A DNA stretch of 64,000 nt from Primulina eburnea (taxonomy: Eukaryota; Streptophyta; Magnoliopsida; Lamiales; Gesneriaceae). The notes below the pieces were generated by a model. The model was not told the DNA's origin. It did no database searches and was given only the letters and a program-made list of their open reading frames with translations. The stretch lies in contig NC_133105.1 in the NCBI RefSeq assembly GCF_022965805.1, positions 32,431,233-32,495,232 on the forward strand, given 5' to 3'. The position numbers and the translations under genes are program-made. Every line of letters starts with the position of its first letter. Position 1 is the first letter of the stretch. Shown piece by piece: positions 1-64,000 of the stretch.

Positions 1-460
1 AAGCTGTTCGATATGCCCACAGTGCATCATTAAGTCGCAGAGACCAGTCTTTTCTATTTGAGTTAACAGTTTTTTCCAAAATTTGCTTTATCTCCCTATT
101 AGCTAATTCAACTTGTCCATTTGTTTGAGGATGATAAGGAGTTGTTACTTTGTGAGTAATACCATATTTTTTCATTAATGAAGCAAATGGTTTATTAACA
201 AAGTGAGTTCCCCCATCACTTATCATAGCTCGAGGAATTCCGAATCTACTAAAAATATTTTCTTTCAAAAATTTGATGACGATTTTATGATCATTTGTTC
301 GACATGGAATTGCCTCTATCCATTTGGAAACATAATCAACTGCAACTAAAATATACAAGTATCCAAACGACGGTGGAAAAGGTCCCATAAAATCTATTCC
401 CCAACAATCAAATATTTCAATTTCAATGATAGGATTCAAAGGCATCATGTTTCTTTTTTG
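1..460 (-). pseudogene. integrase catalytic core (partial, frameshifted from upstream pol)
   Basis: Reading the minus strand in the frame shifted by one from the main pol frame gives a typical integrase core: a segment with [12 protein letters not shown], then [12 protein letters not shown], then ISDGGTHF and [17 protein letters not shown]. The three acidic catalytic positions (D in GIDF, D in ISDGG, E in QVELANRE) are all present. The shift lies near 455-460, where the plus strand has a T6 run, so it could be a real indel or a sequencing error. The domain continues past base 1. It joins element DNA to the host genome after reverse transcription. Confidence 0.85.
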
Positions 461-3400
461 AAATCGCACCCAATTTTTGACAATTTTCACAGATCTTGCA
501 GATTTCGTGGGTGTCTTTAAACAAAGTGGGCCAATAAAATCCACACTGCAAGATTTTTGCAGCTGTTTTCTTTGAAGAAAAATGTCCCCCGCATGCTTCT
601 GAATGACAAAATTTAATGACACTACTTACCTCATTGTCGGGTATGCAACGTCGAAAAATTTGATCCGGACAATACTTGAACAGATACGGATCATCCCAAT
701 AAAAGTTTTTTACCTCATTCAAAAATTTTCTTTTATCTTGGGAACTCCATTGCGGTGGCATTTTTCCTGTCACAAGAAAATTTACTATGTTAGCAAACCA
801 AGGTGTAGTAGTAACTGAAAATAGATGTTCATCAGGAAAATTATCGTTAATTGGTGTCATTTCAAAAGATGATCCTGTTACTAGTCTCGATAAATGATCG
901 GCTACGACATTCTCGGTTCCTTTTTTATCTTTGATTACAATGTCAAATTCTTGGAGCAACAAAATCCATCGTATCAGTCGTGGCTTTGCATCCTGTTTGG
1001 TCAACAAATATCTAATAGCAGAATGATCAGTAAACACGATAGTTGTTGATCCAATCAAATAAGAACGAAATTTATCTAATGCAAATATTACAGCAAGTAG
1101 CTCTTTTTCAGTTGTGGAGTAATTCATTTGAGCATTGTTTAAAGTTCTACTTGCATAATATATCACATAAGGCTTACCGTTTCTTCTTTGACCCAATACT
1201 GCACCGACTGCATAATCACTCGCATCGCACATGATTTCAAATGGTAAAGACCAATCAGGAGGTTGCATGATAGGAGCTGATGTTAAATGTCGAATGATTT
1301 TATCAAAAGCATTTTGACATTCTTGAGTCCACTCAAATGCACTGTCTTTTGTTAAGAGGTTACAAATGGGTTTAGAGATTAAACTAAAGTCCTTTATAAA
1401 CCTCCTATAAAATCCAGCATGTCCCAAAAATGAGCGAATTTCTTTAATGGTTTTTGGAGGGGGTAAATTGGCAATGACATCAACTTTTGCTTTATCGACT
1501 TCAATTCCATGAGATGACACGACATGTCCCAAAACAATTCCAGAAGTAATCATGTAATGACATTTTTCCCAATTTAAAATAAGACCTTTTTCCTCGCATC
1601 TTTTTAAAACTTTTTCCAAATTTTCAAGACAATTATCAAATGTATTCCCAAAAACAGTTAAATCATCCATAAAAATTTCCAAACAATTTTCAACCATGTC
1701 GCAGAAAATGCTTAGCATACATCTTTGAAATGTTGCTGGGGCATTGCATAAACCAAATGGCATCCTTCTGAATGCAAATGTTCCAAAAGGACATGTGAAT
1801 GTAGTTTTTTCTTGATCTTCGAGTGCAATGGGAATTTGATAATAGCCTGAATATCCGTCAAGAAAACAGTAGTAGGGATGACCTGCTACTCTTTCTAAAA
1901 TTTGATCCAAAAATGGTAATGGAAAATGATCTTTTCTAGTGGCGTCATTTAATTTTCTATAATCAATACACATCCGCCAACTAGATGGGACTCGACTTGT
2001 TAACAATTCACCTTTTTCATTTTTTATCACTGTGATGCCAGATTTTTTTGGAACTACTTGTGTTGGGCTTACCCACTTACTATCAGAAATAGGGTAGATA
2101 ATTCCAACATCAAGTAGTTTGAGAACTTCAGTTTTCACAACATCTTTCATGTGTGGATTTAATCTCCTTTGTGGTTGTTGAGATGTTTTTGCATTTTCTT
2201 CTAAGTGAATTTTGTGTGTGCAAATTAGTGGATTAATGCCCTTAAGATCTTTTAGTGTCCAACCAATTGCATTTTTATGTCTTTTAAGCATATCAACTAA
2301 TTTACCTTCTTGATTACTTGAGAGTTTGGAAGAAATTACCACCGGATATGTTTCATCTTCTCCAAGAAATGCATACTTCAATTCTTCTGGCAAGGGTTTT
2401 AACTCCAATACTGGTGGTTCGTCTTTGTTCTCATATTTTTCATCAAATTCTTTCTCTGATCCTGGTAACGAGTGATACCTGAAAAAATCGTCAAGATCAA
2501 TTTCAATATTTTCTTTAACAGTTTCAATTGAACAAATATCTAATTGATCACGAGTACTCCCTTCTTGAATGTTTTCTTCCACAAGAGTTTCAATAAGATT
2601 TTCATCTTCACTTTCATCTCCTTTGTCATGTGGTTGCTTACAAAGATTAAAAACATTGAGCTCCAAGGTCATGTTACCAAATGACAACTTCATTATTCCA
2701 TTCCTGCAATTTATAAGAGCATTAGAAGTTGCTAAAAATGGACGACCTAAAATTACAGGAATTGCATTACAAGCTTCAATAGGTTGTGTATCTAAAACTA
2801 TGAAATCGACAGGATATACAAAGTTATCAACTTGGACCAACACGTCTTCTACCATACCTCTTGGCACTTTAACAGATCTATCAGCAAGTAAAAGTGTTAC
2901 CGAAGTAGGTTTTAACTCGCCTAGATTGAGTTCTTGATAAACTGAATATGGAAGTAAATTCACACTAGCTCCAAGGTCAAGCAAGGCTTTTTTAATCTTT
3001 CGTTCTCCAATAATACACGAAATAGTAGGACAACCAGGGTCTTTGTATTTCAAAGCATTATTATTTTGAATGATTGCACTTACTTGTTCGGCTAAAAATG
3101 CTTTCTTTTTCACATTCAATTTTCTTTTCACAGTGCACAAGTCTTTCAAAAATTTGGCATATGATGGTACCTGTTTTATTGCATCTAATAAAGGAATATT
3201 AACTTTTACTTGTTTAAAAATATCATATATATCAGAATTCAAATTTGATTTTTTTGTATTTTTCAATGCATGAGGGAATGGTGGTGACACTGTCTGTTGA
3301 ACCTCCTCTTCGCAAGTTATGGGTTCCACTTCCTTACCCTTTGGAGTTGATTTATCATCATCTTCACAAGGTTCAAGAATGGATTTTTCCACAACCTTAC

Positions 3401-4337
3401 CACTTCGAAGGGTAATAACAGATTTTACCTGATCCATCGGTTGAGTTCCAGAAGTTCCAATTTGTGTATGATGATCCTTGGGATTAGGCAGAGGTTGTGA
3501 AGGAAATTTACCTTTTTCATGAACATTAAGTGCAGATGCAAATTTAGCAAGAGTATCTTTCAAGTCTGTCATGGTTTGAGCAGTTTGAGTATTGATAGAC
3601 TCTTGCTTTGCAATGAAAGAATTCAATGTATCTTCCAAATTTCTTTTCGGCGGAGGAACATAAGGTGCATAATTTTGAAAATTTTGTTGATTTTGAAAAT
3701 GTGGTTGCGGAAATTGTGCAGCATTATCATTCCTCCAACTAAAATTTGGATGATTTCGCCAACCTGGATTGTAATTTTGAGAAAATGGTTCAAAATTTGG
3801 CCTTTTGAAATTGTTCAAAACATTGGCTTGCTCATGGAGACATTCTTTAAAAGAGGGCAAAGTGGGACAATCTTTTGTAAAATGATCACTTGTATCACAG
3901 ATGTGACACACAATTTCTTGAACAGATTTTAATTGACCATTCTTTTTCAATTCAAGTGCCTCAACTTTTCTTGCCAAAGAGGTAAATCTAGCTTGAAGAT
4001 CATGTTCATCTTTGAGAGTGTACATACCTCCACCAGATGTAGGAGATTGAATCTTGTTTGATGGTTCGATTGTACCTATAGTGTCCCAATTTTGAGCATT
4101 TTCAGCTAATGAATCGAGATACTCAATTGCCTCGTTCGGATCTTTATCTTCAAATGTTCCATTACACATAAATTCAACCATTTGCCTATCTTTAGGTGTT
4201 AAGCCTTCATAAAATTGAGAAACAACTCTCCAAATTTCAAAACCATGATGTGGACAAAGATTAAGCAATTCTTTGTATCTATCCCAACACTGATAAAAAG
4301 TTTCTCCTTGTTTTTGAGTGAAAGTGATGATTTGCCT
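423..4337 (-). CDS. gag C-terminus-protease-RT-RNase H-integrase N-terminus polyprotein
   Basis: One open frame of about 1,300 codons covers most of gag-pol. In order: gag C-terminal part; a zinc knuckle [14 protein letters not shown] (CX2CX4HX4C); a retropepsin-like site [12 protein letters not shown] (DLG in place of the usual DTG or DSG); reverse transcriptase with the FMDD active-site box; RNase H starting near [14 protein letters not shown]; and the integrase HHCC finger (CHSEACGGH ... [11 protein letters not shown]). It ends at a stop created by the frameshift near 455. No ATG opens this frame. It continues the gag frame after a one-base loss near 4337-4345. As gag and pol share one frame, the product would be a single polyprotein cut by the protease. 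Confidence 0.9.
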
Positions 4338-4765
4338 TTGAAAGAATTTGTTCTATGAGATGGAAAAAACTTTTTCAAAAATTGTTGTTGCAATTCATCC
4401 CAAGTTCGAATGGATCCCGATCTAAGATTTTGTAGCCAAGTTTTAGCTTTATCTTTTAAAGAAAAAGGAAAAAGTTTAAGGCGAATGGTGTTCATGCTAC
4501 AATTTAGATCATTATATGTGTTGCACACTTCTTCAAACTCTCGTAAATGCATGTATGGATTTTCAGAATCTAAGCCATGAAAGTTGGGTAAAAGTTGGAT
4601 AATACCAGGCTTAAAATTGAAATGAGATGCATCAGGGGGAAAAACTAGACATGAAGGTGCACTAGTACGTGTAGGATTCATGTGATCTCTAAGTGTTCTT
4701 CGTCTATCATGATCATGTTGAGATTGAATTTCATCTTCATTTTCTTGGATGGGTTCTTCCGCCAT
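4338..4765 (-). pseudogene. gag N-terminal part (start codon to frameshift)
   Basis: The ATG at 4765 starts MAEEPIQENEDEI and leads into a retrotransposon gag domain with FKPGIIQLLPNFHG, HLREFEEVCNTYND and LKLFPFSLKDKAKTWL, a pattern typical of Athila/Tat capsid proteins. Soon after FLKKFFPSHRTNSF the frame shifts by one base and the rest of gag continues in the 423-4337 frame. Left alone, the shifted frame runs to a stop at 4199. I chose this ATG because upstream in-frame codons (as far as 4864) are homopolymer-rich leader with no gag similarity. Gag packages element RNA in cytoplasmic particles. Confidence 0.8.
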
Positions 4766-4928
4766 GTTTTGTAAAAATAAAGGGTTATTTCGAATGAGTC
4801 GACCACTAAGTGTACGTGACCAAATGCTCATGCAAATGCAAAACAAAAAGAAAAAAAAACACACAAAAGCAATAAAAAGAAAAATAAACTTTAAACAATA
4901 TTAAATAGACTTGAAATTAAATTATACT

Positions 4929-4946
4929 TCCCCGGCAACGGCGCCA
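4929..4946 (-). other. primer binding site, TGGCGCCGTTGCCGGGGA
   Basis: The minus strand reads TGGCGCCGTTGCCGGGGA, the classic primer site of Athila/Tat elements, complementary to a tRNA 3' end (tRNA-Asp by my recollection). It lies six bases inside the 5' LTR boundary and about 160 bp before the gag ATG. Confidence 0.9.
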
Positions 4947-4952
4947 AAAACT

Positions 4953-6414
4953 TGTTGCGACTTTGATTGTTGCACTCCCAAGAGCAGGTTGTCCACAAGT
5001 AGTATAATTCGGTGAGTCCGAATATCGTATCCACAGGGAAGCTAAGGTAATTACAAGTCCACTACAATGTCTTTTTGTTTTTGTTTTTGTTTCTTTTTAA
5101 TTTTAATTGAATCTTTAATGGGTAAATTTTAATTGTTCAAATTTAAATTTAAGTAGTTGAGATTAAAGGATCCACTCTTGGTATTTTAATAAAGTTAACA
5201 TTAACGAACAATATTGAAATCCACTTAATAAAATGGTTCCAATATATTAAATAATCATATTTATATTATGTTATAAATTATAATCTTATAAGTACATAAT
5301 ATATACCAAAACTTATAAATGTGGTCAAGTATTTATTGTGCTATATATATTTGTAAACATTAAATCAAGGTTCCCACTTTAAATGGTTGGTAAAACCAAA
5401 CAAACATTTAAATGGTACCAATAAATTAATACTATAATATATTCATATATAATAAATCAAGGAATCCAAGTTAAATGGTTGGTAAAACCAAACTAACATT
5501 TAAATGGTTCCAAGAATTTAGTGTAACATATAGCAACAATAAATCAAAACTCCCACTTATAAGTAGGGTATAAAAATGCTTAAAGAAATAAATATAACAT
5601 AAACAATAAATAATGATTAAATAATATAAAACATAGATTCTTACCTTATAATAACCTTATTATCATGCCAAGAGCTTCACCTTATCATCTCAACTTTAGG
5701 AAGTTAGCTATTCATTATTCAAAGTGTAAAACTTTGAATATGAAATTAACATGCTAATTATATTTAAATGAAGAAATAAAAGAAAAATATAGAGAGAAAT
5801 ATTATGAACTCAAAGATTTGTTCATAGAATGAGGGATATCTCAATACATTACAATGCACCCCTATTTATAGCCAAATTTGGGGAGACAACCACAAATAAA
5901 ATATTATTTTTTACACATAAGTCTTCATTGGTGTTCCAAGAAATTAATATTATATTGCACATCACTTTTGACAAGCATCTTCTCCGAATTTTCTTCTTCA
6001 CATAAAATGAAACATGTGGATAATTGAGTTGTCTAGTTGTGGTATTTTTTTCAGAATATTTGACCAAGTAGTTTGAGAGATATGGTCAAAATAATAGAGC
6101 ATGGTAAAACTGCCACTCCTTCGGTAACTTTAATTGTTGCTTAATTTGATCCCAATTGTGAGAGGATTTTTATCTCATGCTTGCCACCAATATTGTAGAT
6201 ATTAACATCAACTTTCTACAGGTCCAAGAATCATCTTAATCCCATTTGCAACGCCAAGGTTATTCTTGTTTTATCGAACCTGTAAAAATAGTAAAAACTT
6301 ATAATTACACAACAACTTATATTTTATACAATTTATTATAAAACATATAATATTTAAAAATTTAATAAAACAAAAACTATATATTTATATTATAAAACAT
6401 TTAATTAATGTACA
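4953..6414 (-). mobile_element. 5' LTR of the Athila/Tat-type element
   Basis: The LTR's 3' end is fixed at 4953, where the plus strand begins TGTTGCGAC beside the primer site. It is AT-rich. The outer end is uncertain. CAACA at 6310-6314 would match TGTTG as a 5-bp terminal repeat, but Tekay pol only starts near 6420, and TGTACA at 6409-6414 also fits a TG...CA end. I favour 6414 because it leaves no unexplained DNA. Confidence 0.65.
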
Positions 6415-6420
6415 ATTTTT

Positions 6421-7359
6421 ATGTTTATCACAGTAGTACGGGAATTTGCAGATGTATTTCCAGAGGAGATTCCCGGATTACCTCCAGTGCGAGAGGTAGA
6501 TTTTAGTATTGATTTGATTCCAGGTACCACTCCTATTTCGAGAGCTCCGTATAGGATGGCACCGATAGAGTTGAAAGAATTGAAGGCACAGTTGGAAGAT
6601 TTGCTAGCCAAGGGATATATCAGACCTAGTGTATCTCCTTGGGGTGCTCCGGTATTATTTGTGCGAAAGAAAGATGGATCGATGCGGTTGTGTATCGATT
6701 ACAGGCAACTGAATAAGGCAACGATAAAGAATAAGTATCCTTTGCCTAGAATTGATGATTTATTTGATCAGTTGCAGGGATCCTCTGTTTATTCTAAGAT
6801 TGATTTGCGATCCGGATATCATCAGCTCTGAGTTCGAGATGTAGACATACCGAAAACAGCATTTCGAACCAGGTATGGGCATTACGAATTTATTGTTATG
6901 CCTTTTGGTTTAACAAATGCTCCGGCGGTATTTATGGGTTTGATGAATCAAATCTTTCAGAGGTATTTGGATGATTTTGTGATTGTCTTTATTGATGACA
7001 TTCTAGTGTATTCTAAGAGCAGGAATGAGCATGCAGAACATCTCAAAATTGTGTTGCAGACACTGAGAAATGAGAGATTGTATGCTAAGTTGTCAAAGTG
7101 TGAATTTTGGTTGAATCGAGTTGTCTTTTTGGGACATATCATATCTGGAGATGGTATTTCTGTAGATCCGAGTAAAGTGGAAGCTGTGATCAGTTGGTCG
7201 AGACCGACTTCTGTGCCAGAGATACGCAGTTTCATGGGTCTAGCAGGATACTATAGACGATTCATCCAAGATTTCTCCCGTATTGCCAAGCCAATCACAC
7301 AATTGACACAGAAGAATGCGCCATTCCTATGGTCTGAGGAGTGCGAGTCGAGCTTCTAG
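6421..7359 (+). pseudogene. reverse transcriptase of P (internal stop, intact active site)
   Basis: The frame opens in the linker before RT ([15 protein letters not shown]), followed by [38 protein letters not shown] and [15 protein letters not shown] at 6829-6831 interrupts it, apparently an Arg codon change. It resumes with [24 protein letters not shown] and the catalytic box FIDDILVYS, then [15 protein letters not shown] sequence (here [12 protein letters not shown]). A frameshift near 7357 ends it in the RNase H connection. Both active-site aspartates of the FIDD box remain. Confidence 0.9.
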
Positions 7360-7973
7360 AATTGAAGAAGAGGCTGACCAGTGCACCTGTTTTGATGATT
7401 CCTTCAGGTACGGGTGATTTCGTTGTATATTGTGATGCCTCTCACAGAGGTTTGGGATGTGTTCTTATGCAGCGAGGTCATGTGGTCGCTTATGCCTCAA
7501 GACAGTTGAAGACTCACGAGACTCGATACCCCATTCATGAACTTGAATTGGCGGCTATCGTATTCGCACTCAAAATCTGGCGTCATTATCTTTATGGCGA
7601 GAAATTTGAGATCTACTCAGAAAATAAAAGCCTAAAATACTTGTTTTCTCAGTCGGAGTTGAACATGAGGCAGCGTAGATGGCTTGATCTGTTAAAAGAT
7701 TTTGATTGCGAGATCAAATATTATCCAGGAAAGTCAAATGCAGCAGACGCCTTAAGTCGAAAGGTTTGCTCCTTATCCTTATCAACGATAGGTGTTACAA
7801 AGCTCGTTGAAAATTGCTGTTTGTCTGGATTAGAATTTGATACAGATAAGAGGCCACTACGACTTGCTGCTATTCAAGTTGAGCCGGACTTGATCATGAC
7901 GATTAAGGAAGCACAAGTAACAGATCAGAATGTGCAGAGATCAATTCAAATGGTTAGATCAGGGCACTTGTAA
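7341..7973 (+). pseudogene. RNase H domain of P
   Basis: The frame shifts by one relative to RT and carries the Ty3 RNase [27 protein letters not shown] (first catalytic Asp), [21 protein letters not shown] (catalytic Glu), and the tail [14 protein letters not shown]. An SEN replaces the usual TDH before KSLKYLF, a change at the second Asp position. It ends at a TAA (7971-7973) that appears to replace a Gln codon, because the same frame continues directly into integrase. Its role is to remove the RNA strand during reverse transcription. Confidence 0.85.
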
Positions 7974-7982
7974 GAATATCAG

Positions 7983-9306
7983 GTGCGTGAGCATGTGCTG
8001 TATGTGAATAACCGCCTTGTAGTGCCAGATGTTTCAGACTTGAGACATCAGATTTTGTCCGAAGCACACTGCAGTCGGTTCAGCATCCATCCTAGTGGCA
8101 GGAAGATGTACAATGATTTGAAGACACAGTTCTGGTGGAAGCAGATGAAGTCAGACATCGCAAAATATGTGTCTAAATGCTTGAACTGCCAACAGGTGAA
8201 GGCCGAGAGGAAGAAGCCCGGAGGGTTACTTCAGAGTTTAGCTATTCCAGAATGGAAATGGGATCACATTTCCATGGATTTCGTGACGAAGTTACCTCGA
8301 TCTTCCCGAGACTGTGATGCGATTTGGGTCGTTATCGACAGATTGACCAAATCAGCTTGTTTTATCCCATACAGAATGACGTATCGGCATGATCAAATGG
8401 CGGAGATATATGTCCGAGAGGTAGTCAGATTACATGGTGTGCCGAAGTCTATCGTATCAGATCGTGATCCACGATTCACTTCACACTTCTGGCACAGTCT
8501 ACAGCAGGCTTTAGGTACGACATTGCACCTGAGTACTGCTTATCATCCTCAGACAGACGGACAGTCAGAGCGGACTATCCAGACGTTAGAGGATATGTTG
8601 AGAGCCGTAGTGCTAGATTTTGGCACTAGTTGGCAAGATTCTCTACCTCTTTGTGAATTCTCTTACAATAATAGCTACCAGACGAGCATTGAGATGGCAC
8701 CGTTTGAAGCTTTATATGGTGAGAAGTGCAGATCTCCGCTATACTGGGATGACATCTCAGAGGTACCAGAACTTGGACCAGATATGATTCGTGACATGAC
8801 TGAGAAAGTGAAAGTCATTCAGAAGAGGATGAAGACGGCACAAGATAGGCAAGCAAAATACGCCAACATCAGACGTAGACCGCTAGTATTTGAGCAAGGA
8901 GACAGGGTGTTTCTAAAGATTTCCCCATTCAGAGGTGTTGTTAGATTTGGCAAACGAGGGAAGTTGTCTCCTAGATACATCGGTCTTTACGAAATTTTAG
9001 AGAAGATCGGCGACCGAGCTTATCCACTTGCTCTTCCTCCTTCTCTACCGGGAATACATGACGTTTTTCATGTATCAATGTTGCGTAAGTACATGCCAGA
9101 TATTTCTCATGTCATTCAGCCTGACGAAGCTGAGCTTGATCAGACCTTGAGCTATATTGAGTAACCGATACAAATTTTGATCGAAAAGAAAAGAAGCTCA
9201 GGACGAAAACTATTCCGTTAGTGAAAGTCCAATGGAGTCGTCATGGCATCGAAGAAGCGACGTGGGAGACAGAAGCAGATATGCGACAGAAACATCCGAA
9301 TTGTTT
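7983..9306 (+). pseudogene. integrase with C-terminal chromodomain of P
   Basis: An N-terminal zinc finger (EAHCSRFSIHPSGRKMY ... CLNCQQVKAE) is followed by the core: MDFVTKLPRS, VIDRLTKSACFIPY, IVSDRDPRFTSHFW and HPQTDGQSERTIQTLEDML, so the D, D and E catalytic positions are present. The C-terminal part has KLSPRYIGLYEILEKIG and VFHVSMLRKYMPD. A TAA at 9162-9164 stops the frame after SYIE. Beyond it, after one more shift, a chromodomain can be read (KVQWSRHGIEEATWE, to about 9306). Chromodomains are thought to steer integration to marked chromatin. Here it is cut off from the integrase. Confidence 0.9.
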
Positions 9307-9396
9307 ACATGATGTAAGTAAATTTTCAGTATTGATTATATTACTTGTCATGTATAATTGATAATTACTTGTGATTTCGAGGACGAAATCATTTCT

Positions 9397-9410
9397 TAGA
9401 GGGGGAGAAA
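9397..9410 (+). other. polypurine tract of P
   Basis: TAGAGGGGGAGAAA directly precedes the 3' LTR start TGTAAGG. It is the expected primer for plus-strand synthesis, and the sequence GAGGACGAAAT just upstream is common at this site in Tekay-type elements. Confidence 0.85.
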
Positions 9411-9520
9411 TGTAAGGCTCGAGATTATTAGTTTGCATTAAAATGATACTCGGAAGATATGGGAATGCATGACATGCACTGAAGGGAGAAAAGACATGAA
9501 AATTAAGAGGTTGCAAGACT

Positions 9521-9779
9521 GCACCCGCGCTCAAAACGGGAGTGCACCCGCGGTCATGCAATTATGGAGTTTAGCAAGAAAATCCGAAGCCATATCGCAC
9601 CCGCGGTGTAACTCAGACCGCACCCGCGGTGCATGGACAGAAAGTTGGCCATTTTATGCGAAGCAAGACCGCACCCACGGTCTTACAGAGACCGCACCCG
9701 CGGTCACTATTTTGTTAAAAATGTTAGGGTTGCCGAGAGCATGGCGCACCCGCACTCCTTGAATCACCGCACCTGCGGT
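9521..9779 (+). repeat. U3 dyad array of P, centre word ACCC, 4 pairs at 23-bp spacing
   Basis: Eight copies of a dyad CGC-ACCC-GCG (longest form ACCGCACCCGCGGT) start at 9521, 9544, 9597, 9620, 9671, 9694, 9746 and 9769 when measured from GCACCC or its variants. Every pair is offset by exactly 23 bp. Pairs recur after 76, 74 and 75 bp. Some copies have single substitutions. Short frames across it are artefacts of the repeats. Confidence 0.9.
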
Positions 9780-10840
9780 CTTGCGTGTAATGTGAAAAAT
9801 AATGACACTTGCCCTTAACCATGCAATATGAGGTGTTGTCAATCTCTTCTTTCTTCATTTCCAGCAGCTGAAGACGAGGGAGAGAGTGGAGAGAAGCTTC
9901 ATTCCTCATGCTTTAAGGTTATGATTTTGTAAGATTTATGTATCCAAATTTAAATCCGATTTTGGTTTTTATTTCCTCTCATCATTAGCTTCACGATGAT
10001 GTAAGTTTCATTCAATTCCTGCATGATTTGAGATATAGGGGTTGGAGAAACTTTAATACGCTCATAGATATGTATTTTTAAGATGATTATGAGTGTATAT
10101 TCGAAACCGGGACGAAGAATTGATATCAAACTCAATTGTTATGATTTTCAGTATATTTTTGATTGAGCATGTTCAGATTTTAGAACTTGTAAGGTGCTAT
10201 GATGATGATTATGAGTTGAGATTGATGAATATCTGATATATGTTAAGAGTTGATCATGATATGTTGAGAATGGATTGATTAGTATCGAGAAACTACGTCG
10301 TTATGCCGTCAATTGTTACCAAGATTGAATATGGATTACATATGAGTTGCTTGGAGTTGTGTATTTATAGAATGCATCTCTACATTGCCATTTCAGATTT
10401 ATCATACCTCACTTCGACATCGAAACCTCGACATCGATAAAGGTTTAGCAACAAGAAAGGTATAAGCCATGTTTGTTTGGGATGCCACAACTCAAATAAG
10501 ATATTATTTGAGTTTCCCAACCAAATCACATACTAGAATTATTGTATATATGGTAACATGTTTATGAATTGATTATAGAGTTATATTCAAATCTTGTTAC
10601 TAGATTATTCTCAGACCGAAGTCTAGGAATAAGACGTACAGTCACCCCGAGTGGGAGGGTAGGTGACAGCCATTGACGTCTTATTCACACCGGGATCCCT
10701 AGAGTTCTAGTCGAGTCGAGTCGAGTCTAGACATGGTTTGATTCGCATTGCATGTGCATATTATGTCATTCATAATAGCATGTTTCATGTTTAGATTGAT
10801 TATATGCATGTATACATGTTTATACTGGGATTTGTTCTCA

Positions 10841-10887
10841 CCGGAGTTTCCGGCTGTTGTTATGTCTGTATGTATGCATAACAACAG
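10841..10887 (+). promoter_or_regulatory. conserved LTR hairpin
   Basis: CCGGAGTTTCCGG (small inverted repeat) is followed by an 11-bp perfect stem, CTGTTGTTATG at 10854-10864 with CATAACAACAG at 10877-10887, and a 12-nt loop. The same hairpin recurs in the related LTRs of this window, including 17759-17793, 18550-18583 and 62836-62869 (minus). Its position in the LTR suggests an element of the transcript leader or 3' end. The function is unknown. Confidence 0.6.
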
Positions 10888-11177
10888 GTGGGGCAGGATC
10901 TGGGTCACGCAGAGGATGAGAGATGGACATAGCGTGGTGATCTCGGGCATAGCAGAAGAACTAGTAGTTGTACCTTTGATATGTACTGTATTTTATTACT
11001 AGTTGTTGAGAATGGATGGAACAAGACATATTGTACCTTATGTTTGTAATTTAAATAAAGACTTTATTCTTGTTTATACAACATTAGAATAAATGTTGAA
11101 AAGCAAAAATTTAACCCACTTTTTATATTAACGATCCATTAAATCCCAAAGAAAGAATTAGAGCCCGGGTCCCCACA

Positions 11178-12862
11178 AAAATGCCACAAGATTTCGGCCA
11201 AGTGAGAGAAAATTGGGAGAGTGAATGACTTGTCTAGGTTGTGGGGAAAGTGAAAAAGTAGTCTTGCATGTCATGCATTATTTTAATCAAAAGTAATTCA
11301 CACCCCTTCACCTCCCAAGCATGCAAACCCTAGTGGGCTTGTAACCTTTACAAGGCCCAAGGAATTTTTAATTGTCTCAAACATATTTGAGCCCAATTAG
11401 ACTTTACTTGATTTTACTCAAGCCCACTAGTTAAATAATTATTTCCAATTGGGCTCTACAAGGCCCAATGTTATTTAATTAATCCAACACTTGAATTAAT
11501 TTAAATATTTGTACTCTACTAGGTCCACTAGTGTTTAATTAATTCAACACTTGAATTAATTTAATTTAGTCCATAATAATGTTTATGAAAATCACAATTT
11601 TCAAATACATTATTCACTTGACCAAATTTTAATTTAGGAACACTTCCATAAATTAAAATTTATATTTCTCTCATAGAAGTCATACTTCTATTTTTCTTTA
11701 CGCTTATGAACTCATTTATAAGCCGTTCAACACATTGAACTATTTTACTTCTCATCGGGATTTAGAAAGCAAGTACTTGTGTGGCCCTCAATGGTTCATT
11801 GATACAACTAGCCGTGGGTTCACATCTCCATGTGATTCGGACTAAACATGTCCTTATTCGAGCATACCCCAATTGCTCCATTCTTACTTATCAACTCCTT
11901 GATAATAAGAACGTCAGAACTCAATTCTGATAGTACCCAGCCAATCATGTTAAACGCCTAGCAGCATCCCTTACATGATTCCCTAGGTATCAAATGATAG
12001 TGCCTGCAAGAACCATTCAATTATGGTTAGCGTACAGTACGGTCCCTTCAACTCATATATCCCGACCGATTCGACAACTATTGGTTTATCGAGAGTTGTC
12101 AATGAATCGATACTATGTGTCATGTTGTAGTTGCATCGATGGTGTAATCTATGAAACCCCTTTCATAATTACCACCATACTCTGATCAGAGATTTCAACC
12201 TACACATACATGAGAACACATAGGATATCCATACCCGAAGGTAAGCGGTGAATCCCCGACTACAATGCATCGACTCCTATATGTTTCGACAGAACACCCA
12301 ACCTTGCCACCTGATGACCTCATGAGAGTCGGTAAACAAGTCAAAAGTGTAATTCTAGCACACAGAGTCTCAATGTTGTCCCGGGTCATAAGGACTAATG
12401 GTGTACAACCATAAACCAGGACTTTTCCACTCGATAAGTGAGAACCACTTGGAAAGTCCTTTTATGGAGGGTTGTTCAGTGCACTCTCTACAAGGAGCAC
12501 CTATCTGCATGTTCGGACATCACAATGTCCCCTACCAATGAAACATGGCACTCACATCGCAGATACTAGTCTCTAACTCGAGGGGCCTATATCCTTCTTA
12601 ATGGCGGCTGAATCGACTAGGAACCGTTTAGAATATACAGTATTACAAATATGAGTTTCATGATACTCATCATATGAGCATCTCATATTCTTTCTACTAT
12701 TTGTATATTCAAGGGCTTTATCTATGCAACTAGCATGGATATACAGATAAAGAAATGCCAAAACGATAAATTCAAATATTATTAAAATAAAGACTGTTTA
12801 TACATAGAGTTTAATCATGAACCCTCGGCCAACACTTGGCTCGACGGGCACCTACTCTAACA
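11178..12862 (-). mobile_element. LTR of uncertain (possibly Ty1/copia) family, cut on its left by P
   Basis: On the minus strand this begins at 12862 with TGTTAGAGTAGGTGCC, which I recall as the start of a widespread plant LTR. No gag or pol is seen. The left side ends abruptly at the outer end of P's LTR, which fits P having inserted into it, with the rest of this LTR lying left of the window. The short frames in it carry no recognisable domain. The family is not certain. Confidence 0.5.
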
Positions 12863-13356
12863 TTAACAATAAATAAATTTATTGTCTATGATTTATTATG
12901 TTGCTTTATATTAGTAATCATATCAAATTCGTTTGTTTGTTTTGATATTGCAGGTGATAATGTATTTATTACAAACTTCACGTTGTTATGATATAATCTC
13001 TCGTATATTGTCAACATAGTCACTACATCATTATCTAAAGGCTTCTTAAATATTGTTTTATTATAATATTTACAGACATATTTACATTTTCGTTGGTAAA
13101 TTAACATTGAAGTTTATTATTATTTCACATGAGATGAAATTGCGGCTTCGGAATAATTTTATTTTTATGATCAAAACCTATATCATGTACGGTAAAAAAT
13201 TTCAGTTCAACGGATTTATTTAAGCTTTGGAATCCGTTGCCTTTGATGATTCAAGTACAAAATATTTCGGTGTCATATTGTTGTAATATCATGAATGTTT
13301 AATATATTAGCTCAATATATTCATGACACACGCAATGCGTGTGCCTCGGTGGCTAG
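12863..13356 (+). mobile_element. Helitron 3' end (fragment)
   Basis: The 3' end has the Helitron hallmark: a perfect 7-bp stem CACACGC (13327-13333) with GCGTGTG (13337-13343), a 3-nt loop, then nine bases and CTAG (13353-13356) followed by T. The AT-rich 460 bp before it is assigned to the Helitron only by position. No 5' TC end and no Rep/helicase frame are seen. Confidence 0.6.
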
Positions 13357-13383
13357 TATTTTAATTATTACATGGATTTCTAG
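13357..13383 (+). mobile_element. left stub of plus-strand LTR K
   Basis: These bases plus those from 19074 form one sequence once solo LTR C is removed. The TCTAG at 13379-13383 is the left copy of C's target duplication. K's own start is not visible, because the Helitron end abuts it. Confidence 0.55.
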
Positions 13384-16165
13384 TGAAACGTCCACTACTC
13401 GTTTTTCTTAAAAAATACTAGAATTATTTTTCTTTTCAAATTCATTCGGCCGAAATACTACGCATTTAAAATATGAATATTGGCTCTATTTAAAAACAAA
13501 CCAACCAACAATTATTTGAAAATCTAAAAGAAAGTAATTCAAAGCATAAAGTCGTAAAATTCAATCAACCTAAACTGACATTATTTCAAAAATAAAATTA
13601 ACTCTAACATTCTCTCAAAACCCTCTTAGAAGCATCATAATCATAAAATCTTTAAGTAATCATAAATCATAAACTTATTTTATTTGCAAAAAACTAGCGA
13701 TGGTCATCGGGTTGTGTGCACCTTCAGTCCAGCAAGATCAACCCTCAAGCCCTCCATTAACATCAATCTCATGCTCACCTACATCGATCACACCTAGTGA
13801 ATCTATTGACTCAGCAAACCTTAATCATGATAACAATTAATACACATACATTGACAAGCAACAATGAAAATACTTGTAAGAAAATAGCTTTTCATGAACA
13901 TAAACTTTAACATTTCCCTTTCCACATATCATATCATATATCCTTTCATCATATACGTATACGTTTCCATTTTTATTGAATTCAGATCCTCAATTGCGAC
14001 TTTCGTATTAGCTAAAGGTCGATGGATCCATCTACATAATACCACGGTATCGGACAGTGGGGACATCAGCGACACACTCACCCATCAAATGAGCCTTAGC
14101 CTTACATATCATCGTATCATCGTATTAGTCACAATCAATTCATCTCCTTCAAATTTTCATATTTCCATCATTTATAAAAATTTCATGCACGTATAAATCA
14201 TTTTTCTTTTAAAGCAATCATGCAACACGTCTTTTAGCTTTCAAGTTTCATCATAAAAGTCTATAGAAATTTAAAATAATAATTTTAACATTTATTACAG
14301 CATTCAGGGATATGTCAGGACGTCTAACATTTTTCAGGTGTAAAATGACCGTTTTTCTCCTAAAACCCTAACGTTCCATATTTATCCTTAGTCCTTGAAA
14401 CGACAATAAAAATATTTCCAAACTTAACATATTATCTTAAAATACACCCGTATATATTTCTTAGATGTAAACTTAAGCTTCTCTACAAATTTCCAATTCA
14501 TTTTTCAATTTAGACGTACATCCCGGTTTTGACTTGTATTGACTCGAAACTTAACCAAACATTATCAAACTTGAACCATAGTTTAATAACACCTAACTAT
14601 ACCATATCACACCCAATTAATGACTATTAAGACCTTCGAACAAGCCTATATCAGATACTGAATTTTTTTGTCCCTATATTGATCGAACCCTAAACCATGC
14701 CATGCTCGATTCTTTCGTATCTAGACCTTAACCGATAGGACCGGAACATGACCAACCCTCCTAGGACCTAGAACTAACCTTTTAGGATCTCTCTGGGCCA
14801 TCCCCTAAGAACCATGCACGCTAGTCCCTTTCCTACGCTCGCCCCACGATCGCACGACCATAGAGTGCGGCGTCGGCCTTTTACCCCTGAACCAGGTGAG
14901 ACTCCTCCCTTCTAGTACCACCTCGCAACCTTCCTACACCTTCTGGACGCCGCCCCTACCTTTCACGCACCCTGCACCCTCAAATTTCCAAAAGCCAAAA
15001 CCCTATTGTTCTTAAAACCCAAAATTTTCGTTCAAGCCATCAACCCTACATGTGCAGCCCTTATATATGCATATATGGACCCTTAAACATGTGGAAAAAC
15101 ATCCATTCAAGTTCTCCTACAATGGAAGCCCCTTTGTGAATTATTAAGAAGAGTTTTAATAAAAGAAAACTCTACTTTTATGCATGTAAACCCATAAAAA
15201 CGAAAATAAAAGTGCTGCATCATATTCCTCATGCAAACATAATTAAATATACATAATATGGTGTAAAATATGTTTGAAGGAAGATTAAGGCGTGTCTTTG
15301 CGTATTTTACGAACGAAAACAATTTGGAGATGCGAGGAACGTTGGCGGAGAGGCGATCATTGCTGAATTTTCCTTCAAAAATCGTGAGTTCCCCTTCAAA
15401 GTTATTGTGTGGTGTGTGCACTTGCTGAAGACAGAGTCCTAGTATTATTTAGAGGGGTGGGACGAGAGTTGTGGGGTTTTGGGAAAGGTTTTTTGCATTA
15501 TATTTGATATAAAATTATGTCTTGAAATTATGCTATTGTCAGAATTGAATAGGATTCATATATGATGTTTTTGACATGTTAGACATCGTAGAATCGAAGT
15601 AAGATTGTAAAACAAATCGATTATGGAATTGTTATGATTTTTCAGAATATATCGGTTGATATTGGACAGATTTGGATTATGGGTTGATTACTGATGGTAT
15701 CGGATATGAGTTATGATTTGTAATTGATGTCTATTGATGTGGTATTGACAGGTATACTGAGATTGTGCCGTTACGCCGTGATTTGAATTAAATCTAGATT
15801 AATCAGATTCAGTGTTGAATTGAGAATGAAATATTGATATTATGATTCTCGATATGTCGTTTCAGATTTACAGAGACAGTCTTGAGTTCAGAACGGTTAT
15901 TGCTTCAGACCGAGACTACAAACAAAAGGTATAAGTCAATGTGGTATTGGGAGATCGACTCAAGTAGGATACACTTGGGTTTCCCTAAATCACATATTGT
16001 TATTATATGCATTGATTTGATTATTATTGTAATGCCCAAGAATTTGATTACCATAATCTGAGATGATTTATTGATTATGAATGGATGTGAGTATAGTTGG
16101 ACCGCTCCGAGACCAAATTGGTTAAAACATATGAGTTATGTGATTTGCGGGCAGAACCTGTGGCA

Positions 16166-16338
16166 CCCGAGCGGTAGAATATTACCGCCCGAGCGCCAAT
16201 GTGTGATAAGTAAAGGCTCGGACAGAAAGTATGGCGCCCGAGCGGTAGAATATTACCGCCCGAGCGCCAGTGGATAACAATTGTAAATCACGGACAGAGG
16301 GTTCCGCGCTCGAGCGGTAAAGATTGACCGCCCCAGCG
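16166..16338 (+). repeat. U3 dyad array of A, centre word CCGA, 3 pairs at 22-bp spacing
   Basis: Six copies of CGC-CCGA-GCG start (at CCCGAGCG or its variant) at 16166, 16188, 16237, 16259, 16309 and 16331. Each pair is offset by exactly 22 bp, and pairs recur after 71 and 72 bp. The first copy has CAC for CGC, and the last two have TCGA and CCCA centres. Arms within a pair mirror each other (GGCGCC...GGTA then TACC...GGCGCC). Confidence 0.9.
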
Positions 16339-17120
16339 CCGCCTGAAAGTGGTGAAAAGAAGACACGTTTCTTAGACATGAAACGTGGGATATATATATA
16401 TATATATGTCATTCTTCAGAAATGAACAAAGGAAAAGAATTGAGAAAAGGGCCGAGGAAGGTTGTGAAAAATCCTTACGCCTTTTGTGAGAAATCCATCC
16501 GTCCGATTTTGAATCCGACTGCGGTACTGAGTTCCTATCAACGTAGGCTACAACTGGACGTAAGTTTTGCTACGTTTTGATATGTTCTGAAATTATGGTA
16601 TGGTCAGAATCTAATATGATTCATATATGATGTTCTTGGTATGTTAGACATTGTATAATTGGAACTGGATTGAGGAACAGATACCATATGAAATTGTTAT
16701 AATTTCAAAAGTTGAGTTGATTGAGAATTGATATCAGAATTGAGTTTTTATTGATTATGAGATGTTGGAATTGATATCTGACTGATATGATTGTGCTGGA
16801 TATATTGAAATTATAACGTTATGTTGTTGAAACAGAATTTGATTAAATTCTGATTATATCCAGTATTGATTGAGTGATGTATTGATACCGTACCCTCGAT
16901 ATCGTTATTGTCAGACTGAGTATTGACAGGCTTGGGGTTCGAGACTTCGACAGAGTCAGAATATCAGAATGAAAGGTATAAATTAATGTGGAGTTGGGAT
17001 TGCACAACTCGAGTGAGGTTTGACTCGAGTCTCCCTAAATCACATACTTTCATTAATTGCATTGATATTTGCAATTGATGAGACTTATGATTGTAGTCTA
17101 TTGATTTATAGTCACTGCAT

Positions 17121-17400
17121 GTAATGACTGCTGATTCGCTAGTCATCGATTGATTTGCTTAGATATTGAATGCATGTATTGATTTCTGAGTCGTTGAGTC
17201 ATGGGCTGACTCGCCTAGTCACTGACCGATTCGTCTAAACTTAAGCTGATTCGCTTAATTACCGGCTGATTCGTCTGGTTATTGACTGATTCGTCTAAAC
17301 TTAAGCTGATTCGCTTAATTACAGGCTGATTCGTCTGGTTATCGGCTGATTCGCCTAATTCTTGACTGATTCGTCAATTCTGCGGCTGATTCGCCCAGAC
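17121..17400 (+). repeat. 20-bp minisatellite with 60-bp higher-order unit in LTR A
   Basis: Degenerate 20-bp units of the type GGCTGATTCGTCTGGTTAT repeat about a dozen times. Bases 17221-17280 and 17281-17340 are near-identical 60-bp blocks of three units each. The invariant core is CTGATTCG or a one-base variant. I did not see the array in the other LTRs of the window. Confidence 0.85.
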
Positions 17401-17758
17401 ACTGGATATATGAATTATATCGATGCCGTTTAGGGATTGATTCATTACTATCGACTGAGATTAGGTATATTTATCATTATCCAGACATCGGGATCCCTAG
17501 GTTAGAGTTAAGTCGAGTCTGAGACGACGCGTCAGTGGAGTCGAGTCTGAGACGATGCGTCGGTTGAGTTGAGTCTAATACGACATGTTGATTTACATTG
17601 TTTATATCATTCATGTTTATTGAATGCTTGATATTGAGTTATGTTCTGATTTGAGACATGTTATGAATAATTCTTATATGCTTTCGTATATGCTTTTATA
17701 TGATTGCATGTATACATTGTTTATACTGGGATATTTATATCTCACCGAAATTATCTGG

Positions 17759-17793
17759 CTGTTGTCTTGTTTTGTATGTGTGCATGACAACAG
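17759..17793 (+). promoter_or_regulatory. conserved LTR hairpin (copy in A)
   Basis: CTGTTGTC at 17759-17766 pairs with GACAACAG at 17786-17793. It is equivalent to the hairpin at 10854-10887, where the eighth base pair is T-A instead of C-G. Confidence 0.6.
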
Positions 17794-18549
17794 GTGGGGC
17801 TGGACCAGGGTCAAGAAGAGGATGAGAGAAGATTAGATAGCGTGGAGATCCGTGCTTCGAAGCAACATAGGATTCAGTACTGATATGTAGTTGAACCTAG
17901 TTGAATTCTTGTAGATAACACAAGATTTGTATATTCATGTTTAATATGTAATTGAGTAAATTACATTACGTTTCCGCTTTGTATTTTAAAAAAAATTTAG
18001 ACCCTGTTTTATAATTGATTAATCAGTCCCCAATGATGATTAAGAACATGATTAGGGTCCGGGTCCCCACAATTATATGCTGTTCTATTGATTTGTAGGG
18101 AGCATGTATTAGATGAGTATTGATTGAGTAATCTTGTGACACAAGTGTCTGATAGTGGCGGGATCGCCACGAGCACATTGCACGACGTCCCAAGATAGTG
18201 TATTGGCGATAGTGCCAAAGTATGTCACCGGATGATTGGCTATCGATGTGGATAGAATTGGAGTTTCTTCTATTACTGGTGATCGATACCATATCGATGT
18301 GGATAGAATCAGAGTTTCTTCTATTACTGGTGATCGATATGGAATGCCAACGTATGGAAACCAGGATCCCTAGACTAGGATTGAGTCTAGTCTAAGTCGT
18401 GGAGTCACGAGCATTGTCGACAGTTTATATTGATTATATTTCAGCTTTTGATATATATTGCTGTTATTTGTCCATGCTTTTATGTTTATCATATGATTGC
18501 ATGTTTCGTTGATTTATACTAGGATTATATTCTCACCGGAATGATCCGG

Positions 18550-18583
18550 CTGTTGTCGTGTTTGTATGTGTGCAAGACAACAG
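18550..18583 (+). promoter_or_regulatory. conserved LTR hairpin (copy in B)
   Basis: CTGTTGTC at 18550-18557 pairs with GACAACAG at 18576-18583. The inverted repeat CCGGAATGATCCGG lies just upstream and overlaps its first base. Confidence 0.6.
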
Positions 18584-19073
18584 GTGGGACAGGTTCAGGG
18601 TCGAGGAGATGAGGAGAGATCGTGATTAGAGTGGAGGCTCCGGACTTGGATTAGAGATAGGGTTTGGACACTTGATATTGATTGTTAAACCTTAGTGGAA
18701 TAAATGTATGTGGTACAGGACTTGTACTTTTATACTGAGATGTATATACGTTTTACTTCACTACGTTCCGCAATTTAAAAAAAAAATTAGACCCTGTTTT
18801 ATAAAAGATTAATTAGTCCCAATGATGATTATGAACATGATTAGCGTCCAGGTCCCCACACATATGGTCCTCGGATTTTGTTCCTCGATCGCGTCTTGAA
18901 TAACCTTTAAAGCACAGTTTTATGCATAATAACAGAAAACCCGATTTTTAACATGTGATTATTTTCATGATAATTAATTCATGCCATTATGACCATTTAA
19001 TTAGTCAGTTTCTATTTTCCCTAGATTTTCATGTAGTTGGATTACGTTATCATATTTTGGACCTTACATCTAG

Positions 19074-19262
19074 TGCATTAATTATTGACTTAATTAACTC
19101 CTTAATGGGCCTAGATTAGTAGTAATTATTTTAAAAATTAGAGGGCCTTAAACTACACCTAAAGCCCACCTAACAACCTAATTAAATACCCTAGCCTACT
19201 TCAACAATCACACACCTCCTTCAACACTTTCAGCACACACAAATCACACTCACTCCTAAATC
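19074..19262 (+). mobile_element. middle piece of LTR K
   Basis: Host DNA between the target duplications of C (ends 19073) and J (starts 19263). It continues at 30843 once J is removed. No gene is seen. It reads like LTR sequence rich in A and C, ending AAATCCTAGG. Confidence 0.55.
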
Positions 19263-19267
19263 CTAGG

Positions 19268-21802
19268 TGAAACATGTACTAGAACTTTTTTTTGCAAGAT
19301 AATTTTCAAAAATTACATTTTTATGCATGCATGCAATAACAGCTAAAAATTATACATTTTAAAATTAAAGTATTCAACTAACAATAAAAACACTACAGTT
19401 AAAAAAATTGAGACAACCGTCAAACCCTAAACCTTCGTTTAAAATAATTCACAAATGAGATCTGGGATAATCCTGACAACCATCAACATATAAAAGAAAA
19501 TGTATGAAAATATCCATGCTCACTCTTAACTCAAAACACAATGTGCGGAAAAATTATGGTGCTCGAGTTGGCGTGCGCACATCCAACTCCGCCTTTTCAG
19601 TCTTCGGCGCCTCTAATCTCCTCATCAATATTCTCACCTGCATCATTCACAACTCATGAGTCTAAAGACTCATCACACCTGAATCTTTATAACAGGTACA
19701 TATATATAACATGCAATAGTGAAAAGCACTGTGATAAAAATAAATTTCATGATCTTAAAAAGATGTAAGAATAAATATGACGTGTAAAAGCATAAACATG
19801 TCCACATAGCATCATAGCAACATATACATGTTAATTTTTTTTTATTTGAATTCCGTTCATTAGTTGTAAAGTTTTTATCATCGTATTAGTCGATGGATCC
19901 ATCTACGTATAGTCCGCGGTACCCGGGTGGCAGGGACATCAGCGACAGCATTACTAATCCACTGAGCCTTCGCTTACATGTTATCATATCATCGTGTCAT
20001 CATATTAGTCACAACCAACTCTCTTCCTCAAAAAACTTGTCATCATATTCATCACTTATAAAACTCATACATATACGAAATTTCCTTAAACCCAAGCATG
20101 CAACGTATTTTTCATATCTTAATAAAAGTCATGTTCGTGATAACATAAAAATTTAAAACATGTCAAATTGTGATAAGGGCACAGCCAGGACTGCTAACTC
20201 GACCCGGTGCAAAATGACCATTTTGTCCTCGAAACCCTAATTGACTATTTTAACCTTGGACCTCAATATTTCGACCCGAAGCCAACCAAATATATTAAAA
20301 CACCTCAAAAAATATTTATAATCATTTCATAGACGTAAACTGGAGTCCGTTTCATATTTTATATGATTCGTTTTAAAACTTGGACCGGGGTCCCGGTTTT
20401 AACCTGAATAAACCCAAAATTCAACCAAACTTCTCCCAACTTAAATCATGACTTGAACCTACATTGCAAGCCCATAAACCACTTGTTCCAGACCCCTTAG
20501 GACCTACGAACAATGCCTGAAATTTACTGGAATTTCTATACATGCATACCCCAAAACCCTAGTGCACTAGCGGTCCCATATCCGATCCTAGCCTAAAAAC
20601 CAACGTGTCCAGCCCTGAACTCGACAATCTAGGACCACGACCAACATTATGTTAACCTATTTGGACCATCAACCACCAACCATGTATGCAGGATCACGGT
20701 AATGCACGAACAACTCAAAAGAAACGAGGATCACCTACACACGACCCCTTCGATCTTCCCCAACTCGTGACCAGCTTCTCACAACCCTTACCCCCTGTCA
20801 CAGAGCCAATAGGGTCATACCTATGGCTGGAATCAAGCCATCCATGGGTTCATCACCCATTTCTTCCGATCTATCCACGGCAACCCTAGGTTCTCCAAGA
20901 CAAAACGATCGGCCCTCACCCAAACCGACCAAGCCTCGACTCCAGCACTTAATCACCTTCATTCTCGACCTATACATCCTAGCATCTCAAATTGGCAGCC
21001 CCTTACACAAAGATAACAAAAAGCACGAGTTACATTAAGGTATGGGCATGTTTCATGTCAAAACTTTTCCAAAAGTATACCACTTGAATGGTAAATTAAT
21101 TTCTCATGAAAACACGCACAAATCTTTACGTAGAATGTGCACCAGAGAGGCGAGGAAAGATTTTTCTTTGAAAAATTGAGAGAAACTTGAAGTGAGGCTA
21201 TAGAAAAATTCGAATGGGAGGCTGTTGTTGCTAGGGAAGTGGCGGCCGTGTGTTTAGTGTGTAGGGTTAGGGTTTTGGATGGTGGTTAAGTGATATAATT
21301 ATGCACTAATGGGCTTTTAAAAAAAATAAAGGGGTGGAAAAGATTTTAAGCCCATTAAGAAATAAAATAATACCATTAATCCCCAAAACACTCCCGAAAA
21401 ATATTTTGTTTTGGTACGTTTTTTAAAATATTGCCCGAATACTAAAAAAGTCCCTGACTTGTTAAATTTTGCGTACCGGTTAAATATATGTCCCGAAGAG
21501 TAAAAATACTCCACCTAGGGCTATTTTCGAAAATATCACCTAAATACACCTTATATTACATAACTAAAATTATTATTTAATAAAAAAATTTCTTAATTAT
21601 CCCCGGTCTCCATTCCTCGTTCGAGCGTGAAATGCAAATAAAAGCCCTAATGAATGAGACTTTAAATAAACCATGAACTAAACCACATATCCGCGCAATA
21701 ATCATGTATTTAATTCATTAAAATAATTAAACACATATTTTAGTTAAAAACTCTAGATTGCATACAATAAGGTTACGAACTTCGAATTTTCTAGACCTTA
21801 CA
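19268..21802 (-). mobile_element. 3' LTR of J
   Basis: 2,535 bp. On the minus strand it starts TGTAAGGTCTAGAAAATTCG (21802) and ends AGTACATGTTTCA (19268). Short frames inside carry no domain. Pairing with 28505-30837 is clear along its length. Confidence 0.9.
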
Positions 21803-21803
21803 A

Positions 21804-21817
21804 TTACTCTCCCCTAA
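21804..21817 (-). other. polypurine tract of J
   Basis: The minus strand reads TTAGGGGAGAGTAA immediately before the 3' LTR. It is preceded by the GAGGACGAAAT motif, as in P. Confidence 0.8.
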
Positions 21818-21901
21818 TAAAGAATTTCGTCCTCAAAATTAAAATGTACGGAATAACTCCAGGTAGTGACTCCTTATCTCGGTCTCCATCTCTCGATTAG
21901 C

Positions 21902-23013
21902 CTACTCCTCGGAATGATTTAGCCACTTGACTTTGACCATGTAGATCACCTTGTTCCGGAGCCTCCTCTCCTGCCTATCCAATAACTGAGTGGGCCTCTC
22001 TTGAAAACACAGGTTCGGCGTCAGCTGCAGTGGCTCATAGTTCAGCACATGCGAAGAATTCGACATGTACTTCCGCAGCATAGAGACATGGAACACATTA
22101 TGAACTCCCGCCAGATTCGGCGGTAATGCAACTCTGTATACTAGTGTCCCAACTCTCTCTAGGATCTCGAACAATCCTATAAAACTATTACTGATCTTGC
22201 CATTCTTTCCGAATCTAATCACACCCTTCATTGGTGCAACTTTCACGAATATATGATCGCCCACTGAGAACTCAAGAACCCTACGCCACTGATCTGCATA
22301 ACTCTTATGTCGACTCTGAGCGGTCATCATCCTGTCCCAGATATTGACCACTATTTCTGCAGTCTGACCGACAATATTTATCCCCAACTCTGCCTTCTCT
22401 TCTGCCTCATCCCAATTAACCCTTGGGCTACACTTCTTCCCGTATAATGCCTCATATGGAGCCATACCGGTGGATGCCTGATAGCTGTTGTTGTACGTGA
22501 ACTCCACGAGAGGTAACTTTGGCTCCCAGCTGCCCTGGAAATCGATCATGCAAGCTCTGAGTAGGTCCTCCAATAACTGAATCACTCTCTCTGACTGACC
22601 ATCGATCTGAGAATGGAAGATAGTACTGAATTGCAGCTTAGTATCCAATGCTTGATGCAGACTCTTCCCGAATGCAGATGTGAACATCGGATCCCTGTCT
22701 GACACGATGGAGACTAGAATCCCATGCCATCTAACTATCTCTCTGATATATAGCTCTGTGTACTGAGTAATGGTGAAAGTCTTCCTGATCGGTAGAAAGT
22801 GTGCTGACTTAGTGTGACGATCAACTATCTCCCAAATGGCATTATATCCCTAGTTGTCCTCGGAAGTCCTGTCACAAAGTCTGTGGTGAAGTTTTCCCAT
22901 TTCCACTTGGGAATAGAGAGTGGTCTCATTTTCCCTGCAGGTCTCTGATGCTCTGCCTTTACCTGCTGACACGTCAAAAACTCGGAGATGAAACGCATAA
23001 TATCTCGCTTCAT
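21902..23013 (-). pseudogene. integrase of J with start of chromodomain
   Basis: N-terminal region with LTCQQVKAEHQRPAGK and TDFVTGLPRTTRD (22825-23013), one frameshift near 22845, then core VDRHTKSAHFLP, IVSDRDPMFTSAFG and DGQSERVIQLLEDLL, giving the D, D and E residues. Then KISNSFIGLFEILERVGTLVY and NVFHVSMLRKYMSNSSH. The chromodomain begins (RLRNKVIYMVKVKWLNHSEE), but a TAG at 21900-21902 cuts it, with its remaining helix readable beyond the stop. Confidence 0.88.
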
Positions 23014-23150
23014 TCCCGGCCACCAAAAAAGTGTCTGTAGATTCTAATACATCTTCGTAATCCTGGATAGATGGAGTATGGGGTGTTGTGGACCTCCTTC
23101 ATGATATCTGCTATCACGGAATCACTGCTAGGAACCCACAGTCTGTCACG

Positions 23151-23640
23151 CTATCTGACTATGTCATCCTCAACTGTATACAACCTCAGATCCTTAGACT
23201 CATCCCTTTGTCTCCACTTATGTAACTGCTCGTCCGAAGTCTGCCCTGTTAGGATCCTGTCCCTCAGTGTCGACTGCACTTTCAAGATAGAAAGACTAGG
23301 GGCATCGCCCCTGGCATACACTGCAAGCTCAAACCTCTGAATCTCTGCCTGCAATGATCTCTGTACCGACAACTGAGCAATCACTGTATGCTTTCTACTC
23401 AGGGCATCTGCAACCACACTATCCTTAATCGGATGGTAGCTAATGTCAAAGTCATAATCCTTTACTAGCTCTAGCCACCTCCACTATCTCATGTTCAGTT
23501 CTTTCTACGTGAAGAAGTACTTCGGATCTTGTGATAGGTTAAAATCCTGCACTTCTCTCCATACAGATAATGCCTCCATAAATTCAAGGCGAATACCACT
23601 TCTACCACCTCGAGGTCATGAGTTAGAATACAGCTGAAAC
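23151..23640 (-). pseudogene. RNase H remnant of J
   Basis: The C-terminal part of RNase H and the linker are legible (VADALSRKHTVIAQL, RDRILTGQTSDEQLHKW). Upstream in another frame, [21 protein letters not shown] can be read, the central RNase H segment. The first half of the domain is gone. At about 23625-23640 this segment joins directly to the RT piece at 23641, so a deletion removed the end of RT and the start of RNase H. Confidence 0.8.
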
Positions 23641-24037
23641 ACGCGATTCATGAGATCCATGAAGATCACTAGCGCCTTCGTCAGTCCGAGGGACATCACC
23701 ATAAACTCATAGTGCCCATAACACGTCCTGAAAGCTGTCTTATGCACATCAGACTCTCTCACCTTCAGCTGGTGGTATCTAAATCGGACATGTTCATCTC
23801 TATGTAGTTAACGCAAAGATTCATGTTGCCGTCTTTCTTCTTAAGAAACAGTACAGTTGCGCTCCATGGAGAAAATTTTGGGCGAATGAAACCCCTATCT
23901 AACAAATCCTGTATCTTTTCCTTCAGCTCTGTCATCTCTGTAGGTGCTAGAAAATAGGATGCCTTAGAGATTGACACTATACCTGGCAACAACTCGGTAG
24001 AGAAGTCCACTTCTCTGTCTGGTGGAATGCCTAACAC
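23641..24037 (-). pseudogene. reverse transcriptase remnant of J, catalytic box deleted
   Basis: Legible pieces are [37 protein letters not shown] and [13 protein letters not shown], then after a gap of roughly 27 codons [28 protein letters not shown] and [12 protein letters not shown]. The sequence stops just where the FIDD active-site box should follow. The copy could not make active RT. Confidence 0.85.
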
Positions 24038-24562
24038 GTCGTCCGAGAAAACACTAGGTTAATCCTTGAACACCTCGACGTCCACTAGCCTTTGACTGAC
24101 TAGCTCAATCACTCTCACAATACTCGCAAAAAATGCTTGGTAGCCTCTCCTCTTGAGCTTTTTAACACAGATGCACGAAATGATGTGTGGTATCTGTTGG
24201 TGTCTTGCTGCCTCAAAAATAAATGTCTTACCGCTGGCCGATCGTACAGATACTGATCTTTATAAAAAATCAATAGTAGCTCCATTCGAAGAAAGCTAGT
24301 TCATACCAAGAATAATATCGAACTCCAGTAACGGTAGAAAAATCAGGTCTGCTTGCACCGCAATTTTGTAGCAACCGAAGTTCCAATCTCTTAATTATTT
24401 GGGTTGTAAACATTTGATCTCCGGATGGAATCGAAACTCTGAATCCCAAATCCATAGTCTCTGGTATGATTCCTAGTCGCTTGACGAATGACTCGGATAA
24501 TGAATGTGTAGTTCTGGAATCTAGCAATGCATACATGACTACACCTGAAATATATATCCTTC
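24038..24562 (-). pseudogene. protease and pro-RT linker of J
   Basis: The exon-like part begins right after the intron-like block with RIYISGVVMYALLD, then the retropepsin site, where DSRTTHS stands in place of the usual DSGATHS: the glycine after the catalytic D-S is changed. VKRLGIIPETMDLGFRV follows. The distal half (FDIILGMNWL-like) is in another frame with stops. The protease would normally cut the gag-pol polyprotein. Confidence 0.75.
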
Positions 24563-25099
24563 CTGCGACAAAATATACAATAAAATCTGATCATGTTGAA
24601 ACTTAAGAGATTTTTCTATTAGTAATTAAAACAAAATCCTCGATCAATCACTGATTTACTTCTAGTGTCCCATCAAAATTTATAATTTAACCCCAAAAAT
24701 TTAGGAAATTACAAATTGAACCCTAAAGTTCTAATTTCTTAAAACTTTGTCCCTTGAAATTTTCGAATATTGCATCTTATTCCTCATGAAATGTCGAATT
24801 TAGTCAATTTAAAACTTAAAATTCTAAAAAATTTACTACCTTGGCCCTCCAAAATTTTCAAAATAATCGAAACAAACCCTCTATTTCCGAATTTTTTCCA
24901 TTAGGTCCATCTAATTTCCGTAATTTCATTTTTTGGGTCTTTAATACCCTCTATGAATTCAATTCAATCCTTAAGTCCAACTATTTATAGCATGCAACAT
25001 AATTTATCCTAGGTTCTCGATCTGAAAATAAATCCCACAATCAACAAAATAATTCATGCAATCAAGGCGGTAAATAAAAATTTTAAATGTAAAGGTTAC
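24563..25099 (-). other. intron-like block at the gag/protease boundary of J
   Basis: On the minus strand the block starts GTAACC (25099) and ends in a T-rich stretch and GCAG (24563), 537 bp, AT-rich, with many stops. The protein frame ends just before it with the residues STLIT and a first G base, and resumes just after it, in phase, with a glycine codon and RIYIS, the order expected of Tekay-type elements. No target duplication or terminal repeat is seen. F, at the same boundary, has no such block. It may be a spliced intron or a precise insertion. Confidence 0.6.
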
Positions 25100-26105
25100 C
25101 GGTGATAAGTGTAGATTATGGCTCTGCCTCCTCTATGTGCATCACATAGGCCCTGCCATTTGTGGGGCCCTTGTTCCTAGGGCAGTCCCCTTCTTTTTGA
25201 CCTCCTCTTTTCATATGAAGCATTTGAAGGTTCCCCACATACATTTGTCATAGTGTAATTTGTTGCACGGCTGTCCTTCCTCCAGCTTTGGAGCCCCTGG
25301 TGCCTATGGTGGCCGCTGCTGTGTGGGCATCTTAAGCTGTCCCTGGGGATTATGCTGCCCTTGATGCCTTGTTGGCCCTGTAAACTGCTTCTTTTGTGGC
25401 TGTGACCTAGACTGGATCTGCACTGCAGCTCCATATCAATGTCCCTCAGAGCCTGCTCCACCTGAAAAACACAATCGGTGACCTCATCATAGCTCTCCGG
25501 TCTCATCAACATAACATCCCCACGCAATGTGGGTCTGAGGCCCTCCATGAAATGCCTCAACTTCTGAGCGGCATACCTCGCAATAAGGGGCACAAAGAGA
25601 CAGTCCCTGTCGAATTTCCTGATGAACTCTGCCACAGATGAGCCCCTGTCGGAGACTCATGAACTCCCTCGTCAGGCGTCCCCTGACATCTGTTGGAAAA
25701 TATTTGTTGTAGAAGATATCCTTGAACTGGCTCCAAGTAAGAGTAGCCAAGTCCACCCCATGAGCAGCTCCCTCCAACCATAGAGATGTGTCGTCCCTCA
25801 GCATGTAAATGGCGCACCTCACCCGGTCGCCATCCCTCATCTACAAATATTGAGTGTAGCTCCAATTACCGTATCCAACCCTCCGCTACAAAAGGGTCAG
25901 TAGTACCTCCGAACTCCTTCGGGTTGAGTCGTCTAAACTGCTCATAGATGTCTGTCTAGTTCTGGAGCCTGTTGTGCTGCTCCATAAACCTAGCAATAGC
26001 CTCAAGGACTGGGGACGCTGCGTCTCCTAGAGGTGATGGGAGGCCTCTACCACCTTCGGAAGTATCATCCTTCCTGTCAGTGCTAGGGGTGCGGCTGGGA
26101 GGCAT
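25100..26105 (-). pseudogene. gag of J
   Basis: ATG at 26105-26103 begins MPPSRTPSTDRKDD. An in-frame stop follows after RFMEQHNRLQN, and two frameshifts lie near 25845 and 25640. Domain landmarks: PKEFGGTTDPFVAEGWI, CAIYMLRDDTSLWLEGA, TWSQFKDIFYNKYFP, EFIRKFDRDCLFVPLIA and KLRHFMEGLRP. A degenerate zinc knuckle (CNKLHYDKC) and GDCPRNKGPTNGRAYVM close it. Gag forms the particle that packages element RNA. This copy is inactive. Confidence 0.85.
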
Positions 26106-26107
26106 AG

Positions 26108-28253
26108 TGTAAGGCCCGAGATTTTTATCCTGTTAATCTGAAATGATTGGGTGATAATTAATGTAATTATAGATACAAAGGATTAGTCGGAAAAGATGGA
26201 GGAAAACACGAAATATGTGCGAGGCCAGAACACCTCGCGCATATGCGCGACAAGGAGCCGCGCATATGCGCGACAGTGGCAGTAGACCTCGCGCATATGC
26301 GCGAGATGTGTGCGTTCATATGCGTGAGCTGTGCGATGAGCCAAATTCATCTCTAGAGAACCTCGCGCATATGCGCGGAAGATGGGCGCGCATATGCGCG
26401 AGCTGCCGAGAAGGGTACCTGCCGAGACAGTAGGTCTCGCGCATATGCGCGGGACTAGGACACCAATATGCACGAGTCATGCAGAATGAAAAATTGACGC
26501 TTGTTCTCCACCGTGCAACTGATATATACATATATATATATACATATACATATTATCCTTATATAATTCAGAAGAATGAAATCGAGAAAGCTCCAAATCC
26601 TTATGCCTTTTGTAGTGAAGATTTGTGAATTGTGAACGATCCGTCCGTTAGATTTTTAATCGGACTTCAGTACTGAGTTTCTATCGGAGAGAGCTTCAAC
26701 TGGACATAATTTTCTTACGTTTTGGATATGATTTAAAATTATGGTAATGTCAGAATCAGATGTGATTAATATATGTTGTTCTTGCGATATCAGACATCGT
26801 ATAATCGAAAACTACTCGAAGAACAGATACAGTATGAAATTATTATGAATTTTCAGAATCGATTTGATTGTGATTAGATCGAATTGATATCAGATTTGTG
26901 TTGTTATCAATTATGAGGTGTTGAGATTGATATCTGATTGATATTGTATTGCTCGGTATATTGATATTATTCAGATTTGGATCAGATGAGTTGTTGATTC
27001 ATATATACTGATATTGTACTGCTGGTATTGCGAGATTGTACATATTTGATATTTTGATCTGTTATTGTTAAGATTATGGGTTGTACTGATATTGATTATG
27101 AGCCTGTGTTATTATATGTGTGATGTTGAAATTGACGGGGTTATTGAGATTATATTTTTATGCCGTCGAAACATCAGTAGATTGATATGAATAAGATTCG
27201 TTATTGATTGAGATTGTATCGTCGTATCGTTGACATTGATCATATTATGTCTTGATTTGTGTATTGATCAGAACATGTCTTGAATTGAGTTGTATATTGA
27301 CATTGTGCTTATTCGATATGGTCATTTCAGATTTGATATGGGCAGATTTGAATTCGAAACTTTGATTTCGTCAGACCGAGAAGAAAAAAGTATAAGTCAA
27401 TGTGGTACCGGGAGAACGACTCGAGTATGATATACTTGGAGTTTCCCTAAATCACATACTTATTGTTATTGTGTGCATTGATTTGAATTGATATGCTTGT
27501 TCTATTGATTTATAGAAAGCATGTATTAGACGAGTGATCTTGTGACATAGGTGCCAGATAGTGATGGAATCAGTCACTGGCACATTGCAAATTGTCACAG
27601 GATAGTGATTTGGCGAAAGTGCCAAAGTCTGTGACGGATAGGTCAAGACACCGGATGTTTGGTTATATCAATTTTGAATAGACTCGGAGTTTCTTCTATT
27701 ACTGATATTCGATATGGAATACCAACGTCTGGAAACCGGATCCCTAGATTAGGATTGAGTCTAGTCTGAGACGTGGAGTCACGAGTCTGATTAACGATTT
27801 TATATTGGTTATGTTTCAGATTTTGATACATGTTATTGATATCTGTTACATGATTTTACATTGTTAATATGATTGCATGTTTCGTTGATTTATACTGGGA
27901 TGTATTTCTCACCGGAGTTATCCGGATGTTGTCGTGTTTGTATGTGTGCATGGCAACAGGTGGGACAGGTTCATGGTCGAGGAGATAAAGAGAGATCGTG
28001 ATTAGAGTGGAGATTACGGACTTTGATTAGAGATAGGGTTGAACACTTGATATGTAGTCGTTAAACCTTATTTTGGATTGATTGTATATAGTATAAGAAT
28101 TGTACTTTGCTTTCGATGTATATAATCGAATGAATTCTATTACGTTCCGCATTTGATATTTGTATATAAAAAAATATTTAGACCCTGATTATTGTAATTG
28201 ATTAAATTTTCTCAATGATGATTAAGAACTTGATTAGCGTCCAGGTCCCCACA
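26108..28253 (+). mobile_element. solo LTR L inserted at the gag start of J, duplication CATAG
   Basis: 2,146 bp, starting TGTAAGGCCCGAG and ending CCAGGTCCCCACA, flanked by CATAG at 26103-26107 and 28254-28258. The duplicated five bases contain the complement of J's gag ATG, so the start codon exists twice, once on each side. The LTR carries an ATAT-type dyad array, a TA-rich TATA-like stretch near 26521-26545, the block ATCCGTCCGTTAGATTTT seen in sister LTRs, and the hairpin region near 27910-27960. Confidence 0.95.
26235..26474 (+). repeat. U3 dyad array of L, centre word ATAT, 4 pairs at 23-bp spacing
   Basis: Copies of CTCGCGCATATGCGCGAG or parts of it have CATATG (or a one-base variant) starting at 26240, 26263, 26294, 26317, 26368, 26391, 26442 and 26465. 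Each pair is offset by exactly 23 bp. Pair starts are 54, 74 and 74 bp apart. Spacers hold a degenerate GAGACAGTAGGT-like word related to the spacer of array A. Peptide frames here (AHMR or AYAR repeats) are artefacts. Confidence 0.92.
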
Positions 28254-28504
28254 CATAGTATCTAAGTATAGTTCAAATTCTAAACGTAACCCATCATGCA
28301 ATTTCATATAGTTTTCAAAAAATTTAATCCTTAAATCATGTAAATAGATAAACGTATACAGTAAATTGTTTTAAATCATATATCATGTAAACATGTAGGT
28401 GATAGCATTAAAAAATTTAAACTTACAGACTTGAGGCTTGAAGACTGAGCTGCTGAAGCTGGCGGTGGAACAACCCTATACAGGACCCTTGCTTTGATAC
28501 AAAT
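28254..28504 (-). other. 5' leader and primer binding site of J
   Basis: About 250 bp between the 5' LTR and the duplicated gag start. At 28491-28502 the minus strand reads TTGTATCAAAGC, a 10 of 12 match to TGGTATCAGAGC, the initiator-tRNA-Met primer site. The rest is AT-rich, non-coding leader. Confidence 0.75.
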
Positions 28505-30837
28505 TGAAACGTCTACTAGAAATTAAATTTTTTTTTTTGCAAGATAATTTTAGAAAATTACATTTTTAGAAACCAAGAACATTCGTTTAAAATAATTCAA
28601 AAATGAAACCTGCGAAAATCCTGACAACCATCAAAATATAAAAGAAAGTGTATGAAAATATCCATGCTCACTCCTAACTCAAAACATAATGTGTGGAAAA
28701 AGTATGGTCCTCGGGTTAGCGTGCGACATCCAACTCGACCTCCTCAGTCTTCGGTGCCTCCAGTCTCCTCATCAATATGCTCACATGCATCATTTACACC
28801 TAGTGAGTCTGAAGACTCAACAAACCTGAATCATTATAACAAGTACATATACATAACATGTATTGAGAAAAGTACTGTAATAAAATACATTTCATGATCT
28901 TACAAAGACGAAAGCATAAATATGACGTGTCAAAGCATAAACATGTCCATATAGCATCGGATCAACATATACATGTTCAATTTTCTTTATTTAATTTCGT
29001 TTATTAGTTGTAACTTTCTTATCATCGTATTAGTCGATGGATCCATCTACGTATAACTGCGATACCCGACGGCGGGAACATTAACGATAGTATTACCCAT
29101 CCACTGATCCTTGGCCTTACATGTCATCGTATTATTGTGTCATCATACTATTCACAACCAAATCCCTTCCTCCAAAAACATGTCATCGTATTCATCAATT
29201 ATAAAAATCATGCATATACGTAATTAAACCAAGCATGCAACGTATATTTCATATTTCCATAAAATTCATGTTTGTGATAACATAAAAACTTAAAACATGT
29301 CAAATTGTGATCAGAGCTCTGCCAGAACATCTAACTCGACCCTGTGCAAAATGACCATTTTGACCCTGGACTTCAAGATTTCGACCCGAAGCCAACCAAA
29401 CATATTAAAGCACCTCAAAAAAATTTATACTTGTTTCTTAGACGTAAACTCAAACTCGTTTCATAAATTATACGATTCGTTTTAAAACTTGGACCGGGGT
29501 CCCGGTTTTAACACGAATCAACCCGAAATTCTACCAAACGTTTCCCAACATAAACCATGAATCGAAACAACATGACCACACCCTAAACCACTTGTTCCAG
29601 ACACCTTAGGACCTACGAACAATGCCTGAAATTTGCTGGAATTTCTATACGTGCATACCCCAAAACCCTAGCGGTCCCATATCCAATCCTAGCCTAAAAA
29701 CCGACGTGTCCAGCCCTTAACCTGACGTTCTAGGACCACGAATACCTTTTTTTGAACCTATTTGGACCATCAACCACCAGCCATGCATGCAGGATCACGG
29801 TAATGCCCGAAAAACACAAAAGAAACGAGGATCACCTACACTTGACCCCTTCGATCTTCCCCAACTCAGGACCAGCGGCTCACGGTCCTTTCTCAGCCCT
29901 GTCATAGACCCAATCTGGTTAGACCTATAGCTAGAATCAAGCCATGCATGGCCGCATATCCCCTTACACAAGGATAACAAAAAATGTGAGTTACATTAAG
30001 GTATGTGCATGTTTCATGTCAAAACTTTGCAAAAAGGACACCACTTGAAAGATCAATTAATTTATCATGAAAATGCGCACACATTAGCAATAAATAGCAT
30101 GAATGATGAGAAAAATAAGATTCATGGCTTGTCTTTGTGTTTATACGCTCGAAAACTTGAAGATCTATACGTAGAACATGCATCGGAGAGGAGGGGAAGG
30201 ATTTTTCTTTGAAAAATTAAGAGAAACATGAAGTGAGGCTGTTGAAAATTTTGAATGGGAGGCTGTTGCTGCTAGGGAAGGGGTGGCCGTGTGATTAGTG
30301 TGTAGGGTTAGGGTTTTGGATAGTGAATTAGTGATATAATTATGCACTAATGGGCTTTTAATAAAAATTAAAGGGGTACAAATGATTTTATGCCCATTAA
30401 TAAATAAAATTATCCCATTAATCCCCAAAACAATCCCGAAAAATATTTCTTTTTGGTACGTTTTAGAAATTATTGCCCGAACCCTCAAAAAGTCCCCGAC
30501 CTGTTAAATTCTGCGTACCGGTTAAAAAAATGTCCCGACGAGTAAAAATACTGCCAATTTTCGAATATCTCACCTAAATACACCTTATATTACATAATTA
30601 AAATTAATTATCTAATCAAAAAAATTTCTTAATTATCCTGGTCTCTGTTCCTCTTTCGAGTGCGAAATGCAAATAAAAGCCCTAATGCATGAGACTTTAA
30701 ATAAACCATGAACTAAACCACATATCCATGCAATAATCAAGTATTTAATTCATTAAAATAATTAAAAACTTAGTTTAGTTAAAAATTCTAGATTGCATGC
30801 AGTCAGGTAACGTAGTTCGAATTTTCTAAACCTTACA
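28505..30837 (-). mobile_element. 5' LTR of J
   Basis: 2,333 bp, starting on the minus strand TGTAAGGTTTAGAAAATTCG and ending AGTAGACGTTTCA. It is shorter than the 3' LTR, mainly through loss near its inner end. Short frames in it have no known domain. Confidence 0.9.
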
Positions 30838-30842
30838 CTAGG

Positions 30843-33056
30843 TAGCCGAAAGTTTCACAGCCAAGAGAGCAAGGAATTTTCGAGTCCCGTTTCTCTCTCG
30901 TCACGACGGCGCTCATTATTCATAAGAACAAACGATCAAGGGATTTTTTAAACCTTTCTTTACGCACCACACTTTATATTATTGTATGTGATCGATTTAT
31001 GAATGAAAATTCAAGACGATGATATTAAGTTTTATAAATGTCATCTCATGTTTTCATAAATAAATTCTTGACGTTTTTGAGAATTGTTGAAGGAGAGATG
31101 CAAAACAATGGATTCCAGTTTCGATCTAAAGGTTTAGGAGTAGGTTTTGAGGAGACAAAATTCAAAAAGAGAGGTCGCAAGGGCTATACAACTACATGCA
31201 GGTCGAGAGGAAGGGCAGGCGGCTTTGGGTCCCTACGGCTAAGGGGGGCTGCATGGGGTCTTAACCAAGGTCTGTAGGAAAGGTTTAGGGTCCTAGAAAG
31301 GTCTAAGAAGGGTTCGGTCAGGGCTTGGTCAGGCTGGTATAGCGCTGGGACCGTAACTCCAAAATCTGCACTTGTGGGCTATTTTGGGTTGCTGTTCTGA
31401 GGGCCATGGGACAGTGGAAAGGGTTGGACTAGGGGCTAGGGATGTTCCTTAGGGTCATGGAGAGGGGCTGGTGTGAGCCAAGAGTCGAGCCAAAGGCTGT
31501 AGCAGCTGCTGGAGCGTTCGAGACCCTATTACGCGCAAGGGGCACTTGCAGTGAGCTACTGGTGCATGGAATCTAGGGCTTAGGGTGTCTGGTCTGAGTC
31601 GAAAAGGTCCTAATCATGGTCTTAGTTAGGTATAAGGAGAGCTCTCGGGCCTGGTTCAGGGTTGTTTCAAGTTGTGGTCCGTTAACATGTCAAAATAGAG
31701 TCAAATTGGGCCTAGGTTAAAACTCATCTTCTTGTTTCGGTTTTCTCCTGTGTTTGGGGACTTAAAGTAGATTAAATTGGGTGTTTGGATGTTAATAAGG
31801 ATTGGTCGTGGGTTGGTTCGATTCAGAAGGGTAGTTTGGTCATTTGTTTGCCGAAACGCGAAAACTAAGGTAAAAGAGTCGTTCGATGAGCGAATCGAAT
31901 CGTTTTTGAAATGTAGGCCCTAAGGTGAAATTTCCAGCAAGCTTCTAAACATTTTTTGTATTTTTAAAATTTTGGAATCGAGTTGTCGCCATTAAGTCAG
32001 GGGTCGTCCGGGTTAGTATAGACTTGAATCGTTTGCAGTTTGTTCGAGGAAAGTCGAGGGCGGTTTGCAACTTCCTAAAAAATCCATATCATGTTAAATG
32101 CTATTTTTAGAAGTTTTAAAATATATGCATCGCATATGGTATTTTTCAGAAGTTTTAATGTATCGACATGTTTATGCTATTTTTAGAAGTCGCGACGCGA
32201 CATATACGAATGGTATAAGCAATTTTTTTGAAGTTTTACAGAATATAGAAAGTTATGCATGTTTTCATGAAATGGTAATTGAAAATGGAAATCGTGACCT
32301 TGCAATGACAATGGAGTGAATCGTCGAAAAGGGGATGAGAATCTCAATGATAATGGATTCGTTAATGAAGTGAACGATGAAGTTATTTTATGATAGTCGG
32401 AGGGATCGTCGAACAAGTGGACGTTGAACCCGACGGCAAATATTATGGTTTGTAGATTGATCAATTGACTAAATGTTATCACTATCAAGGATCAGACTTC
32501 AATTAAAAATGTTATTTTATGGAAAATTTTATATTTATGCATGATTTATAAAGTTGCATATTTTTGAGGGGTTCATGCTTGCATGAAAACTATATTTTTA
32601 GAAAAAGTATTTTTATATGCATGTGATTGTATAATTATGTATTTGCTATATTATGTTTGAGCATGCTGATTCATTAGACTCACTAGGTTTGAATGGTTCC
32701 AGGTGATGATAATGATTTTGAGTCGTGAGGTGCGGATTATCGATCCATCCGAAAGGAACAGTGCATGCGTGAGGACCTTAAAATTCCACATATGTTAATG
32801 ATTTTAATGATTTTATGGATTATTGCTTTTTATTTACAGACTGTTAGGATGCTAGAATTTATTGAGTTTAAATTTTACACTTTTACTGCTTTATTTACTT
32901 CTTCCGCATGAACGAGTCTGGATAGTATGAAATTTATTTATTTGATTAATTAATCTAGTTTATTTGTGATTAATAAATTATGCATGTCGTAGGAATTTTT
33001 AAAGTTGAAAAAAAAATAGTATAAATTAAATGAATTTAGAAGTTAATGTCGTTTCA
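30843..33056 (+). mobile_element. right piece of LTR K
   Basis: It continues K after J's duplication (CTAGG at 30838-30842). It ends AATGTCGTTTCA at 33056, the same end type (GTCGTTTCA or GACGTTTCA) as family C, and is followed by a primer-site-like sequence. The G-rich stretch 31,200-31,700 is U3/R-like and has no gene. Read as an old 5' LTR whose internal region is lost. Confidence 0.65.
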
Positions 33057-33059
33057 ACA

Positions 33060-33072
33060 TTACTATCTGAGC
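33060..33072 (+). other. degenerate tRNA-Met primer binding site after LTR K
   Basis: TTACTATCTGAGC matches TTGGTATCAGAGC at 10 of 13 positions and lies three bases after the LTR end, where a primer site is expected. Confidence 0.55.
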
Positions 33073-33606
33073 TGGGTTCGTGACTCTTCTCATTTCACAA
33101 TACATGTGGCTCAGGAGCGTGACTTTTATTGGCCCAATCTAAATTAGGCTTGCGTCCATTCACTTTCCCAACCATTGGCTAATAGGACATAAAAAAACCA
33201 AATTTAGAGTTGAAAGAATTTTTTTTTTTTTGCGTACAAAAATTCATATAAGACGGTTTTACGGATCGATTTTGTGAGATAGATCTTCGACTCGACTTGA
33301 ATCATGGAAAAATATTTTTTTATGTTAAAAGTATTATTTTCTTAATTTTTTGCCATGTGTGGTCGAGAGATGCCGATGGGATATTAATATCAAATTTTAA
33401 GAGTTGTTGGTTGTTGCTTTTGTACATTATATTCATTCAGACATTCTTCATGAGAAGAAGGTGAGTTATCGGGAGATAATGATATTTTTTGCATGTTACA
33501 TATTTTTTGTTGTGAGCTTGTCTAGTTGTTTGGTGCGAAATTATCGAGCCAAAACGAATCTGTTCATTCCATGTTGAATTTTGTGTCGCGACTAATAAAT
33601 TGAAAT
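33073..33606. other. non-coding repeat-like stretch
   Basis: No gene is seen. At about 33246-33350 the words AGACGGTTTTACGGATCG and TTGTGAGATAGATC resemble a common plant dispersed element with GAGACGGTCTCACGGATC. Poly-T and poly-A runs flank it. The rest shows nothing I can name. Confidence 0.4.
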
Positions 33607-34433
33607 TTATATGTATTGCAAACTCACATTACTTTCAGCCATATTTGATATGATTTCAAGCGTTGCTGGTGTCTTTCTATATAGAATGCCATTGGAAGCT
33701 GCATCAAGCATAGATTGCACTGATGGATCCACCCTGTAATAGAAAGTCTCAACTTGTTGGTTAGTTGAGAACCCATGTCTAGGATACATTCTCAATATCT
33801 TTTTGAATCTTTTCCATGCTGAATTCAGTTATTCCCCATCATTCTGCCTAAAAGATGTGATATCAATTTGCAGTTGTGTAATCTTAGTTGGTAGCAAATA
33901 CATGTTCAGAAAGTCCTCAACCAACCCATCCCATGTTGTGATAAAACCCGCTGGTAAATCACGAAGCCCTCCAATGCCTCACCTTGCAGTGAAAACGGAA
34001 ATATCCTCAATCAAATATCAACATTGCTTACACCATTGAATTTGATGGTATCGTAGATCGACAAGAATTGTTCCAGATTTTCATTTTGATTATCAGATGG
34101 TAATCCCCCAAATCTGACTTGAAGTGGAATCATTTGGATGATGGTTAGCTTAAGCTCAAATGAATTTTCTTTAATTGTTGGGCGAACAATGCTGGACCCA
34201 TAACCTCCAACCATTGGTCGATGAAGCTCCATCAGAGTTTGATTACCTTCTTCTCTAGCCATATCTTTAGAACTCTCTACATAATCTTCCTTACCGTCTG
34301 TGTCAAATTCCAAATCAGATTCAAACTCAAGAGCCAGGTTATTCAGCCTCTGGGCTTTACGTATACGTCGAAGAGTGTTTTCAATATCAAAATCAAGTGG
34401 CACGATGTTTTTAATGTCTTGAGCACAGCTCAT
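33607..34433 (-). pseudogene. degraded Athila-type gag
   Basis: Two legible stretches. 34011-34433 begins MSCAQDIKNIVPLDFDIENT and contains FELKLTIIQMIPLQVRFGGL and NENLEQFLSIYDTIKFNGVS, resembling the start of Athila gag. 33607-33795 has HGFSTNQQVETFYYRVDPSV and MLDAASNGILYRKTPATLEI, resembling the gag segment that follows. The part between is frameshifted. No pol is found to the left, so the copy is truncated. Confidence 0.7.
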
Positions 34434-34524
34434 ATAACATGAGAAAAGCTCCTGAAATCAAAACAAAGTGCCCAACTAAACCACCAGATGAAAGAAATAA
34501 TCAATCATAATATTAAACAAATAG

Positions 34525-34542
34525 TCCCCGAAAATGGCACCA
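34525..34542 (-). other. degenerate Athila/Tat primer binding site
   Basis: The minus strand reads TGGTGCCATTTTCGGGGA, 14 of 18 positions equal to the intact site at 4929-4946. It is placed between the gag remnant and the LTR exactly as in that element. Confidence 0.75.
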
Positions 34543-34900
34543 AAAACTTGATCGACAATTTTTTTTGGGAAAACTAGCAAGTGCACTAGGTCAAATAATA
34601 ATATAGTTGGATGGATTCCAAGGCGTTCCCATAGATAGTATTATTGAATTACTAGGATATCAAACACAATGCTACCAAACATCAATTATTGACACTTATT
34701 GAATTTGATCAAACAATGATTATTCTAAAGTCACTATGAAATTCCATATCTTTATTATTCATCTATGTCTATAATTAATAATCATATTTTTTTAACAGTC
34801 CAAATATTTCTAATAGAATATAAATAAATAAAACGCATTAAAAAACTATGAAATTCCAACTCTTTTCCTAAAATCACACACTGAAACCAAATACTATTTT

Positions 34901-35362
34901 TAATGGAGGGAAAAAATAACGAATTTTTGGTATATCAAGATTACCGTACCGAAAAATGCCGAATTTATCGAATTTTCTGCAGACCGAATAATTTTATATG
35001 GTATGGTAATAATACCAAATTTTTCGGTACGGTAGTAGTATGCAATTTGAAATTTTCGGTATATACTAAAATAACGAAATATTGAATATATATATATATA
35101 TATTATATATATATATATAATATTTTGAAACAATAAATTTATAAAATTTTACAATTATAAGATTTTTTGGGTATAAAATGGTATATACCAACACCGTACC
35201 AAAATCTCAATATACCGTACAATTTTGGTGTAATCGGTATGCTAGTTATATGTACCGAAATTTCGATATACCGAAAAAGGAATTTGATTATACTGTATTT
35301 TTTGGTAGGATATACGATATAATTTTCGGTACGATATGGTACGGTACGGTATACAACCCCTA
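34901..35362. mobile_element. small non-autonomous DNA element rich in CGGTA/TACCG, possibly hAT
   Basis: About 460 bp dense with CGGTA, TACCG and palindromic TATA runs. Flanks ACTATTTT (34893-34900) and ACTATTCT (35363-35370) match at 7 of 8 positions, fitting an aged hAT target duplication. Ends TAATGGAGGG and the complement TTAGGGGTTG are only roughly inverted. No frame of note. Confidence 0.45.
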
Positions 35363-36320
35363 ACTATTCTAAGCTGTTTAACCATGGGTTGTTTAATATT
35401 TTTAAAGCAATTTCCAATCTATTCTCTTTCGATTTAAGAGAAAACAACAAACATGCAATTAATTATTCAAATTAAATGCAAGAGATCTACTCAAATATCA
35501 ATCAATAACATAAAATATATCAAAAGTCTAATCAATCCAATATGCAAACAACGATCACAAGTTTGTACCTATCGTATTCCTAGTCATAAGACGAATATTG
35601 CATAAAATCAAAAATAGACAAACATCTAAGGTTTGAATTCATGAAATTAAAGAAATACAAATAAAAATAAGAAATCTTAACGATGGCGCGTGAATTTTCT
35701 CGTCCAGTGCGTCTTCTCCTCTTTGCTCTTCACATCTCAATGATGAAAATTCCTCCGAGATTGTAGTCCTTTTCTTTATAAAAACTCTATCAAATATTTC
35801 TTCATCTTAATTTTAAAAGTTTTCCTATCTCCAAAATATTCAACAAATCAATTACCACAATTAAGATTTTTAAAATATCATATTTTTATCAATAAATTCG
35901 AGCTCCTTCGTACAGTGAACCAGATACAAGGCAAGTCAAAAGTGAAGCAGACACAAGACATGGTCACGCCTTGTTCTAGGACCTTTCCTGTTTTTGTCCT
36001 TCTTGCAAGACTCCATCTTGGCAACTTCAAATTTTATAAAAATTAGATTTATAGCAAAAATTTATTACAAGATAATAAAACTTCCTCGATATATATTCTT
36101 GGATGATAGAAAAATATTTTCATTAATTATTTCCTTCAGTTATCGATAATCCTTCCTACTTGCCATTAAATTAGTTGACCTTATCTCCAAAATTAAAATT
36201 TTTGCACATTTGGTCAAACCTACAAGCAATAAAAAAATATTATGATATAAACATAAATCTTGGAATATAGAGGTAAGATAAGCATGAATGTGACAAAATA
36301 AAATCCTAAAAGTGTTATAT

Positions 36321-36807
36321 TGTAAGGCCCATGGGCCTACCCCTTTTGGGTCCTACAATCACAGCCATCGTGATAGCCCATGAAACCTTAATCATAGAAC
36401 TCTCCACACCTGGCTGTGGAGTATGTGCCTCCACAGTCTCGAACCCAAGAATTTTGTCCAAGCCATAAGTACTTGGAAGTTCTCTCTAATCCAAAACAGC
36501 CCTCAAAAAAGCTCATGGCACCCTATTCACAGAACTCCCACACCTGGCTTTAGAGTATGTTACTCCCCAGGTTCGAACCCAAGACCTTTTACAAGCCATA
36601 AGTACTTGGATTAAATAAACCTGGTACCAATTGAGTACCAGGTTTCTTTAATCCAAATATTTATATCCTGGACGAGGTCTTTAGTTCAAAACTTGCGGAG
36701 CAACGTACTCCACAACTAGTTGTGGAGTTATCTGAGGAAGTGTCAAATGAGCTATCATGAGGGCTGTTATTGCAAGACCCAAAAGGGTCAGGCCCATGGA
36801 ACTTACA
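36321..36807. mobile_element. fold-back element with about 65-bp terminal inverted repeats
   Basis: 487 bp, starting TGTAAGGCCCATGGGCCT and ending with a near-complement (AGGCCCATGGAACTTACA read forward). Inverted similarity extends about 65 bp into each side. It is flanked by TATAT at 36316-36320 and 36808-36812. Inside, a segment of about 110-130 bp with CTCGAACCCAAG and TTCGAACCCAAG is present twice, and it includes GGTTCGAACCC, which resembles a polymerase III B box. Confidence 0.7.
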
Positions 36808-36997
36808 TATATGATTTGTTCTTATTAATACCAATGCTTAAATTGAGTTTACTACAAATGTAAGCTATTGCGTTAATTCGGAGGTTTATTTAGTGACCAC
36901 CAAAAGGAAGCTGCCGGAGTTCCATTGTCATGAAAATAAAATTAAGTTTAATTCATAAATTATTTGATCCGGACAATATGACGTTTCGGAACGTCCG

Positions 36998-39088
36998 TGT
37001 GAGGGCCCGTGCTCCTTATTAATTTTTAACTACCAAACAACCAGGTTTTATTAGCGAACGAATACAAATTTTCCATTTAGGTCTGTAGAAATTTCATCAT
37101 TACCTCCCCGTAAATACGATAACATAGAAAAAAATGAAAACAATGCAACCAAACATTTATACTTGAAAATAGATTCCAACAAACCAAACAAAATGCAAAT
37201 CACATGCAGAGCCAGCTAGCCTCGATAACACAAAAAAAAATCCAACACTCAAGAATACAAACATACAACAACACGAGGCATCTCCTTTGCAAATGACTCA
37301 ATATATCGTATATATATCTGGAGAATCCCAACTCAAACTGATTCACTAGGCTCAACTAGCAGAATCTCCGCCTGCTGCATCAGAACAACCTGTAAAACTT
37401 GCTATGGAATCACAGAACAAACCACAACAGCCCCGAGGGACAGGTGTCGAACCCAATACGAAGATCAAATAAATTACAACATATCTAAATGACATGCAAT
37501 GAAATCAATGGAATGCAATGCATGTAGGGTACAAAATAATCTCAGGTATCAAACTGGATCCAAAGAAACGATAGCAACAACTGTGGCCACATGTGGTAGG
37601 GATGTGACGTGTCAAATACGCCATCGGCCCTCCACATATGTGTTAGGGGTACTGAACTGCTCGGGCATTCCGCTAGTCATCAGAGGTGTGACACTTAAAC
37701 CCCATGCGCTCTGATTTCAAAATAACTCATCCAAGAGTAAACAGAAATCTCGAGAACAACAGAGTCATGGCTCGATATGAATGCATGATCAGCAACGGAT
37801 ATAAATCTACAGATTATCCCAATATATTTAATAATCATATTTATTTTAAAAATTGAGGAATAATCTTTAAAATATATTCAAATAGCACAAAGAGCACATA
37901 AACACATAATTCCCATAGAATCAATCATTTCACATCAATTAAATTACACGTCGTTATAGGCGTATAAGGAATCGATTAAACAATACCATAACCTTCAAAT
38001 TATATTACCACAATAATTTATGAACTCCTTGGCGCTTCCTTGTTACTAAAACCTGTGGCAAATAATTTATTTCCATCAAATAAATATTCAACTCCTAGAC
38101 AAATACAAGTTGCTAATTCTAGATTGTACATAAGCTCGGTATTAAGCTCATAACTCAACCAAAACATAACAAAAATACACTTATCGGACATGGATGGAAT
38201 CCTAATTCAAACTCCAATATTTCATTAGAAAACATCAGAAATAGATTCAATTTCTCGACAATGAAAAACGCCCAAAACCAGAAACCATGAGAAATAAGTT
38301 ATGTGACAGTTTGAGGTTCAATACTTATGAGTATAAAATTCATATCTAACTCATTATTGACTCAGATCATTATCCGCCAATTGGAAATGAAAGAAAACTC
38401 ACTATCTAAGTTTTTCTAGAAGAACCATTTTCAGAATATCAGTAGAGTAATCTCAAATTAACAAGAACACGATGCTACTCATGCAATCGCGGGCAGAAGT
38501 CTATAACTAAGCCGTTTCAATAAAACGAGCGTAACTATTTCAAATCTTAATGGAAGTTAATGATTCAAGTCTCATTACCAAGAAAACACATAGCTCTACA
38601 GCCTTCATGTGAACCAAAATTCTAGAATCTAATTTCACCAAGATCATAACCTCGAATTGCTGTAACCATTCAACATAGCTCAAGCAAAGAGTTTGATTTT
38701 GACACATTTTTTGTAAAAAAATCATATCAAATTCATTTCTAATTGAAATTACATTTTTCCTGCGGCTACAGAAAGCTACCAAATAGATATACACGTTATA
38801 TTTGAACGACAAGTCGAGAAGCTTAGTGCACAACACAAAAAAAATCATGGATATCAAAAGCCAAAAGTTGCAACTCGAAACAGAACCCAACATCTACTTC
38901 CATGAACAAAATTGAAACCAAGGCTTAGAGATTACATTCAATCAACACCTAAAAACTGAAATAGAGTTGGAAATGAGATCTTCAAGCCTTAAAGTACACA
39001 AAGAAGCAAGAAGAAAGGCTGGAAATGGAGCATAATCTCGCACGTAGCAGGTAAAAAGAAATGGACGAGCTTAAACAAGCTCGGTTTC
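36998..39088 (-). mobile_element. 3' LTR of E, inner-end-distal part
   Basis: It aligns with 47528-49440 along its length (shared AACCAGG, ATGCAATGAAATCAA and GGAGCATAATCTCGCA blocks). The left end TGTGAGGGCCC corresponds to TGGGAGGTCCC at 47528. The right side stops at the family-C insertion. Short frames have no known domain. Confidence 0.8.
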
Positions 39089-42000
39089 ATTCGAGTAAGA
39101 TCAACCATCAAGTCCCTCAACAGTATCACTATCAATCTCACCTGCATCGATCAAACCTAGTGAGTTTATTGGCTCAGCAAACCATAACCATGATAGAAAG
39201 TAATACATATATATTCACATGCAACATTGAAAATACTTTTACGTAATATAACTTTTCATAAACATGCATAAACTTAAACGATTTTGCTTTCATCATAAAC
39301 ATTTCCTTTTCATCATTTACGTATATGTTTTACTTTTTGTTGAATTCAGATCATTAATTGTGACTTTTGTATCAGCTAAAGGTCGTTGGATCCTTCTACC
39401 TGTAACCAGAAAACTAGGCGGCAGGGACATGAGCGACTAGGGATGTAAATGAACCAAAACGTTTGCGAGCTATTCGAAGCTCGGCTCAATAAAAATCTCG
39501 TTTGAGTTTGTTTGTTAATCATAAAAAACCAAGCCCAAGCTCGATTTTCATCTGGAAAAGTTAATCAAACCAAACTCAAGCCTAACGATATTCGGCTCGT
39601 GAGCTCGCAAACATGCTTGATAATAGGCTCGCAAGCTCGAGCTCGGCTCGTTTAGGTGGCTCGTACTCGAGCTCGAGCTAGGCTCGTTTAGGTGGCTCGC
39701 AAACATGAATTTGGAATGTTCAATAATATGCTGATTTATGTTTTTTTAGCTCTTATTTGTGTCGTTTTGGTTATTTATGAATGAATTTACATTTTAATGT
39801 CTAATTTAAAATTAGTTTATAAATATATTTAATTTTTAACAAGCTCGATTCAAACTCAAAATCGAGACTAATTTTATGCTTAACGAGCTCGAAAACGGGA
39901 CGAGCTCAAGCCAGGCTTGTTAATCATGCTAAGCAAGCTATTAATGAATCAAACTCGAGCCTGGCTTGATTAACATGCCAAATGAGCTTTTAACGAGCCG
40001 AGATCGAGCTTTTCTCGAGCTCAGTAATTTCAATACAAACCAAGCTCGAGCTTGATAATAGAAGCTCGAATCAAGCTCGAGCCTCAAAAAAAATAAGCTC
40101 CAGCCTGATGCTGTTTGGTTTGGTTTGGATCGTTTGTATCTCTATCAGCGACACTCTCACCGGTCAACTGGGCCATGGCCTTACATATCATCATAATCAT
40201 TGTATCAATCACAATTACTTCCCCTCCTTCAACTTTTCGTATTTTCATCACTAATAAAAATTCAAGCATATAATATTCATTTTTCTTTTAAACAAAGCAT
40301 GCAACATATCTTTTAGCATTATCGTTTCATCGTAAAAAAATTTCATAAACATTTAAAATAAGCATATTATCATTATTTACAGCATTCAGTGCACTTCCAG
40401 GAAGTTTACTATTTTTCAGGTGTAAAATGATTGTTTTACCCTTAGACGTAAAATTTCTCGATTTTGGACTGTTTCTCACTTTCATTGAAAGTTGACCATC
40501 CAAAATAATTGTTTAAACTTAAATTAAATTTCTAATATTTTTATTTAGCTTAAATTTATGGCTTTAGATTTAATTTCATAATTATTAATCCGTTGATCTT
40601 TTTAATCCAGAATTCATTCAAACTTTAATATGACATTCTAAATTTTAAAAATAGACTTTTTAATGCATAATTTACCTCTGTGAACCATGAACCACCCCGT
40701 GGACCCACATTTCATGCCTTAACCTTTTAAAACCTAATATTCGAACCCTAATGCTAAGCCTCGAGCCATCTCTTGTTTTCTTCGAGCCACACCCGAGCCT
40801 CCCCAAGCCAGCCCCTGACCAGCCCCTCTAGGGACCTTCTTGAACACCCTGGACTCAAGCTAACCCACTGCAGAACCAGTAGCGATGCACAGAAGCCGCG
40901 CGATCCTAGCAACACAACCTAGGACTCTTCTAAACTCAGCTAGGACTCCTACATTCGAGCCACCACCGAGCCCTCACCCTCTAGATCCTTACTAGACCCT
41001 GTCAGACCTAGCATTGACCCCTGGACAAGCGGCGATCCACCATGCACCAGCTGTTGTTCTCGGTTGGCTAGGGAAGAGTCCTAGCTCGCTTGGACTCTTC
41101 CCTAGATTCCTTGCTTGAGTCCTAGCAATCCTCACACCCAAACAAGTCTAGGCCCAACACTGATCAAGCCTTGGCCGAGCCATGCGATGGTTCACCTTCA
41201 ACAAAACCCTTGTACACAACATGCAATAATTGTCATTCATCTTCCTTCCATGTGTGTGCAGCCGTGGTGTGTGCTTGTATAGGCCCTTAAATTCTCCAAA
41301 ATTAGACCTTTTTATTGTCCTAAGATGGCAGCCCCTTCATGCAATAATATTTCAAGTTTTGAAGCATAAACATACACGTAGTTGACATATCAAAGCTTAA
41401 AAACGAAATTATTCACAAGGTAAAAATGTTTTTCATGCAAACGTAATTCAAACACGTAACATGGTGTGATAGATGAGAAAAGAAGGTTGATGGCGTGCCT
41501 TCGCGTATTTTACGCTCGAAACAAACTGACGATGCGAATAACGGCAACGAAGAAATACCTAGGCTGATATTCCCTTTTAAAAACCGATGCTTTCCCTTGA
41601 TAAGTTTTTGTGTGTGCTGTGTTGAGAGGTAGGAGAGAGTCCTTGCAATTGAGGTGAAGGGGCGTGGGAATTATGGGGTTAATGGGGAGGGTTTAGGCTT
41701 TAACTATTTGATAAATATTAAGTGTACAAGCCTAGGCCCATTAGCATGGTACAATAGGCCCACTAAGCCCATTAGTGCATATTTAAAATATTTTGTACAG
41801 GAAAGTTTGTGAAAATATTAGCTGAGTTCTAAAAAAAAATCATATTTTCGTCGAAAATCGAATACCGTTAAAAATTACGATTCGGCCTATAAAATCATCT
41901 CAAAACTCCTTATTCTTAAAAATATCGTAAATCATCAACCTTATTTTAAATAATTAAAAAAATTATTTAATAAAAATATTTTCTCTATGCCTTCGACCTC

Positions 42001-42192
42001 CTTTCCTCGACCGCCTCTCGAATAACCTTTAAAAATACAGTTTGTATGCCTTCGTGTAGAAAGTACATTTTATAAATGCAACCATGCACATCATATTCAA
42101 TTTATACAATTAAAACTATTTAATTAGCTATTTTCCATTTTCCCTAGATTTGCATCCAGTTGGATTACGTCATTTTAATTTTGGACCTTACA
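39089..42192 (-). mobile_element. family-C LTR, 3'-truncated, inside the LTR of E
   Basis: It starts on the minus strand TGTAAGGTCCAAAA at 42192 and matches 13384-19068. About 340 bp of its 3' end are missing at the left junction near 39089. It contains the hAT-type element at 39438-40144. G+C-rich gene-like stretches near 40,740-41,200 hold no credible frame. Confidence 0.8.
39438..40144. mobile_element. hAT-type non-autonomous element, 707 bp
   Basis: Flanked by TGAGCGAC (39430-39437) and TCAGCGAC (40145-40152), a 7 of 8 duplication. Ends TAGGGATGTAAATG and, in complement, TAGAGATACAAACG match at 10 of 14. The empty site is visible in the other C copy at about 14060-14082 (GGACATCAGCGACACACTC). 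The interior is packed with GCTCGAGC and AGCTCG words and has no transposase. Confidence 0.85.
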
Positions 42193-42312
42193 TATACACA
42201 CACACATATATTATTTAGCCCGAAAAGCTAGAATGTGACCCGCTCCAAATATTATATATACACACATTTATTATTTAGCCCAAAAAGCTAGAATGTGACC
42301 CGATCCAAATAT
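42193..42312. repeat. tandem duplication of about 60 bp
   Basis: Two copies of a block with ACACA, TTATTTAGCCC and AAAAGCTAGAATGTGACCCG lie side by side, differing at a few positions. The inverted D fragment at 49622 has a single copy of the matching GGGTCACATTCTAGC. Confidence 0.8.
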
Positions 42313-42498
42313 TACAAATCCCGCATGATTTAAAACTACAATATATATTTTAATATCGTCTACAATTCCGATATTTTCCAATACATATTTTTAACATACA
42401 ATTAAGTTTATTTGGCTTAATTATTTTAATTTAGAACTTTAAATTAATTGTTTTCTAGTTCTTAGCAAATATTGAATAAATAAATTTGGGTTCTTACA
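42193..42498 (-). mobile_element. 3' LTR of E, U3 start
   Basis: On the minus strand it starts TGTAAGAACCCAAATT at 42498, next to the polypurine tract, and contains CGGGTCACATTCTAGC twice. The C insertion bounds it at 42192. Confidence 0.8.
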
Positions 42499-42516
42499 TT
42501 ATCCCCTCCTAATAAA
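42499..42516 (-). other. polypurine tract of E
   Basis: The minus strand reads ATTAGGAGGGGATAA just before the LTR start TGTAAGAACCC. Confidence 0.75.
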
Positions 42517-42575
42517 AGTTTTGGTCCCCAAAATCTAGCATCCACAACACATATACATAAAGTGGTTTAAAACAT

Positions 42576-44002
42576 TTAGCACTGATAATAAATAGGAAAA
42601 TATGAGTACATGGAATTATTCATCATATTTTCAAACAAGTGAGGCAACTCTCGACACATTCTAGCCTCTAACTCCCTCGTAGCTTCTTCCCTCCCATGTC
42701 TACTGCACTGCACCATGACCAAAGGAATCATCTTGTTCCTGAGTTGTTTCTCTTGGCGATTAAGAATTTGAATTGGATGTTCAACATATTTTTGGGAACT
42801 ATCTAACTCCACATCCTTAGTACTCAAAACATGAGACGGATCTGGCTTGTACTTCCGCAGCATAGATACATGAAACACATCGTGTATCAAGGACAAACTC
42901 TGCGGCAAGTCCAAATGATAAGCCAAAGTTCCAATACTCTCAACAATCACATACAAACTAATATAACGTGGAGCTAACTTCCCTTTACGTAATAATCTCA
43001 TAGTACCACAAAACGACTATACTTTCTAGAAAACATAATCGTTAACCTGGAAATCTAAAGGTTGACGCTTTTATTAGCATAACTCGCTTGACAATCCTGT
43101 GCTGCTTTCATTATTTTTCTGATAAATTCAACTTTATATTTCATTTCTTGTATTAACTCTGGTTTAGACATCTGTCGTTCCCCTATATCCTCCCAGCAAA
43201 TCAGAGATCTGTACTTGCTGCCATATAAATCTTCAAATGGTGCAATACCGATCATTGTCTTAAAACTATTGTCTTAAGATAATTCGACCAGAGACAATGA
43301 TTCTTGCCAACCACCCCTGAATTCCATTACAACTGCTTGTAACATATCCTCAAGAGTTTGGATGGTTCTTTCTAACTGACCATTTATTTGTGGATGATAA
43401 GCATTGCTCATGGCCAACTTTGAACCCAAAGCTGACTGCAAAATACTCCAAAACTTCGAAGTTAACCTTGTATCATGGTCTGATACTATAGTTATTGGTA
43501 CACCATGCAATCTCACCACATCATCAATGTAAAATTTTTCCATTTTCTTGTAAGTACAATTACGGTTATATGGAATAAAATGGGCTGATTTAGACAATCT
43601 ATCAACAATCACTCGAATTACATAAAAATCAGGATTAGAATGAGGTAGGTGTGTCACGAAATACATAGCAATTTGCTCACAATTCCACTATGTCACTTCA
43701 AGACTATGTAACATACCGCCATGTCTCATTCGTGCAGCTTTAACCTGTTGGCAAGTTAAATATTTAGCCACAAGATCAGAAATTTCCTTCGTCATACCAT
43801 CCCACCAGTAATGAGCTCTCAAGGTATGATACATATTTCGATTTCCTAGATGGATTCTATGTCGACTAAGATGTGCTTCATGTAGGATAGATTCTTTCAG
43901 ATCTATCAAATTAGGAATCACAAGTCTCCCATTAAAGCGCAAACTACTATCTGAGGCAACACTGAACTTATCTGACTGATCTGTTTGAGCCAATTCTTTC
44001 AA
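42576..44002 (-). pseudogene. integrase and chromodomain of E
   Basis: Four pieces in shifting frames. 43688-44002: N-terminal finger region with HEAHLSRHRIHLGNRNMYH and KYLTCQQVKA (first Cys changed to Tyr). 43274-43666: core with VDRLSKSAHFIPY, IVSDHDTRLTSKFW and NGQLERTIQTLEDML (D, D and E kept). 43055-43255: MIGIAPFEDLYGSKYRSL. 42576-43001: KLAPRYISLYVIVESIGTL, VFHVSMLRKYKPDPSH and the chromodomain with VMVQCSRHGREEATRELEAR. Several frameshifts; not functional. Confidence 0.85.
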
Positions 44003-44642
44003 TTTATGATTGCGCAGATCAGTTCTCTGCGATGTTTTGATGCTTGTTATTATCCGTGGCTCGATTTTTATAGATAAAACTATAAAGTAATCTCCATTGG
44101 TTTGATAAATCCATTCCCAAGTCCTCTAGAACTTTAGAAATATTCAGAGATGTCACCATAGCGTTTTGAACATTCCTGCTAAGAGAATATGCAACTAGAT
44201 TAATTCACCCTAGTTGATACTGAATCTCACAATCAAAGTCCTTAAGCAACTCCATCCAACGACGTTGTCTCATGTTCAAATCGGAATGTATGAAATGATA
44301 TTTAAGACTCTTGTCATCATAATAAATTTACCAACTATTCACCGTACAGATAATGACACCATATTTTTAACACAAACACAATGACAACAATTCTAAATCA
44401 TGAACTGGATATCGAGTCTCGTGTGGCTTCAACTAACAAGATGCATAGGCAATCACTCGCCCATTTTGCATTAAAACACATCCCCGTCCATATAGAGAAG
44501 CATCTGAACACATCACAAATCCACCTGAGACTGAAGTTAAAGCTAACACTTGAGTTGTTGGCAACATTTCCTCCAAAGTCTGAAAACTTGATTCACATTC
44601 TGCAGTCCACACAAAACGTCGATCCTTTTGTGTTAATTGAGT
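44003..44642 (-). pseudogene. RNase H of E
   Basis: On the minus strand: FVWTAECESSFQTLEEML, MCSDASLYGRGCVLMQNGR, an internal stop, then LKPHETRYPVHDLEL, with further frameshifts toward 44003. The right edge stops in TQLTQ, just where RT should precede, because a C-type LTR piece follows. Confidence 0.75.
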
Positions 44643-46419
44643 TCAGGGGTTTGTGCTGGTCAGGATTAGGTCTGGCCGAGGTCTAGGGATGGCTGGGGTG
44701 TGATGGGCTTGGTTGCTGCTGTTGTGGTAGGACCTAGTAGGCTACAATTCCAGAAGCGCGTGGATGTGAAGAACACGCAGCTGCTAGTTTCCTGAACAAG
44801 TGGCTCGCTGTGTGGGTTCCAGGGTCTGGGCTAGTCTGGGTAGGGTCTGGGCGTGGTCCAGGGATGGTTAGGGTCAGGTGGGCTCGGTGGTGGCTCAGCT
44901 GGAGGAGTCCTAGGGTCACTAGGAGTTCTTATGCGTGAGTTCATTCATGTGCATATTGGGTAGCTTACTTCCAGGAGAGTTTGGGTGAGCTATGGGCTGG
45001 TTCTTTGGGTTGGGCTTGGTTAGGAGGGTGCCTAGGTGGGCTGGCTAGAGTCTGGCTCGAGGTGGCTCGGGCGTGACTCGAGTAAATAAGGAGTTGGCTC
45101 GGTGTGTCCTCGAGTAAAAATTGAATCCATGGATCCACGGGTGTGGCTCATGATTTGGAAGGGTAGAATAAATATTAAAAACGTTATGTTTAAAATTTGG
45201 GATCAAAATAATGAGTTTTGGATTTATCCGAGATATTATCGCCGCACGAAACGTTAATTAAAGAATTAATTGAAAAGCCTAGTTTTATGCTTCATAAAAT
45301 TATGAAAAATTATATTTAAACTTAAATAATTATTTATAATAATCTCATGTCATTAAAAGTGAGAAAAAGATAAATTCAAGAATTTTTACGTCCAGGGGCA
45401 AAACAGTAATTTTACACTTAGGAAAATACGTAAACGCTTGGCAGCGTCACGAAGGATCATAATGCATGTTAAATGATATTATATGATTTAAAATTATTAT
45501 TTTGATGATAGTACGTATTTTATGATTTCTTGTAAATATGTGCAATTTTTACTGTTTAAAATGCTATTTTTGAAAAGCTGTCTTATTATATGATTTTTTA
45601 AGAAAGGAAAAATATTTTGAGGGATGTGGATTGACTGCGACAAAAGATATGATTTATGATATATGATTTTATGTGAATTTCGTGAGGGGAAAAGGCCCAG
45701 AGGGAGCCCATTTACGGGAGAAGGCCCCAGAGGGAGCCCATTTATGGGAGAAGGCCCAGAGGGAACCTGTCTGTGGGCGAAAACCCCCGAGGGAGCCCCG
45801 AAGATTGTATTTCCATGGTGGAGCCTAGTGCACAACCCCATGGGCCATGTGGAGCTAAGACTGCAGTCGATCAAAGGATAAAAGCTAATAACTTTCAAGG
45901 ATCAAACTTCACCCAAAATGATATATGATTGAAAGCTTATGATAAAATGATTTTTATGATATATGATTTATGATGATGATTAAAGCTATTTTTAAAATGA
46001 TTTATTTATGCTCAAAGCATAATTTAAATGATTTGTAAATGATTTATTTATGCTTAAAGTTATTTTAAAATTATTTTAAAATTTATGAATTAATTATGCT
46101 TAAATGATTTTAAATGGTTTATTTATGTACAAAAGATATTTTAAATAAAATATGATTTTAATGCATGTGATTGTATATGTATTATTTTATATCCATGTTT
46201 AGAACGTGTTGAGTCTTTAGACTCACTAGGTTTGTATGATGCATGATTTGATGATTTATGAGAGGCAGTGACGATTGAGTGGATCGAGTGCAGCAGTACA
46301 TACCCGAGGGCCTTTATGTTTCCGCACTAACTAGATAGATTAAGGATTTAAAGATTATGTTAAATTATTTTATTAGAATTTATGATTTAAGATTAGAAAA
46401 AAAAATAGAGGTCGTTTCA
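44643..46419 (+). mobile_element. family-C LTR piece (plus strand) in place of E protease and RT
   Basis: It ends AGAGGTCGTTTCA at 46419, the family-C end, and its G-rich part mirrors the complement of 40,740-41,200. The LTR start is missing. On its left the E sequence stops at the RT/RNase H junction and on its right resumes at the gag zinc knuckle, so E's protease and RT (over 1 kb) are absent. It must be an insertion accompanied by deletion, or two events. Confidence 0.75.
45685..45805 (+). repeat. minisatellite of about 30 bp
   Basis: About four units built on AGGCCCAGAGGGAGCCCATT with an intervening ACGGGAGA or TGGGAGA. A spurious repetitive peptide frame (GEGPRGSPF) covers it. Confidence 0.8.
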
Positions 46420-47255
46420 GTTGTGTTCCCGTATTAGGACAAACTTTCGCATAATGTCTCGGTAATCCACATGTATGGCATTCTCCTTGAACTCCTAATC
46501 TCTGGGCAGTAAGTTGCCTACCTCGACATCTTCCACAAGAAGTTGGTGCCCCAGTCATAACCAACGTATGTATCATCTGGCTCAGTCCTTGCATAAAATG
46601 CGACATCTTGGATCGATCACTATTAGACACATGAGCTACGTAAGCTAGAAGAGCAGAAAATTGAGAGGCATACTCTCCAACTGAAATATTTCCTTGAACC
46701 AATTGATTGAACTCGGCTTCAATAGCAGGATAATAAGATGCAGGCGAGTATTTTTCAATAAAATGAGTAGGGAATACCTCCCAAGAAATTATCTGGTCAG
46801 ATTCCTAGATTTCTTCCTCTATGGCTTCCCACCACGGTTGTGCTCGATCCTTGGGTTGGAAAATAGCTAAATTGAGTATCAGCTCTGGAGTGTATTCCAC
46901 CAAATTAAATAAATAGTTCATGTTCTTCAGCCAAGTTGTTGCCTTTTCACCACCTTCATTTCCAAAGAATTTTGGAGGACGCATATCTTGGAATTTAGCA
47001 ATAACTAACTCCATTTCTCTCATTCTTTGGGTCAAATGTTGAACCTCACGATCAACTACCACATTCCTTGCAACATGCCTTTCTAGACGAATTGGTGGCT
47101 CCCACTCCACCTCTACCTCTATATTCACATTTTGATTCCCTTCCTCTAGGGCGGCCACGTCTACCTCTGCCAATACCCTCAGTTATTCCTATGTTATGAG
47201 TTTTGGACTCTTGGATAACTTCTTTCTCCTTTGTGTCTTTTCCTCCAGGTGCCAT
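46420..47255 (-). pseudogene. gag of E
   Basis: ATG at 47255 starts MAPGGKDTKEKEVIQESK. A frameshift follows, then RHVARNVVVDREVQHLTQRM, KFFGNEGGEKATTWLKNMNY and QPKDRAQPWWEAIEEEI, a stop near 46806, then VQGNISVGEYASQFSALLAY and KMSHFMQGLSQ. Zinc knuckles CGRCRGRQLTAQ and CHTCGLPRHYAKVC close it. Very similar to G's gag at 58.7-59.8 kb. Confidence 0.85.
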
Positions 47256-47527
47256 TCTAGAAGACACGAGGATTATTCCACAAGAAAAAATGATAATAAG
47301 CAATGAAAGGGTTTAAGGAAAGTTAAAACTTGGTCCACTAGGAAATAATAAACTAAATGTCAAACTTACTACACTACAAGCTCTATCTCAGCTAAGTTAA
47401 ATAATCATAGCAATCAAATCAAATAAGATCAAGTATTAAATCAAATGCGCAATCATTTTATTTATATCTAAACTCGAGTGTCCTGTACTCTAGTTTGATC
47501 TTACCTCAGTTATGATTTGATTCCAAC
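47256..47527 (-). other. 5' leader of E with primer binding site (47514-47526)
   Basis: The minus strand at 47526-47514 reads TTGGAATCAAATC, 10 of 13 equal to the tRNA-Met site TTGGTATCAGAGC, directly inside the LTR edge. The rest is AT-rich leader without a gene. Confidence 0.7.
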
Positions 47528-49619
47528 TGGGAGGTCCCATGATCCTCATTAGTTTTTAATTATCAAGCAACCAGGATTTATAAGCGTAAAGAGTGGAAAC
47601 TAGTAAAAAATTTCCATTTTGGGCCTACAGAAATTTTAACATTATACTCGAGGAAACGAGTAAAAATATTCTTGAGTTTCGGCAAAACAACACAACCAAA
47701 CATTTATACTCGAAAATAGAGTCCAATAAACCAAATAGAATACCAATCACATGCAGAGCCGACCAGGCTTGATCACACCAAATAAATTCCAACACTCAAG
47801 AATATAACCATACAACTACACGAAACATCTCCTCGGAAAATGAATCAATATATAGTATATATATCTGGGGACTCCCAACTCAAACGGACTCATAGGGCTC
47901 CACTGGCAGACGCTTCACCAGCTGCATCAGAACCACCTGTAAAACATGCTCTGGAATCACATAACAAACCACAGCAGCCCTGAGAGACAAGGTTCGAACC
48001 CCAGTACGAAGATCAAATAAATTACAACATATATAACTGATATGTAATGAAATCAAGGCAATACAATACAATGCATTTAGGGTACCAAATAATCTTGGAT
48101 ATCAAACTGGATCCAAAGAAACGATAACAACAACTGTGGCCACATGTGCTAGGGATGTGACGTGTCAAATATGTCCTCAGTCCTCCACTTTTTAAGAAAT
48201 GAGGAATAATTTTAAAAATGCATCCAAATAGCACAAAGAGCACATAAACACATAATTCACATAGAATCAATCATTTCACATCAATTAAATTACACTTCGT
48301 TCTAGACGTATAAGGAATCGATCAACCAATACCTTAACCTTCAAATTATATTACCACAATAATTTATGAACTCCTCGGTGCTTCTTGGTTACTAAAACAT
48401 GTGGCAAATAATTTATTTCCATCAAATAAATATTCAGCTCCTAACCAAATACATGTTACTAATTCCAGCTTGTACCTAAGCTAGGCTATAAGGTCATAAC
48501 TCAACCAAAACGTAACAAAAATACATTTATCATACGTGGGTGGAATCCTAACTCAGACTCCCATATTTCATCAGAAGACATCAAGAACATAAATTCAAGT
48601 ATCTCGGTTTGACACTGAAAAACGCCCAAAACCAGAAACCATGAGAAATAAGTTCTGTGACAAATTCAGGTTCGAAACGTATGAGTATAAAATTCATATC
48701 TAACTCATTATTGACTCAAATCAATATCCACCAATTGGAAATGAAAGAAACTCACCTATCTAAGATTTCCTAGAAGAAATTTTTTCATAATCTCAGAAGA
48801 TTAATCCCATAATTAACAAGAAGACGATGCTACTCACGCAATCGCGGGCAGAAGTCTGTAACTAATCAGTTTCAGTAAAACAAGCATAACTATTTCAATT
48901 CATAACAGAATTTAACGATTCAAGTCTCATTACGAAGAAAAAACATAGTTCTACAACTTTATTTGAACTAAAAGTGCACAAAGCGAATGCACCAAGGTCA
49001 TAACCTTGAAATACATTAGCCATTCAACAAAGCTCAAACACAGAGTTTGATTTTGATACATTTTGGTAAAACAATCATATCAAATCTATTTCTAATTGGA
49101 ATTCCATTTGGACAGCAGTTACAAAAAGCTAATACATATATATACAAGTTTTATTTGAACTACTAGTCGAAAATCTTAGTGCACAACACAGAAACACAAA
49201 AATCAGAAGCCAAAAGGTACAACTAGAAGCAGAACCCAACATCTACTTCCATGGACAAAATTAAAACAAAGTCCTAAAGATTACCTTCAATCAACTTCTA
49301 CAAATTGAAATAGAGTTGGAAATGAGATCTTCAAGTCTTAAAGTAACAAAGAATCAAGAAGAAGGCTGGAAATGGAGCATAATCTCGCAAGCAGCAGGTA
49401 GGAAGAAATGGAACAGCTTAAACGAGCTAGGTTTCTACTTCTCGGACTGAAATCGAACAAAGGACCACCTGGACTAGCTTGTGCGGTCTCTAGCAACCTA
49501 CTTCTGGTCGGATTTGAGAAGCAACAACAGCTGAGAAGGCGATACAGAAGAGAATGAAATGGATGCAAGGAGAAGAAGCGACAAGCTTGAGGAGAAAAAT
49601 GAATTGGGCTTGGGGAAAA
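47528..49619 (-). mobile_element. 5' LTR of E, outer end missing
   Basis: It pairs with the 3' LTR pieces. It stops at 49619 inside GGCTTGGGGAAAA, where the inverted fragment begins, about 240 bp short of the LTR start expected from that fragment. Short frames here have no known domain. Confidence 0.8.
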
Positions 49620-49930
49620 TGTGTGAGAACCCGAATTAGAATAATTATTTTAAAGTGCTAAATTAAAAAAATTAAGCCAAATAAATGTAATTGTGTGTTA
49701 AAAAATATGTATTAGAAAATATCGGAGATATTTACGATATTAAATACATATTGGATTTTTATAGCACACGGGAGTTGTAATACTTGAACCGGGTCACATT
49801 CTAGCAATTGTTATAAATCTTTGGATACATGTATATGTGTTATGTAAAGAAGAAAGCCTATTTTCCCCAAGCCCAATTCATTTCCTCCTCAAGCTTCTCG
49901 TTTCTTCTCGCTTCTTCTCTTGCATCCATT
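49558..49930. repeat. inverted repeat of about 62-70 bp arms formed by two LTR pieces
   Basis: Left arm 49558-49619 and right arm 49861-49930 are near-complements (ATGAATTGGGCTTGGGGAAAA against TTTTCCCCAAGCCCAATTCAT), separated by about 240 bp that begins with the LTR start TGTGAGAACCC. Confidence 0.85.
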
Positions 49931-50003
49931 TTTCTTCTCCATCGTGAGTAGCTTATTGTCACCCCCCTTGCTGATAGGAAGCGGATTTCCAGAGCTCACC
50001 CAA
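49622..50003 (+). mobile_element. inverted fragment of the E-type LTR
   Basis: TGTGAGAACCCGAATT onward matches the complement of 42193-42498, here in plus orientation, head-to-head with the 5' LTR of E. It is cut at 50003 by the LTR of F. Confidence 0.8.
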
Positions 50004-52027
50004 TGTGGGGACCCGGACGCTAATCATCTTCTTAATCATCTTTGGGATTTAATTATCAATTAAGATAAACAGGGTCTAAAAATTTTTTCTTTTTAAAATA
50101 TAAGTGCGGAATGTAATGGAATTTAACTAATATACATCTCAGTATAAAAGTACAATAATGTACAACAATTATTCAAACTAGTCTAAGGTTCAACTACTAA
50201 ATTTCAAGTATTAAACCAAGTCTACATCCAAGTCCGGAATCACCACTCGAATCTCGATCTCTCATCATCCTCTTGACCCTGATCCTGCCCCACCTGTTGT
50301 CATGCACACATACAAACAAGACTACAGCCGGATAACTCCGGTGAGAATGAATCCCAGTATAAACAATGTATACATGCAATTAACTGACTTAACATAAAAG
50401 CATGAATTATATCTTGTCACATGTATCATAATCGAACAACATGTATCAATATTAAACTGTAAATAAAACATAAATCGTAATCTACGAAACATAAATCAAT
50501 ACGGATCTGTAAATCAAATTCTAGTCTCAATATCTAAGACTCGACTCATCTCTCATTCTAATCTAGGGATCCCGGTGAATAAGAACGTAACAAGTCTCCC
50601 ACCTACTACTACCAGTCGCGGTGGCGGTACGTTCTTATTTCTGGACTTTGGTCTAACTGTATCGAATAATCTACAATAAGAACAATATCTTTATCTTAAG
50701 CATATCGATACACCAAACGTCCAGTGCCTTGGCGTATCTACCAAAACTAAGCCTAGTCTTACAAAGTGCAATGGGTCAGTGACTATACTGTCAAGATCTA
50801 ACCCCTCTGTCAGTGACTCTTACTCAATAGCTCTATGCTTTCTTCTTCTAACTCAATAGAATAAACATAATCATTAAAACACAAAGGTATAAAAACAATA
50901 CCATAAAAGTATGTGGTTTAGGGAAACTTGAGTAAAATCTAACTCAAGTCGATCTCCCAGTTAACATCGATTTATACCTTTCTCTTCTCGGTTTGATGAA
51001 GACGAAGTCTTGTATTCCAATTTGTCCATATCAAATCTGACAAAGACGATCGCATAAATACAATATCAGTATATAACTCAGTTCAAAACCTGTTTTGATC
51101 AATACTCAAATCAAACACAATCTGATTAATGTCAATGACATAACAATACAATCCCAATCAGTACTGAATCTGATCAATATCAATCAACTGATGTTTCGAC
51201 GGCATAACAATAAAGTCTCAATAATCCCGTCAATTTAACATTACAGATATAATACCATAATTCATAATCAATACCAGTACAGCCCATACTCTGAATAATA
51301 ACACAACTCTGATATAGAATCTCAACTAAATCAACTCAAAAAATCATAACAAATACATAAACAGTCTATTCTTTAATCTGACTTCAGTTATGCAATGCCT
51401 ACTGTAGCAGAAACACCATATCTGATTCATATTCAATTCTGACAATATCACAAATTCAAATCATGTCTAAACATTACAAAACTTACGTCCAGTTGTAGCC
51501 TGTGTTGATAGAACACAATACTGAAGTCGGATCTAAAATCGGACGGACGGATTTCTCGTAAATCAATTTCTGATCTTCGAAGAAACTTATCTCCCCAACT
51601 CTCGATTTCCTTCTGAATTCTGAAGATAATTCGCATGCTTATATATATATATATATAACATACCATTCATGCAGCAAGGCAAGTGGCGTCGTGCATGTTC
51701 TGTACGTTGCGCGCATATGCAGGACCCTGTTCGCGCATATGCGCCGGTAGTTCGACCAGCATCTACGTCGCGCATATGCGCCGATCATTCTGCCCATCTC
51801 GCGCATGTGCGCCATCTATGTCGCGCATATGCGCGAAAGGTTCTTCCTTCCTCGCGCATGTGCGCCCAACACGTCGCGCATGTGAGCGAGGACTTCTCCT
51901 TACATCTCATGTCTAATCTTCTTTCGGCTCTCTCGGTCTGATCCATTCCGTTTATAATCATCTCGATTAATAAATAAATCATTTCAGATCAATCTCAGAT
52001 TACAGTAATAAAATCTCGGGCCTTACA
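50004..52027 (-). mobile_element. 3' LTR of F
   Basis: 2,024 bp. Starts on the minus strand TGTAAGGCCCGAGATTTT (52027) and ends GTCCGGGTCCCCACA (50004). Contains the hairpin region 50294-50327, the TATA-like run near 51644-51657 and the dyad array 51690-51886. Polypurine tract AGAGGGGGAGAAA adjoins at 52028-52040. Confidence 0.92.
51694..51886 (-). repeat. U3 dyad array of F (3' LTR), centre word ATAT, 22-bp spacing
   Basis: CATATG or CATGTG cores start at 51714/51736, 51773, 51804/51826 and 51857/51879. The three clear pairs are each offset by exactly 22 bp. Flanks are CGCG on most copies. A further weak CATGTT lies at 51694. Confidence 0.88.
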
Positions 52028-52040
52028 TTTCTCCCCCTCT

Positions 52041-54613
52041 TAGATCTGAGTTCGTCCTCGAACTCGCAAATATTCAATTCAAATATATCAGAAGAATGTA
52101 TACAGAGTTTAAATCAGAAACTCTTCTCAATGAATCCATTCTGAAATTTCAATCTCATATCAGATTCTGTCTTTCAAATAATCTCTTTGCTATTCTAAAA
52201 ATCTTACTGTGTTTTTAACAACAGAATAATTTTCATTTTCTTCTGAATCAGTTTCATTTTTCTTGCTCTATCTCGGACTGTATCAGATCTTATCTCAGAT
52301 ATCTTTGAGACAATATTCTTATACCAAAGAAATCTGCAGTACTTATTGTACAATGCTTCGTATGTAGCTATCCCAATACTCATTTGATGATTCTCATTGC
52401 ACCACGTGACAATGCGTCGTGCTAACTAGTGCTAACATCCAGCACTATAGCTCTATACATAATTTCTCAGATCTGGATAGTATGCGAAGGAGTTATGGTA
52501 TATTTTGCCACAAGTACAAAATCCAGCAAAAATCACAATCTGATATAATCTACTGTGGCATTCTTGTTACTCTGACCACTTCTCTGACATCGATCTGTGT
52601 CATTTGGTCATGTTTGTACGTCATCTTTAACAAACTAATAAATATATATTGAACAATCTGTCAATCACAATCATATCATATCACAATCTGGAAAGTATTA
52701 TAATGGTCTCATTACGAAATTCATCGAAATATACTCCCCGTGTCTAGTCAAAAATATACAAATTCTGTAATAAATCTTCTGATATCTCTCTTTCTGTCTT
52801 CATTTATTGGCGATTCAGACATTTCAGTACAAATTCTGCCAACATTTCAGCATAAATTCTGCCATAACTGATTTAATCTGTCTATATCAAAACTGTCTGT
52901 TCAAATATTATACATTCTAAGTCAACAAAATGAAAACTGAATCCACTACTGTGTGTTTCTGACACTGTCTGTCATTTCAGATTCGAACTATTTGGTACAA
53001 AAAAATCAGTTAATAATATAAATTAAAGAAAAATACCTACATGGTATTCGGTTCTGACTATCGATATCAAATTCTGTTGTACAATTCTGAAACATTTGAC
53101 ATCACAAGATAATCATTCTCATCCAGTAAAAATCACATATATGTCACTCTGATCACGTTCTGAACTGCTGTAATTCTCGAATTCAGCTCTGATTCGGTTT
53201 GAACCGTATATGATCTCAACGGTTCACAATAATTTGTATCAAATACGAATTCAGAATAACAGTACTATCACGTCAGATTCACAATATCAATAATCTATAC
53301 TGATCTATTGAGTTTATTAAACTCATAAAACGGAAATTTCTGGCAATATTGTCAATTCTGACTAATCAATCACGTCTTCATGTCGTTCTGATCAACTGCT
53401 ATATATCATCTGCAAATATAATCTGCCCCCAAACAATATAAACTGTCTAAAATACTGTTTTAGAACAATAACAATACTCAAGCAGATACAAAACAACAAT
53501 CGTATAAGATAATCTGCCAACTCAGACCCAAAAATAAATTTCTGACATTTCTGAAATTTCTGATCTTTCTGATATCTGTATCATTCTCAGTCACTGATCA
53601 TGATCTCAACTGTGTCAAAATCAATCGATATACTAACTTCAGATATCGTATATTCTGAATACAATCTGTTTCAAGCAGGATTCATATCTGAATAATTTTT
53701 GTATACAATAATCACAGTTCTCAGAGTATTCCATACAATCTTCAGATATTCGATTCAATCAATCAGATGCTGCAAGTATATCAAAATATCATGGATACAA
53801 CGAGCATGAAATCAACAGAATATCTCTGCACATACTGAAACATACCAAAGAGAAAAACTAAATCAGATGTAACTCCTGGGCGGTACTCTTCTACTGATCT
53901 TTCAATTCTTTCAATTCATTCAATGCCATTCTGTACATTCAATATCATTCGGTCCTGAATTCTAAAGCAACAAAAAATACCTGATATCGATTCAATTATG
54001 AAATTTATCTTTCTAATACAAGGCAAATCTGAAATCTTATCTGGGAAAACATCAGCCAACTCGTACATCACTAGCAAATCTGCCAATGCTAGGCTCGATT
54101 TCAGTACATCTACTGCATACATAAGGATACCATATGCTCTTTTCTGTATCAATCGAGTCATATACAATACAGATATCAAAGGAATTCTAGATCTAGAATC
54201 CTTACCGTAGAATTCCTACTCATCAGCCTTATCTGATCTGAATCTTATATTTTTGTGGAAGAAATCTACAATAGTTCTGTACTTGTTCAGCAGATTAATA
54301 TCAATAATGCGGTCAAATTTGAAAACACAAGTACATCACAATCTAACTCGATCTTGTTCTCATATTACTGTAGTTTACGATATTTCACAGAAATCTCTAA
54401 TATCAACATTTCCCCCCCAAACGGTAAGGAAATCAATACTACAGTACAAACAGACCCAACAGATAGATATATCTTCATGCAATTCAGTCAAAGATAATCG
54501 TATGGAATGCATCAATATATATCAATACATATGCAATATAACCATAAAAGAACAGTACCTGCGGTGTGTCTTAGGTCTGTTCCTCGGTCATTGCCACCAG
54601 ATGATTCTGCTCC
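52041..54613 (-). pseudogene. decayed pol of F
   Basis: Only scraps are legible: an integrase-like IATYEALYNKYCRF near 52330-52370, and ELADVFPDKISDLP with a heavily altered RT start at 53916-54179. Near 54560 the protease start AGTVLL follows gag with no intron-like block. The stretch is much shorter than pol should be and full of stops. No active site survives that I can read. Confidence 0.7.
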
Positions 54614-55528
54614 CTAACTTCTTCGGGAACTTCTCTGTGGACAAACTCTAGCAAAATGCCCCGGCTGTCTAATGATATTGCAACTACCAGTCACTCCCTG
54701 GCATTGCTCTGTGGGATGTCTCCCTCCACAAGTTCTACAATATACTTCAGTATAACTCGGGCTGGCAACACTGGAGCTAGATGAACCACTCGGTTCACTT
54801 CCCAACTTCTTAAACTGTTTCTTCCGAATTTTCAGCTGTGCTTTCTTTTCACCACTGATGCTGCCAATCTCAACTCTGGAAGGCAGTTGCTGTGAACTCG
54901 GTGCTGGAAGATCATATGATACTCCCTTTTGTCCCATCAAAACTGTTTCTGCTCTTTTGGCTCTGTTCAATGTATCAGCAAAATTAATCGGTCGCTTCAC
55001 ATTCACCAATGTACGTATCTCCGGATTTAATTCCCGAATGAACTGATCATATATAGCTTCATCATTTCTAGCCACATGAGGGACAAAACGTAGCAAGGTA
55101 AAGAACTGAGCCAAATACTCATCAATACTCATGTGACCCTGTCTCAAAGTTGAAAAATTTGCACTTTTGTCTTGTCTGTATGATACGGGGAAAAATCTTT
55201 GATATAATTCAACCTTAAAAATTTTCCACGTAATTAGTGAACTGCGCTGTTCTAGGGCTTCTTTGGTTATTAGCCACCAACTTCTTGCAGCTTCCTGTAA
55301 CTGATTCCCAATCAACTTAACTCTACAATCATCTGTGAAATCAAGAAATTCGAATAGCATTTCCATATCTTCAAGCCAATTCTCACAATCTACCGGCGTC
55401 TCAGTACCCTGCAGAATCGGCGGTTGAAATGACTGAAACCTCTTCCACTGTATTTCTATCGGAGTTTCTGATATACCTATCTGTTCAGTCGAAGTGCTAC
55501 CCCTTTCCGGAATTCTTCGAGGCGGTAT
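54614..55528 (-). pseudogene. gag of F, nearly intact, start codon changed to ATA
   Basis: The frame is open for 304 codons from 55528. It begins with ATA CCG CCT CGA AGA, where Tekay-type gags begin M-P-P-R-R, so the ATG at 55528-55526 appears lost by one base. The next in-frame ATG is at 55366. Landmarks: FQPPILQGTETPVDCENWLE, QLQEAARSWWLITKEAL, FKVELYQRFFPVSYRQDK and YLAQFFTLLRFVPHVARND. Zinc knuckles follow: CRTCGGRHPTEQC, and CNIIRQPGHFARVC, where the second Cys is lost. Gag here could still be translated from 55366. Confidence 0.85.
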
Positions 55529-55812
55529 ATCTGATTATCAATAGATTAGTACACAATCTATACAATCTGTCTCAGCCCTCCTCTGATCATATACCTCTGA
55601 TCCAGAATCGGTTCTGATTCAGTCTTGATAAATACATGCTGTAATCAACTCAGATAGCAATACAACATGTAATAAGGAAAGCAATAACTCATGCTAGCAC
55701 ACACAATGTAGATCAACATTATAATAAATCTCATGCTAGCAATCACATGCAAGGAAAGAAAAACTCAATCTACCACGCTCATTCTCTTCTATATCAGTCT
55801 AAAGGATCTATC

Positions 55813-55824
55813 GCTCTGATACCA
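55813..55824 (-). other. tRNA-Met primer binding site of F
   Basis: The minus strand reads TGGTATCAGAGC, a perfect initiator-tRNA-Met site, five bases inside the LTR edge at 55830. Confidence 0.92.
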
Positions 55825-55829
55825 TCTGT

Positions 55830-57468
55830 TGTGGGGACACGGACGCTAATCATCTTCTTAATCATCTTTGGGATTTAATTATCAATTAAGATAAACAGGG
55901 TCTAAAAATTTTTTCTTTTTAAAATATAAGTGCGGAACGTAATGGAATTTAACTAATATACATCTCAGTATAAAAGTACAATAATGTACAACAATTATTC
56001 AAACTACTCTAAGGTTCAACTACTAAATTTCAAGTATTAAACCAAGTCTACATCCAAGTCCGGAATCAATACTCTAATCTCGATCTCTCATCATCCTCTT
56101 GACCCTGATCATGCCCTACCTGTTGTCATGCACACATATAAACAAGACAACAACCGGATAACTCCTGTTAGAATGAATACCAGTATAAACAATGTATACA
56201 TGCAATTAACTGAATTAACATAAAAGCATGAATTATATCTTGTCACATGTATCATAATCGAACAACATGTATCAATATTAATCTGTAAATAAAACATGAA
56301 GCGTAATCTACGAAACATAAATCAATACGGATCTGTAAATCAAATTCTAGTCTCAATATCTAAGACTCGACTCATCTCTCATTCTAATCTAGGGATCCCG
56401 GTGAATAAGAACGTAACAAGTCTCCCACCTACTACTACCAGTCGCGGTGGCGGTACGTTCTTATTTCTGGACTTTGGTCTAGCTGTATCGAATAATCTAC
56501 AATAAGAACAATATCTGTATCTTAAGCATATCGATACACCAAACGTCCAGTGCCTTGGCGTATCTACCAAGACTAAGCCTAGTCTTACAATGTGCAATGG
56601 GTCAGTGACTATACTGTCAAGATCTAACCCCTCTGTCAGTGACTCTTACTCAATAGCTCTCTGCTTTCTACTTCTAACTCAATAGAATAAACATAATCAT
56701 TAAAACACAAAGGTATAAAAACAATACCATAAAAGTATGTGGTTTAGGGAAACTTGAGTAAAATCTAACTCAAGTCGATCTCCCAGTTAACATCGATTTA
56801 TACCTTTCTCTTCTCGGTTTGATGAAGACGAAGTCTTGTATTCCAATATGTCCATATCAAATCTGACAATGATGATCGCATAAATACAATATCAGTATAT
56901 AACTCAGTTCAAAACCTGTTCTGATCAATACTCAAATCAAACACAATCTGATTAATGTCAATGACATAACAATACAATCCCAATCAATACTGAATCTGAT
57001 CAATATCAATCAACTGATATTTCGACAGCATAACAATACAGTCTCAATAATCCCGTCAATTTAACATCACAGATATAATACCAGAATCAAAATCTATACC
57101 AGTACAGCTCACACTCTGAATAATAACACAACTCTGATATAGAATCTCAACTAAATCAACTCCAAAAATCATAAGAAATACATAAACAGTCTATTCTTTA
57201 ATCTGACTTCAGTTATGCAATGCCTACTGTAGCAGAAACACCATATCTGATTCATATTCAATTCTGACAATATCATAAATTCAAATCATGTCTAAACATA
57301 ACAAAACTTACGTCCAGTTGTAGCCTGTGTTGATAGAAACACAGTACTGAAGTCGGATCTAAAATCGGACGGACGGATTTCTCGTAAATCAATTTCTGAT
57401 CTTCGAAGAAACTTATCTCCCCAACTCTCGATTTCCTTCTGAATTCTGAAGATAATTCGCATGCTTAT

Positions 57469-57499
<31 letters not shown>

Positions 57500-57646
57500 C
57501 ATACCATTCATGCAGCAAGGCAAGTGGCGTCGTGCATGTTCTGCACGTTGCGCGCATATGCGCGACCCTGTTCGCGCATATGCGCCGATAGTTCGACCAG
57601 CATCTTCTGTTGGCTCGCGTATATGCGCCATCTACGTCGCGCATAT
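55830..57646 (-). mobile_element. 5' LTR of F, cut by G
   Basis: Nearly identical to 50004-52027 until 57646, where G's LTR interrupts within the dyad array. The dyad pairs at 57555/57577 and 57620/57642 keep the 22-bp offset. The hairpin partner at 56146-56153 has lost its last pair. Confidence 0.9.
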
Positions 57647-58645
57647 TGTAATGCCCAAGATTGTAAGCTGATTAAATGAGATTTTGAAATATTGCATGTG
57701 AAGCAGACCGCACCCGCGCTGAGAAAAAGACTGCACCCGCGGTCATTAAATGTGAATTTGTGAAAGTGAGGCCGAGGGGACACCGCACCCGTGGTGCTAG
57801 AAGGACCGCACCCGCGGTGAATGTCCAGTAAGGTACCTATTTTTGACATTGTGATACCTCACCCGCGGTAAGAACAAGACCGCACCTGTGGTGACAAGAC
57901 CGCACCCGCGGTACAAATGAGACCGCACCCGCGGTCGTCGAGTTTAGGAAAATAAAAGGACTGCCGTGGGCACAGCACACCCGCGGTGCAAGAGGACCGC
58001 ACCCGCGGTGTTGCATGCGAGAAATCCACCTTTGAAGTTTTCGATGACACATGGCAGGGTATATATATATTTTGCACATGAGTCACCTTTCTTTCATTTT
58101 TACAGAAGAGAAACGGGAGAAACTCCAATTCCTTATGTGTTAAGGTTATGATTTTGAAAGAATTACACATCCAAACTTAATTCCGAGACGAGATTCTTGT
58201 TCCTTGCGCTAAGGGCTACAAGAGGATGTAAGTTTCTCTAAATTCCAGCATGGTTTGAAGTTTAAGTGTTGGAGAAATTCTGATATGATTATGATTATGT
58301 GTTCCTATGATTATTGTGAACGTTTATTCACAACTGGATCAATTTATGGATACTGTATGAGATGAGTTCGATTTTCCAGCACATATGATGGGAAATGGTA
58401 CAGATTTCAGAGTATATATTTTTGTTGTGATGGAATTATGAGTTGATTGTGATTGATAATGTTGTTATTAAGATATCGGTTACGCCGTTGAATTATACCG
58501 AGATTGAATATGAATTGTATAAGACTCGATTTGGAGTTGTATTGTGACATGGTACTCCTCTACATTGTCATTTCAGATTGATATTGACAGGTTCGATTTC
58601 GAGACTTTGACTACGACAGATTGTGCGACGAAAGGTATAATTCAC
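57647..58645 (+). mobile_element. 5' part of LTR G
   Basis: Starts TGTAATGCCCAAGATTG like LTR A. CATAT at 57642-57646 should be its target duplication. It carries an ACCC-type dyad array, a TATA run near 58064-58074 and the AAACGGGAGAAACTCC leader region. It stops at about 58645 and runs directly into gag, without LTR end, primer site or leader. Confidence 0.8.
57710..58009 (+). repeat. U3 dyad array of G, centre word ACCC, 5 pairs at 23 or 22 bp
   Basis: GCACCC-type copies start at 57710/57733, 57785/57808, 57859/57882, 57902/57925 and 57977/57999. Four pairs are offset by exactly 23 bp and the last by 22. Pair starts are 75, 74, 43 and 75 bp apart, so one pair sits closer. Same word as the array of P. 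Confidence 0.92.
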
Positions 58646-59820
58646 TCAGAACATAGGAATAACTGAGGGTATTGGCAGAGGTAGACAAAATGTGATTATA
58701 GAGGTCTAGGTGGAGTAGGAACCACAAATTCGTCCAGAAAGGCATGTTGCAAGAAATGTGGTAGTTGATCGTGAAGTTCAACAGCTAACCCAAAGAATGA
58801 GAGAAATGGAGTTAGTGATTACTAAATTCCAAGATATGCGGTATCCAAAATTCTTGGTAAATGAAGGTGGTGAAAAGGCAAAAGGAATGGCTGAAGAGCA
58901 TGAACTATTTATTTAATTTGGTGGAGTACACTCTAGAGCTCAGACTCAATTTAACTCTTAACCAACTCAAGGATCGAGCATTACTATGGTGGGATGCCAC
59001 AGAGGAAGCAATCCGAGAATCTGGTCAAATAATTTATTGGGAGGTATTCCGTACTCATTTTATTCAAGAATATTCGCCTCCATCATATTATTCTGCTTAG
59101 GAAACCGAGTTCAATCAGTTGATTCCGAGAAATATGTCAGTGGGAGAGTATGCTTCTCAATTTTATACTCTTCTAGCTTACGTAACTCATGTTTCTAATA
59201 GTGATCGATCCAAGCTGTCGCATTTTATGCAAGGACTGAATCAGACCATACATACGTTGGTTATGATTTGAGCACCAAATACTTGTGCAGAAGCGGTAGT
59301 GAAAGCAAAGAATATAAGGCTAGTTTGCTTTGGGGAGGATCACAACAAGTTTCATCTTTTTACTTCCCAAGGGTCCGGGGGTAGCATTCAGATGCCAGTG
59401 GGAATACCTCCTTATAAACCTCCACAGTCAAACCAGCCACCGAAGCAGCAGGAATTCAAGGCTACGGGAAAAAAGTTTAAAAAGAAGTCTTGCAGCAGTT
59501 AATCTAGTTAAGGTAGTTCTCGTTGAAGGAGATCTAGTGGTAATGTTCGAGATTCTTGTATGAGATGTGGGGGTAGGCATCTTACTACCCAGTGCACAGG
59601 AGTTCAAGGAGACTGCCTTACATGTGGATTACCGGGACATTATGCGAGAGTTTATCCTAATGCGGGAAGACAACAGTATCAGCCCTCAAAGTTTATCCAG
59701 TTTCTGCGAGACCCGGTGCCTAGACTATCTACTCCACAGCCTAGCTACCAACAGCCGAGAGGATCTGCTCAGCAGTACTTTCCAGGACCTCGGCAGGCTA
59801 GGTGCATGCTTTGACATAGG
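58646..59820 (+). pseudogene. gag of G
   Basis: Related to E's gag: RHVARNVVVDREVQQLTQRM, LVEYTLELRLNLTLNQLKD, MSVGEYASQFYTLLAYVTHV and KLSHFMQGLNQ can be read across several frames with stops. The knuckle region has CGGRHLTTQC and CLTCGLPGHYARVY, where the last Cys is Tyr. Not functional. Confidence 0.8.
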
Positions 59821-60140
59821 ACCAGGCTCACAAGACGCCCGGAGGGATCATTTCAGGTATATGATTTATTTTTATCATCTTCACATATATTGATAGTCAC
59901 GGGAGCATCTAATTCATTTCTGTCTGCTGCATTTATCGATGAGCATGAGATAGATACTAACTTGTTGTTGGATACGGTGTATGTGTCTTCGCCTGTTGGT
60001 GTGTATTTGATGTCTCGTGATATTGTTCTGAACTGTGTGATGAGATTTGATGATAACCTTATGATAATTAATCTAATCAAATTATATATGTCTGACTTCG
60101 ACTTTATTTTGGGAATGGATACTTTGATGAATTACTGAGC
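59821..60140 (+). pseudogene. protease of G
   Basis: The frame at 59890-60138 shows IVTGASNSFLSAAFIDEHEI, with Val where the catalytic Asp of DTGAS should be, and ends DFDFILGMDTLMNY, the usual C-terminal motif of Ty3 proteases. Confidence 0.75.
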
Positions 60141-60199
60141 CACCGTTGATTGTTTCCATGGAGTTGTCAGATTTAGACCATATTATGACAATAAGTAGA

Positions 60200-61065
60200 A
60201 ATTTTATGGTAATGATTCCCAGTCACGCATTCTATTAATGTCACCAAACTGGTATCAGTAAGGAATGAAAGATTCATGATTTATGTAGTTAATGTGACAC
60301 ATGAAGAAATGTTGAAAGTTTCTGATATTCCCGTGGTAAAGGATTTTCCTGATGTATTTCTTGATGAAATTCCTGGCTTTCCACTTCAAAGGGAAATTGA
60401 TTTCAGTATTGAGTTAATGTCAAGGATATATTAGACCAATTATGTCACCTTGGGGAGCTCCAGTATTATTTATAAAGAAGAAAGATGGGACGATGATGAT
60501 GTGTATTGATTACCATCAATTTAATAAAGCTATAGTGAAGAATAAATATCGTCTACTGTGTATCGATGACTTGCTTGATCAGTTTCAGGGTACATTCATG
60601 AAGTCCAAGATCGATCTTCGTTTTGGATATCATCAGCTTAGAGTCAAAGAGGAAAATGTTCCTAAAACTGCATTTCAGACACGTTATGGGCATTATGAAT
60701 TCATAGTAATGCCTTTCGGATTTACTAATGCTCCAACGGTTTTAATGGTTTTGATGAACCATGTTTTTCTAGAATTTTTAGACAAATTTGTTATTTTCTT
60801 TATCGATGCCTTTTTGATTTATTCAAAAACAAAGAAGGAGCATCGAGAACATTTGAGACTAGTCCTCCAAACACTCAGAGCAACACAATTATGTGCTGAA
60901 TTTTCTAAGTGTGAATTTTGGTTGGACAGAGTAGTATTTCTGGGTCATGTTATATCCACTCAGGGAATTTCAATGAATCCTAGTAAAGTCGAAGCTGTTA
61001 TGAATTGGCCAAGACCAACAAATGTTTCTGAGATTCGTAGCTTTCTCGGATTAGCTGGGTATTAG
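60200..61065 (+). pseudogene. reverse transcriptase of G, FIDD box changed to FIDA
   Basis: The linker (DIPVVKDFPDVFLDEIPGF) is followed by a gap of about 30 codons, then [67 protein letters not shown] and FIDAFLIYS. The second aspartate of the active site is alanine. A stop follows GLAGY at 61065. RT copies element RNA to DNA. This one lacks a metal-binding residue. Confidence 0.88.
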
Positions 61066-61493
61066 AGGCGTTTTATTGAAAGATTTTTCGTTATTACAAG
61101 GCCTGTAACTCAATTAACACAAAACAAATCGACGTTTTGTGTGGACTGCAGAATGTGAATCAAATTTCCGGACTTTTAAGGATAAGTTGACAACAGATCC
61201 AGTGTTAGCCTTACCTTCAGGCTCAGATGGATTTGATGTGTGCACAAATGCTTCTCTGAATGTACTAGGATGTGTTTTTATGCAAAATGGGCGAGTGATT
61301 GCATATGAATCTCGACGGTTGAAGCCACATGAGACTCGATATCCAGTTCATGATTTAGAATTGGTTGTCATTGTGTTTGCATTAAAAACATGTCGCCATT
61401 ATCTGTACGATGAACAGTTTGTAATTAATTATGATCACAAGAGTCTCAAATATCTTTACACACAGCTCGATTTGAACATGAGAAAACGTCGAT
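61066..61493 (+). pseudogene. RNase H of G, truncated
   Basis: WTAECESNFRTFKDKLTTDP, CTNASLNVLGCVFMQNGRVI (the first Asp replaced by Asn) and HDLELVVIVFALKTCRHYLY, then DHKSLKYLYTQLDLNMRKRR, where LTR H starts. The remaining pol and the 3' LTR are absent. Confidence 0.8.
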
Positions 61494-62345
61494 TGTGGGG
61501 ACCCGGACGCTAATCATGTTCTTAATCATCATTGGGACAATTTAATCAATTATAATAAACAGGGTCTAAATTTTTTTTAAAAAATTGCGGAACGCAATGG
61601 TATTCAATATAATGTACATATCTTTATAAAACTACAAGTCTTGTACAACAAACATCAAACTTATACTAAGGTTCAACAACTAAATGTCAAGTGCTGAATC
61701 CTATCTACAGCAACGTCAAAGTCCGTAGTCTCCACTCTAGTCACGATCTCGAATCATCTTCTCGACCTTGATCCTGTCCCACCTGTTGCCATGCACACAT
61801 ACAAACACGACAATAGCCGGATAACTCCGGTGAGAAATACATTCCAGTATAAATCAATGAACATGCAGTCATATAAACCATATAAAGCATGAAACAGATA
61901 TCGGTAATATGTATCAAAATCTGAAAACATAATCAATATAAAATTGTCAATCAGACTCGTGACTCCACGTCTCAGACTAGAATCAATCCTAGTCTAGGGA
62001 TATAAATCAATAGAACAAGTATATCAATTCAAATCTATGCACACAATAAAAATAAGTATGTGATTTAGGGAAACTCAAGTATACCATACTCGAGTCGTTC
62101 GCCCGGTACCACATTGACTTATACCGTTCTTTTATTGCAGTTCTGACGCCGTTCTCGTCTGGAATTCAAAGTCTGTCAACACTCAATCTAGCAATGACAA
62201 TATTAATAATACCATATCAATATACTGCTCAAATCAATACCAATCTGATCAATCTAGATTTAACTCAAAACCAACGGCCTAACGGAACAATCCCGATATC
62301 CCCGTCAATACAACATCAGTAGTTAATAATTACATGATCGAATCA
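61494..62345 (-). mobile_element. LTR H, truncated
   Basis: Plus-strand TGTGGGGACCCGGACGC at 61494 is the complement of the shared LTR end. Conserved blocks follow, including the hairpin region near 61782-61818, to about 62345. The U3 half is missing. Confidence 0.75.
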
Positions 62346-62544
62346 ACACTAGGCACCCACATCCTTCCTTTGTACTTCACAATAACGTCAGACACAGTGT
62401 AGAGTACACCGCCCTAGGCTTCATCCTTTAGTCTCTATTTCTGTAACTGCTCATCTGAAGGCTGACCTCTACGGATACTGTCTAGCAAAGAAGACTGTAC
62501 TATCATATTAAACTGGTTAGGATCTCTACTCTTAGGATAAAATT
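62346..62544 (-). pseudogene. fragment of chromovirus pol (RNase H-integrase linker)
   Basis: The plus-strand sequence aligns with 23,100-23,290 of J (GTAACTGCTCATCTGAAGG against GTAACTGCTCGTCCGAAGT, among others). About 200 bp, ending at LTR I. It shows that H belonged to an element whose U3 and integrase were deleted. Confidence 0.65.
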
Positions 62545-64000
62545 TGTGGGGACCCGGATGCTAATCATTTTCCTAATCATATTTGGGATTTAATTATCAA
62601 TTAAGATAAACAGTGTCTAAAAATTTTTCTTTTTAAAATGTCAGTGCGGAAGGTAATGGAATCATGCTATTATACAAATAAGTATAATAATACAAATCTT
62701 GTACAACAATTATTCAAACTAGTCTAAGGTTCAACTACTAATTTCAAGTACTAAACCAGGTCTATATCAAAGTCCGTGATCAGCATTCTAAACTCTTCTT
62801 CTCTCATCATCTTCTTGACCCTGATCCTGTCCCACCTGTTGTCATGCACACATACAAACAAGACAACAGCCGGATAACTCCTGTGAGAATAAATCCCAGT
62901 ATAAACAATGTATACATGCAATTAACTGAATTAACATAACAGCATGCATTATATCTTTGAACATGTATCTAAAATCAAACAACATGTATCAATATTAATC
63001 TGTAAATAAAACATGAATCGTAATCTACGAAACATAAAACAATACAAGTCTGTAAATCAAATCTAGTCTCAATATCTAAGACTCGACTCATCTCTCATTC
63101 TAATCTAGGGATCCCGGTGAATAGGAATGTAACAAATCTCCCACCTATCTCTTACATTCGGGGTGGTTGAAATTGATATGTTCCTATTTACGGACTTGGC
63201 CCTCGCTGTATCGAATATCTATGATAAGAGCGACTCTACTCATAATCACCTCGATACGACCAAACGCCCGGTATCTTGGAGTATCTACCAAGACTATGCC
63301 TAGTCTGACAATGTGCAATGGGTCAGTGACGTCTCTGTCATAGTCTGGCCCCTCTGTCAGTGACTCTTATTCAATAGCTCTCTGCTTTCTACTTCATATC
63401 TCAGTAGAATAAACATAATCATTAAAACATAAAGGTATAAAAACAATACCATACAAGTACGTGGTTTAGGGAAACTCGAGTAGAATCTAACTCAAGTCGA
63501 TCTCCCAATAAACATCAATTTATAACTTTCTCTTCGCGATCTGATGACGACGAAGTCTCGTATCCCAATCTGTCCATATCCAAATCTGATAATGACAATC
63601 ATATAAATACTATATCAGTATATAACTCAATTCGAGACCTGTTCTGATCAATACTCCAATCGGTATACAATCTGATCAATGTTAAAGGTATAACAATGAA
63701 TCTCAATCAATATCAAGTCTGATCAAGCTAAATCAACTGATGTTTCGACGGAATATCAATATAGTCTTGTAATCCCGTCAATCTCAACATCACAGATGTC
63801 ATATCCAAATTCATAATCAATACCATATCATCATTCTTCTAATTCCAGTATATCAATATCTATCAATTTCAATTCAGGAGATGCTGAAATTCATAACACA
63901 GACATACGGTATAATTTCTTCGATCTGATTTCACAAATATACTGAATAAACTATCCAGAACACATAAGAATAATCATCTCTCTATTCTTGAATCAAGAAC
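62545..64000 (-). mobile_element. LTR I, running off the window
   Basis: Starts TGTGGGGACCCGGATGC on the plus strand, closely related to the LTRs of F. It holds a perfect copy of the hairpin (62836-62843 with 62862-62869). Its U3 half and any dyad array lie beyond the window. Confidence 0.8.

Follow-up and report, generated by a model that had tools for sequence, protein, structure and literature searches.

Whole palindrome-array promoters appear to have been passed between several retrotransposon families in one plant genome. The analysis started from a 64-kb window of Primulina eburnea DNA (the whole stretch studied, 64,000 nucleotides) and was extended to the 812 Mb assembly. The reading that we regard as probable is that paired CGC-N4-GCG dyads form promoter or enhancer cassettes, putatively bound by a host factor, which have been exchanged whole between Ty3/gypsy LTR families.

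Paired CGC-N4-GCG arrays, as described in the earlier note at six U3 sites, were confirmed by counting. The window contains 30 exact dyads as compared to a mean of 1.3 (maximum 4) in 60 first-order Markov simulations of it, and 27 of these lie inside the six named arrays (4 in P, 5 in A, 6 in L, 5 and 2 in the two LTRs of F, and 5 in G; Table 1), the other three being at 48837, 50617 and 56443. Eight dyad pairs at offsets 22/23 were observed and none in the 60 simulations, while the inverted control GCG-N4-CGC occurs twice in the window. The description of all dyads as fitting CGC-N4-GCG was wrong, as one arm base is altered at several sites, among others at 9520, 9543, 9670, 9745, 16164, 51712, 51877, 57732, 57784, 57858, 57881 and 57976. 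Near-constancy of the centre word N4 within an LTR holds overall, except that ATGT occupies two of the five exact dyads of the F array at 51712-51886, and A contains CCGA, TCGA and CCCA. Pairs recur every 71-76 bp, against the 72-76 bp of the earlier note, in P and A and over most of G; F and the first part of L have a step of 53-54 bp, and G has a single step of 43 bp. The offset of 23 ascribed to all four pairs of L stands for two of them, the other two needing the degenerate partners of Table 1, which fail even the one-mismatch test. The common spacer words, GGACAGAAAGT in P and A and GAGACAGTAGGT in L, are present.

Table 1. Features of the 64-kb window. Dyad offsets (bp) tolerate one arm mismatch; matches overlapping by 8 bp or 2 bp were excluded.
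Feature	Positions	Strand	Array	Centre word; pair offset	Successive dyad offsets	TATA box or remark
pol pieces, element of P: RT, RNase H, integrase with SH3_Tf2-1, chromodomain-like piece	6832..9355	+				broken gene
P, 3' LTR, U3 with dyad array	9411..9900	+	9520-9777	ACCC; 23	23,53,23,51,23,52,23	not found by the pattern used
A, LTR start and U3 with array	16028..16480	+	16164-16338	YCGR; 22	22,49,22,50,22	starts at about 16391, 62 bp past last dyad start
L, LTR start and U3 with array	26108..26600	+	26238 to 26449	ATAT; 23	23,31,74,23,51	91 bp past last exact dyad start; degenerate dyad partners near 26315 and 26463
F, LTR beginning at 52027	51560..52027	-	51712-51886	ATAT/ATGT; 22	22,37,31,22,31,22	one-mismatch dyad 64 bp upstream of TATA
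F, second LTR	57380..57646	-	from 57553, ends at 57646 where G starts		22,43	63 bp past last dyad
G, LTR start and U3 with array	57647..58160	+	57709-58007	ACCC; 23, once 22	23,52,23,51,23,20,23,52,22	62 bp past last dyad start

The designation of these sets as five chromovirus sets is putative for A, L, F and G and finds support for P only, whose element shows the order RT, RNase H, integrase by Pfam at 6832-9164 (rve itself being below its cut-off), with SH3_Tf2-1 behind the integrase and a chromodomain-like piece in a different frame that stays just under the cut-off (PF00385, E 4.9e-5, 23.6 bits against 25.1). A gag match lies at 54614-55534, inside F. Eight of the nine window ORFs of at least 150 aa match gag, protease, RT, RNase H or integrase families (E 0.001), and the ninth (25177-25656) has no family match and is positioned outside the LTR, so that no candidate for an element-encoded array-binding protein was seen among these nine. 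Such a factor, with an anti-silencing role like that of VANC of the VANDAL elements, would follow the same logic, since in the part of that report available to us VANDAL elements carry tandem short motifs that vary considerably between related elements (PMC5735166). They encode their own binding protein, whereas here none was seen among the nine ORFs and whole U3 blocks move. Cassette exchange would moreover break a private match between an element and its factor, and this explanation is considered highly improbable.

Genome-wide, pairs of dyads number 45,219 at offset 23 and 51,139 at offset 22, far in excess of the controls; two strict patterns gave zero matches in viral contigs. The dyads fall into four word classes, ACCC, YCGR, AYRT and YCYA. 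Pair offsets are not spread over many values in this one genome; dyad spacing is quantised at 22-24, about 31, 41-44 and 48-54 bp, the offsets 32-39 are nearly empty (157 of 24,623 for ATAT and 87 of 32,213 for ACCC), and the same distance classes recur in three word classes. The figure of 149 out of 153 in this analysis belongs to windows set after data inspection. The claim is limited to quantised spacing because the best-fitting period is 9.5-10 bp and not the 10.5 bp of B-DNA, strict phasing at which fits less well. Centre words are not mixed at random: among 36 array rows, in which L002 and L003 stand for a single array, one contains a dyad of another defined class; most rows were retrieved via a word-specific pattern, so this uniformity is partly selection.

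Inner spacers at offset 23 comprise 47 distinct sequences with a mean pairwise identity of 0.41 as compared to 0.26 when shuffled, and are thus not the identical copies that simple tandem duplication would leave. A neutral history, in which tandem duplication multiplied a few ancestral spacer lengths that were then inherited without selection, would account for the recurrence of arrays in units of 71-76 or 53-54 bp and for the 53-bp unit that a tandem repeat search recovered in F. It is nevertheless quite improbable, as the inner spacers diverge in sequence and keep their length, the distance classes are common to three word classes, and P and G resemble each other more in their dyads than in their spacers (74/80 against 134/238 identical positions, in an alignment type that favours repeats). 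The self-complementary arms could also suggest folding of dyads or pairs, into hairpins in RNA or cruciforms in DNA, and YCGR pairs are indeed inverted (mirrored) repeats with an 8-base AT-rich middle. The arm-adjacent bases of YCGR are, however, complementary in 0 of 17 dyads, and the centre words of YCGR pairs are complementary in 4 of 37 cases against 10.3 expected; this avoidance of complementarity argues against hairpins, and a structural role is accordingly most doubtful.

The arrays also keep their distance from the core promoter. In 16 of 19 oriented LTRs, TATA follows the start of the last exact dyad by 58-67 bp, and an exact dyad at this distance is absent in the other 3; TATA was not found by the pattern used in P, L002, L004, L007 and L008. 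A dyad-to-TATA pattern has 1,623 matches in the genome against 5 for the controls, and among the matches listed a 5-bp range of distances covers 58 of 61 distinct sequences. Between the last dyad and TATA lie ACGTG-like and CATGCA-like boxes, types of motif that go by the names ABRE/G-box and RY, respectively. Within the 75 bp inspected, CATGCA/TGCATG is absent from A, L001 and L035, and ACGTG/CACGT from L, F and G. CATGCA-type boxes can recruit repressors too, and the dyads and boxes may instead be host silencing sites, at which CpG palindromes bind a repressor or attract methylation and a change of cassette is an escape. In agreement with this, 21 of the 25 dyads with one altered arm base show C-to-T or G-to-A, like the decay of methylated CpG. 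Purely harmful sites should vanish, yet across U3 regions that are diverse and old the pairs are retained at a constant distance from TATA, which makes silencing an unlikely explanation of the arrays.

Exchange of whole cassettes is suggested by the conflicting histories of U3 and R-U5. In a tree of the U3 regions from 22 oriented LTRs every word class forms one clade, with two changes in all, which is the minimum, and two word-class changes remain when the dyads are masked. In the R-U5 tree of the same 22 LTRs the word classes are scattered and nine changes are needed, and the AU test on this tree rejects each word class as a single clade. ACCC is partly clustered on it (4 changes against a shuffled mean of 7.2), and the long branches of L022, L034 and G make parts of it unsure. 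These trees supersede an earlier one of 19 less well-oriented LTRs, which needed 5 changes against a shuffled mean of 5.8, 41 of 200 shuffles being as low. Near-identical R-U5 backbones bear unrelated U3 arrays, forming mosaics; this comparison was made by binned identity, because the first identity measure had a chance level of 0.644. Arrays of guessed orientation entered that first comparison and were excluded from the box survey and from the U3 and R-U5 trees. Against exchange speaks that L033 and L035, the pair with the same word, are 87-92% alike from +80 to +280 too.

The earlier note had proposed that the centre word is replaced in concert at every site in place; gene conversion tracking a changing factor would be one route to this. 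Words are almost uniform within arrays, as this would require, but word classes coincide with U3 clades even with the dyads masked, are scattered on the R-U5 tree, and unrelated U3 regions sit on near-identical R-U5; turnover in place is therefore disfavoured by the trees and judged very improbable. The centre word appears instead, from the sequence comparisons, to identify an ancient U3 module that travels as a block, and U3 cassettes seem to move in this manner, most simply via template switching.

Anatomically, a cassette is a U3 array of CG-rich dyads, mostly 2 to 5 pairs with quantised spacing, that as a rule is held some 61 bp before TATA and is followed by the ACGTG-like and CATGCA-like boxes. 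In the exchange reading, a dimeric host transcription factor, or its paralogues, would most likely bind the dyads in pairs, with four half-sites acting jointly on the core promoter. The centre word together with the offset labels the U3 lineage. Fixed offsets with diverse spacers, quantised wider gaps and the TATA lock fit the dimeric or paired DNA-binding factor proposed at the outset, which is plausible; none of the known factors could be matched to the dyads. Tree conflict and mosaics indicate that cassettes were exchanged whole between related families, with the break no more than about 80 bp past the TATA box; the simplest route would be intermolecular first-strand transfer while co-packaged RNAs are reverse-transcribed. 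A stricter version is advanced tentatively, as rather unlikely: one spacing grammar (CGC/GCG arms, some two turns between the dyads of a pair, gaps of quantised size and a fixed step to TATA) would be kept in otherwise unrelated cassettes because these are read by word-specific paralogues of one postulated family of paired host factors, the cassettes being reassorted between families. In this version, reassortment would change the host factor in a single move, as compared to site-by-site mutation, and the ACGTG and CATGCA boxes by TATA would point to seed- or germline-type promoters.

The closest precedents are the palindromic boxes of Sireviruses, the modular U3 of Tnt1 and the recombinant LTRs of Onsen, each considered here from part of the respective report. 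Sirevirus RM boxes are multicopy CG-rich palindromes in a Ty1/copia LTR upstream of a conserved TATA, with related motifs in very divergent elements and letters that vary between elements (PMC2829016). Many copies shortly upstream of TATA are a feature of the present arrays as well, whereas the element of P has a Ty3/gypsy pol order, the RM core is CGG-CCG rather than CGC-N4-GCG, and the sections available to us report no fixed pair offset, quantised spacing or cassette exchange (PMC2829016). In the Tnt1 superfamily, U3 varies between groups and the rest is conserved, which was termed modular evolution (PMC1838419); the U3 history unlike that of the rest parallels the conflict of U3 and R-U5 trees here, but these are Ty1/copia elements of Solanaceae, and no dyad grammar common to the U3 types is described in the text accessible to us (PMC1838419). 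New Onsen LTRs combine U3 and R/U5 of different members, mostly with the first template switch in R, and so provide a precedent for U3/R-U5 recombinants (PMC5668417), although they concern one small copia family in real time, while here exchange is deduced from old copies of several families. No description of such arrays in Ty3/gypsy LTRs was found in the portions of the open-licence literature available.

If the exchange reading is right, plant Ty3/gypsy promoters have a cis-grammar that is defined and can be tested, represented in this one genome by about 96,000 dyad pairs, and similar R-U5 backbones with different promoter cassettes amount to a natural experiment. The influence of host factors on which families of retrotransposons expand, and the frequency of promoter change by exchange as opposed to mutation, could then be studied directly.

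The window contains 30 exact CGC-N4-GCG dyads, 27 of them inside the six named arrays, as compared with a mean of 1.3 and a maximum of 4 in simulated sequence. Arms spaced by N3, N5, N6 and N8 were found 2, 0, 25 and 10 times, respectively; we attribute the N6 and N8 counts to ATAT dyads, whose CG arms are longer. The offsets of 22 and 23 bp claimed in the earlier note are present throughout the named arrays when one arm mismatch is permitted. The altered base in 25 dyads with one changed arm position is C-to-T or G-to-A in 21 and G-to-T in 4.

Genome searches, whose counts of repeats are lower bounds, gave at least 45,219 any-centre pairs at offset 23 and 51,139 at offset 22 in the 812-Mb assembly, versus 3,316 and 651, respectively, for the backwards-read pattern. 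Among the matches listed, offset-23 pairs are chiefly ACCC and ATAT-like, and offset-22 pairs chiefly YCGR, plus ATAT-like and a fourth class, CCTA/CCCA. Arrays also occur in 4 of 20 random 10-kb stretches (6 arrays in total; YCGR at 22, ACCC at 23). The fetched array locus L044 carries from position 746 the fourth word class (CCTA/TAGG/CCCA) with unchanged arms and offset 22. On contig 1 of G000, ACCC dyads stand opposite GGGT dyads at offset 23 with CTGC/GCAG flanks (about 9131875-9132003 and 9138371-9138510). The sample is one genome, in which the majority of the arrays fetched come from the early part of a single contig and were retrieved by word-specific patterns.

The arrays are positioned in U3, after the LTR start (TGTAAkG) and before the TATA box where one was found. 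Upstream of P lie a purine-rich stretch and a piece of integrase that matches H2C2 and SH3_Tf2-1 and, weakly, rve. This piece shares 45-65% identity with relatives among the matches listed, the named ones being nearly all plants; judged by these retrotransposon relatives, the assembly is that of a plant. A chromodomain-like piece sits in a different frame. LTR G starts at 57646-57647 within the second F LTR, inside its U3 dyad array, and interrupts one array element; it is a nested insertion. The 1,309-codon open frame was assigned to no dyad array.

Other features of the window
Feature	Position	Strand	Remarks
Open frame, 1,309 codons	423-4352	-	Pfam matches: protease, RT, RNase H, H2C2
Open frame, 159 codons	25177-25656	-	No Pfam match
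Short tandem repeats, 60 and 59 bp	17204-17393, 45687-45798		Within transposon sequence

The LTR start, a TATA box within 150 bp and the R motif allowed 19 of 37 array rows to be oriented, and 16 of them have their last exact dyad starting 58-67 bp upstream of TATA. In the other three, L, F and the second array of locus L021, this distance is 91, 86 and 110, respectively; a one-mismatch dyad precedes TATA at 64 in F and at 58 in L021. The pattern search of array rows found no TATA box in P, L002, L007 and L008. An ACCC dyad with GATATATA downstream of it in the range searched was recorded at 1,623 genome places versus 5 controls. The 100 matches listed comprise 61 distinct sequences, many of them related and hence not independent, of which 58 have a length of 65-69 and 3 a length of 76. 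These sequences also share boxes: CATGCA or TGCATG in the final 25 bp ahead of TATA (51/61; letter shuffles expect 0.7), [AG]CGTG within 12 bp past the dyad (50/61; 1.1 expected) and CCAC[CGT]T or CACTTG (35/61; 1.4 expected). By eye and without a control, CATGCA/TGCATG and ACGTG/CACGT were each seen in 18 of 21 LTRs of three classes over the 75 bp displayed.

Spacing within the arrays is quantised. Among the 100 ACCC matches listed for offsets 16-26, 64 distinct spacers fall at 23 (47), 24 (7), 22 (5), 19 (3), 17 (1) and 20 (1); for 24-54, 51 distinct adjacent spacers from 100 matches listed fall at 24 (7), 28-31 (4), 41-44 (4), 47 (1) and 50-54 (35). ATAT pairs (13-43 searched; 50 places among the matches listed) fall at 22 (15), 23 (20), 31 (8) and 41-43 (7). 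Genome-wide, offsets of 32-39 make up 157 of 24,623 ATAT and 87 of 32,213 ACCC pairs, versus about one quarter for an even spread. A 37-bp step in F at 51771 is one of just these 157 ATAT pairs. At the loci examined, 149 of 153 distinct adjacent spacers (13-56 bp) lie within 22-24, 30-32, 41-44 or 48-54, windows picked post hoc. A period of 9.5 bp fits best (R 0.74), and over a wider range 9.5-10 bp (R 0.66-0.67) versus R 0.58 at 10.5. CAGAAAG/CAGTAGG-like and GCCGA-like words repeat in long inter-pair spacers (9635-9645, 16221-16231, 26423-26434), and simple patterns for them, run without a control, matched 11/40 and 19/40 long ACCC spacers.

Flanks were analysed in 92 exact dyads from 19 array stretches. 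The arm-adjacent bases are C/G (40), G/G (13), T/G (3) and C/C (3) in the ACCC type (n=59), and G/C in 13/13 AYRT dyads. In YCGR (n=17), 9 C/C and 8 G/G flanks alternate, so the pair is mirrored: GGCGC-YCGR-GCGGT, 8 bases, ACCGC-YCGR-GCGCC, its inner part having 17,275 genome occurrences versus 0. YCGR inner spacers are rich in AT (0.78), and their ends complement each other in 27/28; the ends are complementary in 11/19 for ACCC and in 7/14 and 3/11 for AYRT (AT 0.52-0.62). Centre words within the YCGR pair are complementary in 4/37 versus 10.3 expected. From this anatomy we read the YCGR pair as four putative protein half-sites and not as a fold.

Word class appears to follow U3 rather than R-U5. 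A dyad of another defined class is present in 1 of 36 array rows (merged F/G row excluded; rows L002 and L003 belong to a single array). Trees were built from 22 oriented LTRs, two being the LTR pair of the single element L028. The R-U5 tree requires 9 word-class changes (minimum 2; shuffled mean 10.4; 46/200 shuffles as low), ACCC alone being partly clustered (4 changes vs 7.2 shuffled), and the AU test on R-U5 rejects single-clade classes (YCGR 4.3e-7, AYRT 1.7e-8, ACCC 2.3e-4). The U3 tree requires 2 changes (supports 100/100, 100/99, 99/99), as it does once dyads are masked together with 3 bases of flank (shuffled 10.6; 0/200 as low), where YCGR (100/99) and AYRT (78/78) hold and ACCC is not one side of a branch. 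The first 110 U3 bases alone give 4 changes (shuffled 10.3; 0/200 as low).

Identity per 40-column bin displays mosaics. The fetched loci L033 (YCGR) and L041 (AYRT) share 28-41% between -280 and the TATA box, 60-65% as far as +80 and 80-100% from there up to +560. A rises from 25-55% to 80-97% against L043, LTR start excepted, and from 30-52% to 70-95% against L028. L028 and L035 share 85-92% and 77% over +80 to +280, and 40-75% after; L033 and L035, of the same word, share 63-96% in U3, 87-92% over +80 to +280 and 27-62% further on. L043 and L, again of the same word, have patchy U3 similarity (15-97%). Pairs matched for R-U5 identity (0.8-0.9) average a U3 identity of 0.77 with the same word (n=9) and 0.67 with different words (n=19), chance level being 0.644. 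Between P and G, identity is 74/80 in dyads, 134/238 in spacers and 404/699 in R-U5; between L and F, 53/62, 133/221 and 432/586, respectively. LTR pairs with different words share 38-60% of dyad positions. The alignment is biased towards dyads, because dyads of one array resemble each other.

In the portions available of the respective sources, the closest parallels are the Sirevirus RM boxes for the dyad arrays (PMC2829016), Tnt1 for modular U3 (PMC1838419) and VANDAL for motif change among relatives (PMC5735166); a review terms U3 highly variable among subfamilies (PMC10794571), and inverted repeats are mentioned in U3 of Sire elements (PMC3601003), while PMC4379980 offers nothing further. 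The simplest account of the mosaics is that U3 cassettes are exchanged as blocks. By analogy with Onsen, first-strand transfer between two packaged RNAs would link the R-U5 of one RNA with the U3 of its partner, as Onsen insertions in Arabidopsis display in the part of that source available (PMC5668417). The grammar common to the cassettes may reflect readers common to them.
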